A DNA stretch of 64,000 nt from Chloroflexota bacterium (GTDB lineage: Bacteria; Chloroflexota; Anaerolineae; Anaerolineales; UBA11579): contig JABFGG010000019.1 of assembly GCA_013112575.1 (NCBI GenBank), positions 1-64,000 on the forward strand, read 5' to 3'. This document shows, in pieces, positions 1 through 64,000 of this stretch. Made by a program: the position numbers and the translations under genes. The notes below the pieces were generated by a model. The model was given only the letters and a program-made list of their open reading frames with translations. It ran no database searches and was not told the DNA's origin. Within the stretch, counting starts at the first letter, position 1. The number at the start of each line of letters is the position of its first letter.

Positions 1-128
1 CAGGAGACAATGTGAACCTGGATGTGGAGTTGATCATGCCGGTGGCGATGGAGCAGGGCTCGAAGTTTGCCATCCGAGAAGGTGGCCTGACCGTGGGCGC
101 TGGCGTCATCACCGATATCCTGGACTAG
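1..128 (+). CDS. tuf: Elongation factor Tu, C-terminal end (partial)
   Basis: The reading frame opens at base 3 and gives the last 41 residues of EF-Tu, the GTPase that delivers aminoacyl-tRNA to the ribosome. The stretch [12 protein letters not shown] followed by FAIREGG and TVGAG is the signature of domain III. The start lies outside the window. The gene is 18 bp upstream of rpsJ on the same strand, the usual str-to-S10 junction. Confidence 0.96.
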
Positions 129-146
129 GTTGAAATAAGGAAGACG

Positions 147-464
147 ATGGCTGCTACTGTCAAACAGAAAATACGTATTCGTCTGAAGGCATACGACCAT
201 CGTGTGCTAGACCAGTCCGCAAAACGAATTGTTGAAACTGCGGAGCGGACTGGCGCACGAGTTGTCGGGCCTGTACCATTGCCGACAAAACGAGAACGCT
301 TTACCGTGCGACGTTCCACTTTTATTGATAAGGACTCGCACGAGCACTTTGAAATTCGCACGCATAATCGCTTGATCGACGTGCTGGACCCGGACTCAAA
401 GACCATTGATATGCTGATGCGTCTGAATCTACCGGCTGGCGTGGATATCGAGATTAAGATCTAG
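147..464 (+). CDS. rpsJ: 30S ribosomal protein S10
   Basis: 105 residues, normal family length. S10 is part of the 30S head and also the NusE antitermination factor. The N-terminal [12 protein letters not shown] and the block [14 protein letters not shown] are family signatures. ATG at 147 has an AAGGAAGA ribosome binding site at 137-144. It starts the S10 block directly after tuf, and a 167-bp gap separates it from rplC. Confidence 0.98.
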
Positions 465-631
465 TACGAGTACGCACGCAAAAACGCGTACATAAAAGGT
501 GGCGCAAGAACCTGTTTATTCGGAAGCCCGAGACGTTTTCGATAAACAAGTTGACTGCGGTGCTTTGGGATGATGCAACCATGCCCTGGTTGACAGTCCC
601 TTATCTTTAGTAACACAGGAGTACAACTGAG
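465..631 (+). other. rpsJ-rplC intergenic leader, 167 bp
   Basis: This is the longest gap inside the ribosomal cluster. It holds a short inverted repeat (GTACGC at 470-475, GCGTAC at 486-491) and a TTGACA at 590-595 that lacks a convincing -10 at normal spacing. An AGGAG at 617-621 serves rplC. It could be a regulatory leader for L3-L4, but no known leader family is recognised. Confidence 0.35.
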
Positions 632-1261
632 ATGTTTAAAGGGCTATTAGGTAAGAAAATCGGCATGACCCAGATTTTCGATGAAGACGGTGTGGTTGTT
701 CCTATCACACTCATCGAAGCTGGGCCTTGCTATGTTACGCAGGTGCGTAATCCTGAGAAAGATGGTTATAGCGCCATCCAGGTTGGTTTTAGTGAAACAA
801 AACCCAAGCATCTGACAGGCGGCCAGCTTGGCCACTTGAAGCGCACCGATGCACCGCCATTGCGCTATCTGCGCGAATTTCGTGTCAAAGACACAGAATT
901 AAAAGCAGGCGACAAGCTCACCGTAGAAGCTTTTGAGATTGGTGATGCTGTGGATGTCGTTGGTACCAGCAAAGGTAAAGGATTTGCCGGTGCAGTCAAA
1001 CGACATGGTTTCAGTGGTGGCCCCAAGACTCACGGTCAATCAGACCGCCAACGCGCGGTCGGCTCGATCGGCGCTACATCTACACCTGGGCGTGTGTTCA
1101 AAGGGATGCGCGGCCCTGGACGTATGGGCAATGAACGTGTCTCTGTCCAGAACCTAAAAGTCGCTTTGGTCGACACTGAGCGAAACCTGATCGGGATCCG
1201 TGGCGGTGTGCCCGGTTCCAAAGGTGGCCTGGTGATCATCAAGGAGGCGCGCAAGAACTAG
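632..1261 (+). CDS. rplC: 50S ribosomal protein L3
   Basis: 209 residues, usual length. L3 binds 23S rRNA near the peptidyl transferase centre. MFKGLLGKKIGMTQIF at the N-terminus, the loop KGFAGAVKRHGFSGGPKTHG and the block GRVFKGMRGPGRMG are diagnostic. ATG is preceded by AGGAG about 10 nt upstream. Confidence 0.98.
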   Translation: MFKGLLGKKIGMTQIFDEDGVVVPITLIEAGPCYVTQVRNPEKDGYSAIQVGFSETKPKHLTGGQLGHLKRTDAPPLRYLREFRVKDTELKAGDKLTVEAFEIGDAVDVVGTSKGKGFAGAVKRHGFSGGPKTHGQSDRQRAVGSIGATSTPGRVFKGMRGPGRMGNERVSVQNLKVALVDTERNLIGIRGGVPGSKGGLVIIKEARKN

Positions 1262-1298
1262 TGCTGTAATGGCACTCTTGCGTACGGAGTAATTGATC

Positions 1299-1931
1299 AT
1301 GAAAGTTGACGTTTATACATTGGAAGGGGCCAAGGCCAGCCAGCAGGCTGATCTGCCCACCAAAATATTTGAAGCACCGGTTAATGTGGACTTGATGCAC
1401 CAGGCTTACGTGCGCCAGATGGCCAATGGCCGTGCCGGTACACATAAGACCAAAACCCGCAGTGAAGTACGCGGTGGTGGTCGCAAACCCTGGCGACAGA
1501 AGGGAACCGGTCGAGCCCGTCAGGGGTCAACCCGCTCTCCCCAGTGGGTTGGTGGCGGCAGGGTACACACGCCTCGCCCGCGCGACTATAGCAAGGACAT
1601 GCCCAAGAAAATGCGCCGTGCAGCTTTGCGATCCGCATTATCTGTAAAAGCTGCTGAAGAAGGCATTTTGGTAGTTGATGAAATCAAACTGGCAGAGCCC
1701 AAGACCAAGGCCATGTCTGCTGCGCTGGAAAAACTGGCAGGTGATGCCACTGTGCTGATCCTTACCGCTGGTGAAGGCGAAGATGATGCCAATACTGTGC
1801 GTTCCGCTCGCAACCTGGCTTCGGCAAAGACATTAAATTCGAAATACCTCAACGTCCGTGATCTGCTGGGCTACGACAAAGTCGTTGTGTCCCTGAAATC
1901 ACTGGATTTGATTGAAGGCTACTTAGGGTAA
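1299..1931 (+). CDS. rplD: 50S ribosomal protein L4
   Basis: 210 residues from ATG 1299 (MKVDVYTLEG). A TTG in frame at 1293 lies too close to the GGAG at about 1286-1289, so ATG 1299 is preferred. The arginine- and glycine-rich loop (VRGGGRKPWRQKGTGRARQG) that lines the exit tunnel is present. In many bacteria L4 also represses its own operon; no leader structure shows that here. Confidence 0.97.
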   Translation: MKVDVYTLEGAKASQQADLPTKIFEAPVNVDLMHQAYVRQMANGRAGTHKTKTRSEVRGGGRKPWRQKGTGRARQGSTRSPQWVGGGRVHTPRPRDYSKDMPKKMRRAALRSALSVKAAEEGILVVDEIKLAEPKTKAMSAALEKLAGDATVLILTAGEGEDDANTVRSARNLASAKTLNSKYLNVRDLLGYDKVVVSLKSLDLIEGYLG

Positions 1932-1945
1932 GCAGGAGAGACGAA

Positions 1946-2248
1946 ATGACAAGCATTTACGACGTACTGCGCCGCCCGATCATTACAGAAAAATCGAACT
2001 ATCAGACCACGGCGCTAAATCAGGTGGTGTTCGAAGTAGCCAAAACTGCTACAAAAGCCAGTGTAAAAGATGCCGTTGAGTTCGTTTTCGACGTAACCGT
2101 TGAACGTGTCAATGTTATCAACGTGCCCGCCAAACGCAGCCGCAGAGCACAAAGTGGCCGCACAGCGGTACGTAAGGCTGGTTACAAGAAAGCAATCGTG
2201 ACCCTGGCAGCAGGCGACACCATCGACGTATTTGAAGGCGTAAGCTAA
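1946..2248 (+). CDS. rplW: 50S ribosomal protein L23
   Basis: 100 residues. L23 sits at the tunnel exit and docks trigger factor and SRP. The N-terminal [14 protein letters not shown] is the family signature. AGGAG lies at 1934-1938. The stop codon shares one base with the rplB start (TAATG), implying translational coupling. Confidence 0.97.
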
Positions 2249-3090
2249 TGGCTGTAAAGAAATATAAACCGACAACTCCCGGCCGCCGGGACATGACCAG
2301 CTATACCTTTGATGAAATCACAAAGGATAAGCCGGAACGCTCGCTGACCAAGTCAAAGACTAAACGTGCTGGTCGCAATAATGCTGGTCGCATAACTGTT
2401 CGCCATCGTGGTGGTGGTAGCAAGCGTAAGTATCGCCAGATCGATTTCAAACGCGACAAGCATGATGTGCCCGCCAAAGTTGCCGCGATCGAATATGATC
2501 CCAACCGCACGGCCCGTCTGGCTTTGCTGCACTATGCCGATGGTGAGAAGCGTTATATTTTGGCAACCACTGAACTCAAAGTGGGCGATACGGTCGTGTC
2601 GGGCGAAAAGGCCGACATCCGTTCTGGCAACAGCATGCCGATTTCTAACATCCCGACCGGCACCATGATTCACAACATTGAGTTGAAAGAAGGCCGTGGC
2701 GGTCAGATTGTACGCTCAGCTGGCAGTTCTGCTCAGTTGGTAGCTAAAGAAGGCGATTATGCGCAGATCCGCTTGCCTTCTGGTGAAGTTCGCCTGGTTC
2801 GCCAAGTGTGCTATGCCACTATCGGCCAGATCGGCAATGTGGAACATAGCAATATTAAATTGGGCAAAGCAGGCCGCAAGCGCAACAAAGGCATTCGCCC
2901 CACCGTCCGCGGTTCGGCGATGTCCCCACGTGACCATCCGCATGGTGGTGGTGAAGGCCGTTCGGGTATCGGTATGCCCAGCCCGAAGAGCCCCTGGGGT
3001 AAGCCCACGCTCGGTAAGAAGACTCGCCGCAATAAACAAACTAGTAAGTACATTGTACGCCGCCGTCGCACCGGCAAGCGCCGCCGCTAG
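2248..3090 (+). CDS. rplB: 50S ribosomal protein L2
   Basis: 280 residues, full length. L2 is needed for subunit joining and peptidyl transfer. Signatures are [11 protein letters not shown] at the N-terminus and the C-terminal [19 protein letters not shown], which contains the conserved histidine loop near the active site, followed by a basic tail. Confidence 0.98.
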
Positions 3091-3122
3091 GCCGTACATT
3101 CGGTAGAACCTGGAGACGTTTT

Positions 3123-3398
3123 ATGGGACGCTCACTGAAAAAAGGGCCATTCGTAAGCCCGAAACTGCTTCGCAAAGTGGAGCAGATGAACGAAAAAAAT
3201 GAAAAGAAAGTGATTCGCACCTGGAGTCGCGCCAGCCAGATATTCCCCCAAATGGTTGGACACACGATCGCCGTGCATGATGGTCGCCGGCACGTGCCCA
3301 TTTACATCACGGAGAATATGGTCGGTCACCGTCTGGGTGAATTTGCCCCGACACGCACCTTCCGCGGTCACATTCAAGAGAAAAAGGTGCGAGGCTAA
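3123..3398 (+). CDS. rpsS: 30S ribosomal protein S19
   Basis: 91 residues. S19 forms a complex with S13 in the 30S head. [11 protein letters not shown] and the C-terminal [12 protein letters not shown] are diagnostic. It lies 32 bp after rplB and 3 bp before rplV. Confidence 0.98.
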
Positions 3399-3401
3399 AA
3401 C

Positions 3402-3749
3402 ATGGCTACACAAGGTTATCGCGCCGTAGCTAAAAACATTCCCATCTCTGCACAAAAAGTGCGTTTGGTGGTTGACCTGGTGCGCGGCAAAGACGTACAA
3501 GAAGCCATGGACATGCTTGATTTCGTCACTAAACGTGGTGCGGAACCCGTTTCCAAGCTGCTGCGTTCTGCCATGATCAATGCTGAGGAGAACCATGCAG
3601 TTTCGCGAAACGATCTAATGATCAGTGAAATTTTTGCAGATGAGGCTCGCACACGTAAATGGCGCCGTTTTGGTGCACGTGGGCGATTTAAACCCTGGTT
3701 GCGCCGCTCTTCGCACATCACTGTTGTGTTGCGTGAGAAGGGTAACTAG
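3402..3749 (+). CDS. rplV: 50S ribosomal protein L22
   Basis: 115 residues. Part of the tunnel wall, and the beta-hairpin is the macrolide-resistance site in other bacteria. SAQKVRLVVDLVRGK and RRFGARGRFKPWLRRSSHITVVL fit the family. The start is 3 bp after the rpsS stop. Confidence 0.98.
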   Translation: MATQGYRAVAKNIPISAQKVRLVVDLVRGKDVQEAMDMLDFVTKRGAEPVSKLLRSAMINAEENHAVSRNDLMISEIFADEARTRKWRRFGARGRFKPWLRRSSHITVVLREKGN

Positions 3750-3768
3750 GAAAGGTTAGGAATTATTT

Positions 3769-4446
3769 ATGGGTCGTAAAGTACATCCCGTTGGCTTCCG
3801 TCTCAAGATCAATAAGACCTGGGACAGCCGCTGGTACGCAGAAGACGATAACTATGTAGACCGCTTGCATCAGGACATTGCTGTCCGTGAATTGATCCGC
3901 AAGATGGCTCCCCGTGCTGGCGTGTCGCGTATCGAAATCGAACGTTTCCCCGGGAACGTGAAGATGTTCGTGCATACATCCAAGCCTGGTGTTTTGATCG
4001 GGCGCAAAGGCGAAAACGTCAAGCTGCTGCGCAAAGAACTGCAGGCGCTGGTTGGTAAGCAGATCGATCTGGAGATCAAAGAGATCAAGGACCCCGACCT
4101 GGATGCTTACTTGGTTGCGCAAAATATCGCCGACCAATTGGTACGCCGTATTGCTTATCGCCGTGCTATGCGCCGTGGTTTGCAACAGGTCATGCGTGCT
4201 GGCGCAGAAGGCGCCAAGATCATTGTTGGTGGTCGCTTAGGTGGCGCTGACATGGCTCGCTCCGTGATGATGCGTGAAGGTCGCGTGCCCTTGCACACAC
4301 TGCGTGCAGATATTGATTTTGCCGTGGCAGAAGCTGTAACGACCTATAGTTCGGTCGGCGTCAAGGTATGGATCTACAAAGGTGAGATCCTGCCCGAATC
4401 CGAGTCTGAACCGGAAGCAACAGAGGGTGTGTACGTCAGCGAGTAA
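3769..4446 (+). CDS. rpsC: 30S ribosomal protein S3
   Basis: 225 residues. It has an N-terminal KH domain (GVLIGRKGENVKLLRKEL) and a C-terminal S3 domain (RRAMRRGLQQVMRAGAEGAK). S3 lines the mRNA entry channel. The C-terminus is short and acidic (about residues 212-225), a mild variant of the usual tail. Confidence 0.98.
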   Translation: MGRKVHPVGFRLKINKTWDSRWYAEDDNYVDRLHQDIAVRELIRKMAPRAGVSRIEIERFPGNVKMFVHTSKPGVLIGRKGENVKLLRKELQALVGKQIDLEIKEIKDPDLDAYLVAQNIADQLVRRIAYRRAMRRGLQQVMRAGAEGAKIIVGGRLGGADMARSVMMREGRVPLHTLRADIDFAVAEAVTTYSSVGVKVWIYKGEILPESESEPEATEGVYVSE

Positions 4447-4476
4447 GCTGAATACCCACTTCTTGAGGACTTTATT

Positions 4477-4905
4477 ATGTTGATGCCAAAACGTGTGAAA
4501 TATCGCAAAACCCAACGTGGCCGTATGCGTGGCAAAGCCAGCCGCGGTGCGGAGCTCCACTTCGGTGAATATGGTTTGCAGGCGCACGCACCCGGTTGGG
4601 TGTCTGCACGGCAGATCGAAGCCGCCCGCCGTGCTATTGTGCGCCATGCCAAACGCCGCGGCAAGGTTTGGATCCGCATTTTCCCGGACAAACCCGTTAC
4701 CCAGCGTGCCGCTGAAACCCGTATGGGTAAAGGCAAAGGCAACGTTGAAGAGTGGGTGGCCGTGGTCAAACCAGGCCGCATCATGTTTGAAGTTGGCGGT
4801 ATGGACGAAGAAACAGCCAAGAGAGCTTTGAGCCTGGCTGCCTATAAATTATCGATCAAGACCAAGATTATTGCTCGTGAAGAAGTTGCTGGAGACCAAT
4901 CATGA
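4477..4905 (+). CDS. rplP: 50S ribosomal protein L16
   Basis: 142 residues. L16 helps position A-site t[18 protein letters not shown] is the standard start, and [20 protein letters not shown] is the conserved loop. The last four bases (ATGA) overlap the rpmC start. Confidence 0.98.
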
Positions 4906-5120
4906 AAGCCGATGAAATCCGCGACATGAGCATCGAAAAAATCGATGAAGAGATAGACGACGTGCGTGAAGAACTCATGCGTTTGCGCTTCCAACGCGCC
5001 ACGGGTGAATTGACTGACCATACGCGTCTGCGCTTTACACGCCGCAAGATCGCTCGCCTGATAACTATTCGTCAGGAGCTAGAGGTAGAAGAAGCGGCTA
5101 TAGAAGGTGAAGAAGCATGA
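4902..5120 (+). CDS. rpmC: 50S ribosomal protein L29
   Basis: 72 residues, a two-helix protein at the tunnel exit. [24 protein letters not shown] and [10 protein letters not shown] fit L29. It overlaps rplP by ATGA and is itself overlapped by rpsQ by 4 nt, so all three are probably translationally coupled. Confidence 0.97.
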
Positions 5121-5515
5121 AAAACGAACGTCGAAGACTAACAGGCGTAGTGACCAGCGACAAGATGCAAAAGACGGTCACAGTCGAATTGTCACGAGCA
5201 TATCGTCACCCGCTTTACGGCAAAGTCGTAAAAAGTGCCAAGCGTGTGAAAGCACACGATGAACAAGGTGCGCAACTGGGCGATACAGTATTGATAGTGG
5301 AGAGCCAACCGCTTTCCAAAACAAAGCGCTGGGTCGTCCAGGAGATCGTCAACCGCGACGAGCAGGCTGCGGACGCAGAAGCATTTGCCGCTGAAGGTGA
5401 GGCACTCGGACAGTTGGATCGCGTCGAAGACGAAGAGGCCGAAGAAGAAGCTGAAGAAACTGTCGAAGAAGCAGAAGCTGCGGATGGCGACGAAGAAGCG
5501 GAGTCAGAAGAATGA
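5117..5515 (+). CDS. rpsQ: 30S ribosomal protein S17 with long acidic C-terminal tail
   Basis: 132 residues, whereas S17 is usually about 80-90. Residues 1-82 are the normal OB-fold ([40 protein letters not shown]). Residues 83-132 form an extra tail in which about 24 of 50 residues are Asp or Glu and only one is basic. The tail is in frame right up to the ATGA overlap with rplN, so it is not a frameshift artefact unless the assembly is wrong. Its function is unknown; it may extend from the 30S body or bind a basic partner. Confidence 0.95.
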
Positions 5516-5883
5516 TCCAGCAAGAATCCCGTTTGAAAGTTGCCGATAATACCGGTGCACGTGAGTTGCTGGTCATCAAAGTGCTTGGCGGCTCCCGCAA
5601 GAAGTATGGTCGTGTAGGTGACATCATTGTCGGCACAGTAAAGACAGCTACTCCGCAGGGAACTGTAAAAAAGAGTGAAGTCGTGCGTGCGGTGATCGTA
5701 CGCACCAGCAAAGAATGGCGACGCGATGATGGCTCGTACATCCGCTTCGATGACAATGCCGCTGTGATCCTTGAGGCTGAGAGTCAGAATCCGCGCGGAA
5801 CCCGTATTTTTGGGCCAGTGGCACGCGAATTGCGCGATGTAGGCTATATGCGCATCGTATCTTTAGCGCCGGAGGTTCTCTAG
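5512..5883 (+). CDS. rplN: 50S ribosomal protein L14
   Basis: 123 residues. L14 forms part of the intersubunit bridge with 16S helix 44. [16 protein letters not shown] and [10 protein letters not shown] are the family signatures. It overlaps rpsQ by ATGA. Confidence 0.98.
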
Positions 5884-5904
5884 CCGAATGCGGCAGGAGA
5901 GTTG

Positions 5905-6243
5905 ATGATGAAGAAGACCAAAATAAAACGCGGTGACACAGTAGAGATACTCACCGGAAAACGTGAAGACAAAGGCAAGCGCGCTGAGGTTATCAAAGTG
6001 ATTCCTCAGGATGGCAGGATCGTGGTGCAGGGCATCAATATCCGTAAGAAGCATCAGTCCCAGGTGCAGACGCAGGGTAAGCAGATGAACCCTGGCATCA
6101 TCGAATTGGAAGGCTCTATGGACATTTCCAACGTGATGGTTGTTTGCCCCAGTTGCAATGAGGCCAGCCGCCTGGGTATCCGCCGCGACGCCGAAGGTTA
6201 CGCTCACCGCTTCTGTAAGAAGTGCGACAGCGAACTGGATTAG
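5905..6243 (+). CDS. rplX: 50S ribosomal protein L24, four-cysteine type
   Basis: 112 residues from ATG 5905 (ATG 5908 is equally possible; AGGAG is at 5895-5899). The N-terminal KOW motif ([20 protein letters not shown]) initiates 50S assembly. The C-terminal third carries CPSC and, 20-odd residues later, CKKC, a likely zinc ribbon found in the C+ form of L24. Confidence 0.96.
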
Positions 6244-6256
6244 GCAGGAGTTATCA

Positions 6257-6802
6257 ATGGCACATTATTTAAAAGAACGATATCAAGAAGAGATCGTGCC
6301 GGCGCTGCAAAAATCGCTGGATCTCCAGAATGTGATGAAAGTTCCGCGTCTGGAAAAAATTGCTATCAATATTGGCCTGGGCGAAGCCCTAGACAATCCC
6401 AAGGCAGTTGACGCAGCCGTGGAAGATTTGACCACGATGGCCGGACAGCGCCCAGTAGTAACAAAATCACGCAAGAACATCGCCAACTTCAAGTTGCGCG
6501 AAGGTCGAGCGATTGGCGCAAAAGTCACCCTGCGTGGCGAACGCATGTGGTCTTTCTTTGATCGCCTGATGAACGTGGCTTTGCCACGAGTGCGTGACTT
6601 CCGTGGCATCTCGCCCAACTCCTTTGATGGGCGTGGTAATTACACATTGGGACTGACCGAACAACTGGTGTTCCCAGAGATCGACTACGATCAAATCGAT
6701 AAAGTGCGCGGTTTTGAAGTCACTATTGTGACCAGCGCTCAAGACGACGAAGCAGGGCGAGCATTGCTCAAGTTGTTGGGCATGCCCTTCCGAGAAGGAT
6801 AA
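6257..6802 (+). CDS. rplE: 50S ribosomal protein L5
   Basis: 181 residues from ATG 6257, with GCAGGAG 7 nt upstream. The frame stays open further upstream, but that part overlaps rplX and lacks family similarity. L5 binds 5S r[40 protein letters not shown] and the C-terminal [19 protein letters not shown] are diagnostic. Confidence 0.97.
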
Positions 6803-6806
6803 AAGT

Positions 6807-6989
6807 ATGGCGAAGAAATCAATGGTTGTGCGGGAAACCCGCCGCAAATATCCCACCCGGGTACGCAATCGCTGCAAGCAGTGTGGCCGTCCACGCGGTT
6901 ATATCCGCCGGTTTGGCCTATGCCGCATTTGTTTCCGAGAACTGGCGCTCAAGGGCCAGTTACCCGGTGTTGTGAAGTCTTCGTGGTAG
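6807..6989 (+). CDS. rpsN: 30S ribosomal protein S14, zinc-binding type Z
   Basis: 60 residues, the short zinc form. The two pairs CKQC and CRIC hold one Zn2+. The stretch [20 protein letters not shown] is typical. It begins 4 bp after rplE. A zinc-independent paralogue is not seen in this window. Confidence 0.97.
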
Positions 6990-7005
6990 CCGGAGGTATA
7001 TAGCG

Positions 7006-7419
7006 ATGATTATTTCTGATCCGATTGCTGATATGCTGACACGCATCCGTAATGCTAACATGGTGGGCAACACCATGGTGGCCATGCCTAACTCGAAGGT
7101 AAAGGTTGCGATTGCCGAAATCCTCAAACAAGAAGGCTTTGTTGAAGAGTATGAAGTGGCCGAAGATGAGAAGAGTGTGCAGCCTGTTTTGCGCCTGCGC
7201 CTGAAGTATGTGGGCGAGCGCCGCACGCGCAAGCCGGTCATCTCTGGCCTGGAGCGCATCAGTCGCCCTGGCCGCCGCGTATATGCCAAACGCAAAGATA
7301 TCCCCTGGGTACTTTCCGGTTTAGGTGTGGCTATTATGTCAACCCCTAAGGGTGTCATGACCGGACGCCGTGCACGCCAACTGGGTGTTGGTGGTGAAGT
7401 ACTCTGCAAAGTTTGGTAA
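7006..7419 (+). CDS. rpsH: 30S ribosomal protein S8
   Basis: 137 residues. Binds the central domain of 16S r[17 protein letters not shown] at the N-terminus and [25 protein letters not shown] near the end are diagnostic. A GGAGGT lies 8-9 nt before ATG 7006. In enterobacteria S8 represses the spc operon; no such site was identified here. Confidence 0.97.
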
Positions 7420-7443
7420 GGCTGCCAAAGGAGAACTGGAATT

Positions 7444-7989
7444 ATGTCTCGTGTAGGTAAGATGCCGGTAGAAATACCTTCTGGTGTTGAAGTGAAGGTC
7501 AATGGCACCCAGGTAAGTGTCAAAGGCCCTAAAGGACAATTGGAACACACTTTCCCGGAAGTCGTTGGGATTGCCATTGAAGATGGCAGTGTGAACGTGA
7601 CCCGTGAATCAGATGACAAATTCGTGCGTTCCATGCACGGAACTGCCCGTGCTGTCATCAGTAATATGGTTGTTGGTGTGAGTGAAGGCTTCTTCAAAGA
7701 ACTCGAGATCCAGGGTGTGGGTTACCGTGCTGAATTGCAAGGCAAAAACCTGATCCTGAATGTTGGTTTTTCTCACCCGGTCGAATTCGTGCCACCCGAG
7801 GGCATTAGTTTTGAAGTCGAAGGCCGCAATGACCAGATCAAGGTTTTGGGTTATGACAAACAAGCTGTAGGCCAATTGGCAGCAGAGATTCGCAATACGC
7901 GTCCGCCGGAACCTTACAAGGGTAAAGGCATCCGTTACAAAGGCGAATACGTCCGCCGTAAAGCTGGTAAGGCCGGCAAGGCGATATAG
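7444..7989 (+). CDS. rplF: 50S ribosomal protein L6
   Basis: 181 residues with two L6 domains. SRVGKMPVEIPSGVEV at the N-terminus and the C-terminal RPPEPYKGKGIRYKGEYV are family signatures. Located near the factor-binding site of the 50S subunit. Confidence 0.98.
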   Translation: MSRVGKMPVEIPSGVEVKVNGTQVSVKGPKGQLEHTFPEVVGIAIEDGSVNVTRESDDKFVRSMHGTARAVISNMVVGVSEGFFKELEIQGVGYRAELQGKNLILNVGFSHPVEFVPPEGISFEVEGRNDQIKVLGYDKQAVGQLAAEIRNTRPPEPYKGKGIRYKGEYVRRKAGKAGKAI

Positions 7990-8004
7990 CAGGAAGTTTG
8001 AATT

Positions 8005-8370
8005 ATGGCAAAAATTAATCGAAATAAAGCCCGACTGCGACGCCACACACGTGTGCGCAAACGATTATCCGGAACCCCGGAAAAACCGCGTCTCAACGTG
8101 TTCCGCAGTTTGAGTGAAATTTACGTGCAGGTCATTGATGACGAAGCCGGTAGCACTTTGGTTGCAGCTTCCAGCGTAGATAAAGACCTGCGTAGCCAGA
8201 TGAAAGGCAAGAATAAAACCGAGCAGGCTCGCGCGGTTGGCGAAGCTATTGCTGAACGTGCCAAGGCACAAGGCGTTTCCACTGTGGTATTTGACCGCGG
8301 CGGATTTCGTTACATGGGTCGCGTCAAAGCGCTGGCAGATGGTGCCCGCGAGGGCGGCCTGGAGTTTTAG
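8005..8370 (+). CDS. rplR: 50S ribosomal protein L18
   Basis: 121 residues. Binds 5S rRNA together with L5. [23 protein letters not shown] and [25 protein letters not shown] are typical. AGGAAG precedes the ATG. Confidence 0.97.
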
Positions 8371-8379
8371 GAGAACAGC

Positions 8380-8898
8380 ATGGCTGAATTTGAACGCGAA
8401 CTGATCGAACAAACAATAGAAATCGCACGTGTAGCGAAAGTTGTGAAAGGCGGTCGCCGCTTTGCATTCCGTGTCACCGTGGTTGTGGGCGATGGCTCCG
8501 GCTCGGTGGGTATGGGAATCGGCAAAGCCCGCGGTGTGCCTGATGCAATCCGCAAGGCCTCTGACCGTGCCAAGAAGGAAATGAAGCGTATTAACATGTA
8601 CGGCAGCACCATTCCTCATGCCATTGTGGGTGAGGTAGCTGGCGCACGCGTGCTGCTTAAACCAGCCTCTCCCGGTACCGGCGTGATCGCTGGTGGTGGT
8701 GTACGTGCGGTATTGCAGGCTGTCGGTATTCAGGACATCCTTACCAAGTCATTGGGAAGCGCCAACATCTTGAACGTGGTCAAAGCTACGATGAAAGCAT
8801 TGCGCGAGCTCAAGTCGGTTGAAGAACAAGCGGCTATGCGCGGGAAACCTGTTGAAGAGATGTTGCCTTTCTGGGAGCGCAGTAAAGATGGCGGATAA
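8380..8898 (+). CDS. rpsE: 30S ribosomal protein S5
   Basis: 172 residues. It has an N-terminal dsRNA-binding-like domain ([19 protein letters not shown]) and a C-terminal domain ([22 protein letters not shown]). It acts in decoding fidelity. Its last 11 bases overlap rpmD in another frame. Confidence 0.98.
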
Positions 8899-9085
8899 GA
8901 AAGCGACAAAAGCCCTGACCATCACACTGGTAAAAAGCCCCATTGGCTATTCCAAGCGCCAAAAAGGGACTGTTAAAGCCTTAGGCTTACGACGGATCAA
9001 CCATAGTGTGACGCACGATGACACGCCCGTGATCCGCGGGATGATCAACAAAGTAGGCCACCTTGTACAGGTGGAAGAGAACTAG
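8888..9085 (+). CDS. rpmD: 50S ribosomal protein L30
   Basis: 65 residues from ATG 8888, overlapping the end of rpsE by 11 nt. [31 protein letters not shown] is the L30 fold. The frame continues upstream inside rpsE, but the family begins here. Confidence 0.95.
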
Positions 9086-9093
9086 GTTCTATT

Positions 9094-9540
9094 ATGAAGT
9101 TACATGATTTAAAACCCAATGCGGGTAAGCAAAAAAGCCGTACACGTGTAGGCCGCGGTATTTCTGCCGGCAAAGGTAAAACCGCTGGTCGAGGCCAAAA
9201 AGGCCAGGGCGCACGTGCGGGTGGTGGCATGGGGCTGTATCACCAGGGCGGCAACCTGCCGTTCTTCCGCCGACTGCCTTTCAAGCGCGGCTTCAATCCG
9301 CCGAACCGTGTCGTCTATAACGAGATCAACCTCGATCAACTAGAGGCCTTTGCAGCCGATAGCGAGGTGAGTCCCGAAACTCTTGACGAAGCTCGTTTGC
9401 TCCGCGATATCAAGAAGCCTGTTGTGGTGTTGGGGCGCGGTGAAATTAAAGCAGCGCTCAAACTGCGCGTACATCGTGTTAGCAAAGGCGCCCGCGAAAA
9501 GATCGAAGCTGCCGGTGGCAGTGTTGAGTTGATCAAATAA
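9094..9540 (+). CDS. rplO: 50S ribosomal protein L15
   Basis: 148 residues. MKLHDLKPNAGKQKSRTRVGRG and the glycine-rich GKTAGRGQKGQGAR segment identify the extended N-terminal tail of L15. The ribosome binding site is weak (TAGG). It lies upstream of secY, as in the standard spc order. Confidence 0.97.
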   Translation: MKLHDLKPNAGKQKSRTRVGRGISAGKGKTAGRGQKGQGARAGGGMGLYHQGGNLPFFRRLPFKRGFNPPNRVVYNEINLDQLEAFAADSEVSPETLDEARLLRDIKKPVVVLGRGEIKAALKLRVHRVSKGAREKIEAAGGSVELIK

Positions 9541-9579
9541 TTGTTCTTATTGGTATTGGCTTAGATAAGGAGTAATGGC

Positions 9580-10932
9580 ATGAAACGATCTTCCTGGCGC
9601 TTTTTATGGTCTGCAAAAGACATTCGACGCAAGTTGTTGATCACCTTGGGTATCTTGGTGATCTATCGTTTTGCTGCCAACGTGCCGGTCCCTGGTGTGG
9701 ATCGTGATGTTATTGCCGGTGTGTTGACCCAGGGAGGGGCTGGGGCAGCCTTATTGCAGTTCGTTAACCTGCTCTCTGGTGGTTCAGTACAGAATTTCTC
9801 CGTATTGGCAACGGGTGTTTATCCGTACATCACAGCACAGATTATCTTGCAGTTGCTTGTTCCGATCATCCCCGCTTTACAAAAGCGAATGGAAGAGGAT
9901 CAACGCGAAGGGAAAAAATGGATGGAACGCTGGACGTATTACCTGGCGATCCCTATGGCAGCCTTACAGGCTTTTAGCCAGATCCAGTTGATTTCTGCCT
10001 TTTCGTCGGTATCCTTTATTCCCAATTTTGGTTTCGGAGCGGGCCAGGTCTTGCCCTCTTTGACGATCATCATTGTGATGACGGCTGGCACGATGTTCGC
10101 TATCTGGTTGGGTGAGTTGATTTCAGAATACGGTATCCGTAATCAGGGCCTCTCACTTATCATTATGGCCGGTATCGTTTCCCAGTTACCCGGCAACTTC
10201 ATTACCCTGTTCCAGCAAGAGGATAATCGCCTCTTCATCTTGGGCTTCATGATCGTGCTGACCATTTTGACAGTTTTCGTGATCGTGATCGTACAACAGG
10301 GGCGCCGCAATGTCCCCGTGGTTTATCCCGGTCGCCGTGTCGGTCGCCGCATGTCCATGCCCGTGGAAAGCTCCCTTCCTTTGATGGTCAACATGGCGGG
10401 CATGATCCCCTTGATCTTCGCTCAGGCTCTGTTGCAAGCGCCAGCCCTGATCGCATCGTTCTTCGTGACTCCTGGGAATGAAGGTGCTTTAGTTAGGGCC
10501 GCGGAATGGGTGCAACTCAATTTTAGTGCCGCTAGCCCGCTTTACTGGTGGGTCTATTTCCTGATGGTAGTGGCATTCGCCTTCTTCTATACGGACGTAT
10601 TATTTGCCCAGCAGAACTATGGGGAAAACCTTAAACGCGTGGGCGCCCGTATCAAAGGTGTCAGCCCAGGACAACCTACGCAGGATTACCTCACCAGTGT
10701 GCTGAGGCGTATCACTCTGCCAGGGGCATTGTTCCTTGGTGTGGTTGCTATCATGCCTTATCTGGCAACCTTGCTCGTACCTTCCCTGGCGCTGAGCGGC
10801 CCACATACCGCCACTTTCCTGGTCAGTTCTTCTGGTTTGCTGATCGTGGTTGGTGTGGTGCGCGATACCTTCTTCAATATCGATGCCGAGCTGAAACTGC
10901 ATGGCTACGATGAATCGCTTTTGGTGCGCTAA
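9580..10932 (+). CDS. secY: Preprotein translocase subunit SecY
   Basis: 450 residues with about ten predicted membrane segments. It forms the protein-conducting channel with SecE and SecG. The plug and pore signatures (FAANVPVPGVD, SGGSVQNFSVLATGVYPYI, GRRMSMPVESSLPL) are present. The ribosome binding site AAGGAG is at 9567-9572. Tail-end position in the spc operon couples ribosome and translocon production. Confidence 0.98.
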   Translation: MKRSSWRFLWSAKDIRRKLLITLGILVIYRFAANVPVPGVDRDVIAGVLTQGGAGAALLQFVNLLSGGSVQNFSVLATGVYPYITAQIILQLLVPIIPALQKRMEEDQREGKKWMERWTYYLAIPMAALQAFSQIQLISAFSSVSFIPNFGFGAGQVLPSLTIIIVMTAGTMFAIWLGELISEYGIRNQGLSLIIMAGIVSQLPGNFITLFQQEDNRLFILGFMIVLTILTVFVIVIVQQGRRNVPVVYPGRRVGRRMSMPVESSLPLMVNMAGMIPLIFAQALLQAPALIASFFVTPGNEGALVRAAEWVQLNFSAASPLYWWVYFLMVVAFAFFYTDVLFAQQNYGENLKRVGARIKGVSPGQPTQDYLTSVLRRITLPGALFLGVVAIMPYLATLLVPSLALSGPHTATFLVSSSGLLIVVGVVRDTFFNIDAELKLHGYDESLLVR

Positions 10933-10952
10933 CCAATCGACTTAGGTTATTT

Positions 10953-11609
10953 GTGCCCACTTACGTAGTGATGCTCGGCCCGCCCGGTGCGGGAAAAGGA
11001 ACTCAGGCAGCCATCGTAGCTGAAAAGTTAGATTTGCCGCACGTTTCTTCGGGCAATTTGTTTCGTGAGAACATTAAAAATGAGACTGAACTGGGCAAAA
11101 AAGTCAAATCTATCTTAGATGCTGGCAACCTTGTCCCGGACGACCTGACCATTGATATGGTGCGTGATCGTATTTCTAGAGACGATTGCAACAACGGAGC
11201 CATCCTGGATGGCTTCCCGCGTACTCCTGCCCAGGCAGAAGCCCTCAATGCCATGCTGGTTGAGTTTGCTGGCAAAGTGGATGTTGTACCTTATATCAAT
11301 GTTGAAGATGACGAACTAATCAGACGTTTGTCTGGCCGTCGCACCTGTCGAGAAAATGGACATATCTTCAATCTCACATTCAACCCGCCTAAACAGGAGG
11401 GTGTGTGTGACTTAGATGGTTCGGAACTTTACCAGCGCGATGACGATAAGCCGGAAACGGTAAAAGAGCGAATACGCGTTTACCTTGAAAAAACTTCGCC
11501 ATTGATCGACTTTTATCGCCAGGCAGGCTTGCTGGTCGAGATTGATGGTGGGCGCGAGATCGAATTGGTTACCAATGACCTGTTGGGTATTCTTTCGGTG
11601 GAAGGATAA
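10953..11609 (+). CDS. adk: Adenylate kinase
   Basis: 218 residues from a GTG start. It catalyses ATP + AMP = 2 ADP. The P-loop GPPGAGKGT (residues 9-17), DGFPRT and the long LID domain identify it. The LID zinc site is degenerate: C132, C152 and D155 are present, but the second cysteine position is N135, so zinc binding is doubtful. The stop codon is directly followed by map. Confidence 0.97.
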   Translation: MPTYVVMLGPPGAGKGTQAAIVAEKLDLPHVSSGNLFRENIKNETELGKKVKSILDAGNLVPDDLTIDMVRDRISRDDCNNGAILDGFPRTPAQAEALNAMLVEFAGKVDVVPYINVEDDELIRRLSGRRTCRENGHIFNLTFNPPKQEGVCDLDGSELYQRDDDKPETVKERIRVYLEKTSPLIDFYRQAGLLVEIDGGREIELVTNDLLGILSVEG

Positions 11610-11612
11610 ATG

Positions 11613-12401
11613 ATGGCCTGGGAACGTAATGTCGTCATTAAAAGTGCTGCCGAGATCGAGATCATGCGCAGTGCTGGACATATCAATGCATTGGCGTTGG
11701 CAACCGTCAAGGAAGCTGTTCAGCCCGGTGTCACAACTGGTGAGTTGGATAAGTTAGCTGAAACGGTTATTCGTGACCACGGTGCTACACCGGCCTTCTT
11801 GAATTACCCTGGTCCGTACCCATATCCGGGAACGATCAATGCCAGTGTAAATGAGGAGATGGTGCACGGTCTACCGGGTGAACGCGAGCTCAAAGAAGGC
11901 GATATCTTCTCGGTCGATTGTGGCACGGTTTATGAAGGATTTGTGGCCGACTCTGCCTTCTCCGTAGCAGTTGGCGAAGTGCCTGAAGAAGCTTTGAAGC
12001 TTCTGGAAGTGACCGAAAAAGCTCTTTATCTGGGAATTGATAAGTTGCGTTCAGGCAATCGTGTCGGTGATGTGTCTTGCACGATACAGGAGTATGTTGA
12101 GAGCTTTGGCTATCACGTACCAAGGGAATATACAGGACACGGGGTGGGGCGCTCGATGCATGAAGGCCCCCAGGTACCCAATTATGGTTTGCCCGGCCGT
12201 GGCATGATGTTGCGTCCAGGGATCACCATTGCTTTGGAACCCATGGTCTTGATCGGTACACCGAAGACCCAGGTTCAGGAAGATAAGTGGACGGTTTCTT
12301 CTATGGATAAATCACTGACTGCTCATTTTGAGCATTCAGTGGCAGTAACTGACGGTGAACCTTTGATCCTCACCGAACTGCAACCAGAAGAAGTTGCCTA
12401 G
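11613..12401 (+). CDS. map: Methionine aminopeptidase, type I
   Basis: 262 residues from ATG 11613, which is 6 nt after the GAAGGA at 11601-11606; ATG 11610 is also possible. It removes the initiator methionine from nascent proteins. The metal ligands are seen in the DCG and ADSAF segments, in EYTGHGVGR and in EPM and the final HFEHSVAVTDGEP. A small insertion near TQVQEDKW is usual for type I enzymes. Confidence 0.97.
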   Translation: MAWERNVVIKSAAEIEIMRSAGHINALALATVKEAVQPGVTTGELDKLAETVIRDHGATPAFLNYPGPYPYPGTINASVNEEMVHGLPGERELKEGDIFSVDCGTVYEGFVADSAFSVAVGEVPEEALKLLEVTEKALYLGIDKLRSGNRVGDVSCTIQEYVESFGYHVPREYTGHGVGRSMHEGPQVPNYGLPGRGMMLRPGITIALEPMVLIGTPKTQVQEDKWTVSSMDKSLTAHFEHSVAVTDGEPLILTELQPEEVA

Positions 12402-12456
12402 ACGGATAGTATAAGCAAGAGTATAATTGTCAGGTTTGGCTAACTTAGGCTAGCCA
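12399..12456 (+). promoter_or_regulatory. Candidate promoter and hairpin upstream of rpmJ
   Basis: TAGACG at 12399-12404 and a perfect TATAAT at 12422-12427 are 17 bp apart. A 6-bp hairpin (TGGCTA 12437-12442, TAGCCA 12451-12456) lies in the would-be leader, followed by AAGGAG for rpmJ. It could give separate expression of rpmJ-rpsM-rpsK-rpsD at the site where infA is usually found. Confidence 0.5.
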
Positions 12457-12474
12457 GGCAAGGAGTTTTTTATA

Positions 12475-12588
12475 ATGAAAGTAAGTTCTTCGATCAAAAA
12501 GCGCTGCGGGAAGTGCAAGATCGTTAAACGAAAAGGCAGACTGTACGTAATTTGTGAGAACCCGAAACACAAACAACGACAAGGATAG
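12475..12588 (+). CDS. rpmJ: 50S ribosomal protein L36, zinc type
   Basis: 37 residues. [19 protein letters not shown] and the end [10 protein letters not shown] are canonical. C11, C14, C27 and H32 form the zinc site. The start has AAGGAG upstream. It follows map after a 73-bp gap, with no infA between them. Confidence 0.97.
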
Positions 12589-12594
12589 TGACTG

Positions 12595-12984
12595 ATGGCT
12601 CGTATTGAAGGCGTTGACCTGCCGCGCAATAAGCGCGTAGAAATTGGATTGACTTATATTTATGGTATTGGCTTGCCTACTTCCCAGGCACTCCTGGAGA
12701 CAACAGGCATAAGCGCCGATACCCGCATCAAAGACCTCACTGATGAACAAGTTTCACAATTGCGTGAGGCGATTAATGCCAGTTACCAGGTAGAAGGTGA
12801 CTTGCGCCGTGAGCGCCAGATGAATATCAAGCGCCTGATGGAGATTGGCAGTTACCGTGGCTTACGTCATCGGTACAACTTGCCTGCCCGTGGACAGCGC
12901 ACGAAGACCAACGCGCGTACCCGTAAAGGCCCCAAGAAGACAGTAGCTGGTCGCGGCCGCCGCCGTGGCGCAACGAAGAAATAG
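12595..12984 (+). CDS. rpsM: 30S ribosomal protein S13
   Basis: 129 residues. Contacts P-site tRNA and forms inter-subunit bridges. [25 protein letters not shown] and [26 protein letters not shown] are signatures. It follows rpmJ after 6 bp. Confidence 0.98.
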
Positions 12985-13002
12985 CAGGAGAAATCATAGA
13001 TC

Positions 13003-13401
13003 ATGTCTCGAGGACAACGCTCATCTCGCCGTGGCGCACGCCGCACAAAACGAACCCTCTCGAAGGGCCAGATTCACATCTTCGCCACATTTAATAACAC
13101 CATCATTACTGTGACTGACCATCAGGGCAATACGGTTGCCTGGGCCAGCGCTGGCTCGGTTGGATTCAAAGGCTCCCGAAAGAGCACGCCCTTTGCCTCA
13201 ACGCTGGCAACGGAACGCGCTGTAAAGGAAGCTATGGACATGGGCTTGCAAGAAGCTGATATGTTCATCAAAGGCCCCGGCCCTGGCCGCGAATCGGCCA
13301 TCCGCAAAGTGCAAGCCATGGGCTTGAAGATCACAGGAATTGAAGACCTCACACCGGTACCGCACAACGGCTGCCGGCCACCTAAGAAACGCAGAGTGTA
13401 G
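13003..13401 (+). CDS. rpsK: 30S ribosomal protein S11
   Basis: 132 residues. Part of the 30S platform near the E site. [30 protein letters not shown] and the C-terminal [14 protein letters not shown] are diagnostic. Confidence 0.98.
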
Positions 13402-13413
13402 TAAGGAATCATT

Positions 13414-14052
13414 ATGGCACGATATACAGATCCGGTATGCAAGCTTTGCCGTCGTGAAGGCGAGAAGCTTTTTCTAAAAGGCGAACGTTGCTACTCCCCC
13501 AAGTGCGCCATTGAGCGCCGCAATTACCCGCCCGGCCAACATGGCCGTGCATCCCAATGGCGTCGTTCCCGCGAGTCCGACTTTGGCAAGCAGTTACGCG
13601 CCAAGCAAAAGGCCCGCCGTGTATACGGTATCCTTGAGAAGCAGTTCCGTCGTTATTACAAGCAGGCCCTGAAGGCCCGCGGCCTCACCGGTTTGGCAAT
13701 CTTGCAGACGCTCGAATCGCGATTGGACAACGTTGTCTATCGCATGGGCTATGCCAGCAGCCGTTCCCAGGCTCGTCAGATGGTCAGTCACGGCCACTTC
13801 ATGGTCAATGGCCATCGTGCCAAGACCCCTTCAATGCAGATCAAACCTGGTGACCAGATCCAGATTCGCGAAGGCTCCAAAAAGAAAACTTATTTTAAGG
13901 AACTACCGGACCTCGCTGGTGAACGTAACGCACCGGAGTGGATCGAGCGTGATGTAAAGGCTCTGACAGGCACGATTTCTCGTCTGCCGGAACGCGCCGA
14001 AATTGATGCCAATATTGATGAACAACTCATCGTGGAGTATTACTCGCGCTAA
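13414..14052 (+). CDS. rpsD: 30S ribosomal protein S4, zinc-binding form
   Basis: 212 residues. Primary 16S rRNA binder and assembly initiator. The N-terminus has CKLC and CYSPKC, the C+ zinc form. The S4 RNA-binding domain (SRLDNVVYRMGYASSRSQARQMVSHGHF) starts near residue 100. A small hairpin (ATGCC/GGCAT) lies after the stop. Confidence 0.98.
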   Translation: MARYTDPVCKLCRREGEKLFLKGERCYSPKCAIERRNYPPGQHGRASQWRRSRESDFGKQLRAKQKARRVYGILEKQFRRYYKQALKARGLTGLAILQTLESRLDNVVYRMGYASSRSQARQMVSHGHFMVNGHRAKTPSMQIKPGDQIQIREGSKKKTYFKELPDLAGERNAPEWIERDVKALTGTISRLPERAEIDANIDEQLIVEYYSR

Positions 14053-14107
14053 GAAATGCCTTGCGGCATAATTTGTAAGAGTATTTCTTTCTGGGAAGGA
14101 TGGACGC

Positions 14108-15112
14108 GTGATCGTTTTAAGTAATATGGTAACCCCCCGAATTGAGCGTGAAGCTGAAGCGCGCAATTACGGCAAATATGTCATCAGTCCGCTGGAACGC
14201 GGCTATGGCAACACATTGGGTAATGCTTTGCGTAGAGTTTTATTGTCTTCTTTAGAAGGCGCAGCCATTACCTCAGTTCGTATCACAGATATTCAGCACG
14301 AATACAGTGAGATCCCTGGTGTGCGTGAAGACGTCATCCAGATCATGTTGCAGCTCAAGCAAGTGCGCATGAAACTAGTGGACGTGGACACGGCCCGTTT
14401 GCACCTTGAAGTGCGTGGTGGTGGTGTGGTAACTGCTGCAGATATCATCGCACCGCCAGAGGTTGAGATCGTTAACCCTGACCTGTACCTCTTCACTGTA
14501 GATGATAGCAAGGTCAAGATGGAGATTGAGATGACGGTCGAGCGTGGGCGTGGTTATTCGCCTGCTACTGACCGGGTTGGCCGTTTGCCTATTGGTGAAT
14601 TGCCTGTAGATGCTATCTTTACGCCCGTACGCCGTATCAACTGGGAAGTTGGTTCGGCTCGTGTTGGCCAGAGCACCGCCTATGATCGTTTGATCATGGA
14701 AATTTGGAGCGATGGTACGGTACAACCGGAAGAATCTATGAGCACCGGCGCGGGCATCTTGATCGAGCACCTGCGCCACATTGCTGGTGTAACAGAAATT
14801 ACGTTGACCCCGGCACCAGATGAGCAGGAAATAGATGGGCGTCTGACTAGCGAAGTCTACGAGACACCTATCGAGAACCTTGATCTGTCTGTGCGTGTGT
14901 TCAACTCATTGAAGCGCGCCGGTATTACTACCGTGGGCGAGGTCATCGATATGCTCGAGAAGGGTGAGGACGCTATTATGTCCATTCGCAACTTCGGTGA
15001 AAAGAGCCTCGACGAGCTGGTCGATAAAATGAATGAAAAAGGCTTCCTGGACGAAGAAGAAGCGGCAGAAGTTAAGGCCGCCAATCGTGCAGAGCCTGAG
15101 GCTGAGGAATAA
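14108..15112 (+). CDS. rpoA: RNA polymerase alpha subunit
   Basis: 334 residues from GTG 14108 (GAAGGA 7 nt upstream); ATG 14126 is an alternative. The N-terminal dimerisation domain contains PLERGYGNTLGNALRRVLLSSLEG. The C-terminal domain (FNSLKRAGITTVGEV, RNFGEKSLDEL) contacts UP elements and activators. It ends in a short acidic tail. It lies in the alpha operon between rpsD and rplQ. Confidence 0.98.
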   Translation: MIVLSNMVTPRIEREAEARNYGKYVISPLERGYGNTLGNALRRVLLSSLEGAAITSVRITDIQHEYSEIPGVREDVIQIMLQLKQVRMKLVDVDTARLHLEVRGGGVVTAADIIAPPEVEIVNPDLYLFTVDDSKVKMEIEMTVERGRGYSPATDRVGRLPIGELPVDAIFTPVRRINWEVGSARVGQSTAYDRLIMEIWSDGTVQPEESMSTGAGILIEHLRHIAGVTEITLTPAPDEQEIDGRLTSEVYETPIENLDLSVRVFNSLKRAGITTVGEVIDMLEKGEDAIMSIRNFGEKSLDELVDKMNEKGFLDEEEAAEVKAANRAEPEAEE

Positions 15113-15115
15113 GCT

Positions 15116-15493
15116 ATGCGCCATAAAGTAGCAGGCAAAAGATTAGACCGCCATCAGGGTGCTCGCAATGCCTTGCGCCGTACGCTGATCAAGCAATTGT
15201 TCGAACACGAACGCATTCGCACTACGCGTGCCAAAGCCCAGGCTATCCGCCCTGCGGCAGAGAAGTTGATTACCATGGCAAAGCGCGCCAATGCTACCGA
15301 AGAAACCGACCAGATCGTGCACGCCCGCCGTTTGGCAGCCGCACGCCTGGCAGACCCGGAAGCGGTAAAGACCTTGTTCGATGATATTGCCCCGCGCTTT
15401 GCGGATCGCAATGGCGGCTACACACGTATGTTCAAATTAGGGCCGCGTCACAGCGATAAAGCTGAAATGGTCCTTTTGGAGTTGGTCGAGTAA
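15116..15493 (+). CDS. rplQ: 50S ribosomal protein L17
   Basis: 125 residues. MRHKVAGKRLDRHQGARNALRR and the C-terminal NGGYTRMFKLGPRHSDKAEM are the family signatures. It begins 3 bp after the rpoA stop. Confidence 0.98.
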   Translation: MRHKVAGKRLDRHQGARNALRRTLIKQLFEHERIRTTRAKAQAIRPAAEKLITMAKRANATEETDQIVHARRLAAARLADPEAVKTLFDDIAPRFADRNGGYTRMFKLGPRHSDKAEMVLLELVE

Positions 15494-15530
15494 ATTGACT
15501 GTTTGATCCTCTCCGGAATACCGGATTGGA

Positions 15531-16265
15531 ATGGCACGTTACAAAGTTATTCTCGCCTACGACGGCACGGACTTCAGTGGATTTCAACGTCAAACTGAAG
15601 CTCGTACGGTGCAGGCTGAGGTTGAAAAGGCACTCTCCAAGATCGGATGGCAAGGCAGCAGCATTTTGGCTGCCGGGCGTACCGATGCTGGTGTGCATGC
15701 TGCGGGCCAAGTAGTTGCTTTTGATCTGGATTGGAAACATGCTGATACAGATCTGCTGAATGCTATCAACGCCACGCTTCCACTGGATATCGCTGTTCAG
15801 CAAGTGGAGCAAGCCGCAGAAGATTTTCACCCTCGCTTTGATGCTAAAGCCCGTCGCTATCGTTATTCGATTTTTTGCCAGCCGCAACGCGATCCTTTAC
15901 GTGAGCGTTTTGCCTGGCGGGTGTGGCCCGAGCCAGAGCTAAATGAGTTGCAAAAATCGGCTAAGTTGCTGATCGGCTCTCATGATTTTGCGTCCTTTGG
16001 ACGCCCGATGAAAGAAGGTGGCTCGACAATTCGGGAAGTATTTGAAACAATCTGGCAACGAGAAGGCGACAGGTTGTCCTTTGAAGTTGAGGCCAATGCC
16101 TTTCTTTACCACATGGTACGACGTATGGTGATGGTCCAGGTGGAAGTTGGGCAAGGTTTTAGAGATGCGGACTTGATCGAGGAAAGCTTAGACAATCCTC
16201 AAGATGAAATCCAGGGTTTAGGACCGCCCAATGGTCTGAGCCTGATTCAAGTCAAGTACAAGTAG
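15531..16265 (+). CDS. truA: tRNA pseudouridine(38-40) synthase TruA
   Basis: 244 residues. It isomerises uridines 38-40 in the tRNA anticodon stem. The catalytic aspartate lies in AAGRTDAGVHA near residue 52, and YDGTDFSGFQRQ and the C-terminal NAFLYHMVRRMV are typical. It sits between rplQ and rplM, as in many bacteria. Confidence 0.97.
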   Translation: MARYKVILAYDGTDFSGFQRQTEARTVQAEVEKALSKIGWQGSSILAAGRTDAGVHAAGQVVAFDLDWKHADTDLLNAINATLPLDIAVQQVEQAAEDFHPRFDAKARRYRYSIFCQPQRDPLRERFAWRVWPEPELNELQKSAKLLIGSHDFASFGRPMKEGGSTIREVFETIWQREGDRLSFEVEANAFLYHMVRRMVMVQVEVGQGFRDADLIEESLDNPQDEIQGLGPPNGLSLIQVKYK

Positions 16266-16327
16266 CGAGAATAAGAGTAGTACACAAAATACGTAAGTTA
16301 TTTGAATAATTGGAAAAGAGTGCAATT

Positions 16328-16765
16328 ATGCAACAAAAAACATATTATCCCAAAGCAGGCGAGATCACCCGTGATTGGTTTTTAGCTGATGCCAGCGGTA
16401 AGAATCTGGGCCGTCTTGCAACCCAACTTGCTAACGTGTTGAACGGTAAACACAAACCGACCTTTACGCCTGGTGCAGATGTCGGTGACTTCGTGATCGT
16501 GGTTAATTGTGAGCAGATCACTGTTACTGGCAACAAAATGGAAGATAAGACTTACTATCGCCATAGCAATTACCCCGGTGGTTTGAAAGAGATCAAGCTC
16601 AAAGACCAATTGCAGCGCTTCCCAGACCGTGTGATCCGCCAGGCCGTGTGGGGCATGTTGCCCAAGAATAAGAATGGCCGGGCCATGCTAAAGCGCCTTA
16701 AGGTCTATGCCGGAGCGGAACATCCGCATAAAGCGCAAGACCCACAAGTGATGGAATTGGACTAA
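16328..16765 (+). CDS. rplM: 50S ribosomal protein L13
   Basis: 145 residues from ATG 16328. The frame extends to a TTG at 16310, but family members begin near KTYYPKAGEI. DASGKNLGRLAT, YYRHSNYPGGLK and AVWGMLPKNKNGRAMLKRLKVYAG are diagnostic. The 62-bp gap after truA is AT-rich, without a clear promoter. Confidence 0.97.
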   Translation: MQQKTYYPKAGEITRDWFLADASGKNLGRLATQLANVLNGKHKPTFTPGADVGDFVIVVNCEQITVTGNKMEDKTYYRHSNYPGGLKEIKLKDQLQRFPDRVIRQAVWGMLPKNKNGRAMLKRLKVYAGAEHPHKAQDPQVMELD

Positions 16766-16777
16766 GGAGAACAAGGA

Positions 16778-17170
16778 ATGGCAGAACAATATTACGAAGG
16801 TATTGGCCGTCGCAAAGCCGCCAGCGCACGCGTGCGTGTGATGACGGGCAGTGGCCAGTTTACGGTCAATGAAAAGACCCTGGAAGAGTTTTTCACTCGC
16901 ACAGGTGATAAAGAAACTATCCTTGGCCCCATGACTGACTCCGGCACACGTTCCGCGTTGGACGTAAGTGTCAAAGTCCAGGGTGGTGGCGTAACGGGTC
17001 AGGCTGGTGCTGTACGCATGGGGCTGGCGCGTGCGTTGGTGAAATACAACGAGGAACTGGAACGCATCATGCGTGATGGCGGTCACTTGACGCGCGACCC
17101 GCGTGTCAAGGAACGCAAGAAACCCGGTCTCAAGCGTGCCCGTAAGGCTCCGACCTATACCAAGCGCTAG
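16778..17170 (+). CDS. rpsI: 30S ribosomal protein S9
   Basis: 130 residues. The extended C-terminal tail (GLKRARKAPTYTKR) reaches the P-site tRNA. YEGIGRRKAASARVRV and VKVQGGGVTGQAGAVRMGLARAL identify it. It is the last gene of the ribosomal block and is followed by a terminator. Confidence 0.98.
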   Translation: MAEQYYEGIGRRKAASARVRVMTGSGQFTVNEKTLEEFFTRTGDKETILGPMTDSGTRSALDVSVKVQGGGVTGQAGAVRMGLARALVKYNEELERIMRDGGHLTRDPRVKERKKPGLKRARKAPTYTKR

Positions 17171-17189
17171 AGTTATTCATTCAACATAT

Positions 17190-17229
17190 AATCGTGGAGA
17201 TCGTATTATTGTCTCCACGATTTTTATTT
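17190..17229 (+). terminator. Intrinsic terminator after rpsI
   Basis: ATCGTGGAGA at 17191-17200 pairs perfectly with TCTCCACGAT at 17212-17221 around an 11-nt loop, followed by a TTTTTATTT tract. It ends only about 10 bp before the mazG start. TATAAT at 17187-17192, and TATTAT in the loop (17204-17209) with TCAACA 17 bp upstream, are possible mazG promoter elements embedded in the terminator. Confidence 0.9.
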
Positions 17230-17239
17230 AAGGAATGCA

Positions 17240-18700
17240 ATGGTAGATACAAAAGGAATTACGATTCTTGGGCTTGGGCCTGGAGATCCAAACCTGTTGA
17301 CGCGTGAAGCCTGGCAGGTCTTGCTAGAGGCAGACGAAGTTTATCTGCGAACGAGGCAGCATCCAACGGTAACTGGTTTTCCTAATGATCTGACAGTGCA
17401 CAGTTTTGACGATCTATATGAGGCGGTTGAAGATTTTGAGACCGTTTATACCCAGATCGTTGAAATAGTCTTGGAATTGGGACAAAGACCCGAGGGTGTC
17501 ATCTATGCCGTGCCAGGCCATCCATTTGTGGCGGAAGCGACTGGGCCGACAATCTATTCTCAAGCCAAAACCTTAAATGTCCCTGTTCGAGTAGTATCGG
17601 GCTTGAGCTATATTGAACCTACACTCGATGTATTGGGGGTTGACCTGCTGCCGCAAACATCCATGGTCGATGCTATGGATGTCATGCGCATGCACCATCC
17701 CCTATTTCCACCCAGTTCCCCGGCTCTCATAGCCCAAATCTATTCCCAAAAAGTCGCAGCTGAAGTCAAGATTACCCTGATGGCCTTGTATCCGGATGAG
17801 CATGAAGTGAAACTCGTGCATGCCGCGGGTACAAAGGACGGTATGGTTGAAGACCTGCTCCTACATCAAATTGACCACAGCGAACATATCGGCTTGCTGA
17901 CTTCGTTATATGTTCCACCTTTGGGAGAGAACACAGCTTTCGAAGACTTTCAGGAGTTGATCGCTCATTTGCGTGCTCCGGAAGGCTGCCCCTGGGATCG
18001 CGAACAAACCCATCAGTCATTGCGACCCAACTTACTTGAAGAGACCTATGAGGTGCTCGAAGCTATTGATGCAGATAATGCCCCGGCTATGCGTGAAGAA
18101 TTTGGCGATCTCTTGTTACAAATTGTGCTTCATGCTCAGATCGCGGCTGAATATGGCGAATTCACCATGTCCAATGTGATAAAGGACATCCATACAAAGT
18201 TAGTAGCACGTCACCCGCACGTCTTTGGTGACCTCGAACTTGATGAGGCTGGAGACGTGGCTCTGAATTGGGAAAGGATCAAATCTCAGGAACGGAAAGA
18301 GAATGGCCAAACGAACAAGGGAATTTTGGATGGTGTAGCTAGTGATCTGCCTGCCCTTGCTCAGGCACAAGCTTATCAAGACCGGGCGGCCCGGGTCGGT
18401 TTCGATTGGCCTGAAATCGCAGATGTATTGGACAAGATCAGCGAAGAATTCGAGGAGCTGCGTGTAGCCAATGGTAAAGACGCCTACATTGAGGAGTTTG
18501 GGGATGTGCTTTTTGTTCTGGTAAATTACGGCCGTTGGAAAAAGATCGACGTAGAGTCAACGCTGCGCAGCGCCAACGTCAAATTTAAACAACGCTTTGC
18601 ACATATTGAACAAAAGGCTGAGGCAGCTGGTACGCAATTGAAGGATATGACCCTTGAGGAGATGGATGCCTTATGGGATGAGGCTAAAGAACTCCCATAA
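17240..18700 (+). CDS. mazG: Tetrapyrrole methylase-MazG fusion, nucleoside triphosphate pyrophosphohydrolase (YabN type)
   Basis: 486 residues. Residues about 5-220 are a tetrapyrrole-methylase-like fold (ITILGLGPGDPNLLT, VYAVPGHP-like loop). Residues about 235-485 are a double MazG domain with EGCPWDREQTHQSL, the acidic EETYE and EEFGD helices that bind Mg2+, and a second repeat near the end. MazG hydrolyses non-canonical NTPs to NMP and PPi. This is the architecture and length of Bacillus YabN; the role of the methylase half is unknown. AAGGA is at 17230-17234. A strong terminator separates it from tnaA. Confidence 0.93.
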   Translation: MVDTKGITILGLGPGDPNLLTREAWQVLLEADEVYLRTRQHPTVTGFPNDLTVHSFDDLYEAVEDFETVYTQIVEIVLELGQRPEGVIYAVPGHPFVAEATGPTIYSQAKTLNVPVRVVSGLSYIEPTLDVLGVDLLPQTSMVDAMDVMRMHHPLFPPSSPALIAQIYSQKVAAEVKITLMALYPDEHEVKLVHAAGTKDGMVEDLLLHQIDHSEHIGLLTSLYVPPLGENTAFEDFQELIAHLRAPEGCPWDREQTHQSLRPNLLEETYEVLEAIDADNAPAMREEFGDLLLQIVLHAQIAAEYGEFTMSNVIKDIHTKLVARHPHVFGDLELDEAGDVALNWERIKSQERKENGQTNKGILDGVASDLPALAQAQAYQDRAARVGFDWPEIADVLDKISEEFEELRVANGKDAYIEEFGDVLFVLVNYGRWKKIDVESTLRSANVKFKQRFAHIEQKAEAAGTQLKDMTLEEMDALWDEAKELP

Positions 18701-18708
18701 TTAAGAAC

Positions 18709-18746
18709 AAGGCGACGGACATGTCCGTCGCCTTGCAGATGTTTTT
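18709..18746. terminator. Bidirectional terminator between mazG and tnaA
   Basis: AAGGCGACGGAC at 18709-18720 and GTCCGTCGCCTT at 18723-18734 form a perfect 12-bp inverted repeat (the whole 26 bp is palindromic), followed by GCAGATGTTTTTG on the + strand and a looser T-rich stretch on the minus strand. It lies between two convergent genes. Confidence 0.88.
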
Positions 18747-18759
18747 GTCGATCTAAATC

Positions 18760-20136
18760 CTACAATGGTTTGAACTGAGCAGTGAAGTGACGCATTAGTT
18801 TAGGCTGGTAGGTGATGCTGAAGCCTTTGAACTGGTCTGCATTCTCAACGATCTTCCTTAATGTATCCACAATATAGTCCATATGGCTTTGGGTGTAAAC
18901 GCGCCTGGGGATAGCCATGCGCACCATTTCTAAAGCCGGATGTACCCATTCACCAGAATCGGGGTCCTGGTAAGCGAAGGCTACTGAGCCTAATTCCACG
19001 GCGCGGATGCCCCCTTCTATATACATCGCCGATGATAAAGCCAAACCTGGGAACTCAGTGTTTGGGATGTGAGGTAACAATTGGCCTGCATCAATATATA
19101 TGGCGTGGGCTCCTGGTGGTTCAATGATGGGGACACCGATTTCCAGTAGGCTTTCTCCCAGGTAGGTGGTTTGGGCCAGGCGGTATTCCAGGTAGGGTTC
19201 TTCCATGGCTTCTTTGAAACCTACAGCGATGGCGTCCAGATCGCGGCCAGCCATCCCACCATAAGTGGGAAAACCTTCCCTCAGGATCAATTCATTACGT
19301 GCCTGGTTATAAAAATCCTCATCGTTCATAGCCAGGAAGCCCCCGATATTGGCGATACCGTCTTTTTTGGCGCTCATGGTAGCCCCGTCTGCCAATGAAA
19401 ACATTTCTTGGACAATTTCCAGGATAGTTTTGTTTTCGTAGCCTGGTTCACGCAATTTTATGAAATACGCGTTTTCTGCAAAACGACAGGCGTCTATGAT
19501 GAATGGAATATTATATTTGCGATAGACTTTTGAGACGGCCTTCAAATTTTCCATTGAAACCGGTTGCCCGCCACCGGCGTTGTTTGTGACGGTTATCATG
19601 CCAAAGGGGATGTTCTCAGGTCCTTTTTCCTCAATGAAGGCATCCAATTTTGCCAGGTCCATGTTGCCTTTGAACTCCACGCGTTCTTTGGGCTGAAAAG
19701 CTTCTGCGCGCACAAGGTTTGTTGGACGGCCTCCTTTTGCACGAATGATACCCTCAGTGGTATCAAAATGCATGTTGGAGGGTATGTATTGCCCATCTTT
19801 CAGCATGATGGCGGCTAGGATATTCTCGGCGGCGCGGCCCTGATGCGTAGGTACAAAATGCTTAAAACCAAAGATTTCATCCATCACGGCTTTGAAGCGG
19901 TGATAGGAGCGTGCTCCGGCGTAAGCCTCGTCACCCTCGATCATAGCTGCCCATTGAGCCTGACTCATGGCAGATGTGCCCGAATCGGTTAAGAGATCGA
20001 TGTAAATGTCATCAGAACGTAGACCAAATACGTTGTAGCCGGCTTCCTTCAGAGCGGCTTCACGCTCTGCGCGGCTGATCAGCCGGATAGGTTCAACCAT
20101 TTTGATGCGGAAAGGTTCGGGGACGTACTGTGCCAT
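18760..20136 (-). CDS. tnaA: Tryptophanase (tryptophan indole-lyase)
   Basis: 458 residues from ATG 20136, which has GAGGAG 6 nt upstream; the frame stays open further. A PLP enzyme of the beta-eliminating lyase family that cleaves tryptophan to indole, pyruvate and ammonia. IDLLTDSGTSAMS, GDEAYAGARSYH, PTHQGR and the PLP lysine in MSAKKD (K257/K258) are present. Tyrosine phenol-lyase is the close alternative. The residue matching its Thr124 is D125 here (NMHFDTT), and the residue matching its Arg381 is Leu in GIRAVELG, both as in tryptophanase. No TnaC-like leader peptide or permease is adjacent. Confidence 0.9.
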   Translation of the reverse strand: MAQYVPEPFRIKMVEPIRLISRAEREAALKEAGYNVFGLRSDDIYIDLLTDSGTSAMSQAQWAAMIEGDEAYAGARSYHRFKAVMDEIFGFKHFVPTHQGRAAENILAAIMLKDGQYIPSNMHFDTTEGIIRAKGGRPTNLVRAEAFQPKERVEFKGNMDLAKLDAFIEEKGPENIPFGMITVTNNAGGGQPVSMENLKAVSKVYRKYNIPFIIDACRFAENAYFIKLREPGYENKTILEIVQEMFSLADGATMSAKKDGIANIGGFLAMNDEDFYNQARNELILREGFPTYGGMAGRDLDAIAVGFKEAMEEPYLEYRLAQTTYLGESLLEIGVPIIEPPGAHAIYIDAGQLLPHIPNTEFPGLALSSAMYIEGGIRAVELGSVAFAYQDPDSGEWVHPALEMVRMAIPRRVYTQSHMDYIVDTLRKIVENADQFKGFSITYQPKLMRHFTAQFKPL

Positions 20137-20194
20137 GCATTGCTCCTCAATGTGGGGATGTACCAGTTTAGCACGTTTCAAAATGACAGCAAAG

Positions 20195-20200
20195 TATAAT
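20195..20200 (+). promoter_or_regulatory. Possible -10 element of the metallo-hydrolase gene
   Basis: A perfect TATAAT lies 29 bp before ATG 20229, in the short divergent region with tnaA. No good -35 is seen at 16-18 bp, so the call rests on the -10 only. Confidence 0.4.
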
Positions 20201-20228
20201 AATCCTGACTGGTAAAGGATATACGTAT

Positions 20229-20873
20229 ATGCTAGAAATCGTCAGTCTGACCCTTGGCCCGGCTGTAACAAACGCTTACTTGATTGCGGATAGTGAGAGT
20301 GGTGACGCTGCTGTGATCGACCCAGCCTGGGATGGGCATTTGATCCTTGCCGAGGCGGAAAAACGCGATTGGCGGATTGCCAATATCTGGCTGACCCACG
20401 CCCATTTTGATCACCTGGGCGGTTCGGGAGCAGTAGCCGATGGCTCCAATCCACCTCCCCCTGTAGCTTTACACCCCGAGGATTATTGGCTGTGGCGGCT
20501 TGAGGGTGGCGCGAAAGCCTTTGGCCTCAGTATCGATCCTGGTCCTGAACCGACGATTGACCTTGAACACGGTCAGATTTTGCATCTGGGTTCGATCCAG
20601 CTTGAAGTTCGTTATGCCCCGGGCCATACGCCTGGGCATGTCATGTTTTATGTGCCTTCGGAAAAAACATTGTTCTGTGGAGATGTAATTTTTCAAAGCA
20701 GTATTGGGCGCACAGACCTGCCTGGTGGGGACTACGACACCTTGATAAAGAGTATTCAAGAGCAGGTCTTGACTTTGCCAAATGACACAAGAATTTTGAA
20801 TGGTCATGGCCCTGAAACAACTGTTGGGATCGAGCGAGAATACAATCCTTTTTTGCAGGATAGTAATTTATAA
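20229..20873 (+). CDS. Metallo-beta-lactamase-fold hydrolase, glyoxalase II-like
   Basis: 214 residues. The binuclear zinc motif is H57-A-H59-F-D61-H62, with further ligands in PGHTPGH, CGDVIF and NGHGPET. This is the hydroxyacylglutathione hydrolase-like branch of the superfamily; length and lack of a C-terminal helical domain point to the short bacterial form that acts on unknown thioesters. It is divergent from tnaA and ends at a terminator. Confidence 0.88.
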   Translation: MLEIVSLTLGPAVTNAYLIADSESGDAAVIDPAWDGHLILAEAEKRDWRIANIWLTHAHFDHLGGSGAVADGSNPPPPVALHPEDYWLWRLEGGAKAFGLSIDPGPEPTIDLEHGQILHLGSIQLEVRYAPGHTPGHVMFYVPSEKTLFCGDVIFQSSIGRTDLPGGDYDTLIKSIQEQVLTLPNDTRILNGHGPETTVGIEREYNPFLQDSNL

Positions 20874-20894
20874 AAGGCAATTGGAAATAAATAA

Positions 20895-20927
20895 CCCCGC
20901 CAACAAATTCTGACGGGGCGTTTTTCT
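20895..20927. terminator. Terminator between the metallo-hydrolase and rny
   Basis: CCCCGCCA at 20895-20902 pairs with TGACGGGG at 20911-20918 with one internal mismatch, followed by GTTTTTCTT. On the minus strand the same stem is followed by a T-rich run, so it can serve both convergent genes. Confidence 0.82.
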
Positions 20928-20978
20928 TATTCTGATTTCTTTTCCCCCAACCAATTCCTAATAACTATTTACTGGTTC

Positions 20979-22502
20979 CTACTTCGCGTAATCCACTGCG
21001 CGCTTCTCACGTATCACGGTCACCTTTATCTGTCCCGGATATTGCATTGATTCTTCGATTTGCTTGGCAATGTCACGTGCCAGGCGGGTGGCGGCCAAAT
21101 CGTCAATGTCCTCAGGGCGTACGATAATGCGCACCTCACGCCCGGCTTGCAAAGCGTAACTCTGATTGACACCAGTATGCGAATTGGCGATCTCTTCCAG
21201 GGCTTTGATACGCTTAACATACTGTTCCAGGCTCTCGCGGCGGGCACCCGGACGTGCGCCTGAAATGGCATCTGCGGTTTCAACGATGATAGCTTCCAGG
21301 GTATCTTGCTCGACCTCATGGTGGTGGGAAGCAACCGCGTTGACAACTACGGGATTTACGCCATAGCGCCCGATGAATTCAGCACCGATGCCAGCATGTG
21401 TGCCTTCCAGGTTGTGGTCCATGGCCTTGCCAATGTCGTGCAATAAACCGCCTGCCTTGGCAAGTTCCACGTCTGCTCCTAATTCTGCAGCAATTACGGA
21501 GGCTACTTTGGAAGATTCGACCGCATGGGCTAACTGGTTCTGCCCGTAGGATGTGCGGTATCTGAGACGACCCAAAGTCTTGACGATTTCACGGTGCAGG
21601 TTAGGCACACCAGCCTCGTAGACGGCTTCTTCACCAGCTTCAACGATCGTTTTCTCAACCTCTTCTTCTTCCTTTTTGATCGTCTTTTCGATGCTGGCTG
21701 GATGAATACGGCCATCCAGTACGAGTTTAGCAAGTGCCCGGCGGGCTACTTCACGCCGTACCGGGTCAAAACAGGAGATGGTCACTGCCTCAGGAGTGTC
21801 GTCCACGATCACGTCCACGCCTGCTGCCTGCTCAAAGGAGCGGATATTGCGGCCATTACGACCGATGATACGGCCCTTCATTTCGTCTGAAGGCAGCGGC
21901 ACAACGGACGTAGTTGTCTCAGATACATGCTCTGACGCCACACGTTGGATGGCAAGAGTGATCAATTTACGAGCGCGTTTTTCACCATCCTCGCGGGCTT
22001 CGGCTTCGATCTGCCGGATGATGCGGGCCATATCGGCGCGCGCTTCTTTTTCAACTTCCTGCATCAGAATGTTGCGAGCCTCTTCGGTAGTCATCGATGA
22101 AACCTCTTGCAACTGTTCAAGGGCTTGTTTGTGGAGTTCGTCCAATTCGTTGCCGCGCCGGTCCAGTGCACTTTGACGTTTGTTCATGGTTTGTTCGCGC
22201 TGTTCAAGCTTGTCCCCGCGCCTGTCCAGCTCGCCCCGCCGGCGTTGTATACGGTTGTCTTCGCGGTTCTGTTCCTTGCGCCGCCGCTTGACCTCTTTTT
22301 CTGCCGTCTCACGAATCTCAATGGCTTCATCTTTAGCTTGCAGGGTCAGGTCACGGGCCTCTTCTTTGGCCTGGTTAACAATGCTTTCGGCCTCGACTCT
22401 TGCGATTTGTTTGGCTCGGGTATACATGAATTGGCGTATTCCGTAACCGATCGCCAGGCCGACTAAGGCAGCAATTACGATCAATAGAATGTTCTCGTTC
22501 AT
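20979..22502 (-). CDS. rny: Ribonuclease Y
   Basis: 507 residues. An N-terminal membrane anchor (residues about 4-20) is followed by a long charged coiled coil (about 30-190), a KH domain (GRIIGRNGRNIRSFEQ) and an HD nuclease domain with LLHDIGKAMDH near residue 355. It is a membrane-bound endonuclease that starts mRNA decay. The start overlaps the recX stop by 4 nt, so recX and rny form one unit. Confidence 0.97.
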   Translation of the reverse strand: MNENILLIVIAALVGLAIGYGIRQFMYTRAKQIARVEAESIVNQAKEEARDLTLQAKDEAIEIRETAEKEVKRRRKEQNREDNRIQRRRGELDRRGDKLEQREQTMNKRQSALDRRGNELDELHKQALEQLQEVSSMTTEEARNILMQEVEKEARADMARIIRQIEAEAREDGEKRARKLITLAIQRVASEHVSETTTSVVPLPSDEMKGRIIGRNGRNIRSFEQAAGVDVIVDDTPEAVTISCFDPVRREVARRALAKLVLDGRIHPASIEKTIKKEEEEVEKTIVEAGEEAVYEAGVPNLHREIVKTLGRLRYRTSYGQNQLAHAVESSKVASVIAAELGADVELAKAGGLLHDIGKAMDHNLEGTHAGIGAEFIGRYGVNPVVVNAVASHHHEVEQDTLEAIIVETADAISGARPGARRESLEQYVKRIKALEEIANSHTGVNQSYALQAGREVRIIVRPEDIDDLAATRLARDIAKQIEESMQYPGQIKVTVIREKRAVDYAK

Positions 22503-23164
22503 ACAGAATCCTCACGGTCATCAATATTCATTGAGGGGATTAGTTTGTCTTGTGTTTCCCATATTTTTGGGAAGACATCAGAAATTATGTCGTAGCTAAA
22601 ACCGCGGCGCGACAGGAAAGCTCCTAGCTTTTTCTTGAAATCCTGCCATTCCATCGGTTTATATTTTCTGGCTTGTTTTTCAGCAGCGCGTAGGGCCAGA
22701 TCATTTTCATCCAGGTCTTCTAAAGCAGTTTCAATGACTTTATCAGGGACGCCTTTCTGGCGTAGTTCGGTACGCAGGGCATAGCGTCCGCGCGGGCAGT
22801 GCTCAGAACGGTTTTCTACCCATAACTGGGCAAACTCGTTATCGTTGATGTAATTATGCTTCTCTAAGCGTTGGATGACTGTATCGATGATTTCTTCGGG
22901 GAAATCTTTTTTACGCAGATTACGGCGAATTTCTTCACTTGCGCGGGCGCGATAGCTCAGGAAATTGAGCGCACGTTGGTAAGCGACTTCAAGGGCATCT
23001 TCGGATTGCAGCTCAGCAATTTTGGTCTCACTAAGTTCCTGGCCCACACTCAACCAACCCGCAACGACATGCGCCAGTCCAAATGCATACTCCCCATCGA
23101 GGTAGACATTGACCCGTTCGCGGTTCTTTTTTTGCAGCTTCAGTGCTGTGATCTTCTTTGTCAT
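22499..23164 (-). CDS. recX: Regulatory protein RecX
   Basis: 221 residues from ATG 23164. RecX binds RecA filaments and blocks their activity. ITALKLQKKNRERVNVYLDGEYAFGL is the N-terminal signature, and the three-helix RecX repeats follow (RALNFLSYRARASEEIRRNL, PRGRYALRTELRQKGV). No ribosome binding site precedes this ATG. The U-tract of a terminator ends only 2-3 nt upstream. The frame extends to 23197 through that hairpin, which is unlikely to be coding. Confidence 0.92.
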   Translation of the reverse strand: MTKKITALKLQKKNRERVNVYLDGEYAFGLAHVVAGWLSVGQELSETKIAELQSEDALEVAYQRALNFLSYRARASEEIRRNLRKKDFPEEIIDTVIQRLEKHNYINDNEFAQLWVENRSEHCPRGRYALRTELRQKGVPDKVIETALEDLDENDLALRAAEKQARKYKPMEWQDFKKKLGAFLSRRGFSYDIISDVFPKIWETQDKLIPSMNIDDREDSV

Positions 23165-23166
23165 TA

Positions 23167-23204
23167 TAAAAACAGCCGTGGCAAACCATTGGGCCACGGC
23201 TGTT
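23167..23204 (-). terminator. Intrinsic terminator between recA and recX
   Basis: AACAGCCGTGGC at 23171-23182 and GCCACGGCTGTT at 23193-23204 are a perfect 12-bp inverted repeat with a 10-nt loop. Read on the minus strand the stem is followed at once by five T. It would end recA transcripts, and recX expression would depend on readthrough. Confidence 0.9.
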
Positions 23205-23414
23205 GCTGCATTTCTATCTCAGATACAGAAAATCACAGTAGTTGCCTACTGTCAGCGGCGAAAATGAGCCGCTTGTCTGTTTATTTTTCAATTGTCTTTG
23301 CCCCGAAAACTGACGGGAGCGGTACGTTCTGCGGCCAGACCAGCCGCTGTTTCTCTGAGAATCTTTTACTTAGCCGTGACCGCAACTGAATTGCGGTTTC
23401 AGGAAACCGAAAAG
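23205..23414 (-). other. Structured non-coding stretch 3' of recA
   Basis: 210 bp without a supported gene. It holds inverted repeats: ACCGCAA/TTGCGGT at 23379-23397, and AGCGGC/GCCGCT with an 8-nt loop near 23252-23273. The recA mRNA would therefore carry a long structured 3' untranslated region before its terminator. Confidence 0.45.
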
Positions 23415-24458
23415 CTATTCTTCTTCAATCTCTTCTGGGAGATCGTCGTCAAGTGGCATAGGTTCTTCGGGTAAAGCCGCTTGACGAATAAGCTGTTCGA
23501 TTTCATCCAAAAGATCGGGTCTATCACGCAGGGCGTCTTTTGTGTTCTCACGGCCCTGAGCCAGGCGCTCATCCTTATAGTTGTAAAAGGACCCGCGCTT
23601 TTCAATAATGTCCAACTCAACCGCGAGATCGAGAAGGTCCCCGACTTTGGATATGCCTTCATTATACATGATATCGAATTCCGCTGTGCGGAAGGGTGGA
23701 GATACTTTGTTCTTTACGACACGAACACGTGTGCGATTGCCGATAATCTCCTGCCCCTGTTTAATGGACTGGATGCGACGTACGTCCATGCGTACAGAAG
23801 CATAGAATTTGAGTGCATTGCCACCAGTGGTGGTTTCTGGATTGCCGAACATTACCCCGATTTTCTGACGTAACTGGTTAGTAAAGATCATGGCGGTGTT
23901 AGTCTGTTTGATCGCCCCGGAGAGTTTACGCAACGCCTGGGACATCAAACGTGCCTGCACACCCATAGTTGCTTGCCCCATGTCACCTTCCAGTTCGGAG
24001 CGGGGTACGAGGGCAGCTACAGAGTCGATTACGACTACGTCTACTGCGCCCGAACGCACCAGGGATTCGGCGATTTCCAGGGCATCTTCGCCTGTGTCTG
24101 GCTGAGAGATAAGCAAATCGTCAACATTAACGCCGCATTGCTCGGCGTAGCCAGGATCCAGGGCGTGTTCCATATCGATAAAAGCGCAGGTGCCACCCGC
24201 TTTTTGTGCCTCGGCAACGATATGTTGGGAGATAGTGGTTTTCCCGGAAGATTCCGGACCAAATATCTCAGTGACGCGCCCCCGGGGAATACCACCAATG
24301 CCTAAGGCTAAGTCCAGTGATAAGGCCCCAGTAGGGATGGCTTCAACCACCATGCTTTGGGCTTCACCCAGGCGCATGATCGAGCCATCACCGAAACGTT
24401 TGCTGATATCTTTTAGTGCGCTTTCCAGCGCCTGATCTTTTTTAGTATCGTCGCTCAT
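23415..24458 (-). CDS. recA: Recombinase RecA
   Basis: 347 residues from ATG 24458, with AGAAGGA 6-7 nt upstream; the upstream open frame has no family similarity. Walker A is GPESSGKTT (residues 67-75). [46 protein letters not shown] and the L1/L2 loops are standard. It catalyses strand exchange and induces the SOS response. The C-terminus is acidic, as usual. No recognisable LexA box was found in the 195-bp gap to maeB. Confidence 0.98.
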
Positions 24459-24569
24459 TATTTTCCTTCTGTTCCGTGGCTTTGAAGCCCCTATTTTATC
24501 GCATGTTCTCTGACGCCAAACATGTAGGAATCTCCATTTCTGGGCTGTGACAATGTCCCATTTTTGGAA

Positions 24570-24604
24570 TGTCAATTGACACTGCCTTTTGAAGCTTTCA
24601 AAAT
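24570..24604 (+). promoter_or_regulatory. maeB promoter with palindromic -35 shared with the recA side
   Basis: TTGACA at 24576-24581 and CAAAAT at 24599-24604 are 17 bp apart. The -35 is the right half of a perfect palindrome TGTCAATTGACA (24570-24581), which also gives a TTGACA pointing towards recA. The recA-side -10 is poor. Confidence 0.55.
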
Positions 24605-24653
24605 AGTACAATACCCGTGCATGAAACTCACAACCTTTATTTAGAGGAGCATC

Positions 24654-26912
24654 ATGAGTACTTTGCGCGATGAGGCGCTGGAATATCATCACCTCAATGG
24701 AAAACCTGGCAAGATCGAGGTTACCCCCACCAAACCACTGGATACACAACGTGACCTGGCGTTGGCGTATTCACCAGGTGTGGCGGAACCGGTATTGGAG
24801 ATCGAAAAGGATCCTGCCAATGCCTATCAATACACTTCCAGGGGTAACCTGGTAGCGGTAATTTCGAATGGTACGGCTATCCTTGGCTTGGGAGACCGTG
24901 GAGCATTGGCCTCTAAACCAGTAATGGAAGGGAAGGGGGTACTTTTTAAGAAGTTTGCCGATATTGATGTCTTTGACATCGAGGTTGACGAAAAAGATCC
25001 TGATAAGTTGATCGAAGTGGTCAAGGCCATTGCACCTACTTTCGGGGGCATCAACCTCGAAGATATTAAAGCCCCGGAATGTTTCCACGTTGAGCAAACT
25101 TTGAAAGAAGCTCTCGACATTCCCGTCTTCCACGACGACCAGCATGGCACTGCGATCATCTCCAGTGCCGGTTTGTTAAATGCCCTGGAGATCATTGGCA
25201 AAGATATTGGCGATATCCGCATTGCAGTCTCCGGGGCAGGTGCTTCGGCCATTTCCTGTGCCAAGATGGCCGTTCTGCTGGGTGTGAAACAGGAGAATGT
25301 CCTGCTTGTGGATAGTAAAGGCGTTGTGTACAAGGGCCGCGAGGCAGGCATGAACCAGTATAAAGAAGAGTTCGCGGTCGATACCGATTTGCGCACACTG
25401 GCTGATGCTGTAAATGGGGCGGATGTGTTTTATGGTTTGTCCGTAGCCGACCTGCTCAAACCAGAGATGGTCAAGACCATGGCCAAAGATCCCATTATCT
25501 TCGCCATGGCCAATCCTGATCCTGAGATCAATTATGATCTCGCCAAAGAAACACGTCCGGACGCTATCGTAGCGACGGGCCGTTCTGATTTTCCCAATCA
25601 AGTTAACAACGTCTTAGGTTTCCCCTTCATCTTCCGCGGCGCGCTTGATGTGCGGGCCTCATCCATAAACGATGACATGAAAGTTGCCGCTGCTTATTCG
25701 CTGGCAAAACTGGCGAAGGAAGATGTGCCTGACAGCGTGCTCAGTGCATATGGGGTGGACAGCCTCAAATTCGGTCGCGAGTACATCATTCCTACGCCCC
25801 TGGATGACCGTGTCTTGCTGTGGGAAGCGCCTGATGTGGCAGAAGCAGCTATGAAAACCGGTGTCGCGCGAGTAAAAATTGACCTGGATGAATACCGCGA
25901 AGAACTGGCTATTCGTCAGGGTAAGGGGGCTCAGGTCCGTCATTACATCCTCAATAAGGCGCAGGCTGTCAAGCAACGCGAACGTATTGTGTTTGCGGAG
26001 GGCGAAGAGCCTAAGATCATCCGCGCTGCTGCCCGCATTAAGGACGAAGGCATTGGCGAACCTGTTTTGATCGCTCGTGAAGAAGTTTTTGATGAGATGA
26101 CCAAAGAATTGGGATTGGAACATTTCAAGCCGGAACTTGTAAACGTACGTAGCTATGAACGTTTGGAAGAATACCAGCAGGCTTTCCATGAACTGCGTGC
26201 TCGCAAAGGTATTACCATGCGTGAATCCACCAAACGCTTACGAGACCGTAATGTGTTTGGGGCCATGATGGTCAAGATGGGAGATGCAGACGCTTTCATC
26301 TCCGGCCTCACTTTCGAATATCCGGAAGTCATCCGCCCAGCTTTGCAAATCCATCACACTGCTGAAGGTGTGCGTCGTGCTGCAGGTGTGTACATCATGA
26401 TCCTGGATGGACACGTATACCTGTTTGCCGATGCTACTGTCAATATCGATCCCAGTGCAGAGGATCTGGCAGATATCGCTATGTTATCCGCTGACTTTGC
26501 GGAAAATCTAGGCCTCAGCCCACGTGTAGCCATGTTGTCTTTCTCCAACTTCGGTTCCACACCACATCCTCATTCTGCCAAAGTGAAAAAGGCTGTTGAG
26601 ATCTTGAAGGAAAACGCACCGGATATGGTTGTTGATGGCGAAATGCAAGCCGATGCTGCCGTCATACCGGAGATCATTGAGGGACGTTATCCCTTCAGTA
26701 AGGTCAAGGATGCCAATGTGTTGGTATTCCCCAGTCTGGAAGCAGCCAATATCGCCTATAAACTCCTCGATCGTTTAGGCAATGCTCAGGCGATTGGGCC
26801 CATCCTCTTGGGTATGGGCGCGCCCGTGCATGTTTTACAAACGGGTGATGAAGTACGCGATATCGTCAACATTGCTGCCGTAGCTGTAATGGATGCAGGC
26901 GGGCGTCAATAG
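24654..26912 (+). CDS. maeB: NADP-dependent malic enzyme with phosphotransacetylase-like domain (MaeB type)
   Basis: 752 residues. Residues about 1-425 are the malic enzyme ([18 protein letters not shown], the dinucleotide-binding [12 protein letters not shown] and [10 protein letters not shown]). Residues about 430-752 resemble phosphotransacetylase but usually act as an acetyl-CoA-sensing regulatory domain. It converts malate to pyruvate and CO2 with NADP reduction. GAGGAG precedes the start. It is followed by its own terminator, then the methylmalonyl-CoA decarboxylase operon. Confidence 0.96.
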
Positions 26913-26942
26913 TAGAGATTCCCAAAATAATTATTCCAGAAG

Positions 26943-26975
26943 GAGGCAGGGAGACTTTTCCCCCTGCCTCTTTTG
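26943..26975 (+). terminator. Intrinsic terminator after maeB
   Basis: GAGGCAGGG at 26943-26951 pairs with CCCTGCCTC at 26962-26970 around a 10-nt loop, followed by TTTTG. Confidence 0.88.
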
Positions 26976-27031
26976 TACTTCCAACTATGAAAGGATATGT
27001 GCCTTTTTGGTTCGAAATTAGACCACGCTTG

Positions 27032-27037
27032 TATAAT
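27032..27037 (+). promoter_or_regulatory. Possible -10 element of the mmd operon
   Basis: A perfect TATAAT lies 57 bp before ATG 27095. No clear -35 is seen at normal spacing. Confidence 0.4.
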
Positions 27038-27094
27038 AAGGCCAATTAGGGAATATTTATTCCCTGTACGAAGAAAAACATAGGCGCGATACGC

Positions 27095-28678
27095 ATGACA
27101 TTACCAGAGAAAAAAGACACAGCAGGTACAGGGCCGATTGATAAGAATAAGGATTTAAAGAGTAGGCGCCAAAAGCTGCTTGAGGGGGGAGGGGAGCAGC
27201 GCGTAAAGGCACAACATGCCAAGGGGAAAATGACTGCAAGAGAGCGCATCGACCAGCTCCTGGATAGAGGCAGCTTCCAGGAGATCGATCCATACTGGAC
27301 GCACCGGCATAGCGATTTCGGCATGGCCGAAAAACAACATGCCGGAGACAGCGTGGTTGCCGGCTTCGGCAAGATCGATGGACGCATGGTTTGTGTGTAC
27401 GCTCAAGACTTCACGGTTTTAGGCGGCTCTTTTTCCGAAGTGCAGGGTCAAAAAGTTGCCAAATTGCTTGACCTGGCCATGGAGAACGGTGTCCCTGTAA
27501 TAGGTTTAATGGATTCTGTGGGGGCCCGTATCCAGGAAGGGGTTTATAGCTTGGCGGCTTTTGCAGAACTTTTTTGGCGTAACACTCAGGCCAGTGGCGT
27601 CATCCCTCAGATTAGCGTTATGTTGGGGCCATGCGCGGGTGGCTCTGTTTACTCTCCAGGCCTGACCGACTTTGTAGTCATGACCGAGGGCACCAGTCAT
27701 ATGTTCCTCACTGGCCCGAAAGTGATCGAGACCGTCACAGGCGAGCAGGTTGACCTCGACTCGCTGGGTGGAGCGCAAGTACACAATGCCATTAGCGGTG
27801 TAGCGCATTTTAATGCTACTGACGAATCCCAGGCCTTGGATATCACACGTACCTTGTTAAGCTATATTCCAGCCAATAATGCTGAACAGGCTCCTCTCCA
27901 TACCCCAGAGGATGACCCCTGGCGTATGGATGAAACACTGAATGATCTGGTTCCGGGCGATTCGCGTGAACCTTACGACATGCACGTGATCATCAAAAGC
28001 GTTTTTGATCTGGGCAGTTTTTTTCCAGTACACGCACATTATGCCCAGAACGTGATCGTTGGCTTTGCCCGCCTCCACGGACAATCTGTGGGGGTGGTCG
28101 CCACGCAGCCCATGGTAAAAGCCGGTGTGTTGGACATCGACTCCTCTGACAAGATCTCGCGCTTTATCCGATTTTGTGATGCTTTCGGAATTCCGCTGAT
28201 CACCTTGGTGGACACTCCTGGCTTTTTGCCGGGTGTCAAAGAAGAACATGGAGGCATCATCCGGCATGGGGCTAAGATCGTGTATGCTTACTCGGAAGCT
28301 ACAGTCCCCAAACTTTCGGTGATCACCCGCAAAGCATACGGTGGCGCATATATCGTGATGGGTAGTAAATACACCCGCACCGATCTGGTGTTTGCCTGGC
28401 CCACTGCCGAAGTTGCCGTTATGGGCGCAGAGGGGGCGGTCAATATCCTGTACCAAAAACAATTGCGGGAGGAAGATGACCCTCAAGCGGCTCATGCCCG
28501 CTTAGTTGATGAATTCAACCAGAAATTTGCCAATCCCTTTACCTCGGCGGCTAGTGGGCACGTGGATGACGTCCTTCTTCCATCTGAAACCAGGCCGCGT
28601 CTCATTGCGGCCCTCGAACTACTGCGCGATAAGCGCGTGGAAACACCTGCCAAGAAACATGGCAACATGCCGGTGTAG
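27095..28678 (+). CDS. mmdA: Methylmalonyl-CoA decarboxylase alpha subunit (carboxyltransferase)
   Basis: 527 residues with two crotonase-like carboxyltransferase halves. HAKGKMTARERIDQLLDRGSF and the oxyanion-hole glycines (GPCAGGSVYSP; RKAYGGAYIVMG) are conserved. Alone it could be a propionyl-CoA carboxylase beta chain. The downstream OadG-like, biotin-carrier and OadB-type pump genes make a Na+-translocating decarboxylase the better call. Its length fits MmdA rather than glutaconyl-CoA decarboxylase. The ribosome binding site is weak. Confidence 0.9.
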   Translation: MTLPEKKDTAGTGPIDKNKDLKSRRQKLLEGGGEQRVKAQHAKGKMTARERIDQLLDRGSFQEIDPYWTHRHSDFGMAEKQHAGDSVVAGFGKIDGRMVCVYAQDFTVLGGSFSEVQGQKVAKLLDLAMENGVPVIGLMDSVGARIQEGVYSLAAFAELFWRNTQASGVIPQISVMLGPCAGGSVYSPGLTDFVVMTEGTSHMFLTGPKVIETVTGEQVDLDSLGGAQVHNAISGVAHFNATDESQALDITRTLLSYIPANNAEQAPLHTPEDDPWRMDETLNDLVPGDSREPYDMHVIIKSVFDLGSFFPVHAHYAQNVIVGFARLHGQSVGVVATQPMVKAGVLDIDSSDKISRFIRFCDAFGIPLITLVDTPGFLPGVKEEHGGIIRHGAKIVYAYSEATVPKLSVITRKAYGGAYIVMGSKYTRTDLVFAWPTAEVAVMGAEGAVNILYQKQLREEDDPQAAHARLVDEFNQKFANPFTSAASGHVDDVLLPSETRPRLIAALELLRDKRVETPAKKHGNMPV

Positions 28679-28687
28679 GCTGTAATC

Positions 28688-28990
28688 ATGGATCCGATCG
28701 GGCAGGGCTTACTTATCAGCGCATTGGGCATGGGGATTACATTCGCCACTTTGGGTGTTTTGATCTTCTTGATTCGTTTGTTGCGTTGGGTCTTTCCTGC
28801 AGAAACTCAGAAACCCCTTGAAATACAATCCTCGATGCCAGATGAAGTTGAAGTAGAGCGACGCGTCGCCGTTTTTGCAGCCCTGTGGTATTGGCAAAAT
28901 GAACAACGGCGCTCTCCCACCTTGGGCCGTCGATTAGAAAAAACTAGAAGTCCGTGGCAGTCTTCTAACGTGGATAATAAAAATAAGTGA
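28688..28990 (+). CDS. mmdD: Sodium-pump decarboxylase gamma/delta subunit, OadG family
   Basis: 100 residues. A single membrane helix (about 8-32, GLLISALGMGITFATLGVLIF) is followed by a charged cytoplasmic tail, the pattern of OadG/MmdD. It tethers the carboxyltransferase to the membrane pump. It lies between mmdA and the biotin carrier, as in other operons of this type. Confidence 0.85.
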   Translation: MDPIGQGLLISALGMGITFATLGVLIFLIRLLRWVFPAETQKPLEIQSSMPDEVEVERRVAVFAALWYWQNEQRRSPTLGRRLEKTRSPWQSSNVDNKNK

Positions 28991-28996
28991 TGCCTT

Positions 28997-29419
28997 ATGC
29001 CCCCTAAGAAATTTATCGTAACCGTCGACGGCACAGAATACCAGGCAGAAATAAAAAGCATTGATCGGGAAGGCATTGAAGTTTTCCTCAATGGTCAGCA
29101 GTACAAGGTTAGCTTCGCTGAACTCGAAGATCAGGTTAAAACCCCCACACCCAAATCGAAACCGATCGCGTTGCCTGATCCTGTTCAGCCAGCCGTTGCT
29201 GTCAATCCAGACCAGGTGACTGCTCCACTCCCCGGTGATGTTATCGAAATCATGATCCAGGCTGGCGATGAAATTGAAGTTGGTCAGGGGGTCATAGTGC
29301 TCGAGTCGATGAAGATGAAGAATCTAATCCGTTCATCACGGGCTGGTAAGGTCAAAAATGTGCATGTATCTCCCGGGCAATCCGTTGCCTATGGCGACCT
29401 GCTCATGGAGTTTGAGTAG
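28997..29419 (+). CDS. mmdC: Biotin carboxyl carrier subunit of the decarboxylase
   Basis: 140 residues. The N-terminal half is a small beta domain, then a Pro-rich linker (about 48-70), then a biotinyl domain with ESMKMKN, in which K106 is the biotin site. The usual Ala-Met-Lys-Met is Ser-Met-Lys-Met here. It moves the carboxyl group from MmdA to the membrane beta subunit. Its stop is immediately followed by mmdB. Confidence 0.93.
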   Translation: MPPKKFIVTVDGTEYQAEIKSIDREGIEVFLNGQQYKVSFAELEDQVKTPTPKSKPIALPDPVQPAVAVNPDQVTAPLPGDVIEIMIQAGDEIEVGQGVIVLESMKMKNLIRSSRAGKVKNVHVSPGQSVAYGDLLMEFE

Positions 29420-30544
29420 ATGACTATCGAAGACCTGCTCAACCTGTTTCAGGCGCCTTTGCTTTTGTCCTGGAAGAACCTGCTGATGATGTTGGTCGGT
29501 GGGGTCTTGATCTATCTGGCTATTGCAAAAGAATATGAGCCTGTACTTTTGCTGCCCATTGGCTTCGCTGCCATCCTGACCAATTTGCCCTTAACGGGCA
29601 TTGCGGATGGGGACGGTTTCCTTGCAGTGCTTTTCGATGCCGGTATCCGCAATGAGTTGTTCCCCTTATTGATCTTCATCGGTATTGGGGCGCTGACGGA
29701 TTTTGGGCCCCTCCTGGAGAACCCGCGCATGGCCTTGTTGGGTGCCGCTGGGCAGATCGGCATCTTTGGGACGCTCCTCCTGGCGCTCCTTTTAGGTTTT
29801 GAGATGAACGAAGCTGCCTCGATTGGCATTATTGGGGCGATTGATGGACCAACCGCCATATATGTGTCATCTCAACTTGCTCCACATTTATTAGGACCCA
29901 TTGCCGTAGCCGCCTACAGTTATATGTCTTTGGTGCCAATCATCCAGCCGCCTGTTATGCGCCTGCTAACCACTGATGCAGAACGCAAAGTGCGCATGGT
30001 CTATTCTCAACGTGAGATTTCAAGACGTGTCCGTATTCTGTTCCCCATCGTAGTGACCATCGTTGTCTCATTGATCTCACCACAGGCTTCTCCTTTGATT
30101 GCCACGCTCATGTTCGGTAACCTCATGCGAGAATCTGGCGTTGTTGAAAAACTAACCAAGGCATCTCAAAATGAGATCGCCAATGTCACCACTATTTTTC
30201 TTGGGCTGGCGATTGGCAGTACCATGATTGGTGATGATTTCATTAGAGCTGACTCGCTGTTCATTCTGGCCTTGGGATTATTGGCTTTTGTAATTGACAC
30301 TGCCGGTGGTGTGTTTTTCGGCAAAATACTTTACTGGATCAGCGGCAAGAAATTCAATCCGCTGATCGGCGCAGCCGGTATCAGTGCTTTTCCTATGTCG
30401 GCGCGTATCGTGCAGCGCGTGGGTCAGGAATTTGATTACGAGAATTATTTATTAATGCACGCTATGGGAGCAAATACAGCCGGGCAATTAGGTAGTGTGA
30501 TTGCTGGGGGTGTGGTTTTGACCTTGTTGTCTGGGGCAGTTTAG
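29420..30544 (+). CDS. mmdB: Na+-translocating decarboxylase beta subunit (OadB/MmdB family)
   Basis: 374 residues, about 9-11 membrane segments. The conserved GAIDGPTAIYVSSQLAP loop carries the aspartate needed for Na+ and proton coupling. SYMSLVPIIQPPVMR and the C-terminal NTAGQLGSVIAGG are also typical. It decarboxylates carboxybiotin and exports Na+, turning methylmalonyl-CoA decarboxylation into a sodium gradient. Confidence 0.95.
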   Translation: MTIEDLLNLFQAPLLLSWKNLLMMLVGGVLIYLAIAKEYEPVLLLPIGFAAILTNLPLTGIADGDGFLAVLFDAGIRNELFPLLIFIGIGALTDFGPLLENPRMALLGAAGQIGIFGTLLLALLLGFEMNEAASIGIIGAIDGPTAIYVSSQLAPHLLGPIAVAAYSYMSLVPIIQPPVMRLLTTDAERKVRMVYSQREISRRVRILFPIVVTIVVSLISPQASPLIATLMFGNLMRESGVVEKLTKASQNEIANVTTIFLGLAIGSTMIGDDFIRADSLFILALGLLAFVIDTAGGVFFGKILYWISGKKFNPLIGAAGISAFPMSARIVQRVGQEFDYENYLLMHAMGANTAGQLGSVIAGGVVLTLLSGAV

Positions 30545-30554
30545 GGCGTATTAC

Positions 30555-30581
30555 TTCAACAATGGGGATACGCTTGTTGAA
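30555..30581. repeat. 8-bp inverted repeat after mmdB
   Basis: TTCAACAA at 30555-30562 and TTGTTGAA at 30574-30581 are perfectly complementary around an 11-nt loop. No clean T-run follows, so it is either a weak terminator of the mmd operon or an operator for the next gene. Confidence 0.45.
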
Positions 30582-30647
30582 ACTTCTTGCTCTATTTTCT
30601 CGTATAAAGCAATAGATCATCAGGTCTTCGGAGGCGAGGAGCCCTTT

Positions 30648-31553
30648 ATGCTATTGCAGTTATTTCTACAGTTGGCTTTGCCAATTCTTTTCATTTTTAT
30701 ACTATGGCGTGCGCGCTTTTCCCACAAAGCAGAGTGGTTGGCAAATATCATCCCGCTTGCTATTGGAATAGCTTTTGTATTTATTACGGCTCGCTGGGAC
30801 ATGTTCAGTTACTACCTGCGTTGGGTAGGTTTGATCGCCTTCTCACTCGCTGTCTACAAGTCTTACGACCGGATCACGGAAGATCCTGAGGAGTCTTATA
30901 CATTGAAGTGGGGCAATCTACTTCCAACAATCATTGCTGTGGTTTTTCTTGGATGGTTGACGATGAATAGCCTGTTGGGATATATCCCTCCGAAAGGTGC
31001 TGTCGATTTAGCCTATCCTCTGCAAGGTCGAGCCTTCTACATTGGTGGGGGAGGCAATAGTCCCTGGATCAATGCACATCAAAGGGCATACGCTCAAAGT
31101 TATGCATTGGACATCCTGGCCTTAAATATCTTTGGAAGTAGCAGTGACGTTTTTCGATCAGGTGAGTTGGACCGATACACGATCTTTGGTGAGCCGATCT
31201 ATAGCCCTTGTAATGGTACTGTGATCGATGCAATTGATGGCTTCCCCGACCAGCCTATCGGCAGCCGCGACGAAGTCAATTTAGCAGGCAACTACGTGAC
31301 CCTGGATTGTGAGGGTGTGGCTGTTTTATTAGCTCATATGCAAATGGGTAGTGTCGAGGTGCAGACTGGAGATGCGGTTACAATTGGGCAACTATTGGGG
31401 CGAGTCGGTAACTCCGGCAATACGTCCCAACCACATTTACACATTCACGCAACCACTGGCAGCACCGTCCCCAATTTGCTGGATGGCGAACCGGTTCCCA
31501 TAACATTCGATGGCAGATTCCTCGTCCGCAACCAATTATTCAATGGCAACTAA
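30648..31553 (+). CDS. Membrane-anchored M23-type peptidoglycan peptidase
   Basis: 301 residues. Four hydrophobic helices lie in residues 1-112 (about 3-20, 30-48, 54-70, 92-111). A LytM/M23 domain covers about 125-285. The C-terminal zinc motif is complete (AHMQMG and HLHIH). The first motif is altered: D155 is present in SYALD, but the usual His four residues before it is Ser; H144 may take its place. The extracytoplasmic enzyme probably cleaves peptide cross-links. GAGGCGAGGAG precedes the start. Confidence 0.8.
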   Translation: MLLQLFLQLALPILFIFILWRARFSHKAEWLANIIPLAIGIAFVFITARWDMFSYYLRWVGLIAFSLAVYKSYDRITEDPEESYTLKWGNLLPTIIAVVFLGWLTMNSLLGYIPPKGAVDLAYPLQGRAFYIGGGGNSPWINAHQRAYAQSYALDILALNIFGSSSDVFRSGELDRYTIFGEPIYSPCNGTVIDAIDGFPDQPIGSRDEVNLAGNYVTLDCEGVAVLLAHMQMGSVEVQTGDAVTIGQLLGRVGNSGNTSQPHLHIHATTGSTVPNLLDGEPVPITFDGRFLVRNQLFNGN

Positions 31554-31564
31554 GGAGAAATGAG

Positions 31565-32275
31565 ATGCAAATCGATATCCTATACCAACCCGCTTATTCT
31601 CTGGGTGTCCTCAAGCTGGAGGGCAATGAAGAAGTACGCGTGGAGGGGGGCTCCATGGTCAGTATGTCACAAGGGATGGTCATGGAGACCAAAGCTGCTG
31701 GCGGTATTCTCAAGTCGCTGGCACGCTCGGTGCTTGGCGGGGAGAGCTTTTTCCAGAACACCTACCAGGCCCCCCCAGATGGAGGCGAGATCACCGTTGC
31801 CCCTGCTTTGCCAGGCGATCTGTTTTCGCTCGACCTTGGTGGAGAAAACCTGATGGTGCAGTCGGGCTCCTACGTTGCGTCTGCCATGGGTATTGAAGTC
31901 GATACTTCCTGGGGTGGCGCCAAGACCTTCTTTGCCTCCGAAGGTCTCATCATGTTGAGGGCCAGTGGTACAGGGACTCTGGTGCTCTCGTCTTATGGCG
32001 CCATTCACGAGCGCAACCTGGCCGAAGGTGAAACTTATACTGTTGATACGGGGCACCTGGTGGCTTTCACCGAGGGCATTGGCTTCAAGGTGCGCAAGGT
32101 GGGCGGCATCAAATCCACGCTTTTCAGTGGTGAAGGTCTGGTGGTTGACCTGACCGGGCCGGGACGCGTGCTCATTCAAACCCGTTCCACGCAGGCTTTC
32201 CTCAGTTGGCTGATCCCACAGTTGCCCAAAACCAGCAACAGTGGTGGTGGCACCAGCGTCACTTTCGGTTCGTAA
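31565..32275 (+). CDS. AIM24/TIGR00266 family protein
   Basis: 236 residues, a glycine-rich beta-helix-like protein. The stretches VEGGSMVSMSQGMVMETKA, SLARSVLGGESFFQNTY and the later GEGLVVDLTGPGRVLIQTR match the TIGR00266/AIM24 family. Its biochemical role in bacteria is unknown. AAGGAG lies just upstream. A terminator follows directly. Confidence 0.88.
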   Translation: MQIDILYQPAYSLGVLKLEGNEEVRVEGGSMVSMSQGMVMETKAAGGILKSLARSVLGGESFFQNTYQAPPDGGEITVAPALPGDLFSLDLGGENLMVQSGSYVASAMGIEVDTSWGGAKTFFASEGLIMLRASGTGTLVLSSYGAIHERNLAEGETYTVDTGHLVAFTEGIGFKVRKVGGIKSTLFSGEGLVVDLTGPGRVLIQTRSTQAFLSWLIPQLPKTSNSGGGTSVTFGS

Positions 32276-32288
32276 TCCACAATAATAA

Positions 32289-32330
32289 AGGAAGGGTGAG
32301 GTAGTCGTCCTCACTCTTCCTAAAGATTTT
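32289..32330 (+). terminator. Intrinsic terminator just before the peroxiredoxin gene
   Basis: AGGAAGGGTGAGG at 32289-32301 pairs with CCTCACTCTTCCT at 32309-32321 (one G-U pair), 7-nt loop, then AAAGATTTT. The next start codon is at 32336, so the terminator fills the whole gap. Confidence 0.85.
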
Positions 32331-32335
32331 CCTAG

Positions 32336-32878
32336 ATGCGCCTTTCTATTGGCGACTTCGCGCCTGCTTTTGAAGTAGAAGATATCTTTGGCAAACCGAT
32401 CCGTTTACAGGATTACCGTGGCAAAAAGCTCCTGCTTTCCTTTTACCGTTATGCCTCTTGCCCATTGTGCAATTTGCGCGTACAGGAATTGATTCAGCGT
32501 TATAGCCTATATGAAGAAAAGGGTTTATATGTACTTGCTTTTTTCCAGTCACCGGTTGAGAGCATTCGGCGTTATGTGGGCAAACAAGATGCTCCTTTCC
32601 CGATCATTGCAGATCCCCAGCGTGATATATACAAGCGATACGGTGTCGAGTCATCGGTATTGGGTACCGTTGTCGCTGGCTTTGAATGGAATCCGCGCAT
32701 GCGAGCCGCTCACAAAGCTGGCTACAATTATGGCAAAATGGAGGGTAATATCTTGTTGGTCCCCGCAGATTTTTTGATCGGGGAAGGCCTAACCATCGAG
32801 ACTGCCTTTTATGGCAAAGACATTGGAGATCACATGCCTTTTGAAACCATTGAAGCTTATTTGGAGAGTGGTGAGTGA
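32336..32878 (+). CDS. Peroxiredoxin-like protein (AhpC/TSA fold)
   Basis: 180 residues. A thioredoxin-fold domain with C42-P-L-C45 at the active-site turn, after GDFAPAFEVEDIFGKPIRLQDY. This resembles the peroxiredoxin-like family with CxxC rather than the classical T-x-x-C site. It probably reduces peroxides or disulfides. No ribosome binding site is seen before the ATG. It overlaps the next gene by 4 nt and begins a five-gene run. Confidence 0.85.
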   Translation: MRLSIGDFAPAFEVEDIFGKPIRLQDYRGKKLLLSFYRYASCPLCNLRVQELIQRYSLYEEKGLYVLAFFQSPVESIRRYVGKQDAPFPIIADPQRDIYKRYGVESSVLGTVVAGFEWNPRMRAAHKAGYNYGKMEGNILLVPADFLIGEGLTIETAFYGKDIGDHMPFETIEAYLESGE

Positions 32879-33366
32879 CTGACAAAACCCGTATCTTGTT
32901 TGTATGTTTGGGTAACATCGTGCGCAGCCCTTTGGGAGAAGGTTTGTTCCGGCACCATGCCGAAGTGGCGGGCCTTGCCGAAAAATATGAGGTGGACTCG
33001 GCTGGGACAGGTTCTTACCATGTGGGTGAATCGCCCGATAGCCGTATGCGCCAGGTTGCAGCCGAAAAAGGTTTTACCTATGATGGTCGCGCCCGGCAGG
33101 TGCAGCCCGGGGATTTTGAGGATTTCGATCTTATTATTGCTATGGACACCACCAACCAAAATAACCTTGTGGACATGGCCCAATCCAAAGAACAAGCAGC
33201 CAAGGTACATTTGATGCGCGCCTATGACCCGGAAGGCGATCCTAATGACTCTGTGCCAGATCCGTATTACGGTGGCATTCAAGGCTTTCACAACACCTAC
33301 GATATTGTGGAACGCTCCGTGAAGAGCTTGCTGGAAGCTTTAGAAGCGGGTGAAGTCGATCTGTGA
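32875..33366 (+). CDS. Low-molecular-weight protein phosphatase, class A
   Basis: 163 residues from GTG (GTGA overlap). The P-loop is C11-L-G-N-I-V-R17-S, fulfilling CX5R; the usual second Cys (NICRS) is Val. The general-acid loop is VPDPYYGG. Family members next to fructosamine kinases have been shown to dephosphorylate protein-bound ribulosamine 5-phosphate, so a sugar-phosphate role is as likely as a phosphotyrosine role here. Confidence 0.92.
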   Translation: MTDKTRILFVCLGNIVRSPLGEGLFRHHAEVAGLAEKYEVDSAGTGSYHVGESPDSRMRQVAAEKGFTYDGRARQVQPGDFEDFDLIIAMDTTNQNNLVDMAQSKEQAAKVHLMRAYDPEGDPNDSVPDPYYGGIQGFHNTYDIVERSVKSLLEALEAGEVDL

Positions 33367-34214
33367 TTCCGTCGGCAGTTTCTACCTGGCTGGCTGAGCA
33401 GGGATATAGGGATGTAGAAAACTCTCGTCCAGTCGGTGGGGGCTGCATCAACAACGGTGTGGCATTGCAAACCACTTCGGGGAAAAGTTTCTTTCTGAAA
33501 ACCAATCCCCACGCGCCATCCGAAATGTTTGAGCGAGAAGCTGAAGGCTTAACGGCTTTGAACCAGCCAGACGCCCCCAGAATACCGCAGGTGTATTTGG
33601 TTGGGAGCGATTTTCTTTTATTGGAAGATCTCAATCCTACAAAACCTGCTAAAGACTATTGGGCTTCCTTTGGTCAACAGTTGGCGAGACTGCATCTGAA
33701 AACCCACCCTCAATTCGGCTTTGATAGCGATAACTACATTGGCAGCACCCCTCAAATCAATTTTTGGACAGAGGATGGCTATGAGTTCTTCGGCCAGCAT
33801 CGTTTGCTGTACCAGGCTAAATTGGCGAAATCCAATCGATATTTTGATGGCAAAGAGCTAAGAAAAACAGAGGCTTTTATCAAGCGGTTGCCTGATCTTG
33901 TACCAGCCCAACTTGCTTCTCTCATTCACGGTGACTTGTGGAAGGGCAATGCCATCTCTGATGAAAATGGACAACCGGCCCTGATCGACCCGGCCACGCA
34001 TTATGGCTGGGCAGAGGCAGAAATGGCGATGACCGCTTTGTTTGGAGGCTTTCCCAGTGAGTTTTACGCTGCCTATGAAGACGGAAACCCGCTTGAACCG
34101 GGTTGGCGAGAACGCTTCCCGATCTACAACCTGTACCATTTGCTCAACCACCTCAACCTGTTTGGAATGGGTTATCATTTGCAGGTTATTTCAATCCTGA
34201 ACCAATATACATAA
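33363..34214 (+). CDS. Fructosamine/ribulosamine 3-kinase family protein
   Basis: 283 residues from GTG, overlapping the phosphatase gene by 4 nt. It shows the family signatures RPVGGGCINNG near the N-terminus, FFLKTN, the catalytic LIHGDLWKGNAI and LIDPATHYGWAEAEMAM. It phosphorylates glycated amines on carbon 3, so that the adduct falls off. Coupling to the phosphatase supports a deglycation role. Confidence 0.92.
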   Translation: MIPSAVSTWLAEQGYRDVENSRPVGGGCINNGVALQTTSGKSFFLKTNPHAPSEMFEREAEGLTALNQPDAPRIPQVYLVGSDFLLLEDLNPTKPAKDYWASFGQQLARLHLKTHPQFGFDSDNYIGSTPQINFWTEDGYEFFGQHRLLYQAKLAKSNRYFDGKELRKTEAFIKRLPDLVPAQLASLIHGDLWKGNAISDENGQPALIDPATHYGWAEAEMAMTALFGGFPSEFYAAYEDGNPLEPGWRERFPIYNLYHLLNHLNLFGMGYHLQVISILNQYT

Positions 34215-34222
34215 ACACAACC

Positions 34223-35383
34223 ATGACGATCCGCGTTGAAGCCATTCAAGTAAAAGACCTTATTTCATTTGCAGAAGATGTTCTCAGTAAAGCTGGTCCC
34301 GGTGACTTCATCCCCATTACCATGCAGCGGGCTGAAGCCCAGGCAAATAATCCTTATGCAGCACCCGAGGACGCAGCCTTATTAGTAGCCTACAGTGGTG
34401 AAGAACTTGTAGGCTATTTCGGTATCCTGCCCATCATGCTGCAGCATGGCAACGAACACTCGAAGGTGCACTGGTTCACCACCTGGATGGTAAATCCCAA
34501 GCTGCGTGGGGCAGGGGTGGGTTCGGCTCTCATGCAGGCAGCCCTCGATCTGGACAAGGATTTCATGATCGTGGGCAGTAAACCGGCGCGGCGCGTGTGC
34601 CGCAAATTTGGTTTCTTTGATTTTGATCCTTTAGAATACGCCGTCGTCGATTTTCGCATTGCCGGGCGCTACAATCTCTTTTCCATCCTGCTGCGTGCTG
34701 CTCGTAAACTGTTACGCCTTGTTGGCCTGAAATTGAATATTGATCGCCTGAATAAGTGGCTGCAGGGTTTCTTTGAAACTCTGTTTGGTTTCCTTGGTAA
34801 GCCTTTTGCGTATAGCCTGGTAAAGGGCGCTGCCAAAAGACTACCTCCTGAGATAGATATCAGACAGGCCGGCCAGATAAAACCTTTACCTGGTAAGCAA
34901 TCCAATGCTGTGAAATTCCGTCGTAGCGAAGAAGTTGTTAACTGGATGCTGGCCTATCCCTGGGTCTTGCAACCGGGCGAATCCACCACAGAGGCCATGG
35001 ATTTTTATTTCACGGATACGCGCCCTGACTTCCAGTATCTGGCTTACGAACTGTATGCCGGTGAAGATTATCAGGGTTACCTAACTTTTCAGCTTTCAAA
35101 GATCACAGGGCAGCGTGTATTGAAGGTGCTGGATCATTCCTTGCTTGATGAAGAGTTGCTCTTGTCGATTGCTTTGGATGAAGCGCGCAAGCAGAGAGTT
35201 GCCTTACTGGAAATTGCCAAACAGCCTGCAAAGTCTTTGCGCCAAAGTGTTATCGGAAGATCGCTCGTCCAGATCAAGCAGCGCATTTACCAAGGCCAGG
35301 CGCGTTCAGAAAGTAGTCCCCTTGGTAAACATTGGCGTGAAATTGAGCTAGATTATGTGGATGGGGACACGCCCTTTACCTGA
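34223..35383 (+). CDS. GNAT-family N-acetyltransferase
   Basis: 386 residues from ATG 34223; the frame is open further upstream but overlaps the kinase gene. The N-terminal acetyltransferase core has the acetyl-CoA loop LRGAGVGSALMQAALD and KPARRVCRKFGF. The C-terminal half (from about residue 220) resembles a second, degenerate domain. The stop overlaps the start of the deacetylase gene. Together they may modify a surface polysaccharide; the substrate is unknown. Confidence 0.75.
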   Translation: MTIRVEAIQVKDLISFAEDVLSKAGPGDFIPITMQRAEAQANNPYAAPEDAALLVAYSGEELVGYFGILPIMLQHGNEHSKVHWFTTWMVNPKLRGAGVGSALMQAALDLDKDFMIVGSKPARRVCRKFGFFDFDPLEYAVVDFRIAGRYNLFSILLRAARKLLRLVGLKLNIDRLNKWLQGFFETLFGFLGKPFAYSLVKGAAKRLPPEIDIRQAGQIKPLPGKQSNAVKFRRSEEVVNWMLAYPWVLQPGESTTEAMDFYFTDTRPDFQYLAYELYAGEDYQGYLTFQLSKITGQRVLKVLDHSLLDEELLLSIALDEARKQRVALLEIAKQPAKSLRQSVIGRSLVQIKQRIYQGQARSESSPLGKHWREIELDYVDGDTPFT

Positions 35384-36432
35384 TGAAAGCTTTTCTTCGT
35401 TCTTTCGTGCAGCTATTGCTCAGGCTTACCCCGCTATGGGTGTACAGGCGCGTCATGCCACGGGAAGCAGTTGGTATCTTTTACCATTCGATTTCGGAAC
35501 GGCCCTTACTCCATGTTGAGCATTTATATCCTTCTGTGCCGCTACAGCGCTTTGAGAATGCCTTGGTGTACCTCAAGAAGCATTACACCCCTGTTTCATA
35601 CCAGCAATTGCATCAATATGTAACTGGAGGCGAGGCGCTTCCGAAAAGGGCTATCCATCTTTCCTTTGATGATGGCTATGCTGAGTGTTTCACCCTTGTG
35701 CGCCCATTACTGCTCAAGCACAGTATCCCCTGTACATTCTTTGTCACCACGGACCTGATCGATAACCGGCACATGTTCTACCGCAACAAAGTTTCGCTGT
35801 GCATTGAACATGTCAATAATCTGACTTTGCTGGAAGAAACAGTATCCTTTACTTTTAAGGAATTGAATCAACAACTAGATCTGTCTATTCGAACTCCACA
35901 AGATTTTGTGGCCTGGATTAAACCGCTCGTGCAGGCTGATGAGGATTTGATCGATCAGGTCTGTTCAATCTTAGGCGTGGATATTGCGAGTTATCTGGAA
36001 GAACATTCACCTTATCTCACCAGGCAGCAAATTCACCAAATGCATGCGGATGGATTTACCATCGGTTCGCACACTCGCTCTCACCCCAAGCTGGTGCAAC
36101 TCAGCCCCATTGAGATGGAAGCAGAAATTGTGGCATCCTCCCAGATCGTGGCTGATATCACCGGTGCTGAAATTGTGCCTTTCTCTTTTCCAAACTCCGG
36201 CACTGGCGTAGACCGGCGTTTGCTGGCGGATATCCGTTCGCGTCACCCCTTGCTAGGGTTGTTCTTTGATACTAAAGGTATCCGTCTGGATGAAGATTTT
36301 ATCCTCAACCGGATTTGGGCTGAACGCCCGGCATTTGCTAAGGTGGGCAAGCAGTCCAATCTGCCTGCCTTGCTGCACAATGCTTATGCAGAACAAGCCT
36401 GGGAGAACATCTCAGGTTTCCGTTCAAGGTAG
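35383..36432 (+). CDS. Polysaccharide deacetylase (NodB homology domain)
   Basis: 349 residues. Motif 1 is SFDDGY near residue 93, and motif 2 is HTRSHPKL (HxxxH-type metal ligands) near 227. A hydrophobic N-terminus (LRSFVQLLLRLTPLWVYRR) suggests membrane attachment. It probably removes N- or O-acetyl groups from a cell-surface glycan. It shares its first base with the stop of the acetyltransferase gene. Confidence 0.9.
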   Translation: MKAFLRSFVQLLLRLTPLWVYRRVMPREAVGIFYHSISERPLLHVEHLYPSVPLQRFENALVYLKKHYTPVSYQQLHQYVTGGEALPKRAIHLSFDDGYAECFTLVRPLLLKHSIPCTFFVTTDLIDNRHMFYRNKVSLCIEHVNNLTLLEETVSFTFKELNQQLDLSIRTPQDFVAWIKPLVQADEDLIDQVCSILGVDIASYLEEHSPYLTRQQIHQMHADGFTIGSHTRSHPKLVQLSPIEMEAEIVASSQIVADITGAEIVPFSFPNSGTGVDRRLLADIRSRHPLLGLFFDTKGIRLDEDFILNRIWAERPAFAKVGKQSNLPALLHNAYAEQAWENISGFRSR

Positions 36433-36477
36433 CATTTCCCAATCCTAGACAATTAATGTGTTTTTAAGTAGAGGGGA

Positions 36478-36483
36478 TATAAT
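36478..36483 (+). promoter_or_regulatory. -10 element of a probably leaderless transcript
   Basis: TATAAT lies only 8 bp before ATG 36492, which would put the transcription start at or next to the ATG. No ribosome binding site lies at normal distance. The -35 is weak. Confidence 0.45.
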
Positions 36484-36491
36484 ACGGCGCT

Positions 36492-37442
36492 ATGAAAAAA
36501 CAGATACTGCTTATTGGTGCGAGTTTGATCCTGTCTGCCTGCTCAGCTTTACCCGGCGCTGCTGGTATTTCGGGCTGCGAGGCCGCAGGCCTGGTTGAAG
36601 ATGTCACCATTGATGTGCCCCTGGACGTGGGCGTTCCCCTGATGCCAGGCACCCACTTCACCAAAGCCTGGAAATTAGAGAACACCGGCACCTGTGCCTG
36701 GACAGAAGAATTTGATCTGGTGTTTTCGGATGGCGACCGTCTCGGCTCACCAGACGAAGTATCTCTACCCAAAGAAGTTTCACCTGGGCAGACGGTCACT
36801 TTAGCAGTACCACTGACAGCACCGGATGAGTCAGGTAACTACAGCGGTGAGTGGCTGCTGCGTAATACACAGGGAGAATCTTTTGGTATTGGCGAAAGTC
36901 CGCTGACTACAGACATAGTCGTGGCCGAATTACCGCTTAATGTTGCCTACGATTTCTTGCAGGCGCATTGCCTGGCGCAATGGAATACCGGCCTGGCCAT
37001 CTTTTTGCCTTGTGAAGGTGAAACAGGAGAGCGCATCGGTTGGGTACAAACCTTAGAAGATCCCGCGCTTGAAGACACCCGCAATGGCAACCCGCCTGTA
37101 TTATCTGTATCCCCCGATAACCAGGATGACGGTTTCATTCAAGGCGTCTTCCCGCCTGTTACGGTAAAGGAAGGGCAAAGCTTCAAAGCGCGCGTGGGTT
37201 GTTTGCATGACTTAGTGGGCTGTGAACTTGTCTTTCAGTTGAACTATGAGATTGTAGGTGAACCGGAACGCCTCACCCTGGCCGAGTGGCCGGAGAGTTA
37301 CGATGGCGATTTTACAGAGATCGATCTGGATGTGTCTGGGTTAGCTGGGGAAACGGTACGTTTTATCTTAGAAGTACACGCTAATGGTGGCAGAACGGCT
37401 GACGCACAGGGCTATTGGTTAAACCCCCGTATTGAAAACTAG
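36492..37442 (+). CDS. Lipoprotein with NBR1-Ig-like domain
   Basis: 316 residues. The signal peptide ends in a lipobox with C17 (LSAC). Residues about 40-135 match the NBR1-type Ig-like domain (GTHFTKAWKLENTGTCAW, LVFSDGDRL, SGNYSGEWLLRN). The rest is a beta-rich region of unknown function. Such lipoproteins are numerous in Anaerolineae. It is convergent with, and just overlaps, the ppsR end. Confidence 0.85.
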   Translation: MKKQILLIGASLILSACSALPGAAGISGCEAAGLVEDVTIDVPLDVGVPLMPGTHFTKAWKLENTGTCAWTEEFDLVFSDGDRLGSPDEVSLPKEVSPGQTVTLAVPLTAPDESGNYSGEWLLRNTQGESFGIGESPLTTDIVVAELPLNVAYDFLQAHCLAQWNTGLAIFLPCEGETGERIGWVQTLEDPALEDTRNGNPPVLSVSPDNQDDGFIQGVFPPVTVKEGQSFKARVGCLHDLVGCELVFQLNYEIVGEPERLTLAEWPESYDGDFTEIDLDVSGLAGETVRFILEVHANGGRTADAQGYWLNPRIEN

Positions 37443-38293
37443 CCATCATCCCTAAAGCGGCGCTCCAACCTCCCCAGGATCTCTTCAGCTGCAGCCTCGA
37501 TGGGTGTTTCCGTCATGTCGATTTTTGTATACCCTGATTTCTTATAAAGCCGTTCAGCCTCATCAACTTCTTCGTATACTTTGAGGACGTCTGTATAGTC
37601 GCTGGGACCAGTGCCTGTGCCCAATGAGCGCTGGCGGGCTTCTCGTCGCATACGTAGATTATCCGGCTCAACAGTAAGCCCAAAAACGCGCCTGGAGTTC
37701 ACTGCCGCTAGTTCTTTAGGTGGGGGCACACCGGGGAGCAAGGGCACGTTGGCGACCTTTTTGCCCATATCGCCGAGGTACATAGACAAAGGCGTTTTGC
37801 CGCATCGTGAAGGGGCCACGATCACGATATCCGCCTCAGGCCAGCCAACGGGATGCTTGCCATCATCATGGGCCAGTGTGTATTCGACCGCTTTGACGCG
37901 TTCAAAGAATTCCTCGTTGAGTTTATGGTAGCGCCCCGGTTCGTGCATCGGTTCAACGCCCAGTTTCTGGCTCAGGTGATCCATTAAAGGCCCGATCAGG
38001 TCGAACTCGACAAGGTTATTGACCTCACATAGTTCGATCAGCTTGCTGCGCATTTGCGGGTCAATCATCGTGTGCACGATGGTGGCATCTTCAGCCACGG
38101 CCCGTTCCACAGCTTCTTCCAGTTGGGCAATTTCCTTGATCTTATTGACCACCTTGACGTCCATGTCATTTTCGGCAAACTGTACACATACGGTTTCGAT
38201 GACCTGACGCCCGATGGCGCCTTGCCCACCGGTGAGAACATAAACAGGAGGTGCATTGGGGATAAGCTCAGGGGGATATTGTGGGTAGGTCAA
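37439..38293 (-). CDS. PEP synthase/PPDK regulatory protein (kinase-pyrophosphorylase, DUF299)
   Basis: 284 residues. The family P-loop appears as APSRCGKTPLSMYLGDMGKKVANVPL-type sequence near residue 152, and VLTGGQGAIGRQVIETV is at the N-terminus. The enzyme switches phosphoenolpyruvate synthase or pyruvate phosphate dikinase on and off by ADP-dependent threonine phosphorylation and phosphate-dependent removal. No PEP synthase gene is adjacent. It overlaps the upstream alkyltransferase-like gene by 4 nt. Confidence 0.9.
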   Translation of the reverse strand: MTYPQYPPELIPNAPPVYVLTGGQGAIGRQVIETVCVQFAENDMDVKVVNKIKEIAQLEEAVERAVAEDATIVHTMIDPQMRSKLIELCEVNNLVEFDLIGPLMDHLSQKLGVEPMHEPGRYHKLNEEFFERVKAVEYTLAHDDGKHPVGWPEADIVIVAPSRCGKTPLSMYLGDMGKKVANVPLLPGVPPPKELAAVNSRRVFGLTVEPDNLRMRREARQRSLGTGTGPSDYTDVLKVYEEVDEAERLYKKSGYTKIDMTETPIEAAAEEILGRLERRFRDDG

Positions 38294-38661
38294 GAGAATT
38301 TGCCTTTAATAATGTCATTGATTTCGGGAAGTTCCAGGCCTTCCCATAAGTATTTTTCCAGGTCTACGTTGAAATCATCGTCCACTGCCACGCCCTCGGC
38401 ACGCAAAAGCTCCGCTTGCTTGTGCTTGCTATTGGCTGAGCCTTTGATGCTGATGTAGCCCGCGTGGTTGATAACACGTTGCCATGGTACGTCGTCATAC
38501 TCTTCAGACTTGTACCGTAAGCCGTTCATGGCATATCCCACGGCTCGGGCTGCCCTGGGCGACCCTAGCATGGCGGCTACCCGCCCATAGCTGGTGACTT
38601 TGCCTTTAGGGATGCGCCGTACCACAGCGTATACTTGTTCAAAGAAGGGCGTAGTGGGCAT
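38290..38661 (-). CDS. Alkyltransferase-like protein (MGMT family, ATL)
   Basis: 123 residues, the size of the DNA-binding domain of O6-alkylguanine-DNA alkyltransferase. IPKGKVTSYGRVAAMLGSPRAARAVG is conserved. The active-site PCHRV is PWQRV here, so the acceptor cysteine is missing: a non-enzymatic ATL that flags O6-alkylguanine for nucleotide excision repair. Confidence 0.92.
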   Translation of the reverse strand: MPTTPFFEQVYAVVRRIPKGKVTSYGRVAAMLGSPRAARAVGYAMNGLRYKSEEYDDVPWQRVINHAGYISIKGSANSKHKQAELLRAEGVAVDDDFNVDLEKYLWEGLELPEINDIIKGKFS

Positions 38662-38697
38662 GCTTCCAGGGGGTGAATCTATTTCACCACCATTTAT

Positions 38698-40107
38698 TCA
38701 GCGCAAAGAGAAATACTTGTCGAAATCTGGCGCCCAGCCCTTGGGGGTGTATTCGCCTGTGGGGACATCCTGCTTGTATTCACCGTCGTATTCACCGTTG
38801 GCGATCTTTTCCAGGGCATCTACCAAGATATCTACCTCTTCGGTTGTATTGTACAAACCAAAAGATGCCCGGATCAGGCCAGGCATCGCTGCTTTATTGT
38901 GTTCAAGCATATCGTCTCGCACCTGGTTGGCTTCTTCTTCGGACAGCCCCAATAAGTGCAGTATGAGGGGGTGCGCACAAAAACAGCCGTTGCGTACACC
39001 GATGCCAAATTCATGTCCCAGAATGGCGGCCACGAGGAAGTGATCCATGCCCTCGATCTGGAAGGGGATGACGCCTAAACGGCTGGCTGCACGTTCAGGC
39101 TTAGCGTCTGCGTATACCTTGATATTGGGATTCTCGGCCATGCGTGTAAGCGCATGCTCAGTCAGCTCGGCTTCATGGGCTGCGACTGCATCCATGCCGA
39201 TATTCTTTAATTCTCGTATGGCTGCAGCCAGGGCTACAGCACCGCCGACGTTGGGACTGCCGGCTTCATCACGGTCGGGCGGTTCAGCCCAGTGCACTTC
39301 ATCCAGCGTCACGATTTCGACCACCCCGCCACCAACCATATCCGGTTTGCCGCGTTCAAATGTATCCAAACGCCCGACCAGAGCCCCGGTACCGTATGGT
39401 GCGTACATCTTGTGTGCAGAAATGATGGCGTAGTCGATGTGTCGCGGGTCATCCAATGTTCCCATATTTACTGAACGGTGAGGGGCCAGTTGTGCGCAGT
39501 CTACGGCGATGTGAGCGCCAATGGCATGGGCTTTCTCTGCCAGGTCATGGATCGGGTTTATGAAACCGCTTACATTGCTCCCGCCGTTGATAGCTACCAA
39601 AGCTATCCGTTCACCATATTTCTCTAACTGGGCGTCAAAGTCCTCGAGGTCCAGCAAGCCGTTGGGATGCAGGCGCACGTGTACAGTTTCTGCAACTTCT
39701 CGCCATGGTAGGTCATTGGAGTGGTGCTCCATAGCGCTGGTGATGACTACATCTCGTTCCGGGGTAAAGGGGAAGCGCCGCGCTAATTTGTTCAGCGCTT
39801 CAGTGCTGTTCTTGCCGAAGATACATACGTGTGTTTCGACATCTGCCCCTAAAAACTCCGTCACGATCTGGCGGGCTTCTTCATAAGCATGCGTAGCCAA
39901 CTGGCTTTTGAAGCCGGTGCCGCGGTGTACGCTGCTGTAATACTCCATGAATTCATCGACTGTATCCAGCACCGCCTGCATGGGGGGTGTTGAGGCAGCA
40001 TTGTCAAAGTTGATGTATCGCCGCGTCGTTCCGTCCAACAGTGGTACATCGACTTCTGTACCAACAAAAAGTTCAGTGTATTCTTTGATTGAGTGGGGGG
40101 TGGCCAT
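38698..40107 (-). CDS. Class V aminotransferase, cysteine-desulfurase-like
   Basis: 469 residues. A PLP enzyme of fold type I: INFDNAASTPPMQAVLD near the N-terminus, FGKNSTEALN, the PLP lysine in ISAHKMYAPYGTGALVG and GIGVRNGCFCAHPL near the end. It resembles SufS/CsdA-like proteins but is longer, and no Suf/Isc scaffold genes are close, so the substrate is uncertain. Confidence 0.85.
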   Translation of the reverse strand: MATPHSIKEYTELFVGTEVDVPLLDGTTRRYINFDNAASTPPMQAVLDTVDEFMEYYSSVHRGTGFKSQLATHAYEEARQIVTEFLGADVETHVCIFGKNSTEALNKLARRFPFTPERDVVITSAMEHHSNDLPWREVAETVHVRLHPNGLLDLEDFDAQLEKYGERIALVAINGGSNVSGFINPIHDLAEKAHAIGAHIAVDCAQLAPHRSVNMGTLDDPRHIDYAIISAHKMYAPYGTGALVGRLDTFERGKPDMVGGGVVEIVTLDEVHWAEPPDRDEAGSPNVGGAVALAAAIRELKNIGMDAVAAHEAELTEHALTRMAENPNIKVYADAKPERAASRLGVIPFQIEGMDHFLVAAILGHEFGIGVRNGCFCAHPLILHLLGLSEEEANQVRDDMLEHNKAAMPGLIRASFGLYNTTEEVDILVDALEKIANGEYDGEYKQDVPTGEYTPKGWAPDFDKYFSLR

Positions 40108-40264
40108 CTTGGCTCCTCGAGATAATTCTGTTTACGTTCGCCGGATACAAGTGTAGCAGGTCTGAGGATAGCTATCAAGATAGATTGCAAAATCCATCTC
40201 TATAGTCTGAAATATGAACACGGAACTGGCTTATTGGGGCTGAGTATCATCACATTTTCTATGA

Positions 40265-40293
40265 TTCTCAATCTCGGAGCGCGATGATATACT
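40265..40293 (+). promoter_or_regulatory. Extended -10 promoter of the small membrane protein gene
   Basis: TTCTCA at 40265-40270 and TATACT at 40288-40293 are 17 bp apart, with TGA directly before the -10 (extended -10). AGAGGAG and ATG 40313 follow. Confidence 0.55.
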
Positions 40294-40312
40294 GCAATTT
40301 AGAGGAGTTCCA

Positions 40313-40765
40313 ATGACTATCCTTTCCATGGTTCTTATCCTGTTTTTCGGTATTTCCGCATTTGTCATTGCTCTCTTGGTGGTTATTTTTTGGATCTTGA
40401 GCCAGAGGGAGCTGGGTGGTCAATCTGCCACAAGTATGCCAACAAGCAGCGACCATTCAGTTTCCGCCAATTTCTTTGGTCAGCGTTCGGCAGGTACCTG
40501 GCAGATTAGGGGCAATGGGCAGCTAGCAGTCGCCTCAGATGGCCTCTACTTCCAACGCGCCTTGCCCAGTCGTATTTACTTCGTGGATTACAGGGATATT
40601 ATGTCAGTAGAAACCCCCAGTTCCTTCCTGGGAAAAACGCGCTTCGTACCCCTTTTGCAGATCAACTTTACCAATGACACGAGGCAAGCAGATGCTATGG
40701 CCTGGCAAGTAGGTGATGTGGATGGGATAAAGGGGATGATTGAGAACCGGATAGCTACTATTTAG
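40313..40765 (+). CDS. Hypothetical membrane-anchored protein
   Basis: 150 residues. One strong N-terminal transmembrane helix (about 3-29), a short Ser/Thr-rich linker, then a soluble domain (about 50-150) with alternating beta strands (WQIRGNGQLAVASDGLYFQ, RIYFVDYRDIMSVET) that resembles a PH-like fold. No family is recognised with confidence. It has a good ribosome binding site (GAGGAG). It converges with the next gene, 7 bp away. Confidence 0.75.
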   Translation: MTILSMVLILFFGISAFVIALLVVIFWILSQRELGGQSATSMPTSSDHSVSANFFGQRSAGTWQIRGNGQLAVASDGLYFQRALPSRIYFVDYRDIMSVETPSSFLGKTRFVPLLQINFTNDTRQADAMAWQVGDVDGIKGMIENRIATI

Positions 40766-40772
40766 CAGCGAG

Positions 40773-41267
40773 TCATCTAAGGCTGGCGATAGAAAAGAAC
40801 AAAATAGCCAGCCCAATGAGGATTGCTAAACCACCCAACAACACCGATTCGCTGTACCATCCTCTCGGCACCTCTTTTGAAACGAACTCTAATTTGCTCC
40901 GCTTCATTTGTCGTTCCCATACCTTCTCACTGAAGCTGATCAAGTATATTCCGAGGAAGGCAATCGGAAGCCCAATTCCGATACCCAAAATAGCCAAGAT
41001 AGGATTGCTTAGGAACTCAAGTCTCAAAATTGAAATAACTTGACTGGGGCCGAAAGTCAATAACAATCCAAATGTTAGCAAGCAGATACCAGTAACTAAT
41101 ACAAATTTCCCTTCTTTTTTAGTGCTTTGATCCCACGCTTCCGTGCGCCTGACCTCAATTCCTTGGAGGTGATAACTTCGTCTCGTTTGCTCCCAGCGCG
41201 CATCGATTCGCTTCGAGTAATAGAGTTCATAAATAATCGCAAATAAACCAAATATTATTAGGATCAT
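40773..41267 (-). CDS. Hypothetical multi-pass membrane protein
   Basis: 164 residues. About four hydrophobic segments: residues 1-16, 56-80, 88-110 and 143-162, with a charged loop rich in Arg and Glu between the first and second. No known domain is recognised, and it has no operon partner. Confidence 0.65.
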   Translation of the reverse strand: MILIIFGLFAIIYELYYSKRIDARWEQTRRSYHLQGIEVRRTEAWDQSTKKEGKFVLVTGICLLTFGLLLTFGPSQVISILRLEFLSNPILAILGIGIGLPIAFLGIYLISFSEKVWERQMKRSKLEFVSKEVPRGWYSESVLLGGLAILIGLAILFFSIASLR

Positions 41268-41304
41268 TGTATTACCTGTGTAAACCCTCTATCAACTTTA
41301 CATT

Positions 41305-42699
41305 CTAAGAGTTGTCTACTCTTTCCAAGAAGCGATTCAGTATTAATGGAGTGCGTTCTTTGACTTTCTCCATCAACTCTTCTTCATCGACCCTGGTCAA
41401 CTTCCGGTCTCGCATAACGATTTCACCATTGACCAAAACTGTATTCACATTTGACCCATGCGCAACAGAGGCCGCCCAGTTTATTGGGTCATAGAAGGGG
41501 AGGGAATCCAATTCACCTATCGAAAGCAAAAGGATGTCAGCCTTTTTGCCGACTTCCAAACTGCCAATCTCATCATCCCACATGAGCGCTTCCGCTCCCC
41601 CCAGCGTAGCCATTTTGAGAAGAGCGCGGTCATCGATGAACGCCAGGTCTTCATGATAAGGCAACCCAAAAAGGGCTGTCTGGGCATAGCGCGTGATCGC
41701 CATTTGGCGGAACAGGTCGAGACTGCCGCCCGATGAAAAAGCCCCATCGGTGCCTATTCCAATGCGTAGATCCCTTTCGAGCATCTCTGGGACTTTTGTT
41801 GGCCCGCAGAAGGAGAAAGCTATGGCGGGGCAATGTGCTACTGCAATGTCATATTCTTTATATAAATCTAACTCTGATTGGCTTAAGAGGGCAGAATGCG
41901 CTGCTATAACATTTGATTCTAGAAAGCCCAGTGACTCCAGATAGAAGGCGGGCCTCAGCCCGGATTTCATAATTGCATAGTCCACTTCAGAGGCGTGTTC
42001 GGCTAAGTGGATGTGGATACCTGTTCCCAACTTATCGGCAGTTTGTTTTATGGCTTTGATGGCTTCAGGGCTGCACACCATGATCTCGCGCATGCCCATC
42101 CAGGTACGCACCCGCCCATCTGCCTTACCATTCCATTCCTTGAAGAAGCTTTCCCCCTTGTCGACAATGCCTTCGATTGTGTCCCGCATCTCGATTGGGA
42201 TATTCTCTATCTCGTCCAGGGTGGAACGCGCCAGCACACCACGCAAACCGACCTGTTCTATCGCAGGGGCCATGTTCTCGGGTCTGGGGCCGCCAGGGTC
42301 TGCGAAACAGGTTGTTCCCACTTTGATCATGTTGGCATATCCTAAAAGCGCGCTTAGATGGATATCCTCATCGGATAGGGAAGCTTCAAAAGGGATAAGG
42401 GCATACTGCCAGATGGGGTCCCGCAGATTCGTTTCGCGGTTTAGATAGGCCATCAAGTTGCGTTCGAATTGTTGGGCTGTGTGGAAGTGGGTATCGATCA
42501 GCCCAGGCATAACCACGTGCCCTGTGGCATCTATGGTTTCAGCCGCATCGTACCCGGTGGCAATCTCTTCGGAGGTCCCGATTGCTACGATATCTGTCCC
42601 TTGTACTGCAATCGCTCCACTTTCGATGTTCTCGTTTTCATGATTGGAGGTGATGATTGACCCTCCGGTAATGATCTTGTCAACTTGTTGTTTTTCCAT
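41305..42699 (-). CDS. Amidohydrolase, ATZ/TRZ-type deaminase (MTA/SAH deaminase-like)
   Basis: 464 residues. The metal-binding H71-F-H73 follows GLIDT; the second ligand is in HIHLAEH, the third in AAHSALLS and the aspartate in GIGTDGAFSSGG. This pattern fits the cytosine-deaminase-like branch that deaminates S-adenosylhomocysteine, methylthioadenosine or triazines. AGAGGTG lies before the ATG. It lies outside the main methyltransferase run, separated by an oppositely oriented gene, but its chemistry is similar to that of the deaminase at 46.9-48.3 kb. Confidence 0.88.
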   Translation of the reverse strand: MEKQQVDKIITGGSIITSNHENENIESGAIAVQGTDIVAIGTSEEIATGYDAAETIDATGHVVMPGLIDTHFHTAQQFERNLMAYLNRETNLRDPIWQYALIPFEASLSDEDIHLSALLGYANMIKVGTTCFADPGGPRPENMAPAIEQVGLRGVLARSTLDEIENIPIEMRDTIEGIVDKGESFFKEWNGKADGRVRTWMGMREIMVCSPEAIKAIKQTADKLGTGIHIHLAEHASEVDYAIMKSGLRPAFYLESLGFLESNVIAAHSALLSQSELDLYKEYDIAVAHCPAIAFSFCGPTKVPEMLERDLRIGIGTDGAFSSGGSLDLFRQMAITRYAQTALFGLPYHEDLAFIDDRALLKMATLGGAEALMWDDEIGSLEVGKKADILLLSIGELDSLPFYDPINWAASVAHGSNVNTVLVNGEIVMRDRKLTRVDEEELMEKVKERTPLILNRFLERVDNS

Positions 42700-42979
42700 G
42701 AATTCACCTCTTTCTCATTATCCCATATTCAATCGAAACAATTTTCCTTGCTCAATATGAAGGGCGGCATGATGTTTGGTGCCGGCTACTATGAGGGTAG
42801 CAATCAGGATGCCTTGATGGACATTGTCCGAACGTACACCTTTACTTTGTCCAGCTAGACGATGTTTACAAGATGTGCTTGTCATAAACTGGATCAAATC
42901 AAAATGCTGGATAGAAATTACAAAAATATCCAGGCAAGCGATGGAAATACCATCACGCTTTTGCTAAGGAGAAATAATA
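42700..42979. other. Divergent intergenic region, 280 bp
   Basis: It lies between two divergent genes. A 33-codon open frame at 42757-42858 (MKGGMMFGAGYYEGSNQD...) has the look of a protein end and may be a gene remnant, but no family is recognised. A strong AAGGAG serves the gene at 42980. No clean promoter pair was found. Confidence 0.3.
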
Positions 42980-44209
42980 ATGTTACAAGAACAAAGCATG
43001 CCAGTTGCACCCAAAGAGCGAATAATTGCCCTTGACTTTTTGCGTGGCTTCGCACTGTTGGGCATCTTATTGATGAATATCCAAAGTTTTGCAATGCCCT
43101 TTGTTGCCTATTTTAACCCCACAGCCTATGGTGACCTGACCGGGCTAAATCGCTTGGTTTGGACATTTAGCCATGTTTTGGCTGACAGCAAATTCATGAA
43201 TATTTTCTCGATATTGTATGGGGCCGGCATACTGCTCATAACACAGAAACTAGAAGCAAAGGGTTCTCCTTCGGCTGGGCTCCACTACAAGCGCACATTC
43301 TGGCTGCTCATCATCGGTTTAGTACATGCATACTTGTTATGGTATGGCGATATTTTGGTGACGTATGCTCTGGTGGCGATGGTTGTATATCTATTTCGAA
43401 AATTGTCACCCCGTTGGCTTATCGCATTGGGCATACTGACGCTTGCCGTAGGCACTTTCTTGCAGTTGGGGACGGCCGCCGGTATGGCTAGTTTTCCGCC
43501 GGAAGTAATGGCTGACTTTCAAAAAGATTGGATGCCAGACGTAGATACACTTGAGCACGAAGTGGATGCGTATCAAGGTAGCTGGCTTGAGCAAATGGCA
43601 GATCGCGTTCCCTCCTCTATTGATATGCAAACTGTCGCCCTCCTTTTCTCGGGCTTTTGGCGAGCTGGTGGCTTGATGCTTATCGGCATGGCGCTGTTCA
43701 AGTGGGGCGTGCTGACAGCGGAGCGCTCCGTCAAGTTTTACCTTGGTTTGCTCATTGCTGGATTTGGCTTGGGTATTCCTCTGGTATTGATGGGCATTAC
43801 TCGTAACTTTGCTGCTGGTTGGTCCCTAGAATATTCGCGCTTTATCGGAACCCAGTTCAACTATTGGGGCAGCATTGGCGTAAGCCTTGGTTACATAGCT
43901 ATTATTATGCTCATCGCCAAATCAGGGCGCTGGGTGCGGGGCATACGGCCATTTGCAAGTGTTGGGCGCATGGCACTCAGTAATTACCTCTTCCAAACTA
44001 TTTTAGCTACACTGATTTTCTATGGATATGGGCTGGGTTTGTTTGGTCAGGTTGAACGTACGGGCCAACTGCTGATTGTTTTCGGCATCTGGACGATACA
44101 GCTAATCATCTCACCTATTTGGCTACGCTACTTCCGGTTCGGCCCAGCTGAATGGTTGTGGCGTTCATTGACTTACGGAAGATTGCAACCCATGAAAGTA
44201 CAGACATAA
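42980..44209 (+). CDS. DUF418 / YeiB-family membrane protein
   Basis: 409 residues, about nine to ten membrane helices. RIIALDFLRGFALLGILLMNIQSF at the start and the C-terminal DUF418 region (FASVGRMALSNYLFQTI, GPAEWLWRSLTYG) are diagnostic. Members are annotated as possible transporters or acyltransferase-like proteins; function is unproven. It is an insertion of opposite orientation between the two deaminase-containing blocks. Confidence 0.9.
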   Translation: MLQEQSMPVAPKERIIALDFLRGFALLGILLMNIQSFAMPFVAYFNPTAYGDLTGLNRLVWTFSHVLADSKFMNIFSILYGAGILLITQKLEAKGSPSAGLHYKRTFWLLIIGLVHAYLLWYGDILVTYALVAMVVYLFRKLSPRWLIALGILTLAVGTFLQLGTAAGMASFPPEVMADFQKDWMPDVDTLEHEVDAYQGSWLEQMADRVPSSIDMQTVALLFSGFWRAGGLMLIGMALFKWGVLTAERSVKFYLGLLIAGFGLGIPLVLMGITRNFAAGWSLEYSRFIGTQFNYWGSIGVSLGYIAIIMLIAKSGRWVRGIRPFASVGRMALSNYLFQTILATLIFYGYGLGLFGQVERTGQLLIVFGIWTIQLIISPIWLRYFRFGPAEWLWRSLTYGRLQPMKVQT

Positions 44210-44466
44210 TTCAAGCATTTTCCGATCAAGAAGCGCTGTGGAATTGTAGTTTGTCATATAGTTCGGCATTATTTGTATCATAAAGACCAAAAAATCGGAC
44301 AATATTATTCACAAAGATTGGTGCTAGCCTACATATCGTCATAAATTTTGGCGCTGACCTACATTTTAATAACCCACATATAGGGGCATAGTACAAGTTA
44401 TGGTACACCTTCTAGACTCAGGCCTCACCATCTAAGAGAATTGCAATTAATTCGGAAGCGTTATCC
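44210..44466. other. Convergent intergenic region with imperfect direct repeats
   Basis: AT-rich, 257 bp, between the 3' ends of two genes. Two 17-bp repeats of the type TTGGYGCTRRCCTACAT stand at 44318-44334 and 44348-44364 (14 of 17 identical, 30 bp apart). A 60-codon minus-strand frame across them has no family match and is not called. Confidence 0.4.
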
Positions 44467-45330
44467 TTACTCTGCTTGCCGCTGGCGATAGGCTTTGATC
44501 CAACGCATAGCATTGTCATCTTTTCCCATCGTCAAATCAGCTGCCAAAATAGCTGACCTGACTTCAGTCACCAGTGGGTTTGTAATTGGGCACGTTACAC
44601 CCGCATGAATGGCCATTGCAATAGAGGCAGCATTGATATACTTGCGATCAGGTAAACCGAAAGAGATATTGCTGGCTCCCATTGTTATGTTGACCCCAAA
44701 CTCTTCAATCACCAACTCGATGGTTTTGAGTGTAATCAATCCGGCTTTGGTATCAGCACCCATCGTCAGTGTTAAAGGGTCGATAATTATATCTTCCGGG
44801 GGAATGCCTAGCTTGCCTGCCTGCTCTATAATTTTTGCGGCTACAGCCAGTCGCCCTTCAGAGGTTTCGGGTATGCCATCATCATCCATGCATAAACCTA
44901 TAACCGCTGCGCCATGCTCTTTTACTGGTGGCAAAACTGCCTTCAATGAGCGTTCTTCACCATTGACTGAGTTGACCAGCGCTTTACCCTCATAGACAGT
45001 TAAACCAGCTGCCAATGCATTTGTGTCGTTGGAGTCAATAGACAGCGGCACATCCGTCACTTCCATCACTGCTTGCAACACTTTGGTAAGTAGCGACGGC
45101 TCATCGGCGCCGGGAACGCCGGCATTCACGTCGAGCATGTCTGCGCCAGCGGCAACCTGGGCAATCGCATCCTGACGAACAATATCGAAATTGCCTTCAG
45201 CCAGAGCGGCTGACACTTTTTTGCGGCCAGTGGGATTTATGCGTTCACCGATGATTACAGTAGGCATGTCCCGATTGATTTCAACGGTTTTAGTCTTAGA
45301 TGAGACAATTGTGGTTAGATTTTTAGACAT
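44467..45330 (-). CDS. Methyltetrahydrofolate:corrinoid methyltransferase (pterin-binding, AcsE/MtvC-like)
   Basis: 287 residues, a TIM barrel of the dihydropteroate synthase superfamily. GERINPTG (28-35), DVNAG (67-71), NSVNGE (120-125) and GASNISFGLP (218-227) match corrinoid-linked methyltransferases and not folate-synthesis DHPS, which is consistent with its place beside a corrinoid protein system. It would move methyl groups between a methylcorrinoid and tetrahydrofolate. It is the last gene of the twelve-gene minus-strand run, after the MetF-type reductase. Confidence 0.9.
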   Translation of the reverse strand: MSKNLTTIVSSKTKTVEINRDMPTVIIGERINPTGRKKVSAALAEGNFDIVRQDAIAQVAAGADMLDVNAGVPGADEPSLLTKVLQAVMEVTDVPLSIDSNDTNALAAGLTVYEGKALVNSVNGEERSLKAVLPPVKEHGAAVIGLCMDDDGIPETSEGRLAVAAKIIEQAGKLGIPPEDIIIDPLTLTMGADTKAGLITLKTIELVIEEFGVNITMGASNISFGLPDRKYINAASIAMAIHAGVTCPITNPLVTEVRSAILAADLTMGKDDNAMRWIKAYRQRQAE

Positions 45331-45371
45331 TTTATTTACCTCACACTAGAATTTGTAGATTAAAGCGTATC

Positions 45372-46859
45372 TTATACCTGGCTAGAAGCAGGCTCAGTTT
45401 CCGGCAATGGTTGCTCTAGTGGTCGGGGCAGTCCTGCTTCTTCTATCAAGCGGGGAACTATTGCTTCCCAATGCACGGCCATGACGTGCAGCCCGTTAAT
45501 ACCTGGCGTGTTTTTTAGCTTCTCAATAAGCTCAAGGGCAATCGTTACCCCCTCTTGTTGTTGTCCTTCCTTATCTCCGGCTTCGTCCATCCTTTTAATC
45601 AACTCCGGCGGAATGACCACTCCCGGCACCTCCTCGTCCATAAAGTGAGTTGCCCGTGCACTCTTGAGCGGAATGAGACCAGGTAATAGGTAGACTTTGT
45701 TTAGCAGATTGCGCTTATCCAACGCTTCTAGCCAATCGGTAAAACGATCGTAATCAAAGATTGGTTGGGTTTGGATGAATTGCGCGCCAGCATTTATTTT
45801 CTTCTCGGCCCGAATGGCCTCATATTTGGGTGGTGCCCCAAAGGGCGAAGCCGCCGCGCCCAGGAAGAATCTGGGTGGTATTTTTATCGTTCTTCCATCA
45901 AGGTAGATATCCTCATCACGCATGCGTCTGAGCATCCACAACATTTGCACGGCATCCATATCAAACTGGTCAGGTTTACTCAACGGGCCGGGGCCAAAAC
46001 GCTGGTGGTCACCCGTGATACAGAGGATATTGCGGATACCCAACCCGGCAGCTCCCATCACATCTGACTCGATGACCGTCCGGTTGCGGTCACGAGCTTG
46101 AATCTGCATAATGGGTTCAATGCCGTGGCCCATGCAGATCTTACTGGAAGCGATACTGCTCATCCGGGGTGAGGCCGAAGCGTTGTCCGTAAAATTGGCG
46201 GCAGCTACATAGCCTTTAAGCCAACCAACTTTTTTGCCAATGATCTCTGTAGAGGCCGTCAGGGGAGGAGCGATCTCTGTGACGGTGGTGAAGGCACCAG
46301 TACGAAGATTCGCTTCGAACTGAGAGATAGGTTCCTCATATTGAGGGGCATGGTATTCTGCATCCCCTTGCCACCAGTCAGGTTGGCGGATTTCTCGGAA
46401 TAAACCTTCTCTCTCCTCATCAAATTTCTGCCGGTCGCGGAAGTAATCCAGTAGTTTGGGGCCGCCACGCTTGCGCCACACCCTAATTACTTCCAACCAG
46501 GTTTCACGACCCACGCGATCACCATCCATCGGGGCGTTGATTTCCAATAACTTATCTAATTGACCCTTTTTTTCAGCTTTATCGTAAATGACATACCATG
46601 TACAAGGACGAGTGGGGTCTACTTCGCAGGCTTCTGGGGTAGCCCCGCCACACAAGCCGTTGCGCATCCCCTTTGGACAAGTCATTGGGCACACCAGGGC
46701 GGTCTCTTGTAGGATACAGTTGCCACACATCCGGCAGTCAAACAAGATTCCCTTGGTTACCGCCTCAAAAGCAGTGAAGAGCCCCATTGACAGCGATTCC
46801 TTCTCCCGGCTGTAAGGATAAAAGGGGGGTTGGTAACGTCTAGGCGAAAATAATGGCAT
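45372..46859 (-). CDS. Fused MetV-MetF methylenetetrahydrofolate reductase
   Basis: 495 residues. The N-terminal part (about 25-170) is a cysteine-rich MTHFR_C/MetV-type domain with C42, C45, C48, C57, C61, C70, C78 and C86, probably for an iron-sulfur cluster or zinc. Residues about 185-480 are the FAD-binding MetF barrel (TVTEIAPPLTAST, CITGDH, ARFFLG-like and GAQFIQTQPIFDYDRF). In acetogens MetV and MetF are separate subunits. It would oxidise methyl-THF to methylene-THF or work in reverse. TAGGA precedes ATG 46859; MGLFTAFEAV at residue 25 is a second possible start. Confidence 0.88.
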   Translation of the reverse strand: MPLFSPRRYQPPFYPYSREKESLSMGLFTAFEAVTKGILFDCRMCGNCILQETALVCPMTCPKGMRNGLCGGATPEACEVDPTRPCTWYVIYDKAEKKGQLDKLLEINAPMDGDRVGRETWLEVIRVWRKRGGPKLLDYFRDRQKFDEEREGLFREIRQPDWWQGDAEYHAPQYEEPISQFEANLRTGAFTTVTEIAPPLTASTEIIGKKVGWLKGYVAAANFTDNASASPRMSSIASSKICMGHGIEPIMQIQARDRNRTVIESDVMGAAGLGIRNILCITGDHQRFGPGPLSKPDQFDMDAVQMLWMLRRMRDEDIYLDGRTIKIPPRFFLGAAASPFGAPPKYEAIRAEKKINAGAQFIQTQPIFDYDRFTDWLEALDKRNLLNKVYLLPGLIPLKSARATHFMDEEVPGVVIPPELIKRMDEAGDKEGQQQEGVTIALELIEKLKNTPGINGLHVMAVHWEAIVPRLIEEAGLPRPLEQPLPETEPASSQV

Positions 46860-46893
46860 GGTTTTCCTAAGTTATTAATTTAATCGAAATGAT

Positions 46894-48321
46894 TTAGCTG
46901 GCTAATGAAACCCCGGCTCGCTCCATCATTTCGATACTAATTCGATTGTGTCTTTCTACAAGCGGTTTAAGTTCAAGCGGCAGAAATTGGCTATCTTTCA
47001 CAATCACTCGACCATTAATCACTGATAACCAGACCTGAGTCGGAGCGCAAGTTATCAGAGAAGCCACCGGATCGGACTGACCGCCCGCGTGTTCCAGGCC
47101 ATCGACACGGAAAGCTACTATATCGGCAGCCATGCCCGGAACCAATACGCCAATATCGTTCCGACGAAGCACTTGCGCCCCTCCAATTGTGGCCAATTCC
47201 AAGGCCTCGCGGGCTGTGAACCGGTTGGCACTAGACTCAAAACCGGGCCAGCCGACACGCTGCAACAACATCGCCTGTCTGGCTTCGCCTAATAGATGGT
47301 TGCCATCGTTGCTGGCCGACCCATCGACCCCTAAACCGACTCGGACATTTTTATCAACCATCTCGCGGATAGGGGCAATGCCCGAAGCTAAGATCATATT
47401 GCTGTTGGGACAATGACAAACACCTGAATTCGTTTTTGCCAGCCAATCGATATCTGCTTCGTTAGGGTGAACCATGTGGGCAAACCAGACATCCTCTCCG
47501 GCCCAATTGCACCATTCAGCGTACTCCACCGGGCGTTTACCGAAGGTCTCCAGGCAAAAGCGCTCTTCATCCTTGGTCTCTCCCAAATGGGTATGCAGGT
47601 TGACCAAAGGATGCTGCCGCGCAAGTTCAACCGACTCCCGCATTAAATCTGCCGTAACCTCAAAAAGTGCTGAAGGGGCCAGGCCGATGCGTAACATAGA
47701 TAAAGGCTCGGGGTCATGAAATGCTTCAATTAGCCGTATACAATCTTTGATAATATCTGGTTCGCTGTCACAAACGTGGTCAGGAGATAGTCCGCCCTGA
47801 CTTTCTCCAATGCTAATGCTGCCGCGGGTGGGATGGAAACGCACCCCAATTTCTTGAGCCGCTCGGATTTCATCATCCATTTTGCTGCCATTAGGGTACA
47901 TGTAAAGATGGTCGGCTACAGTAGTGCAGCCGCTTAGCACCAATTCGCTGATGCCAATTTGGGCACTGACATAAACGGCCTCAGGTGTCATTTCAGCCCA
48001 TATGGGATATAGGAACTTGAGCCAATCAAACAGCACTTTTCCTTCCCCGGTGCCAGTGGCACGCGTCAAGGTTTGATACAGGTGATGATGGCAATTGACC
48101 AGGCCCGGTAAAACAACACAGCCGCTGGCATCTATAACCTCATCAAAGCCGTCGCGTGCTATATCAGGACGAGTTTCAGCGATATAGCGATCAACATCTG
48201 CGCTGGCACCAACCCATTGAATTTGGTTGTTTTCGACAAGAACCGCACCATTCCTAATTTCCTCGCGGTTTTCGTTCATCGTTACAAGGACATTTGCATT
48301 TTTAATAAGTAGAGTGGACAT
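46894..48321 (-). CDS. 8-oxoguanine deaminase-like amidohydrolase
   Basis: 475 residues. The metal ligands are H78 and H80 in LPGLVNCHHHLYQTLTR, further ones in NLHTHLGET and FAHMVHP, and the aspartate in GVDGSASNDGNHLLGEARQA. LFDWLKFLYPIWAEMTPEAV, LSGCTTVADHLYMYPNG and GSISIGESQGGLSPD are the stretches I recall from 8-oxoguanine deaminase, which turns 8-oxoguanine into urate. Guanine or triazine deaminases are the alternatives. It follows the Rieske gene in the same direction. Confidence 0.85.
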   Translation of the reverse strand: MSTLLIKNANVLVTMNENREEIRNGAVLVENNQIQWVGASADVDRYIAETRPDIARDGFDEVIDASGCVVLPGLVNCHHHLYQTLTRATGTGEGKVLFDWLKFLYPIWAEMTPEAVYVSAQIGISELVLSGCTTVADHLYMYPNGSKMDDEIRAAQEIGVRFHPTRGSISIGESQGGLSPDHVCDSEPDIIKDCIRLIEAFHDPEPLSMLRIGLAPSALFEVTADLMRESVELARQHPLVNLHTHLGETKDEERFCLETFGKRPVEYAEWCNWAGEDVWFAHMVHPNEADIDWLAKTNSGVCHCPNSNMILASGIAPIREMVDKNVRVGLGVDGSASNDGNHLLGEARQAMLLQRVGWPGFESSANRFTAREALELATIGGAQVLRRNDIGVLVPGMAADIVAFRVDGLEHAGGQSDPVASLITCAPTQVWLSVINGRVIVKDSQFLPLELKPLVERHNRISIEMMERAGVSLAS

Positions 48322-48378
48322 TGGTTTTTTCCGTCAAGATTAGGTCAGTTTGTTTTCTTTGATCGATCACGCTCAAAA

Positions 48379-49350
48379 TCAGGCAGCGCCGAATGTAAGC
48401 CCTAACTCGTTCAACCACTTTCGGTAAGCGATGGCTGTTCGGTCACTACGCAAATGCAGTTCAGCTTGCAAGTCCAAAGGGAGCAGTTCTGGCCGCTGCG
48501 ATTCCACAATAGGCACATCCTGGGCAAAAATTTCATCCTGGTATGCTATGAGTTCATCTTCAGGAATATCGTGCCCATAGTTCTGAGCCATCCATATCCA
48601 GGCTGTGCTTTCCAAAATATCGTGAGGCGTTATTGTTAGAAAGATGGAGAAGCGAGGACCGTCAGACTCTTTGGTTAAACAAGCGGTTAGAGGACGATAG
48701 GCTCGATAGGTATAGGCCACAGTTTCACCCTCGCCGGTGCCAAAGGGGTCCGGCTGATAGACACGCACCCCTTTGGATGTAACTCCATCCGGCCCAATTT
48801 CTGCCTCGTAATCTTCAATTTCTGGTTGTCCTCGATCTCCCAAAATCCCTTCGTGAACAAAAGGGAAATGGGCAATATCAAGAAAGTTTTCGATAATGCG
48901 CGGACCATTGGCCTTTAGCTTGTAGGGGCCGCAGGGGATTTTGCGGAATTCTGTGTCATCCCATTCCGGGAGTGGGGGGACATCATGTTCAGGCTCACCC
49001 AGAGAAACCCACAGCAAGTTGTACTGCTCTCTGACTTGATATGATTTCACATGGGCTTTTTCGGAGGGAGTCTGTTCCGGATGGGCTGGCATCTTAATAC
49101 ATTGCCCTTTTGTGTTGTATGTCCAGCCGTGATAAGGACACTCTAATTTATCCCCTCCCACCACCTTGCCCAGTGAAAGACGTACTCCTCGATGAACACA
49201 TAAATCCTGCCAGGCTAAAACCTGGCTATTGACGCGCCACAAAACGAGATCCTGCCCCAGCAATCGAACCGCCTGTATGTCTCCTTCCTTCAAGTCTTCA
49301 GACTGCCCAACCACGAGCCAATCGTCAGTCAGAACAGGATCATCTATCAT
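48379..49350 (-). CDS. Rieske non-heme iron oxygenase, catalytic subunit
   Basis: 323 residues. The Rieske centre is C51-V-H53 and C71-P-Y-H74. The mononuclear iron site is N155-F-L-D158-I-A-H161-x4-H166. Architecture and length fit small alpha-only oxygenases such as N- and O-demethylases and the Klebsiella purine oxygenase HpxD. No ferredoxin or reductase gene is adjacent, so electrons must come from elsewhere. The position between a nucleoside-type importer and an 8-oxoguanine-deaminase-like gene favours a purine or methylpurine substrate. Confidence 0.87.
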   Translation of the reverse strand: MIDDPVLTDDWLVVGQSEDLKEGDIQAVRLLGQDLVLWRVNSQVLAWQDLCVHRGVRLSLGKVVGGDKLECPYHGWTYNTKGQCIKMPAHPEQTPSEKAHVKSYQVREQYNLLWVSLGEPEHDVPPLPEWDDTEFRKIPCGPYKLKANGPRIIENFLDIAHFPFVHEGILGDRGQPEIEDYEAEIGPDGVTSKGVRVYQPDPFGTGEGETVAYTYRAYRPLTACLTKESDGPRFSIFLTITPHDILESTAWIWMAQNYGHDIPEDELIAYQDEIFAQDVPIVESQRPELLPLDLQAELHLRSDRTAIAYRKWLNELGLTFGAA

Positions 49351-49392
49351 TTTTTATCTCCGATACTTTTTGCATTTCTATATGCTTTTCTG

Positions 49393-50385
49393 TTAATGGC
49401 TATCCTGGGTATAAGGGATGCCTAGAGCTGCAGGTGCATCCCTACGACCTCTGCGGTAAAGGAGAGCTATCAGCGTGAGCAGATAAGGCAACATCAATAA
49501 AAATTCGTAGGGTAGTGTCCCAACCCCCCGTTCCACCTGGCTTAGAGCCTGGATACGAAATTGCAAGGCATCGGCCAGGCCAAATAACAGCGCGCCAACC
49601 AGGGCCAGCCCTGGTCGCCAACGGGCAAAAATAACCAGGGCTACCGCAATCCAACCCCTACCAGCGGTGATGCCCTCTCGGAACAATCCCAATTGCACCA
49701 CGGTCAGAGTTGCTCCCCCCAATCCGGCCAGTCCAGCTCCGATCAGGGTGGCAGCGTAGCGCCCCAGGTTTACATTAATCCCGGAGGTTTCGGTTGCAGC
49801 TGGATGTTCTCCGATGGAGCGAATATTTAGACCCCAGGTAGTGTGAAAGAGAAAAAACCAGGTCAGGAAAACCAAAAATACGGTCAAGTAAACTGTTGGA
49901 TCATAACGAAAAAGAAGTTCACCTAAGACCGGGATATCGCTTAATAATGGGATGGAAATCTGCTCTAATCCGGTTACCCGCGCCGTGAGCGAGCTAAATT
50001 GCAGGCGGTAAAAATAATCTGCCAGGCCGTGACCAAAAAGAACCAGCGTCACCCCTGCAATTACCTGGTCCACATGCAAGGTGATGCTCAGCACGGCCAT
50101 CAGCAAGCCCATAGCCATACCAGCCAGCATTCCAGCACCCAGACCAAGCCAGGCGCTCCAGGAGCCTGCAAGTCCAGCCAGCGGACCAGTTTCGAGATAA
50201 TAGGCCGTCATAAAACCGCCTGCTGCGCCTACTATCATTATTCCTTCAAGACCCAGGTTCAATATCCCGGAGCGCTCAGTGATGATCTCCCCCAATACAG
50301 CCAGTAAAACCGGCACGGCCAAACGGATTCCCGCTGTTACCAGGGCAATGACAAATCCCCATTGTAGAACTTGAGACCAGTCCAT
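49393..50385 (-). CDS. Nucleoside-type ABC transporter permease (NupQ/YufQ-like)
   Basis: 330 residues with about nine helices. LGEIITERSGILNLGLEGIMIVGAAGGF is the hallmark of BMP-associated permeases, and the EHPAATETSGINV loop fits too. It shares one base with the upstream permease gene (TAATG). It forms the channel with the next protein. Confidence 0.92.
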   Translation of the reverse strand: MDWSQVLQWGFVIALVTAGIRLAVPVLLAVLGEIITERSGILNLGLEGIMIVGAAGGFMTAYYLETGPLAGLAGSWSAWLGLGAGMLAGMAMGLLMAVLSITLHVDQVIAGVTLVLFGHGLADYFYRLQFSSLTARVTGLEQISIPLLSDIPVLGELLFRYDPTVYLTVFLVFLTWFFLFHTTWGLNIRSIGEHPAATETSGINVNLGRYAATLIGAGLAGLGGATLTVVQLGLFREGITAGRGWIAVALVIFARWRPGLALVGALLFGLADALQFRIQALSQVERGVGTLPYEFLLMLPYLLTLIALLYRRGRRDAPAALGIPYTQDSH

Positions 50386-51452
50386 TATTTTTGTCTCCTT
50401 CGAGCAAGCGCATCCACAGCTAAAACCGAGAGAACAATGACTGCTTGTATGGCATCGGCTAATGAATTTGGCAAACCCGAAACAACGTGCATAGATTCAG
50501 AGCCGATGATGAGGGCAGCAAATAAGATCGATGCAATGGCTACCCCTAGGGGATGCATACGCCCAAGTAAAGCCACCAGTATCCCGGCGAAACCAAACCC
50601 TCCCGAAATATCGCCCTTCAGACGTGTTAGTTGAGTACTGACTTCAATAATCCCGGCCAGGCCAATCAACCCACCACTAAAAGCCATCACAAAGAGAATG
50701 GATTTTTCTACGCTGACCCCGGCATAGCGGGCCACGCTGGATCGTGAGCCAACCATGCGCAAACGAAATCCCAGCGGTGTGGCCCATAACAAGCCGTATA
50801 CGACAGCCACAAGGATCACTGCCAAAATTACCCCCGCATGAATGCGGCTATCAAATAACAAGGGCAACCGAGCTTCCGGCACAAACTGGGCGCTTTGAGG
50901 CAAGTAGCCTCCAGGCTCTTGTAGTGGCCCGCGTGCCATATATTGCACAAGCAGAATTGCGATGTAATTGAACATCAACGTGGATATGATCTCACTTACA
51001 CCCCATTTGATCTTCATGACGCCGGCCAGCATGGCCCATAGCATGCCTCCAACAACACCACCCAGCAGCATGATTGATAGCAGAAGAGGACGAGGCCAAT
51101 CTGGAAAGTTGAGTGCAATCACAGCACCAATTAATGCACCAACAAAAAATTGACCTTCGCCACCAATATTCCAAACTCGCGCTCGAAAGGCAACTGTTAG
51201 ACCCAGCCCTACTAATAAAAGCGGAGCAGCTTTAAGAACGGTTTCCGTTATTTGACGACTACCGCCAAAAGCGCCCCGCAGCATGGCAGTGTAAGCCTCT
51301 TGAACATTTGCGCCAGCCATCAGGATCAATAGAGCGCCAATCACAAAACCGATCACCGCCCCAATCACCGGCGGTCCTAAGGCACGCCACAGGGCACGGT
51401 TGCGAGATTCGGTTTGACCGGTATTGATGGCTTCAGTTTGTTCCTGCGTCAC
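50385..51452 (-). CDS. Nucleoside-type ABC transporter permease (NupP/YufP-like)
   Basis: 355 residues with about nine to ten helices. GLGLTVAFRARVWNIGGEGQFFVGALIG and the later FAGILVALLGRMHPLGV are typical. It overlaps the ATPase gene by ATGA. The N-terminal 20 residues are hydrophilic. Confidence 0.92.
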   Translation of the reverse strand: MTQEQTEAINTGQTESRNRALWRALGPPVIGAVIGFVIGALLILMAGANVQEAYTAMLRGAFGGSRQITETVLKAAPLLLVGLGLTVAFRARVWNIGGEGQFFVGALIGAVIALNFPDWPRPLLLSIMLLGGVVGGMLWAMLAGVMKIKWGVSEIISTLMFNYIAILLVQYMARGPLQEPGGYLPQSAQFVPEARLPLLFDSRIHAGVILAVILVAVVYGLLWATPLGFRLRMVGSRSSVARYAGVSVEKSILFVMAFSGGLIGLAGIIEVSTQLTRLKGDISGGFGFAGILVALLGRMHPLGVAIASILFAALIIGSESMHVVSGLPNSLADAIQAVIVLSVLAVDALARRRQK

Positions 51453-53014
51453 AGTGTTCCTCTGGTTTGACCATTCGTGGGTTTCGATCCGGTCATCATC
51501 AAGCCGATATCATCTATATCGGCATCGGCTGCATCCACAATCCCCATGATCTCGCCCTCATACATAACGGCAATTCGGTCACTTAGGGCCAATATCTCGT
51601 CCAGTTCTGTTGAGATCAGCAAGATTGCCAACCCCGCGTCGCGTTGTTCAACTAATTGGCTGTGCACGTATTCAATTGCGCTGACATCCAGACCGCGAGT
51701 TGGCTGTGCGGCGATCAAGACTTGAGGCTTACGATCTAGCTCTCGAGCCAGGATCATTTTTTGAGCATTCCCGCCTGAAAGTGACGCTGCAGGAGTATTA
51801 ACTGTTGCTCCGCGCACATTGAACGCATTTATCAGCCCCTGAGCTTGTTGATGGATGGCTTTCCAATCCAGCACACCTCTTTGGGTGAAAGGAGATTCGC
51901 CAATGCGCTGCAAGAACATGTTTTCGGCTACACTAAAATCGGGCAGAAGCCCCATTTTGTAGCGATCAGAGGGGACATGTGCCAACCCAAAGCGGCCCAC
52001 ATCACGCGGTGTTGAGCGGGTGGTATCGTGATCACAGATAGTTATTTGACCAGACTTAACTTTTCTCAGCCCGGCAATTGTTTCTTCTAACTCGCTTTGT
52101 CCATTACCAGCCACACCGGCAATCCCCAGAATTTCGCCTGCCCGCACTTCAATGTTCAACCCACGCAAGGCTGGCAAGCCCCGGTCACTGTCGACCCAAA
52201 CGTCAGTTAGCTGCAGGCGTGCCTCTTTGGGTTGGGCCGGCTCTTTGGCTACTTTCAAGATCACGTCCCTACCCACCATCATTCTCGCCAGGTCAGCTTT
52301 GTTCACGTCGGACGCCGGTGTCACACCAACAACCTCACCGTCGCGGAGCACGGTAATGCGTTCGCTGACCTTCAGCACTTCATCAAGTTTATGGGATATG
52401 AAGACAATGGATTTCCCCTCTTCGGTCAGCCGGTGGAGAATTGGTAGCAGATCAGCCACCTCTTGAGGTGTCAAAACCGCCGTTGGCTCATCCAAAATTA
52501 GTATCTCGGCCCCACGATAAAGTGTTTTGAGAATTTCAACACGTTGCTGCTGCCCCACAGATAGCTTGCCGACCTCTACCTCAGGATCAACAATTAACCC
52601 ATATTGCTCTGATAACGTGCGTATACGCTGATGAATCAATTTCGGGTCATCCATCAGTGGCTTGCGCGAAGAGGGTTGGCCCAGAATGATATTGTCAGCC
52701 ACACTGAAAGGGTTGACTAACATAAAATGCTGATGGACCATTCCCATACCCTGGGCAATTGCATCTCGGGCAGATGTAAATGAGACTGGCTTTCCGCGCA
52801 AGCGTATCTCCCCTTCATCCGCAGCGTGTAATCCGTAAAGGATTTTCATCAAGGTGGTTTTTCCAGCCCCATTCTCGCCAAGGATGGTATGGATTTCGCC
52901 AGGTTGTAGATCAAAATCAACTCGCGCATTCGCCACAACGCCGGGAAAACGCTTGACAATGCCCCGCATTTGAACGACTGGTTCATTTGTTTTCGTCAAC
53001 ACAGCCTGCCTCAT
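51449..53014 (-). CDS. Nucleoside-type ABC transporter ATPase, two nucleotide-binding domains (NupO-like)
   Basis: 521 residues. Two ABC domains: Walker A GENGAGKTT near residue 47, the signature LSVGQQQRVEI, and LILDEPTAVLTPQE. The second half has a degenerate Walker A (GVAGNGQSELEE) and LSGGNAQKMILARELD, as in RbsA/NupO-type proteins. It powers the importer formed by the two permeases. Confidence 0.94.
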   Translation of the reverse strand: MRQAVLTKTNEPVVQMRGIVKRFPGVVANARVDFDLQPGEIHTILGENGAGKTTLMKILYGLHAADEGEIRLRGKPVSFTSARDAIAQGMGMVHQHFMLVNPFSVADNIILGQPSSRKPLMDDPKLIHQRIRTLSEQYGLIVDPEVEVGKLSVGQQQRVEILKTLYRGAEILILDEPTAVLTPQEVADLLPILHRLTEEGKSIVFISHKLDEVLKVSERITVLRDGEVVGVTPASDVNKADLARMMVGRDVILKVAKEPAQPKEARLQLTDVWVDSDRGLPALRGLNIEVRAGEILGIAGVAGNGQSELEETIAGLRKVKSGQITICDHDTTRSTPRDVGRFGLAHVPSDRYKMGLLPDFSVAENMFLQRIGESPFTQRGVLDWKAIHQQAQGLINAFNVRGATVNTPAASLSGGNAQKMILARELDRKPQVLIAAQPTRGLDVSAIEYVHSQLVEQRDAGLAILLISTELDEILALSDRIAVMYEGEIMGIVDAADADIDDIGLMMTGSKPTNGQTRGTL

Positions 53015-53040
53015 AAGGGTAACAACTGTGAAACAATCAT

Positions 53041-53075
53041 CCCTTGGCTCCCACGATTTAGGTGGGAGCCAAGGG
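53041..53075 (-). terminator. Strong intercistronic hairpin between the binding-protein and ATPase genes
   Basis: CCCTTGGCTCCCAC at 53041-53054 and GTGGGAGCCAAGGG at 53062-53075 are a perfect 14-bp inverted repeat with a 7-nt loop. On the minus strand the trailing sequence is only moderately T-rich (ATGATTGTTT). It probably ends some transcripts, or protects the binding-protein mRNA, so that more binding protein than transporter is made. Confidence 0.75.
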
Positions 53076-53099
53076 TAGCAAAACTACAAAAAGGTGCTG

Positions 53100-54098
53100 C
53101 TATTCAGGGATAAATGGAACTTCCAGCGCACCACTGGCGATGTCCTGCATAGCAGTTTCGACCGCTTCAATGGCTTCAGCCGGAATACTGTCTTTCAGGG
53201 CCTCGTTGTAGCCAACCTGCATGGCTCCTTCCGCAATACCATAACGATAGAAGGTGTCAGCAAACGAATCACCTTGGGCGTCAGCCAGCATTTGAGCGAA
53301 TAAAGGCTCAAGGTTCCAAACCAGATTGGCTAAAACAACATCAGGACCATTCTCGGTCATGTCACCAACGTAGCCAGTGGCATAACCGCCAACCTCTTTA
53401 GCAGCCTCGATGGCGCCCAGGGCCGGGCCTTCACCGCACTCGATCCAGAAGTCAACCCCGGCATCGGCCTGAGCCAATGCCGCTTCTTTGGCTTTAGCAA
53501 TGTCTGCCCAATCACCAACAGATGTCAGGATCAAAGTAGCATCAGGATTCACGCTTTGTGCTCCGGCCAGGAATGCCTCACCCATGGCATGGCACACCGG
53601 AATGTCGAAACCGTAGAGAGCACCCAATACGCCGCTCTCGCTCATATGACCAGCCAGGACTCCAATCGGATAGGCGGCTTCGTAAAAGGGCTGATCATAA
53701 TCAGCGACATTGGCAGAAGTATTATTGATGCCCCCCGCCCAGGCAAAGTTCGTATCTGCCGCTTCTGAAGCTACCTGGAAGGTAGCATCTTGATAGATGA
53801 AGGAGTGGGCAACAACAACTTCAAATCCCTGGTCCACATACTCTCGCATTACACGAGCTACATCAGTATCCGATATGTTTTCAGAGAAGGCCGTCTTTAC
53901 TCCCTCCGCCTCCAATGCCTGCAAAGCATTGTAAGCGGCCTCGTTCCACGAGTTGTCATCCCATGGACCTGTCATCACAACAGCTACGCTTCCTGCACTC
54001 GCTTCCTCTACGGGAGCAGAAGCATCCCCACCACATGCTCCAAGTAAAACCATGCTCAAAACAATCAGCAAGAAAAGTAGGTATTTCTGAGGTTTCAT
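53100..54098 (-). CDS. BMP-family substrate-binding lipoprotein
   Basis: 332 residues. Signal peptide with lipobox LLGAC, C22 lipidated. PWDDNSWNEAAYNALQALE, the hinge region and GPALGAIEAAKEVGGYATGYVGDM fit the PnrA/BmpA purine-nucleoside-binding family. This gives the importer its specificity. Only AAAGG precedes the start. A hairpin follows the gene. Confidence 0.93.
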   Translation of the reverse strand: MKPQKYLLFLLIVLSMVLLGACGGDASAPVEEASAGSVAVVMTGPWDDNSWNEAAYNALQALEAEGVKTAFSENISDTDVARVMREYVDQGFEVVVAHSFIYQDATFQVASEAADTNFAWAGGINNTSANVADYDQPFYEAAYPIGVLAGHMSESGVLGALYGFDIPVCHAMGEAFLAGAQSVNPDATLILTSVGDWADIAKAKEAALAQADAGVDFWIECGEGPALGAIEAAKEVGGYATGYVGDMTENGPDVVLANLVWNLEPLFAQMLADAQGDSFADTFYRYGIAEGAMQVGYNEALKDSIPAEAIEAVETAMQDIASGALEVPFIPE

Positions 54099-54270
54099 TT
54101 TTTTCGCCTTTACAAAAAGAGACTAAGTGATTTATGAGAATGTTTGTATTGAGACTTATTCCTAAATACAGACACGTTATTCCGGCTACATATCAATTTG
54201 AATGCATTGTGCCTCCCTTTTCTACGGCTATCAAGCTTCTCAAACACAATCACTTTATCGCCTTTGCGTA
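54099..54270 (-). other. Intergenic region upstream of the binding-protein gene
   Basis: 172 bp between the corrinoid-protein gene and the binding-protein gene, both on the minus strand. No terminator stem and no promoter with two good boxes was found. The two blocks may be cotranscribed. Confidence 0.35.
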
Positions 54271-54930
54271 TCAGTTTGATGGAGCATCCATAAGCTGCTT
54301 GCACAACTCTACAGCACCGGCAGCATCTTCAGAATACCCAATACCAATTTCTGTGGCCCAATCACCCGTTACAGAACCACCACCAGCAATAAGCTGATAA
54401 CTTTCTCGTATCCCTAACTCTTCAAATAGGTTAACCGTGTTTTGAATGGCAGGTCGGGTGGTAGTCATCAATGATGACATACCGATGATGTCTGCGTTAT
54501 TTTCTTTGGCTGCATCGGTAAAAGCGCTGGGCGCAACACGTCGCCCGAGGTCAACGACATTGAAGCCGTGGGCACGTAACATTGTCACAACAATGTTCTT
54601 GCCGATGTCGTGCACATCACCTTCGACTGTCCCCACAACAACGGTGCCCAGAGGCTCGCTAGCCTGTCCCGAAGCGACAATGGCGTCCTCCAGAAGTTTG
54701 CTGGCTTTTTCGGCGGCTTCGCCAGCCATCATCAATTCGGGCAGAAAGTATTCACCGGTTTGAAACCGGTTGCCTACTTCAGTCAGGGCTGGAACCATAA
54801 CCTCGTTAATTATTCCCAAAGGATCTACGCCTGCCTCCAGGGCCTCTGTCGTTATGGCTTCCGCGACTTCGACATCGCCCTCAATAAAGGCTTCAGTTAA
54901 ACGTTGATGGACAGATTCAGGTACGCTCAT
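54271..54930 (-). CDS. Cobalamin-binding methyltransferase corrinoid protein (MtmC/MttC-like)
   Basis: 219 residues from ATG 54930, with AAGGAG 9 nt upstream (an in-frame TTG at 54936 is too close). The N-terminal helical cap (about 1-90) is followed by the B12-binding domain with D105-V-H107-D108-I-G110, whose His is the lower cobalt ligand, then MSSLMTTT and AGGGSV. It carries the methyl group from the MtmB-type methyltransferase encoded 26 bp upstream. Confidence 0.94.
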   Translation of the reverse strand: MSVPESVHQRLTEAFIEGDVEVAEAITTEALEAGVDPLGIINEVMVPALTEVGNRFQTGEYFLPELMMAGEAAEKASKLLEDAIVASGQASEPLGTVVVGTVEGDVHDIGKNIVVTMLRAHGFNVVDLGRRVAPSAFTDAAKENNADIIGMSSLMTTTRPAIQNTVNLFEELGIRESYQLIAGGGSVTGDWATEIGIGYSEDAAGAVELCKQLMDAPSN

Positions 54931-54956
54931 GATCAATATCTCCTTTATTTCCTTTT

Positions 54957-56348
54957 CTATGCTTTTGGCCGGGGAGCATATTCAAATTTGAGGCCAAGCT
55001 TACTCATGTCTTCCTTTACGGAGTAGTACATATCCAACCACTCCGCTGTGGGCTGAACAGTATCCACATCATAAACTTCATTGAACGGACGACCTCGGTT
55101 GGGCTCGGATAAGGTGTCTTCATAGAACTTCATGATCTTGGGGATTAATTTCGAAGCCTCCTGGCGAGTCAGGCTTAAGGATGCCCGGGAAACCTCGGCT
55201 ATGAAGCGAGTTTCCAACCCGCTGAAGTGGTCACGGTTAAACCCACCAGTAGTGCCGGCCCCTTGCATATTGAAGCCGCATACTGTGCCCACCACTGCGC
55301 CAGCCGCGCACTCGTAGAGTAGCTCTTTGGTGCCTGCGCCGGAAACCACGTAAATATCATTCAGCAAAATGATCGGTGTGTTGCGGGACAATGCTTGTCC
55401 AACCATCGCCTGGATCCAAATGCCCAAGGGATCGGTATTGTTTACGTAAGTCAGGTGAGTCAGGGAGAACATATGATAATCAGCATCGTATAGGACCACG
55501 CCCAATAGGTGATCGGCTACCGATACAACAGCCGTCCCTTCGGCTCTACCACCAAGCCCGCCAATCAATGGGGTCATGAGGTCAACCGTGATACCGCCTA
55601 CGTTATAAAGGTGAGCCACACGCGACAGCTGATCGTAGTCAGTTTTAAGCTCAACCATTTGTGAAACCAAAATGCCATCGCAGGAGCGTAAGCCTGCATC
55701 GGGATCAAAGGCGGCCATTTTGCCAGAACAGGTCAACGGAACGGCAACATCGTTGATGTGCATTCCGGGCCGTCCGGCCATACGAACGGCTTCACGAGCT
55801 ACACTGGCATCTCGTCGAGCGCCTAACAGTTCCAACGGCGTACCCGGGATAATCCCCTCGCCCATGTATGTCGCAACCGAACCAGCCCCCAGACAATCTA
55901 CTAGCGGTTCCTGAGCGTAAGAAAGCAAAATCTGCGGGTGGAATTCTTCTGATGCTGGAAGGCCCGTTGGCCCGGAGTGCACAATGGGCCGAACAGGATC
56001 TTCGACGCCACGGTGACGCATCACAACGGCATCTTTACCCATTCCCAAGATCACCTCAGAAGGAGCCTGGGCAACAATGTCAACCACTTCATCATGGGTA
56101 AATAGGATTTGACGTTCGGTGGATTGGCAGTAAGCACCAAATTCTACAAACAGTTGCAATCCCGCTTGATAGACCCTGTCAGCCATATCGTCGTCGGCCG
56201 GAACAAGGTCGTTAGCGTCGTACTTGATGTCGTATTCTTTGACCAGCTCTTTAATTCGTTTAATGAGTTTAAGCTCGAAGTCCTTTTCCTTTATGAAGGG
56301 GCCGCTTTGCGCCCGTTTCATGATTTCAACCAACCAATTGCTTTGCAT
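54957..56348 (-). CDS. MtmB-family (monomethylamine-type) corrinoid methyltransferase lacking pyrrolysine
   Basis: 463 residues, close to the 458 of archaeal MtmB. Collinear blocks include VPADDDMADRVYQAGLQLF, LGMGKDAVV, PIVHSGPTG, RMAGRPGM, SQMVELKTD and the C-terminal FNEVYDVDTVQPTAEWLDMY. By my hand alignment the pyrrolysine position falls at P216 (FDPDAG), within a residue or two. There is no in-frame TAG. It is therefore a non-Pyl homologue, and its substrate is probably not monomethylamine. It should methylate the corrinoid protein encoded next to it. Confidence 0.88.
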   Translation of the reverse strand: MQSNWLVEIMKRAQSGPFIKEKDFELKLIKRIKELVKEYDIKYDANDLVPADDDMADRVYQAGLQLFVEFGAYCQSTERQILFTHDEVVDIVAQAPSEVILGMGKDAVVMRHRGVEDPVRPIVHSGPTGLPASEEFHPQILLSYAQEPLVDCLGAGSVATYMGEGIIPGTPLELLGARRDASVAREAVRMAGRPGMHINDVAVPLTCSGKMAAFDPDAGLRSCDGILVSQMVELKTDYDQLSRVAHLYNVGGITVDLMTPLIGGLGGRAEGTAVVSVADHLLGVVLYDADYHMFSLTHLTYVNNTDPLGIWIQAMVGQALSRNTPIILLNDIYVVSGAGTKELLYECAAGAVVGTVCGFNMQGAGTTGGFNRDHFSGLETRFIAEVSRASLSLTRQEASKLIPKIMKFYEDTLSEPNRGRPFNEVYDVDTVQPTAEWLDMYYSVKEDMSKLGLKFEYAPRPKA

Positions 56349-56420
56349 AGTTTTCTCCTTGTTTCAATGTATAGAGCAGGTACCCAACGGATGACCCTTA
56401 CCACTTACTTATCCGGATTT

Positions 56421-56449
56421 ATTATCCTGCTTGTTCCATCATCAGGCAA
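56421..56449 (-). promoter_or_regulatory. Promoter of the methyltransferase-corrinoid protein genes
   Basis: Read on the minus strand, TTGCCT (56449-56444) and GATAAT (56426-56421) are 17 bp apart. The leader to ATG 56348 would be about 65 nt, ending in AAGGAG. This gives the methyltransferase block its own start, apart from the riboswitch-controlled gene upstream. Confidence 0.6.
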
Positions 56450-56487
56450 TATAAAAAATTTGCCGTGTGTATATAGTCACCTCCTGA

Positions 56488-57060
56488 TCATTGGGTAGAT
56501 TTCCCAACTGCTGCGGGCCTGCGATGCTTGCGTCGGAGTTTTGCCCCAACAGCTACAATCATGCTGATGCTCTTTTGAGGCTCTAGCATGTCACCGATCA
56601 AGCGAACTCCAATCTTGCTAGCTGTTAGATGGGTCAGTAGTTCGCCTTGCAACTCCAGCGGCCAGCGGCCAATGCCGGGCCGGTAAGATGGGCTGGTTTG
56701 TTTGCCTGTCGTCCGCGCCGCGCTCCGAATATCCCGGTACATCTTGTCGCCAAGCTTTAGCACCCAGTGTGTTCCGATTTCATCCAGCACGACGGCTGAA
56801 ACTGGCTCTTCTTGAAACAGCTCTGACACACGGCTTTCCAGAGCAGGGCCAAGGGTACAAAGCCCCAGCGTAATTGTTTCTGCTCCAGGCAAATCGGCGC
56901 TCATCACCGGCAACTCGCCTGCGGGGAAGGTCTTCTGTAGGTAACGGGGGGTTGCCAGCGCCTGCGATTCTTCAAACATATCCTCATAAACCGGCTCAAG
57001 GCGCGCACGACGGGAGCCATAGCGTTTCAACAGTGGGTCGAGCGAAAACGGTGTTTCCAT
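56488..57060 (-). CDS. Methionine synthase activation-domain-like protein
   Basis: 190 residues from ATG 57060. The segment SPSYRPGIGRWPLELQ resembles the S-adenosylmethionine-binding Arg-Pro-Gly region of the MetH reactivation domain, and LGLCTLGPALESRVSELF is common in stand-alone relatives found beside corrinoid methyltransferases. It may help to reactivate or handle the cob(II)alamin form of the corrinoid protein. The frame is open to 57132, but that part runs through a terminator hairpin. No ribosome binding site is obvious. Confidence 0.75.
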   Translation of the reverse strand: METPFSLDPLLKRYGSRRARLEPVYEDMFEESQALATPRYLQKTFPAGELPVMSADLPGAETITLGLCTLGPALESRVSELFQEEPVSAVVLDEIGTHWVLKLGDKMYRDIRSAARTTGKQTSPSYRPGIGRWPLELQGELLTHLTASKIGVRLIGDMLEPQKSISMIVAVGAKLRRKHRRPAAVGKSTQ

Positions 57061-57072
57061 ATTTTTGTTAAT

Positions 57073-57106
57073 CAAAAAGGGTGTGCCCAATATTTGGGCA
57101 CACCCT
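57073..57106 (-). terminator. Intrinsic terminator, riboswitch expression platform
   Basis: AGGGTGTGCCCAA at 57078-57090 and TTGGGCACACCCT at 57094-57106 are a perfect 13-bp inverted repeat with a 3-nt loop. On the minus strand the stem is followed by TTTTTGATT. It stands about 40 nt after the cobalamin aptamer and 13-17 nt before ATG 57060. Confidence 0.9.
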
Positions 57107-57134
57107 CTCCTCGGAGATGTGTTTCTAAACATAG

Positions 57135-57330
57135 ATCAGGATAAACGGTCTGGCTTAGGATAGGCTCTCATAAAGACCTCTATCCTTACAGTTGCGGGAC
57201 AGCACCGGAATTTTTGTCAGTTCTTGCGTCGACAAATCACCGGACTTCGCTTCAGGCTTTTACCTCTACACATCTTGCTGCAGGGCAAGTGCCTGCTCTG
57301 GCCAATCATTTATTTTCGGCCAGAGTGTCC
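57135..57330 (-). promoter_or_regulatory. Cobalamin riboswitch
   Basis: Read on the minus strand, the core TCCGGTGCTGTCCCGCAACTG lies at about 57190-57210 and is followed by TAAGG, the most conserved part of the B12 riboswitch. An AGCCAGACCG (57155-57146) corresponds to the B12-box end. An earlier TCCGGTG with the complementary arms TTTGTC/GACAAA inserted precedes the core. GGATAG/CTATCC helices flank the 3' side. The peripheral P8-P12 part is small, closer to Cbl-II type. It lies right after the corrinoid-activating gene and ahead of a terminator. The 5' boundary is approximate. Confidence 0.86.
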
Positions 57331-57338
57331 TGACTACA

Positions 57339-59381
57339 TTATGTTGTTTTATTTCGCCGCCGCGCATCAAGGATCGACTCGATGTGGGGGAAAGGGTGGC
57401 TTGAATGAGGCAGACTCAGAGCAGCCATAAAGAAAGATTGAAAATCATCCTCCATTGGCTGGTCAACGTGCTCAACCCACCGGGCAACGCGAGCGGCCTC
57501 GGCTCGTTGTTTTTTGTTGAGCAATGCAATCCGCGCCCCATCCCCAGCGGCGTTACCGGCTGAATGTACTCTTTCTAACTCGCAATCCGGGATCATTCCC
57601 AGCATCATGGCATATTGCGGGTCAATGACGCTACCAAAGGCCCCAGCTAAAACGATGTGGTCGATATGTTCAATTTCCAACTCTCGCATCAACAATTGTG
57701 CGCCCACATACAAAGCAGCCTTGGCCAGTTGAATAGCGCGCACATCTTGTTGTGAAACAATAATGGGGGAACCACCAGCCGTTTGTTCTGCTTCGGCTAA
57801 GACGAAGGCATCAACATTTTCTTCACGGATGTAACGATGAGAATCTAATGTTTTTGCAAAACGACCGTTCTTCTGCAGGATGCCAGCAGCAAACATCTCA
57901 GCTACAGCTTCAATAATCCCCGACCCACAAATACCGCGAGCCTGTACGGTGTCCGGTGCCAATTCATTATTCCAATGGTCATGCCCAATAACCTTGAAGC
58001 GCACGTCCAGGGTACCCGGTTCAATACGCACTCGCTCGATAGCGCCCTGGGCAGCGCGCATTCCGTGTGTGATCTGGGCCCCTTCCAAAGCTGGACCAGT
58101 TGGACTGGATGTACACAACAGGCGGTCACGATTGCCAAGCAACAATTCTCCATTGGTGCCCACATCAATGATGAGCATATTTTCTTCCTGACAATGGGGT
58201 TGTTCTGACAGGATTACCGCTACATTGTCGGCGCCTACAAAGCCGGCCTCGAGTGGCAAGATATGCAGCCGGGCGCCTGGGTGTAGTTTTATGCGGAGGT
58301 CGGCAGCCCGGATATCAACTGGACTTTCAACAATGGGGACAAATGGGGCTTCTCCCAGTGGTTTTGGATTCAGGTTGAGTATCAGGTGATGCATAACGCT
58401 ATTGCCCACAATGGTCATGTCAACAATATCCCTGATAGACAGAACAGCTTGTTCTACAGCATCTTCGGCCAATTTATTTAATGCCCGAATAATTGCCCGG
58501 TGCAGCCGCTCTCGGCCGCTTTTGTGTTCATTGGCATAGGAGATGCGAGACATAATGTCATCGCCATAAGTAACCTGGGGGTTCATTGCTGAAGCAGTTG
58601 CCAGGAGCTCACCAGTCCGCAAATCACACAGGTAGCCAGCTAGAGTGGTCGAGCCGACATCTACCGCCAGGCCAATCGGCTGCTCCTGATACCCGGCTTG
58701 AACGCGAGTTACCAGGCGATCATCCCAAACAGTCAGGGTTATGGCCCCATCAGAATGGCGTAAGGTATCAGATAGTTCTTTTAAAGCAGCATAATCGAAC
58801 TCGACTTTGTCCAATCCAAAGCGTTCCTCCAGTTCTGCCAATGCCCGTTCCCAATCACCCGCACCACCTTGCTCAGGCGGATCCAATTCGAGATAATATA
58901 GGCGAATAATCGGATCTGTTTCAATCGTGCGCCCGGAGGCGGCCTTAAGAACCACCTGTTTTTGAGCCTGGCTTTCTTCCGGAACAGTTACCAAAATATC
59001 GCCAATAACACGTGCCGAGCACGAGAACCGGCTATCTGTCGGAGAATTTTGCTTTTGCTGGAAACGTTGTTCCCGTGAGCTCATCGGGGTCAGATGGGAA
59101 GCAATGGAATGTATATTGTGCTTGGGAAATTTCCCTTCTTCCACCCGCACAGTACATTTATTGCAGGTTTCATGTCCACCACAAATGGCTTCAATGCCTA
59201 CCCCTAGATGCCGGGCAGCCTCTAAAAGTGTGGTCCCTTCAGGTACATTCCCCGACTGACCAGAGGGCTGAAAGATTACTTTGTACGTTTGATTGGAATG
59301 GGAAGTTAACGAAGGAGACAGTTTTGCATCGGTCAGGCTCGAGTTCTGCGCAGGATCTGCAAGAGACTCGTGATCCGTCAA
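57339..59381 (-). CDS. Corrinoid-activating [2Fe-2S] ferredoxin-ASKHA protein (RACE/RamA-like, DUF4445)
   Basis: 680 residues from a TTG start with AGGG upstream; no better Met is available before the first domain. The N-terminal plant-type [2Fe-2S] domain has C67-x5-C73-x2-C76 and C121. A linker follows, then an ASKHA ATPase region with DVGSTTLAG (241-249), VGNSVMHHL and LIIDVGTNGELLLGN, and AGAFGS near the end. Such proteins use ATP to drive reduction of inactive Co(II) corrinoid to Co(I). It is first in the minus-strand run, behind a perfect promoter. Confidence 0.92.
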   Translation of the reverse strand: MTDHESLADPAQNSSLTDAKLSPSLTSHSNQTYKVIFQPSGQSGNVPEGTTLLEAARHLGVGIEAICGGHETCNKCTVRVEEGKFPKHNIHSIASHLTPMSSREQRFQQKQNSPTDSRFSCSARVIGDILVTVPEESQAQKQVVLKAASGRTIETDPIIRLYYLELDPPEQGGAGDWERALAELEERFGLDKVEFDYAALKELSDTLRHSDGAITLTVWDDRLVTRVQAGYQEQPIGLAVDVGSTTLAGYLCDLRTGELLATASAMNPQVTYGDDIMSRISYANEHKSGRERLHRAIIRALNKLAEDAVEQAVLSIRDIVDMTIVGNSVMHHLILNLNPKPLGEAPFVPIVESPVDIRAADLRIKLHPGARLHILPLEAGFVGADNVAVILSEQPHCQEENMLIIDVGTNGELLLGNRDRLLCTSSPTGPALEGAQITHGMRAAQGAIERVRIEPGTLDVRFKVIGHDHWNNELAPDTVQARGICGSGIIEAVAEMFAAGILQKNGRFAKTLDSHRYIREENVDAFVLAEAEQTAGGSPIIVSQQDVRAIQLAKAALYVGAQLLMRELEIEHIDHIVLAGAFGSVIDPQYAMMLGMIPDCELERVHSAGNAAGDGARIALLNKKQRAEAARVARWVEHVDQPMEDDFQSFFMAALSLPHSSHPFPHIESILDARRRNKTT

Positions 59382-59497
59382 GACATACCCTTATGGTCTC
59401 TCGTTGAGTTTATCAAAATGCCAGATTTTTGCCTAAGATAATCCATAAGACACGTTTGGGTTGGTGGCTGCAATAATGAATGATCTTCGTAATTTGA

Positions 59498-59526
59498 ATT
59501 ATACTCATTTTTTGAGCAGTTGTCAA
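59498..59526 (-). promoter_or_regulatory. Perfect-consensus promoter of the corrinoid operon
   Basis: On the minus strand TTGACA (59526-59521) and TATAAT (59503-59498) are exactly 17 bp apart: full match to the housekeeping sigma consensus. The leader is about 110 nt. Such a strong promoter usually needs a repressor. Confidence 0.85.
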
Positions 59527-59529
59527 AAA
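59509..59529. promoter_or_regulatory. Candidate TetR operator
   Basis: Inverted repeat TTTTTGA (59509-59515) and TCAAAAA (59523-59529), 7 bp apart, lies over the -35 and spacer of the divergent promoter. Size and position fit a TetR-family operator for the adjacent regulator. Confidence 0.5.
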
Positions 59530-59581
59530 CCCCGATGTTTTTTTGTATAATTAGGCAAGTCTTATTTCAAAAGTGGTGAAG

Positions 59582-60307
59582 ATGACAAATAAGTTACCCC
59601 GTCGGGAACGACAATTGATAGAGCGAGAAAACCTAATACTCGAGACAGCCCGTGGGCTTATTCGCGAAAACGGCTTTCTGAGCTTAAAGATGTCTCAATT
59701 AGCTGAAGCAGTTGAGTATTCGGTGGGAACGCTTTACACACATTTTGAGACAAAAGAAGATTTATTGGTGTCTCTTGCTGTTCAATCGATCAGTCAGCGA
59801 GCTAATCTATTTGAGAAAGCCCAAGAGGCAAAACGAAAATCCCGTGATCGGATTTATGGCATCTTGATTGCTCGTTTGATGTTAGCCGAAACCGGACCTG
59901 AGATTTTTGACATAGAGCGGTTAGCCGCGTCTCCCTCTGTGTGGAAACGGGCGACCCAAGAGCGTTATCAAAAAATGGTGGCTATGGAACAGCGCTGTAG
60001 TGAAATTGTATTGAGCATCATTGTAGATGCGATATCAGAAGGAGATTTAGCTTTAGGGAGTGTACGCGAAACAGATATAGTCTTCGGTCTATGGTCACTG
60101 ACTATCGGCTTTCATAGGCTGATGCTGTCATTTGATGACCTTTCTAGAGTCGGTGTATTAGATATAAATGAAGCGGTAAAAATTAATTATTGTATTTTGC
60201 TTGATAGTTATGGCTGGCAGCCCTTGAAAGATTGGGATCACAACACAGTTGAAAAAGATTTTAGGGAAAATGTTTTGTTTTTTAAGATTACTGTTGATAC
60301 GAGCTAA
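59582..60307 (+). CDS. TetR/AcrR-family transcriptional regulator
   Basis: 241 residues from ATG 59582; GTG 59573 is an alternative. The N-terminal helix-turn-helix (about 14-60) contains ARGLIRENGFLSLKMSQLAEAVEYSVGTLYTHFETKEDLL, typical of TetR. The C-terminal ligand-binding domain has no family assignment. TATAAT at 59546-59551 is a likely -10. It is divergent from the corrinoid operon, so it probably represses it and responds to its substrate. Confidence 0.92.
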   Translation: MTNKLPRRERQLIERENLILETARGLIRENGFLSLKMSQLAEAVEYSVGTLYTHFETKEDLLVSLAVQSISQRANLFEKAQEAKRKSRDRIYGILIARLMLAETGPEIFDIERLAASPSVWKRATQERYQKMVAMEQRCSEIVLSIIVDAISEGDLALGSVRETDIVFGLWSLTIGFHRLMLSFDDLSRVGVLDINEAVKINYCILLDSYGWQPLKDWDHNTVEKDFRENVLFFKITVDTS

Positions 60308-60579
60308 TGCGATTAGGTTTTTGTTAGGGGGCTTATATTCCCATCTTTTTATTGGAGTGTGTTTCTTAGACTAAGGGACATGGATTAGAACCATGACTTT
60401 CTGTTCCAGAGTCAGTGAGTTTGGTGCCATTGTGTCCATGTATTCTGCCTGATCTCAAAAGTGCTTAGTTTGGGGTGAAAATTACGAGATTCTGTCTAAA
60501 GAGTCTATTGTTTCTATACTCGCTGCACTACGGTTGCACCAGGAAAGGCAGCTTGATTGTCTGACTTTACTCAAATAAT
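60308..60579. other. Convergent intergenic region, 272 bp
   Basis: Lies between the 3' ends of the TetR and response-regulator genes. No open frame with family similarity, no tRNA fold and no clear terminator stem was found. Confidence 0.4.
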
Positions 60580-61227
60580 CTAATAATCTTCGACCAATCC
60601 ATGCCGTACAGCCAAGACCGCAGCCTGTGTGCGGTCTTCGACATCCAGTTTGGCGAGGATCGAGCTGATGTAGTTACGCACCGTTCCTTTTGATAGAAAG
60701 AGCCGGTCGGCGATCTCTGCGTTGGTTATGCCCTGGGCAAGCAATTTGAGTACATCCAATTCGCGCTCACTCAGATCTTTGGCAAAATTAGTGCTTGTAC
60801 TCTCATTGGTTTGTGCCACCTTGGCCAGCAATTTCGGGCCTACAGCGGGGTCAATATGCGCCTCACCAGAAACAGTTCCCTTTACAGCCTCGATGAGTTC
60901 ATCGCGCGGGGTCCCTTTAAGTAGGTAGCCTGCTGCACCATTGCGAATGGCATCGAAAACCCATTCGTCTTCTCCAAAAGTAGTTAACACCAGCACTTTT
61001 ATATCTGGGTGATTAGTATGAATTTCCCGAGTGGCCTGGATACCGTTCATCCCAGGCATATTAAGATCCATGAGCACGAGTTCAGGCTGCTTGTCTGTTG
61101 TCATTTCTACGGCTTCAGCGCCATCCTGAGCAAGGGCCACCACTTTAATTTCTGGATCACTGTTGAGGATAAGTTCCAGCCCTTCTCGCACCACTGCCTG
61201 ATCGTCGCAAACGACTACGCGAATCAT
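60580..61227 (-). CDS. NarL/LuxR-family response regulator
   Basis: 215 residues from ATG 61227, which overlaps the kinase stop (ATGA). The receiver domain has D8, D9 and phospho-acceptor D54 (VLMDLNMPG). The C-terminal LuxR-type helix-turn-helix (about 150-205) contains LSERELDVLKLLAQGITNAEIADRLFLSKGTVRNYIS. It acts with the kinase encoded just upstream. The likely target is the divergent HlyD operon. Confidence 0.95.
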   Translation of the reverse strand: MIRVVVCDDQAVVREGLELILNSDPEIKVVALAQDGAEAVEMTTDKQPELVLMDLNMPGMNGIQATREIHTNHPDIKVLVLTTFGEDEWVFDAIRNGAAGYLLKGTPRDELIEAVKGTVSGEAHIDPAVGPKLLAKVAQTNESTSTNFAKDLSERELDVLKLLAQGITNAEIADRLFLSKGTVRNYISSILAKLDVEDRTQAAVLAVRHGLVEDY

Positions 61228-62540
61228 TGGGCACTTTTCCAATTCAAGTGTAGACGCGTACCCTCATTCTTATGGCTTTCTATTTCCAGTTCAGCCCCGA
61301 TCACTTCAGCACGTTCACGCACACCCTGTAAGCCGAACTTGTCTTGATGGTCTATTTCGTCTGCGTCGAAGCCGCGTCCATCATCGGATATGGATAAGGA
61401 CACAGCTTCATTTTGCTGCTGCAGTTGAACCTTCACCAGCCTGGCATTGGCATGGCGCGATACGTTCTCCAGCGCTTCCTGGGCAATGCGGTAAATGCTT
61501 TGCTCGACTTCGGGGGCGAGGTCTTCGATGGCATCGCTGATCTCCATGTCCAGCTCAAGCGCATTACGTTTGGCAAAATCCTCCGACAGGCTGCGTAAAG
61601 CTTGAGGCAGTCCCATATCTTCCAGAGGTGAAGCCCGCAGGTCCTGCAAAGCGCGACGGGTTTCATCAAGCCCTAAGCGGGTGGTGCCCAACATCTGGTC
61701 GAGCATTTGCCTGGCTTTAGTCGGGACATCTTTCCAAACGGTTGTTACGGCATCAAGCTGCACAGTCAGGGCACTCAAAGTGTGTGCAAGGGTGTCATGC
61801 AGTTCACGCGAAATGCGATTACGCTCACGGATTACAGCCAATTGCTCTTGGGTAGCAGCGTACTGGGTGAGCCGCAGATTGGCTCTGGCTAATGCTTCCC
61901 GCTGCTCACGCTGGCCGCGCATAAGGCGTGTGATTACGAAACCCAATGCAAGAAATGCTGCCGTCCGAGCAATCATGCGCCCATAAAAAAGCGTATTTGC
62001 CGAGGCTGGACCAAAACGATAGATGTTCAATGTTTCCACTGGGATTAATTGATCGAGGATGATCTCAAGGCCTACTGTTCCCAAGGCAAATAGTAAGACA
62101 GAACGCAGATTATATTGCCATGCCAGCAGAATGACCAGAATGAACAAAAAGGGGTCTGGCTGGAAGAGGCGCGCAAAAGGGATCGTGATATAGGTTTCGA
62201 GGATCAGGGCCAATGTGGCAAAGCCAATGCCTATCGGCAGATAGCTACTCTTGAGGCGTGTTTTTAATCTAGGCCAGTACAGATATGTGAGTAGCAAAAG
62301 AACTTCCAATCCAAGAGCGACGGTATAGAAAGTTGGGTCAAATTCGACGGCAAGAATGCCTCTCCCACGATTCTCTTTAGCAGGATCTCCACCTAAGGGA
62401 ACGCCGAAGTCAATGGGGGCAGGCAGATCTAGCGCGACGAATACCAGCCCGATCAGGGAGAGGAATACAAGTAACAATCGAAGAAAAGCATAACCACGAA
62501 ATACCTGTATTAGCCCCGGTTCGATGGTTTTGTTATGCAT
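61224..62540 (-). CDS. Sensor histidine kinase, HisKA_3 (NarX/DesK) type
   Basis: 438 residues. Six or so membrane helices occupy residues 18-205. Phospho-acceptor H248 lies in RNRISRELHDTLAHTLSAL. The HATPase domain at the end contains DDGRGFDADEIDHQDKFGLQGVRERAEVIGA. Kinases of this layout often sense membrane or envelope stress and control an adjacent ABC exporter. Confidence 0.94.
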   Translation of the reverse strand: MHNKTIEPGLIQVFRGYAFLRLLLVFLSLIGLVFVALDLPAPIDFGVPLGGDPAKENRGRGILAVEFDPTFYTVALGLEVLLLLTYLYWPRLKTRLKSSYLPIGIGFATLALILETYITIPFARLFQPDPFLFILVILLAWQYNLRSVLLFALGTVGLEIILDQLIPVETLNIYRFGPASANTLFYGRMIARTAAFLALGFVITRLMRGQREQREALARANLRLTQYAATQEQLAVIRERNRISRELHDTLAHTLSALTVQLDAVTTVWKDVPTKARQMLDQMLGTTRLGLDETRRALQDLRASPLEDMGLPQALRSLSEDFAKRNALELDMEISDAIEDLAPEVEQSIYRIAQEALENVSRHANARLVKVQLQQQNEAVSLSISDDGRGFDADEIDHQDKFGLQGVRERAEVIGAELEIESHKNEGTRLHLNWKSAQ

Positions 62541-62584
62541 ACCTGCATCATAGCATAATTCATTTTGAGGGCCTATTTACGGGG

Positions 62585-62610
62585 GTCACATCCACATGTG
62601 ACAGTTGTCA
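62585..62610. promoter_or_regulatory. Overlapping dyads, candidate response-regulator site
   Basis: GTCACAT (62585-62591) and ATGTGAC (62596-62602) form a perfect dyad with a 4-bp spacer. The right arm overlaps a second one, TGACA-GT-TGTCA (62599-62610). TGACAGT recurs at 62631. All lie in the 170-bp gap between the divergent kinase and HlyD genes. Confidence 0.5.
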
Positions 62611-62710
62611 TGCATTTAGGGGGCAAGGGATGACAGTGCTCACTATGAAAATGACGTGCCCCTGGCTAGAGTATGGTTATGAAAAACAAAAAGAATTCAA
62701 GGTTAGCGTT

Positions 62711-63931
62711 ATGAAAACCAACCTGACACATCGTGTTTTGTTACTCACTTTATATACCGGGTTCGTAATTTCAGCCTGCGGTTCGGTGGTTATATCGGAC
62801 CAAGCTTCCGATGGAGATGGAGCCAACTCACAGAGCGTCCTTATCCCCGTTGGGGTAGAGACTGTGGAAGCGGTCGGTGTGTTGCGTTCAGCGCAGAGCG
62901 CTGATCTCTCCTGGACCACGACTGGCATTGTTGAGACAGTCTACATCGAGTTGGGCCAGATTGTAGATGATGGCGAACTGTTAGCCGAGTTGGAAATGGT
63001 CTCCGTGTCCAAGGATGTCATTCTGGCGGAGAACTCTTTGTACCAGGCCAACGCGGCCCTGGACGAACTCTACGATGCGTATGATTCAACTGCTCTAGCC
63101 GAACTGGCCAGTGATTTCGCTGGAGCGCAACAGGCCGTTCATGATGCCGAGCGCTTGATCAGCGACTTGACCATAACCCCAGATCAAAACACGGTCGATC
63201 AGGCCTATGCCAATATGATCATTGCCGAGGGCCAACTGTCCGATGCAGAACACGATCTTGCCAAACATATCAAAGATAAAGGAGATAGGCGCTGGACGCG
63301 GCCCTTTGCAGGCATCAATGCTTATTACGATCGGCTTAGCAATTTCGAGGCACAGGTTAGTCAAAAACAATTTGATTATGACCAGGCCGTTGAAGCGTAC
63401 ACGGACTTAATTAATGGGCCTGATTCTATGGAACTGGCGGTCGTCCAGGCCGACCTTGAAGTGGCTCAACAGCAAGTCCTTGATTACCAGGCGGAATACG
63501 AGCGTTTGTTACAGGGGCCTTCGCAAGCTGAGATCAGTTCGTATGAAGCAATGGTGTCAGCAGCCCAGGCTGCAGCAGACGCCATTTACTTAGAAGCTCC
63601 CTTTGCGGGCACGGCCACAAGGCTTGAAGTGCAGGCCGGTGACCCTATTAACTCTGGGGAACTTGCCGTGCGGCTGGATGATCTATCCACGTATTTTGTA
63701 GATGTCGAGATCCTAGAAGTGGATCGGAATAAAGTCGAGGTGGGCCAAAGCGTTGAGGTTGTTTTCGATGCTTTACCCGGACAAATATACGCGGGTGAAG
63801 TCTCCACGATCTCGCAAGCTAACTCCACTACGGAGGAGATAGCCAGTTACAGTGTGTCTATCGTTTTGTTGGAAACCGATGAGGCTTTCAGGCCGGGGAT
63901 GACCGCCAGCATCAGCATTTTTGTCGAATAG
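62711..63931 (+). CDS. HlyD/RND-type periplasmic adaptor lipoprotein
   Basis: 406 residues from ATG 62711; the frame is open further upstream but the signal peptide begins here. The lipobox is ISAC with C23. A split biotinyl-lipoyl domain (IVETVYIELGQIVDDGELLAELE; FAGTATRLEVQAGDPINSGELAVRL) flanks a long coiled-coil hairpin (about 110-290), then the beta-barrel part. It would link an inner-membrane exporter to the outside. The next gene starts 61 bp downstream. Confidence 0.9.
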   Translation: MKTNLTHRVLLLTLYTGFVISACGSVVISDQASDGDGANSQSVLIPVGVETVEAVGVLRSAQSADLSWTTTGIVETVYIELGQIVDDGELLAELEMVSVSKDVILAENSLYQANAALDELYDAYDSTALAELASDFAGAQQAVHDAERLISDLTITPDQNTVDQAYANMIIAEGQLSDAEHDLAKHIKDKGDRRWTRPFAGINAYYDRLSNFEAQVSQKQFDYDQAVEAYTDLINGPDSMELAVVQADLEVAQQQVLDYQAEYERLLQGPSQAEISSYEAMVSAAQAAADAIYLEAPFAGTATRLEVQAGDPINSGELAVRLDDLSTYFVDVEILEVDRNKVEVGQSVEVVFDALPGQIYAGEVSTISQANSTTEEIASYSVSIVLLETDEAFRPGMTASISIFVE

Positions 63932-63992
63932 GCACATGGAATTATTTCAATCGAAGCAATTATTGAATTTAGCATCAATAAGGAGAAGTCTT

Positions 63993-64000
63993 ATGAGTAA
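63993..64000 (+). CDS. Start of the next gene (partial)
   Basis: ATG 63993 with AAGGAG 7-8 nt upstream (63980-63985). Only two codons and part of a third are inside the window. By context an ABC-type export protein is likely, but the sequence cannot show it. Confidence 0.5.

Follow-up and report, generated by a model that had tools for sequence, protein, structure and literature searches.

Within the window, the 64,000 nucleotides of Chloroflexota DNA analyzed here, twelve open reading frames lie on the minus strand between positions 44467 and 59381, with successive frames separated by anything from a few-base overlap to a gap of 206 bases. They encode a corrinoid methyl-transfer set, a BMP/Nup importer, a Rieske oxygenase, and an 8-oxoguanine-deaminase-type enzyme. 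An earlier note on this DNA had described a twelve-gene island running in one direction, and its open reading frames, coordinates, and families were confirmed; its view of the island as one unit is supported. Upstream of the first gene, a motif scan revealed a promoter-like site (59498–59526, minus strand) matching the sigma-70 consensus at 12/12 positions. Because the region contains 15 sigma-70-like sites where 19.2 are expected by shuffling, only this perfect match is notable. A divergent TetR-family gene (59573–60307, plus strand; PF00440) is a candidate regulator of the island.

The first gene (57339–59381) encodes a RACo/AcsV-type reductive activator of the corrinoid protein with an N-terminal 2Fe-2S domain (PF14574, PF17651, PF17650, and PF00111; NF040756 below its cut-off). 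It is followed by a gene for a 214-residue protein (56488–57132) that matches no Pfam family, even at an E-value of 10. A weak match to PDB entry 1j6r, titled methionine synthase (E = 4e-4), is in line with the earlier label of this protein as MetH-activation-like, a domain that it possibly carries, and a homologue (58–61% identical) adjoins the RACo gene in a related locus, L033. An AlphaFold model built from a two-row alignment was too poor to use (pLDDT 43) and was discarded. Next come genes for an MtmB-family corrinoid methyltransferase (54957–56348), the corrinoid (B12-binding) protein (54271–54936; PF02607 and PF02310, with TIGR02370 below its cut-off), and a BMP-family substrate-binding lipoprotein (53100–54098; PF02608). 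The remainder of the importer consists of a NupA-type ATPase (51449–53014; two stretches of PF00005), whose gene adjoins that of the BMP protein in relatives, and two permeases matching PF02653, of NupP type (50385–51452) and NupQ type (49393–50385).

The importer is followed by the gene for a Rieske non-heme iron oxygenase (48379–49350; PF00355 and PF19112, VanA_C), which its PDB kinship leads us to propose as an O2-dependent demethylase or hydroxylase. Family profiles detected no Rieske reductase, NdmD-like or other, among the twelve genes. The amidohydrolase (46894–48321) exceeds the curated cut-off for 8-oxoguanine deaminase (NF006055, 602.5 bits against 532), and its PDB matches are 3hpa and 7ww2, the latter an 8-oxoguanine deaminase structure with which it aligns in long blocks of identity. 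The last two genes encode a fused methylene-tetrahydrofolate reductase (45372–46859; PF12225 and PF02219), the two parts of which we take to be MetV and MetF, and a methyl-tetrahydrofolate:corrinoid methyltransferase (44467–45330; PF00809, and NF005719 at 297.4 against a cut-off of 259). Elsewhere, this genome encodes both COX1 and the acetyl-CoA synthase CdhC, and no MttB match was detected in it.

The MtmB homologue is a full-length match to PF05369 (355 bits against a cut-off of 25) and aligns over nearly its whole length with 1L2Q (E about 1e-75). Asn199 occupies the position of Pyl202, and the frame has no internal stop, so the in-frame TAG of a pyrrolysine-dependent enzyme is absent. In a tree of 43 MtmB sequences (46 less three partial ones), the window protein belongs to a clade of nine members with 100/100 support, all bearing asparagine at the pyrrolysine site. 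A search for MtmB on plasmids produced no match. PMC13044021 presents MtqB, acting on tetramethylammonium and choline, as the first MtmB lacking pyrrolysine with a demonstrated function, and gives enzymes outside the highlighted clades of its 1,061-sequence MtmB tree as having unknown function.

An importer shared by different partners

Mapping of the BMP protein onto AtzT places W51, S99, F100, V168, M172, W197, C221, and E223 in its binding site. The aromatic sandwich is retained, with W51 and W197 replacing Tyr45 and Trp194 of AtzT, while the residues that read guanine in AtzT (Glu165, Asn169, Asn218, and Asn220) correspond to V168, M172, C221, and E223. The structures matched include 3s99, 7x0r, and AtzT itself (6pi5), among others, one of the matched proteins being adenine-bound and one guanine-bound. 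Close relatives of this protein (at least 49% identical) are found in 15 of 396 genomes of the class, the window's included, and in 14 of the 15 the set W, S, F, M, W, C, and E is kept at seven of the eight mapped positions; this set is missing from the 12 other BMP matches outside the window type, including that of genome G727. Because 14 of the 15 proteins share these residues, there appears, as judged from the sequences, to be one importer with one ligand, paired with either a Rieske oxygenase or an MtmB protein. A tree of the concatenated importer genes with outgroups places three Rieske-linked importers between MtmB-linked ones (support 97.7/98 and 100/100). This tree comprises 14 loci, the loci L034, L180, L183, and L185 having been excluded since their four importer genes are not all in one place.

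The link between importer and corrinoid genes drawn in the earlier note holds in relatives: the importer lies on the same contig in six of the nine clade members, and the contigs of the other three end before the importer position. At L033, the corrinoid gene is followed by a deaminase gene rather than that of the BMP protein. A second MtmB subclade, in genome G019, is linked to the same importer type. A BMP gene lies within 8 kb of 8 of 38 MtmB loci and of 0 of 40 MttB control loci. The controls, which all belong to genomes that also carry MtmB, were picked by hand among the matches listed, and some of them are cut by contig ends. These neighbor counts favor MtmB loci, because the BMP, deaminase, xanthine dehydrogenase (XDH), and AOR probes were drawn from MtmB loci themselves; nor are they independent events, because the loci are related and G625:C512 and G625:C320 probably represent a single cluster. 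Loci L034, L035, and L036 are by their coordinates G613:C413, G625:C512, and G475:C51, and each was counted once. Since PF05369 is found in only 7 of 400 genomes of the phylum, that of the window included, and relatives repeatedly show the importer linkage, the joint occurrence of the island genes is more than chance.

Eight of the 15 genomes with a window-type BMP protein carry the window's MtmB clade. In five others, a Rieske gene whose product is 69–72% identical to the window's adjoins the BMP gene, and no MtmB was detected beside it; this result, at L179–L187, was the same in a comparison above 33% identity and in an unfiltered one. Four of these genomes (G716, G623, G595, and G737) fall outside the 28 in which any MtmB match was obtained, and the fifth, G693, has an MtmB match elsewhere. 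Genome G708 retains the corrinoid gene and only the last 38 codons of a Rieske gene, its contig ending before an MtmB gene could appear, and G727 has a BMP protein related to the window type with neither MtmB nor Rieske. No full Rieske gene was found in the other loci of the clade, as far as their contigs reach, and the window holds both enzymes beside the importer. Beside this importer, then, relatives mostly carry either the Rieske gene or the corrinoid genes, a pattern suggestive of two routes in parallel and not of the single linear pathway originally envisaged, with its consecutive steps. Separation of importer and Rieske genes from corrinoid genes, which the earlier note had named as evidence against its reading, does occur in these five genomes; since the BMP site there is unchanged, the reading of a shared ligand survives it. 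A point against the pathway proposed below is that MetVF was detected in none of 13 related loci and the methyl-tetrahydrofolate methyltransferase only at L036.

Proposed chemistry of the imported compound

The substrates of SxtT/SxtDIOX-type Rieske oxygenases are cyclic guanidinium compounds. SxtDIOX and SxtT are the best PDB matches of the window's Rieske protein (266 and 262 bits, E = 1e-78 to 1e-76), followed by NdmA and NdmB (E about 1e-39, NdmA at 139 bits). In a review (PMC12445004), SxtT and GxtA (6WNC) are spoken of as hydroxylating, and NdmA as demethylating caffeine in an O2-dependent reaction with its reductase NdmD. Among 59 places listed in a survey of Rieske genes, we inspected that of the window, the five adjoining window-type BMP genes, and 15 more. 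Five more distant Rieske genes sit with importers whose BMP proteins, where covered, lack the window-type site, and 9 of the 15 further loci have no other island gene; the Rieske family is therefore not tied to one ligand. An apparent Rieske-RACo fusion in G475 (L208) was rejected, as the long open reading frame covers both but the Rieske gene uses another frame, and the genes merely adjoin.

The purine-like chemistry proposed in the earlier note is supported by several different neighbors together with the aromatic sandwich of the BMP protein. The kinship of the Rieske protein with NdmA and NdmB and the BMP matches to an adenine-bound and a guanine-bound protein point the same way. An orthologue of the deaminase (78% identical) follows the corrinoid gene at L033, making two of nine clade loci in which this enzyme was seen, and other purine genes vary by locus. 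In G693, an adenine deaminase scoring above its cut-off and XDH-type genes lie beside MtmB; in G019, an amidohydrolase and XDH-type genes occur; and in G475, one of the genome's two IMP dehydrogenases (IMPDH), scoring above its cut-off, follows the importer. At least one gene for BMP, XDH, the deaminase, or adenine deaminase lies near 13 of 38 MtmB loci, but the same holds for 7 of 40 MttB loci. XDH was discarded as a general MtmB marker, showing no enrichment (3 of 38 MtmB loci against 6 of 40 MttB loci). The 13 rows of the MtmB tree that we labeled purine-linked do not form one clade, requiring 7 changes as compared with 11.3 in shuffles. The specific example of 7-methylguanine was not supported, given that the guanine-reading residues are replaced and that within the clade the deaminase was seen only in the window and L033; this compound is one option for the substrate.

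Collectively, these observations lead us to propose, with a probability of roughly one half, that the operon takes up and demethylates an N-methylated, purine-like heterocycle by either an O2-independent or an O2-dependent route. As their families and the binding site suggest, the BMP protein and the Nup transporter would import the compound. Without O2, the MtmB protein would move a methyl group to the corrinoid protein, whose cobalt RACo, perhaps with the 214-residue protein, would keep reduced; the methyl-tetrahydrofolate:corrinoid methyltransferase would then pass the methyl group to tetrahydrofolate for oxidation by MetVF. With O2, the Rieske enzyme would strip the methyl group oxidatively or hydroxylate the ring, and the deaminase may hydrolyze an exocyclic amine of the substrate or product. 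We infer the purine identity of the compound, the order of these steps, and the action of both enzymes on the same methyl group. More tentatively, this MtmB branch might demethylate N-methylated purines or nucleosides without O2, one importer having been paired, lost, and re-paired with MtmB and an O2-dependent Rieske demethylase, such that the window operon would treat a single substrate by one route with oxygen and by another without it.

In a serial arrangement, the enzymes would act at different positions, the Rieske enzyme hydroxylating the ring, the deaminase taking off the amine, and MtmB demethylating the compound. Such a scheme would accommodate the closer kinship of the Rieske protein with the hydroxylating SxtT than with NdmA, the oxidized ring expected by an 8-oxo-type deaminase, and the presence of all three enzymes in the window. 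It is nevertheless unlikely, as it must contend with the five genomes that pair importer and Rieske without a detected adjacent MtmB, the lack of a full Rieske gene in the covered parts of other clade loci, and the retention of corrinoid gene and importer in G708 while its Rieske gene decayed. Creatinine contains the 2-amino-4-oxo motif of isocytosine. An N-methyl cyclic guanidine or imide such as creatinine or N-methylhydantoin, degraded by way of the importer, the deaminase, and either demethylase, would suit both the guanidinium substrates of the Rieske protein's nearest kin and the connection of 8-oxoguanine deaminases with isocytosine, a 2-amino-4-oxo ring, made in PMC6186785; the adenine deaminase, XDH-type, and IMPDH neighbors in relatives point instead to purines and render such a ligand distinctly improbable.

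For each of the four importer parts, the best NCBIfam name is "putative B6 ABC transporter" (NF047927–NF047930), and other MtmB genes have NMT1/THI5-type binding proteins or, at three loci, a YkoE-type ECF importer rather than BMP beside them, as would be expected if the ligand were vitamin B6, a thiamine precursor, a flavin, or an N-methylpyridine-type heterocycle. We rejected the B6 name, however, because all four scores fall well below their cut-offs (112.7 against 400, 214.8 against 465, 192.6 against 400, and 498.1 against 670), and purines accord better with the kinships of the deaminase and the Rieske protein, leaving a vitamin ligand very improbable. Least credible is a quaternary amine demethylase in an incidental neighborhood of importer, Rieske, and deaminase genes: MtqB is the sole characterized precedent among MtmB proteins lacking pyrrolysine, but linkage to one importer type in six of nine clade members and again in the G019 subclade is difficult to attribute to such a neighborhood.

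If true, the preferred reading, uptake and demethylation of a purine-like compound, would give microbes a new means of exploiting methylated nucleobases under anoxic conditions. The exchange of partners at one importer points to a definite substrate class, open to experimental test, for one MtmB branch lacking pyrrolysine. Should the substrate prove to be a methylated purine, the methyl groups of nucleobases released by RNA turnover or of purine alkaloids would reach the folate pool by a corrinoid, O2-independent route. A single operon whose oxic and anoxic demethylases serve the same ligand would also clearly exemplify the exchange of two unrelated enzymes around a transporter.

Relation to known systems

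No described pathway with this combination was found among the papers listed in literature searches, in keeping with the earlier note, and corrinoid-dependent purine demethylation does not appear in the titles and abstract openings of the matches listed, from mostly open-access literature. Among the individual components, the deaminase exceeds the curated threshold of its family (NF006055; 7WW2) but resides in a methyl-transfer operon, its activity being predicted. AtzT and the Brucella protein 3s99 belong to the same BMP family as the island protein, which keeps the aromatic sandwich and the Ser-Phe pair; of the AtzT side chains with hydrogen bonds to guanine, Ser97 alone is retained. NdmA and NdmB (6ICK and 6ICL) fall in the same broad Rieske branch, although the island enzyme is nearer to SxtT and SxtDIOX, and they have the reductase NdmD, for which the island has no similar gene. 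MttB-type methylotrophy (MtgB, MtcB, and MtyB) follows the same logic of methyltransferase, corrinoid protein, RACo, and tetrahydrofolate with a different methyltransferase family, and BMP genes lay near none of the 40 MttB loci inspected. The monomethylamine methyltransferase MtmB (1L2Q/1NTH) shares PF05369 with the island enzyme, which has asparagine in place of pyrrolysine and no in-frame stop. According to PMC13044021, MtqB of Methanococcoides methylutens Q3c is likewise an MtmB lacking pyrrolysine with its own corrinoid protein, MtqC, in a methanogen that transfers the methyl group to coenzyme M; in the island, the methyl group presumably goes to tetrahydrofolate, and an importer, a deaminase, and a Rieske oxygenase are added.

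Gene content of the island and family of its methyltransferase

The twelve-gene, single-strand island described in the earlier note is real: in the window's genome, a 5.13-Mb draft in 44 contigs, the minus strand of positions 44467-59381 carries twelve long ORFs, and the plus-strand ORFs there reach at most 131 aa and overlap the twelve. In order of transcription the genes encode a RACo-type activator (reductive activator of corrinoid protein), a 214-aa protein, an MtmB-family methyltransferase, a corrinoid protein, a BMP lipoprotein, an ABC ATPase, two permeases, a Rieske oxygenase, an 8-oxoguanine-deaminase-type enzyme, a MetV-MetF fusion and a methyl-THF:corrinoid methyltransferase. A TetR-type regulator (59573-60307) diverges from the island, with a sigma-70 consensus site (12/12 match) between it and the first island gene. 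The next gene downstream (42980-44209) lies on the opposite strand and separates the island from a second PF01979 amidohydrolase (41305-42699, minus strand), whose top model is 5'-deoxyadenosine deaminase, with a score below cut-off. A G+C-rich hairpin with a 14-pair stem and a T-rich stretch after it lies in the BMP/ATPase intergenic region (53041-53075, minus strand) and perhaps raises the level of BMP.

An alignment that spans most of the window's MtmB (E about 1e-75) places Asn where the pyrrolysine enzyme MtmB has Pyl202. Its family, PF05369, is rare, occurring in 7 of 400 phylum genomes, and a protein search found MtmB in six of the 61 relatives and in 28 of the 396 class genomes, the window's genome being included in each count; among the closest sequences, those on four named contigs are from Chloroflexi/Anaerolineae assemblies. 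The tree built from 43 full-length sequences puts the window's enzyme in a nine-member clade (100/100 support), all of whose members have Asn at this site. The 13 MtmB rows that we labelled purine-linked require 7 changes on the tree, compared with 11.3 in shuffles. The family is not uniform, since the MtmB of genome G693 nests with three MtmBs that have a YkoE-type ECF importer among their neighbours. Related MtmBs at loci L019, L087 and L094 adjoin such importers (PF09819, YkoE), suggesting a different imported ligand for this branch.

Neighbourhoods of the methyltransferase and of the importer

BMP and Nup importer genes share a contig with MtmB in the window and at L022 (genome G184), L034 (G613), L036 (G475), L075 (G472) and L076 (G499). 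At L033, the order RACo, 214-aa protein, MtmB and corrinoid protein leads into a 78% identical deaminase where BMP would be, and the contig ends there. The contig of L078 (G625) ends within a second MtmB, while another contig of that genome begins within an MtmB of this second kind and runs on into BMP and Nup genes; L051 (G523) is a contig of 3,392 bases. Within contig extent, no deaminase, MetVF or full Rieske gene was present at the remaining clade loci (beyond the window and, for the deaminase, L033), and the methyl-THF methyltransferase occurred among the other clade loci only at L036. In G019, which has a more distant MtmB, one 46-kb contig (L020-L021, G019:C42) encodes two MtmBs, a corrinoid protein, an NMT1-type binding protein, BMP and Nup proteins, two xanthine-dehydrogenase-type enzymes, an ECF-type transporter and a PF01979 amidohydrolase. 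With its two import systems, it resembles a fuller version of the island's theme. G693 likewise has a more distant MtmB; after it and a corrinoid protein come an adenine deaminase that scores over cut-off (613.6 vs 472.5) and xanthine-dehydrogenase-type subunits that score below theirs.

As a control, genes within 8 kb of 38 MtmB loci were compared with those around 40 loci of a different methyltransferase family, MttB, from MtmB-bearing genomes. BMP was found at 8/38 MtmB and 0/40 MttB loci, and a deaminase-type PF01979 amidohydrolase or adenine deaminase at 7/38 and 1/40, whereas xanthine dehydrogenase was found at 3/38 and 6/40; any of these occurred at 13/38 and 7/40. Association with the importer is therefore specific to a subset of the MtmB family; association with xanthine dehydrogenase is not specific. 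The comparison uses hand-picked MttB loci, and its probes for BMP, deaminase and xanthine dehydrogenase derive from MtmB loci, which tilts it towards the latter. Each of the ten genomes searched has 2 to 14 BMP matches, from which we estimate chance adjacency within 8 kb at a few per cent. Aldehyde ferredoxin oxidoreductase lies near MtmB at four of the 38 loci (L028, L088, L093 and L024) and near MttB at two of 40.

In the converse search, 15 of 396 class genomes, including the window's, had a BMP at least 49% identical to the window's (next best 36%), and eight of these are genomes of the MtmB clade. In five others (G716, G693, G623, G595 and G737), BMP adjoins a Rieske gene whose product is 69-72% identical to the window's, and no MtmB was seen beside the pair, although contig ends lie close by at L183 and L184. 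G693 carries its MtmB on a different contig; the other four are absent from the 28 class genomes with an MtmB match. G708 retains a corrinoid gene (68%), BMP and Nup genes in the window's order, with the contig end past the corrinoid gene; after the importer, only the last 38 codons of a Rieske gene persist (82% identity), a decayed remnant. At the BMP of G727, neither an MtmB/corrinoid nor a Rieske partner was seen. At L179, a 53-codon Rieske C-terminal piece (8629-8787, 81%) immediately precedes a full Rieske gene, and an additional copy (59%) lies past the importer.

Binding site of the importer and relatives of the Rieske oxygenase

Eight BMP positions were mapped from the guanine-bound structure of AtzT. 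All of the 15 BMPs except that of G727 are identical at seven of them (W51, S99, F100, M172, W197, C221 and E223); at position 168, 12 of these 14 have V and the other two A or S. The BMP of G019, outside the class, has the same residue set but E at 172. Twelve other BMP matches, G727 among them, lack the set, four covering the positions only in part. Window-type BMPs keep the two base-sandwiching aromatics and the Ser-Phe pair of AtzT; Glu165, Asn169, Asn218 and Asn220 are not kept. On our reading of these residues, MtmB-linked and Rieske-linked importers would share one ligand, flat and purine-like, other than guanine. Elsewhere in the window genome, one BMP importer (L145) adjoins a selenium-dependent-type xanthine dehydrogenase over cut-off, and another (L188) adjoins cytosine-deaminase-like and xanthine-dehydrogenase-type proteins, both below cut-offs, which fits a role of BMP importers in nucleobase uptake in this organism. 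Across the whole genomes of the window organism and G019, IMP dehydrogenase gave only partial, weak matches (under 30 bits), while the family was matched in 14/14 control genomes; assembly gaps could be responsible.

Among solved structures, SxtDIOX and SxtT are nearest to the window's Rieske, followed by NdmA and NdmB. According to a review, NdmA takes a methyl group off caffeine, and SxtT and GxtA hydroxylate (PMC12445004). On its sequence, the window's enzyme may equally be a demethylase or a hydroxylase. At E 1e-50, 51 of the 396 class genomes contain a related Rieske. Among 15 further loci examined (54-67% identity), five have BMP- or Nup-type genes (L207, L210, L211, L212 and L213, the last with Nup-type genes and no BMP seen), one (L208) adjoins RACo, and nine have none of the remaining island genes. 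Because the mappable BMPs at those five loci lack the window's site, the Rieske family probably has more than one ligand. The BMPs of L210 and L212, from another lineage, have W, S, F, E, L and W at the mapped positions (the last two falling outside coverage), nearer to the AtzT site than the window's. At L208 (G475:C31, 6605-9579), apart from the MtmB locus of that genome, the Rieske (57% to the window's) directly adjoins RACo (61%), and an electron link between the RACo 2Fe-2S domain and the Rieske is possible.

Exchange of partners and the candidate substrate

In a tree of the four concatenated importer proteins from 14 loci, rooted on two further importers encoded by the window's genome, the three Rieske-linked loci included are placed between the window group and the G472 group, which is MtmB-linked (97.7/98 and 100/100); G019, likewise MtmB-linked, lies outside. 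BMP alone gives the same order with weaker support, a single change being allowed in 12% of bootstrap trees. This leaves two histories: at least two exchanges of the partner, or an ancestor with both partners and loss of one in most lines. The ancestor with both fits G708 and the window; G475 too has both, with MtmB and importer on one contig and the 57% identical Rieske adjoining RACo on another.

The window genome encodes acetyl-CoA synthase (CdhC) and COX1, a haem-copper oxidase; methyl-THF could thus either be oxidised or enter acetyl-CoA, and oxic and anoxic growth are both plausible. The genome has no MttB match. The methylated purine-like substrates proposed in the earlier note are reasonable, the candidates being 7-methylguanine-type compounds, methylxanthines, methylated nucleosides and, with lower probability, creatinine-like compounds. 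No description of such a pathway appears among the literature matches listed, and the stronger, new finding is that an O2-dependent Rieske oxygenase and an O2-independent corrinoid methyltransferase have been exchanged as partners of a single importer that has one binding site.
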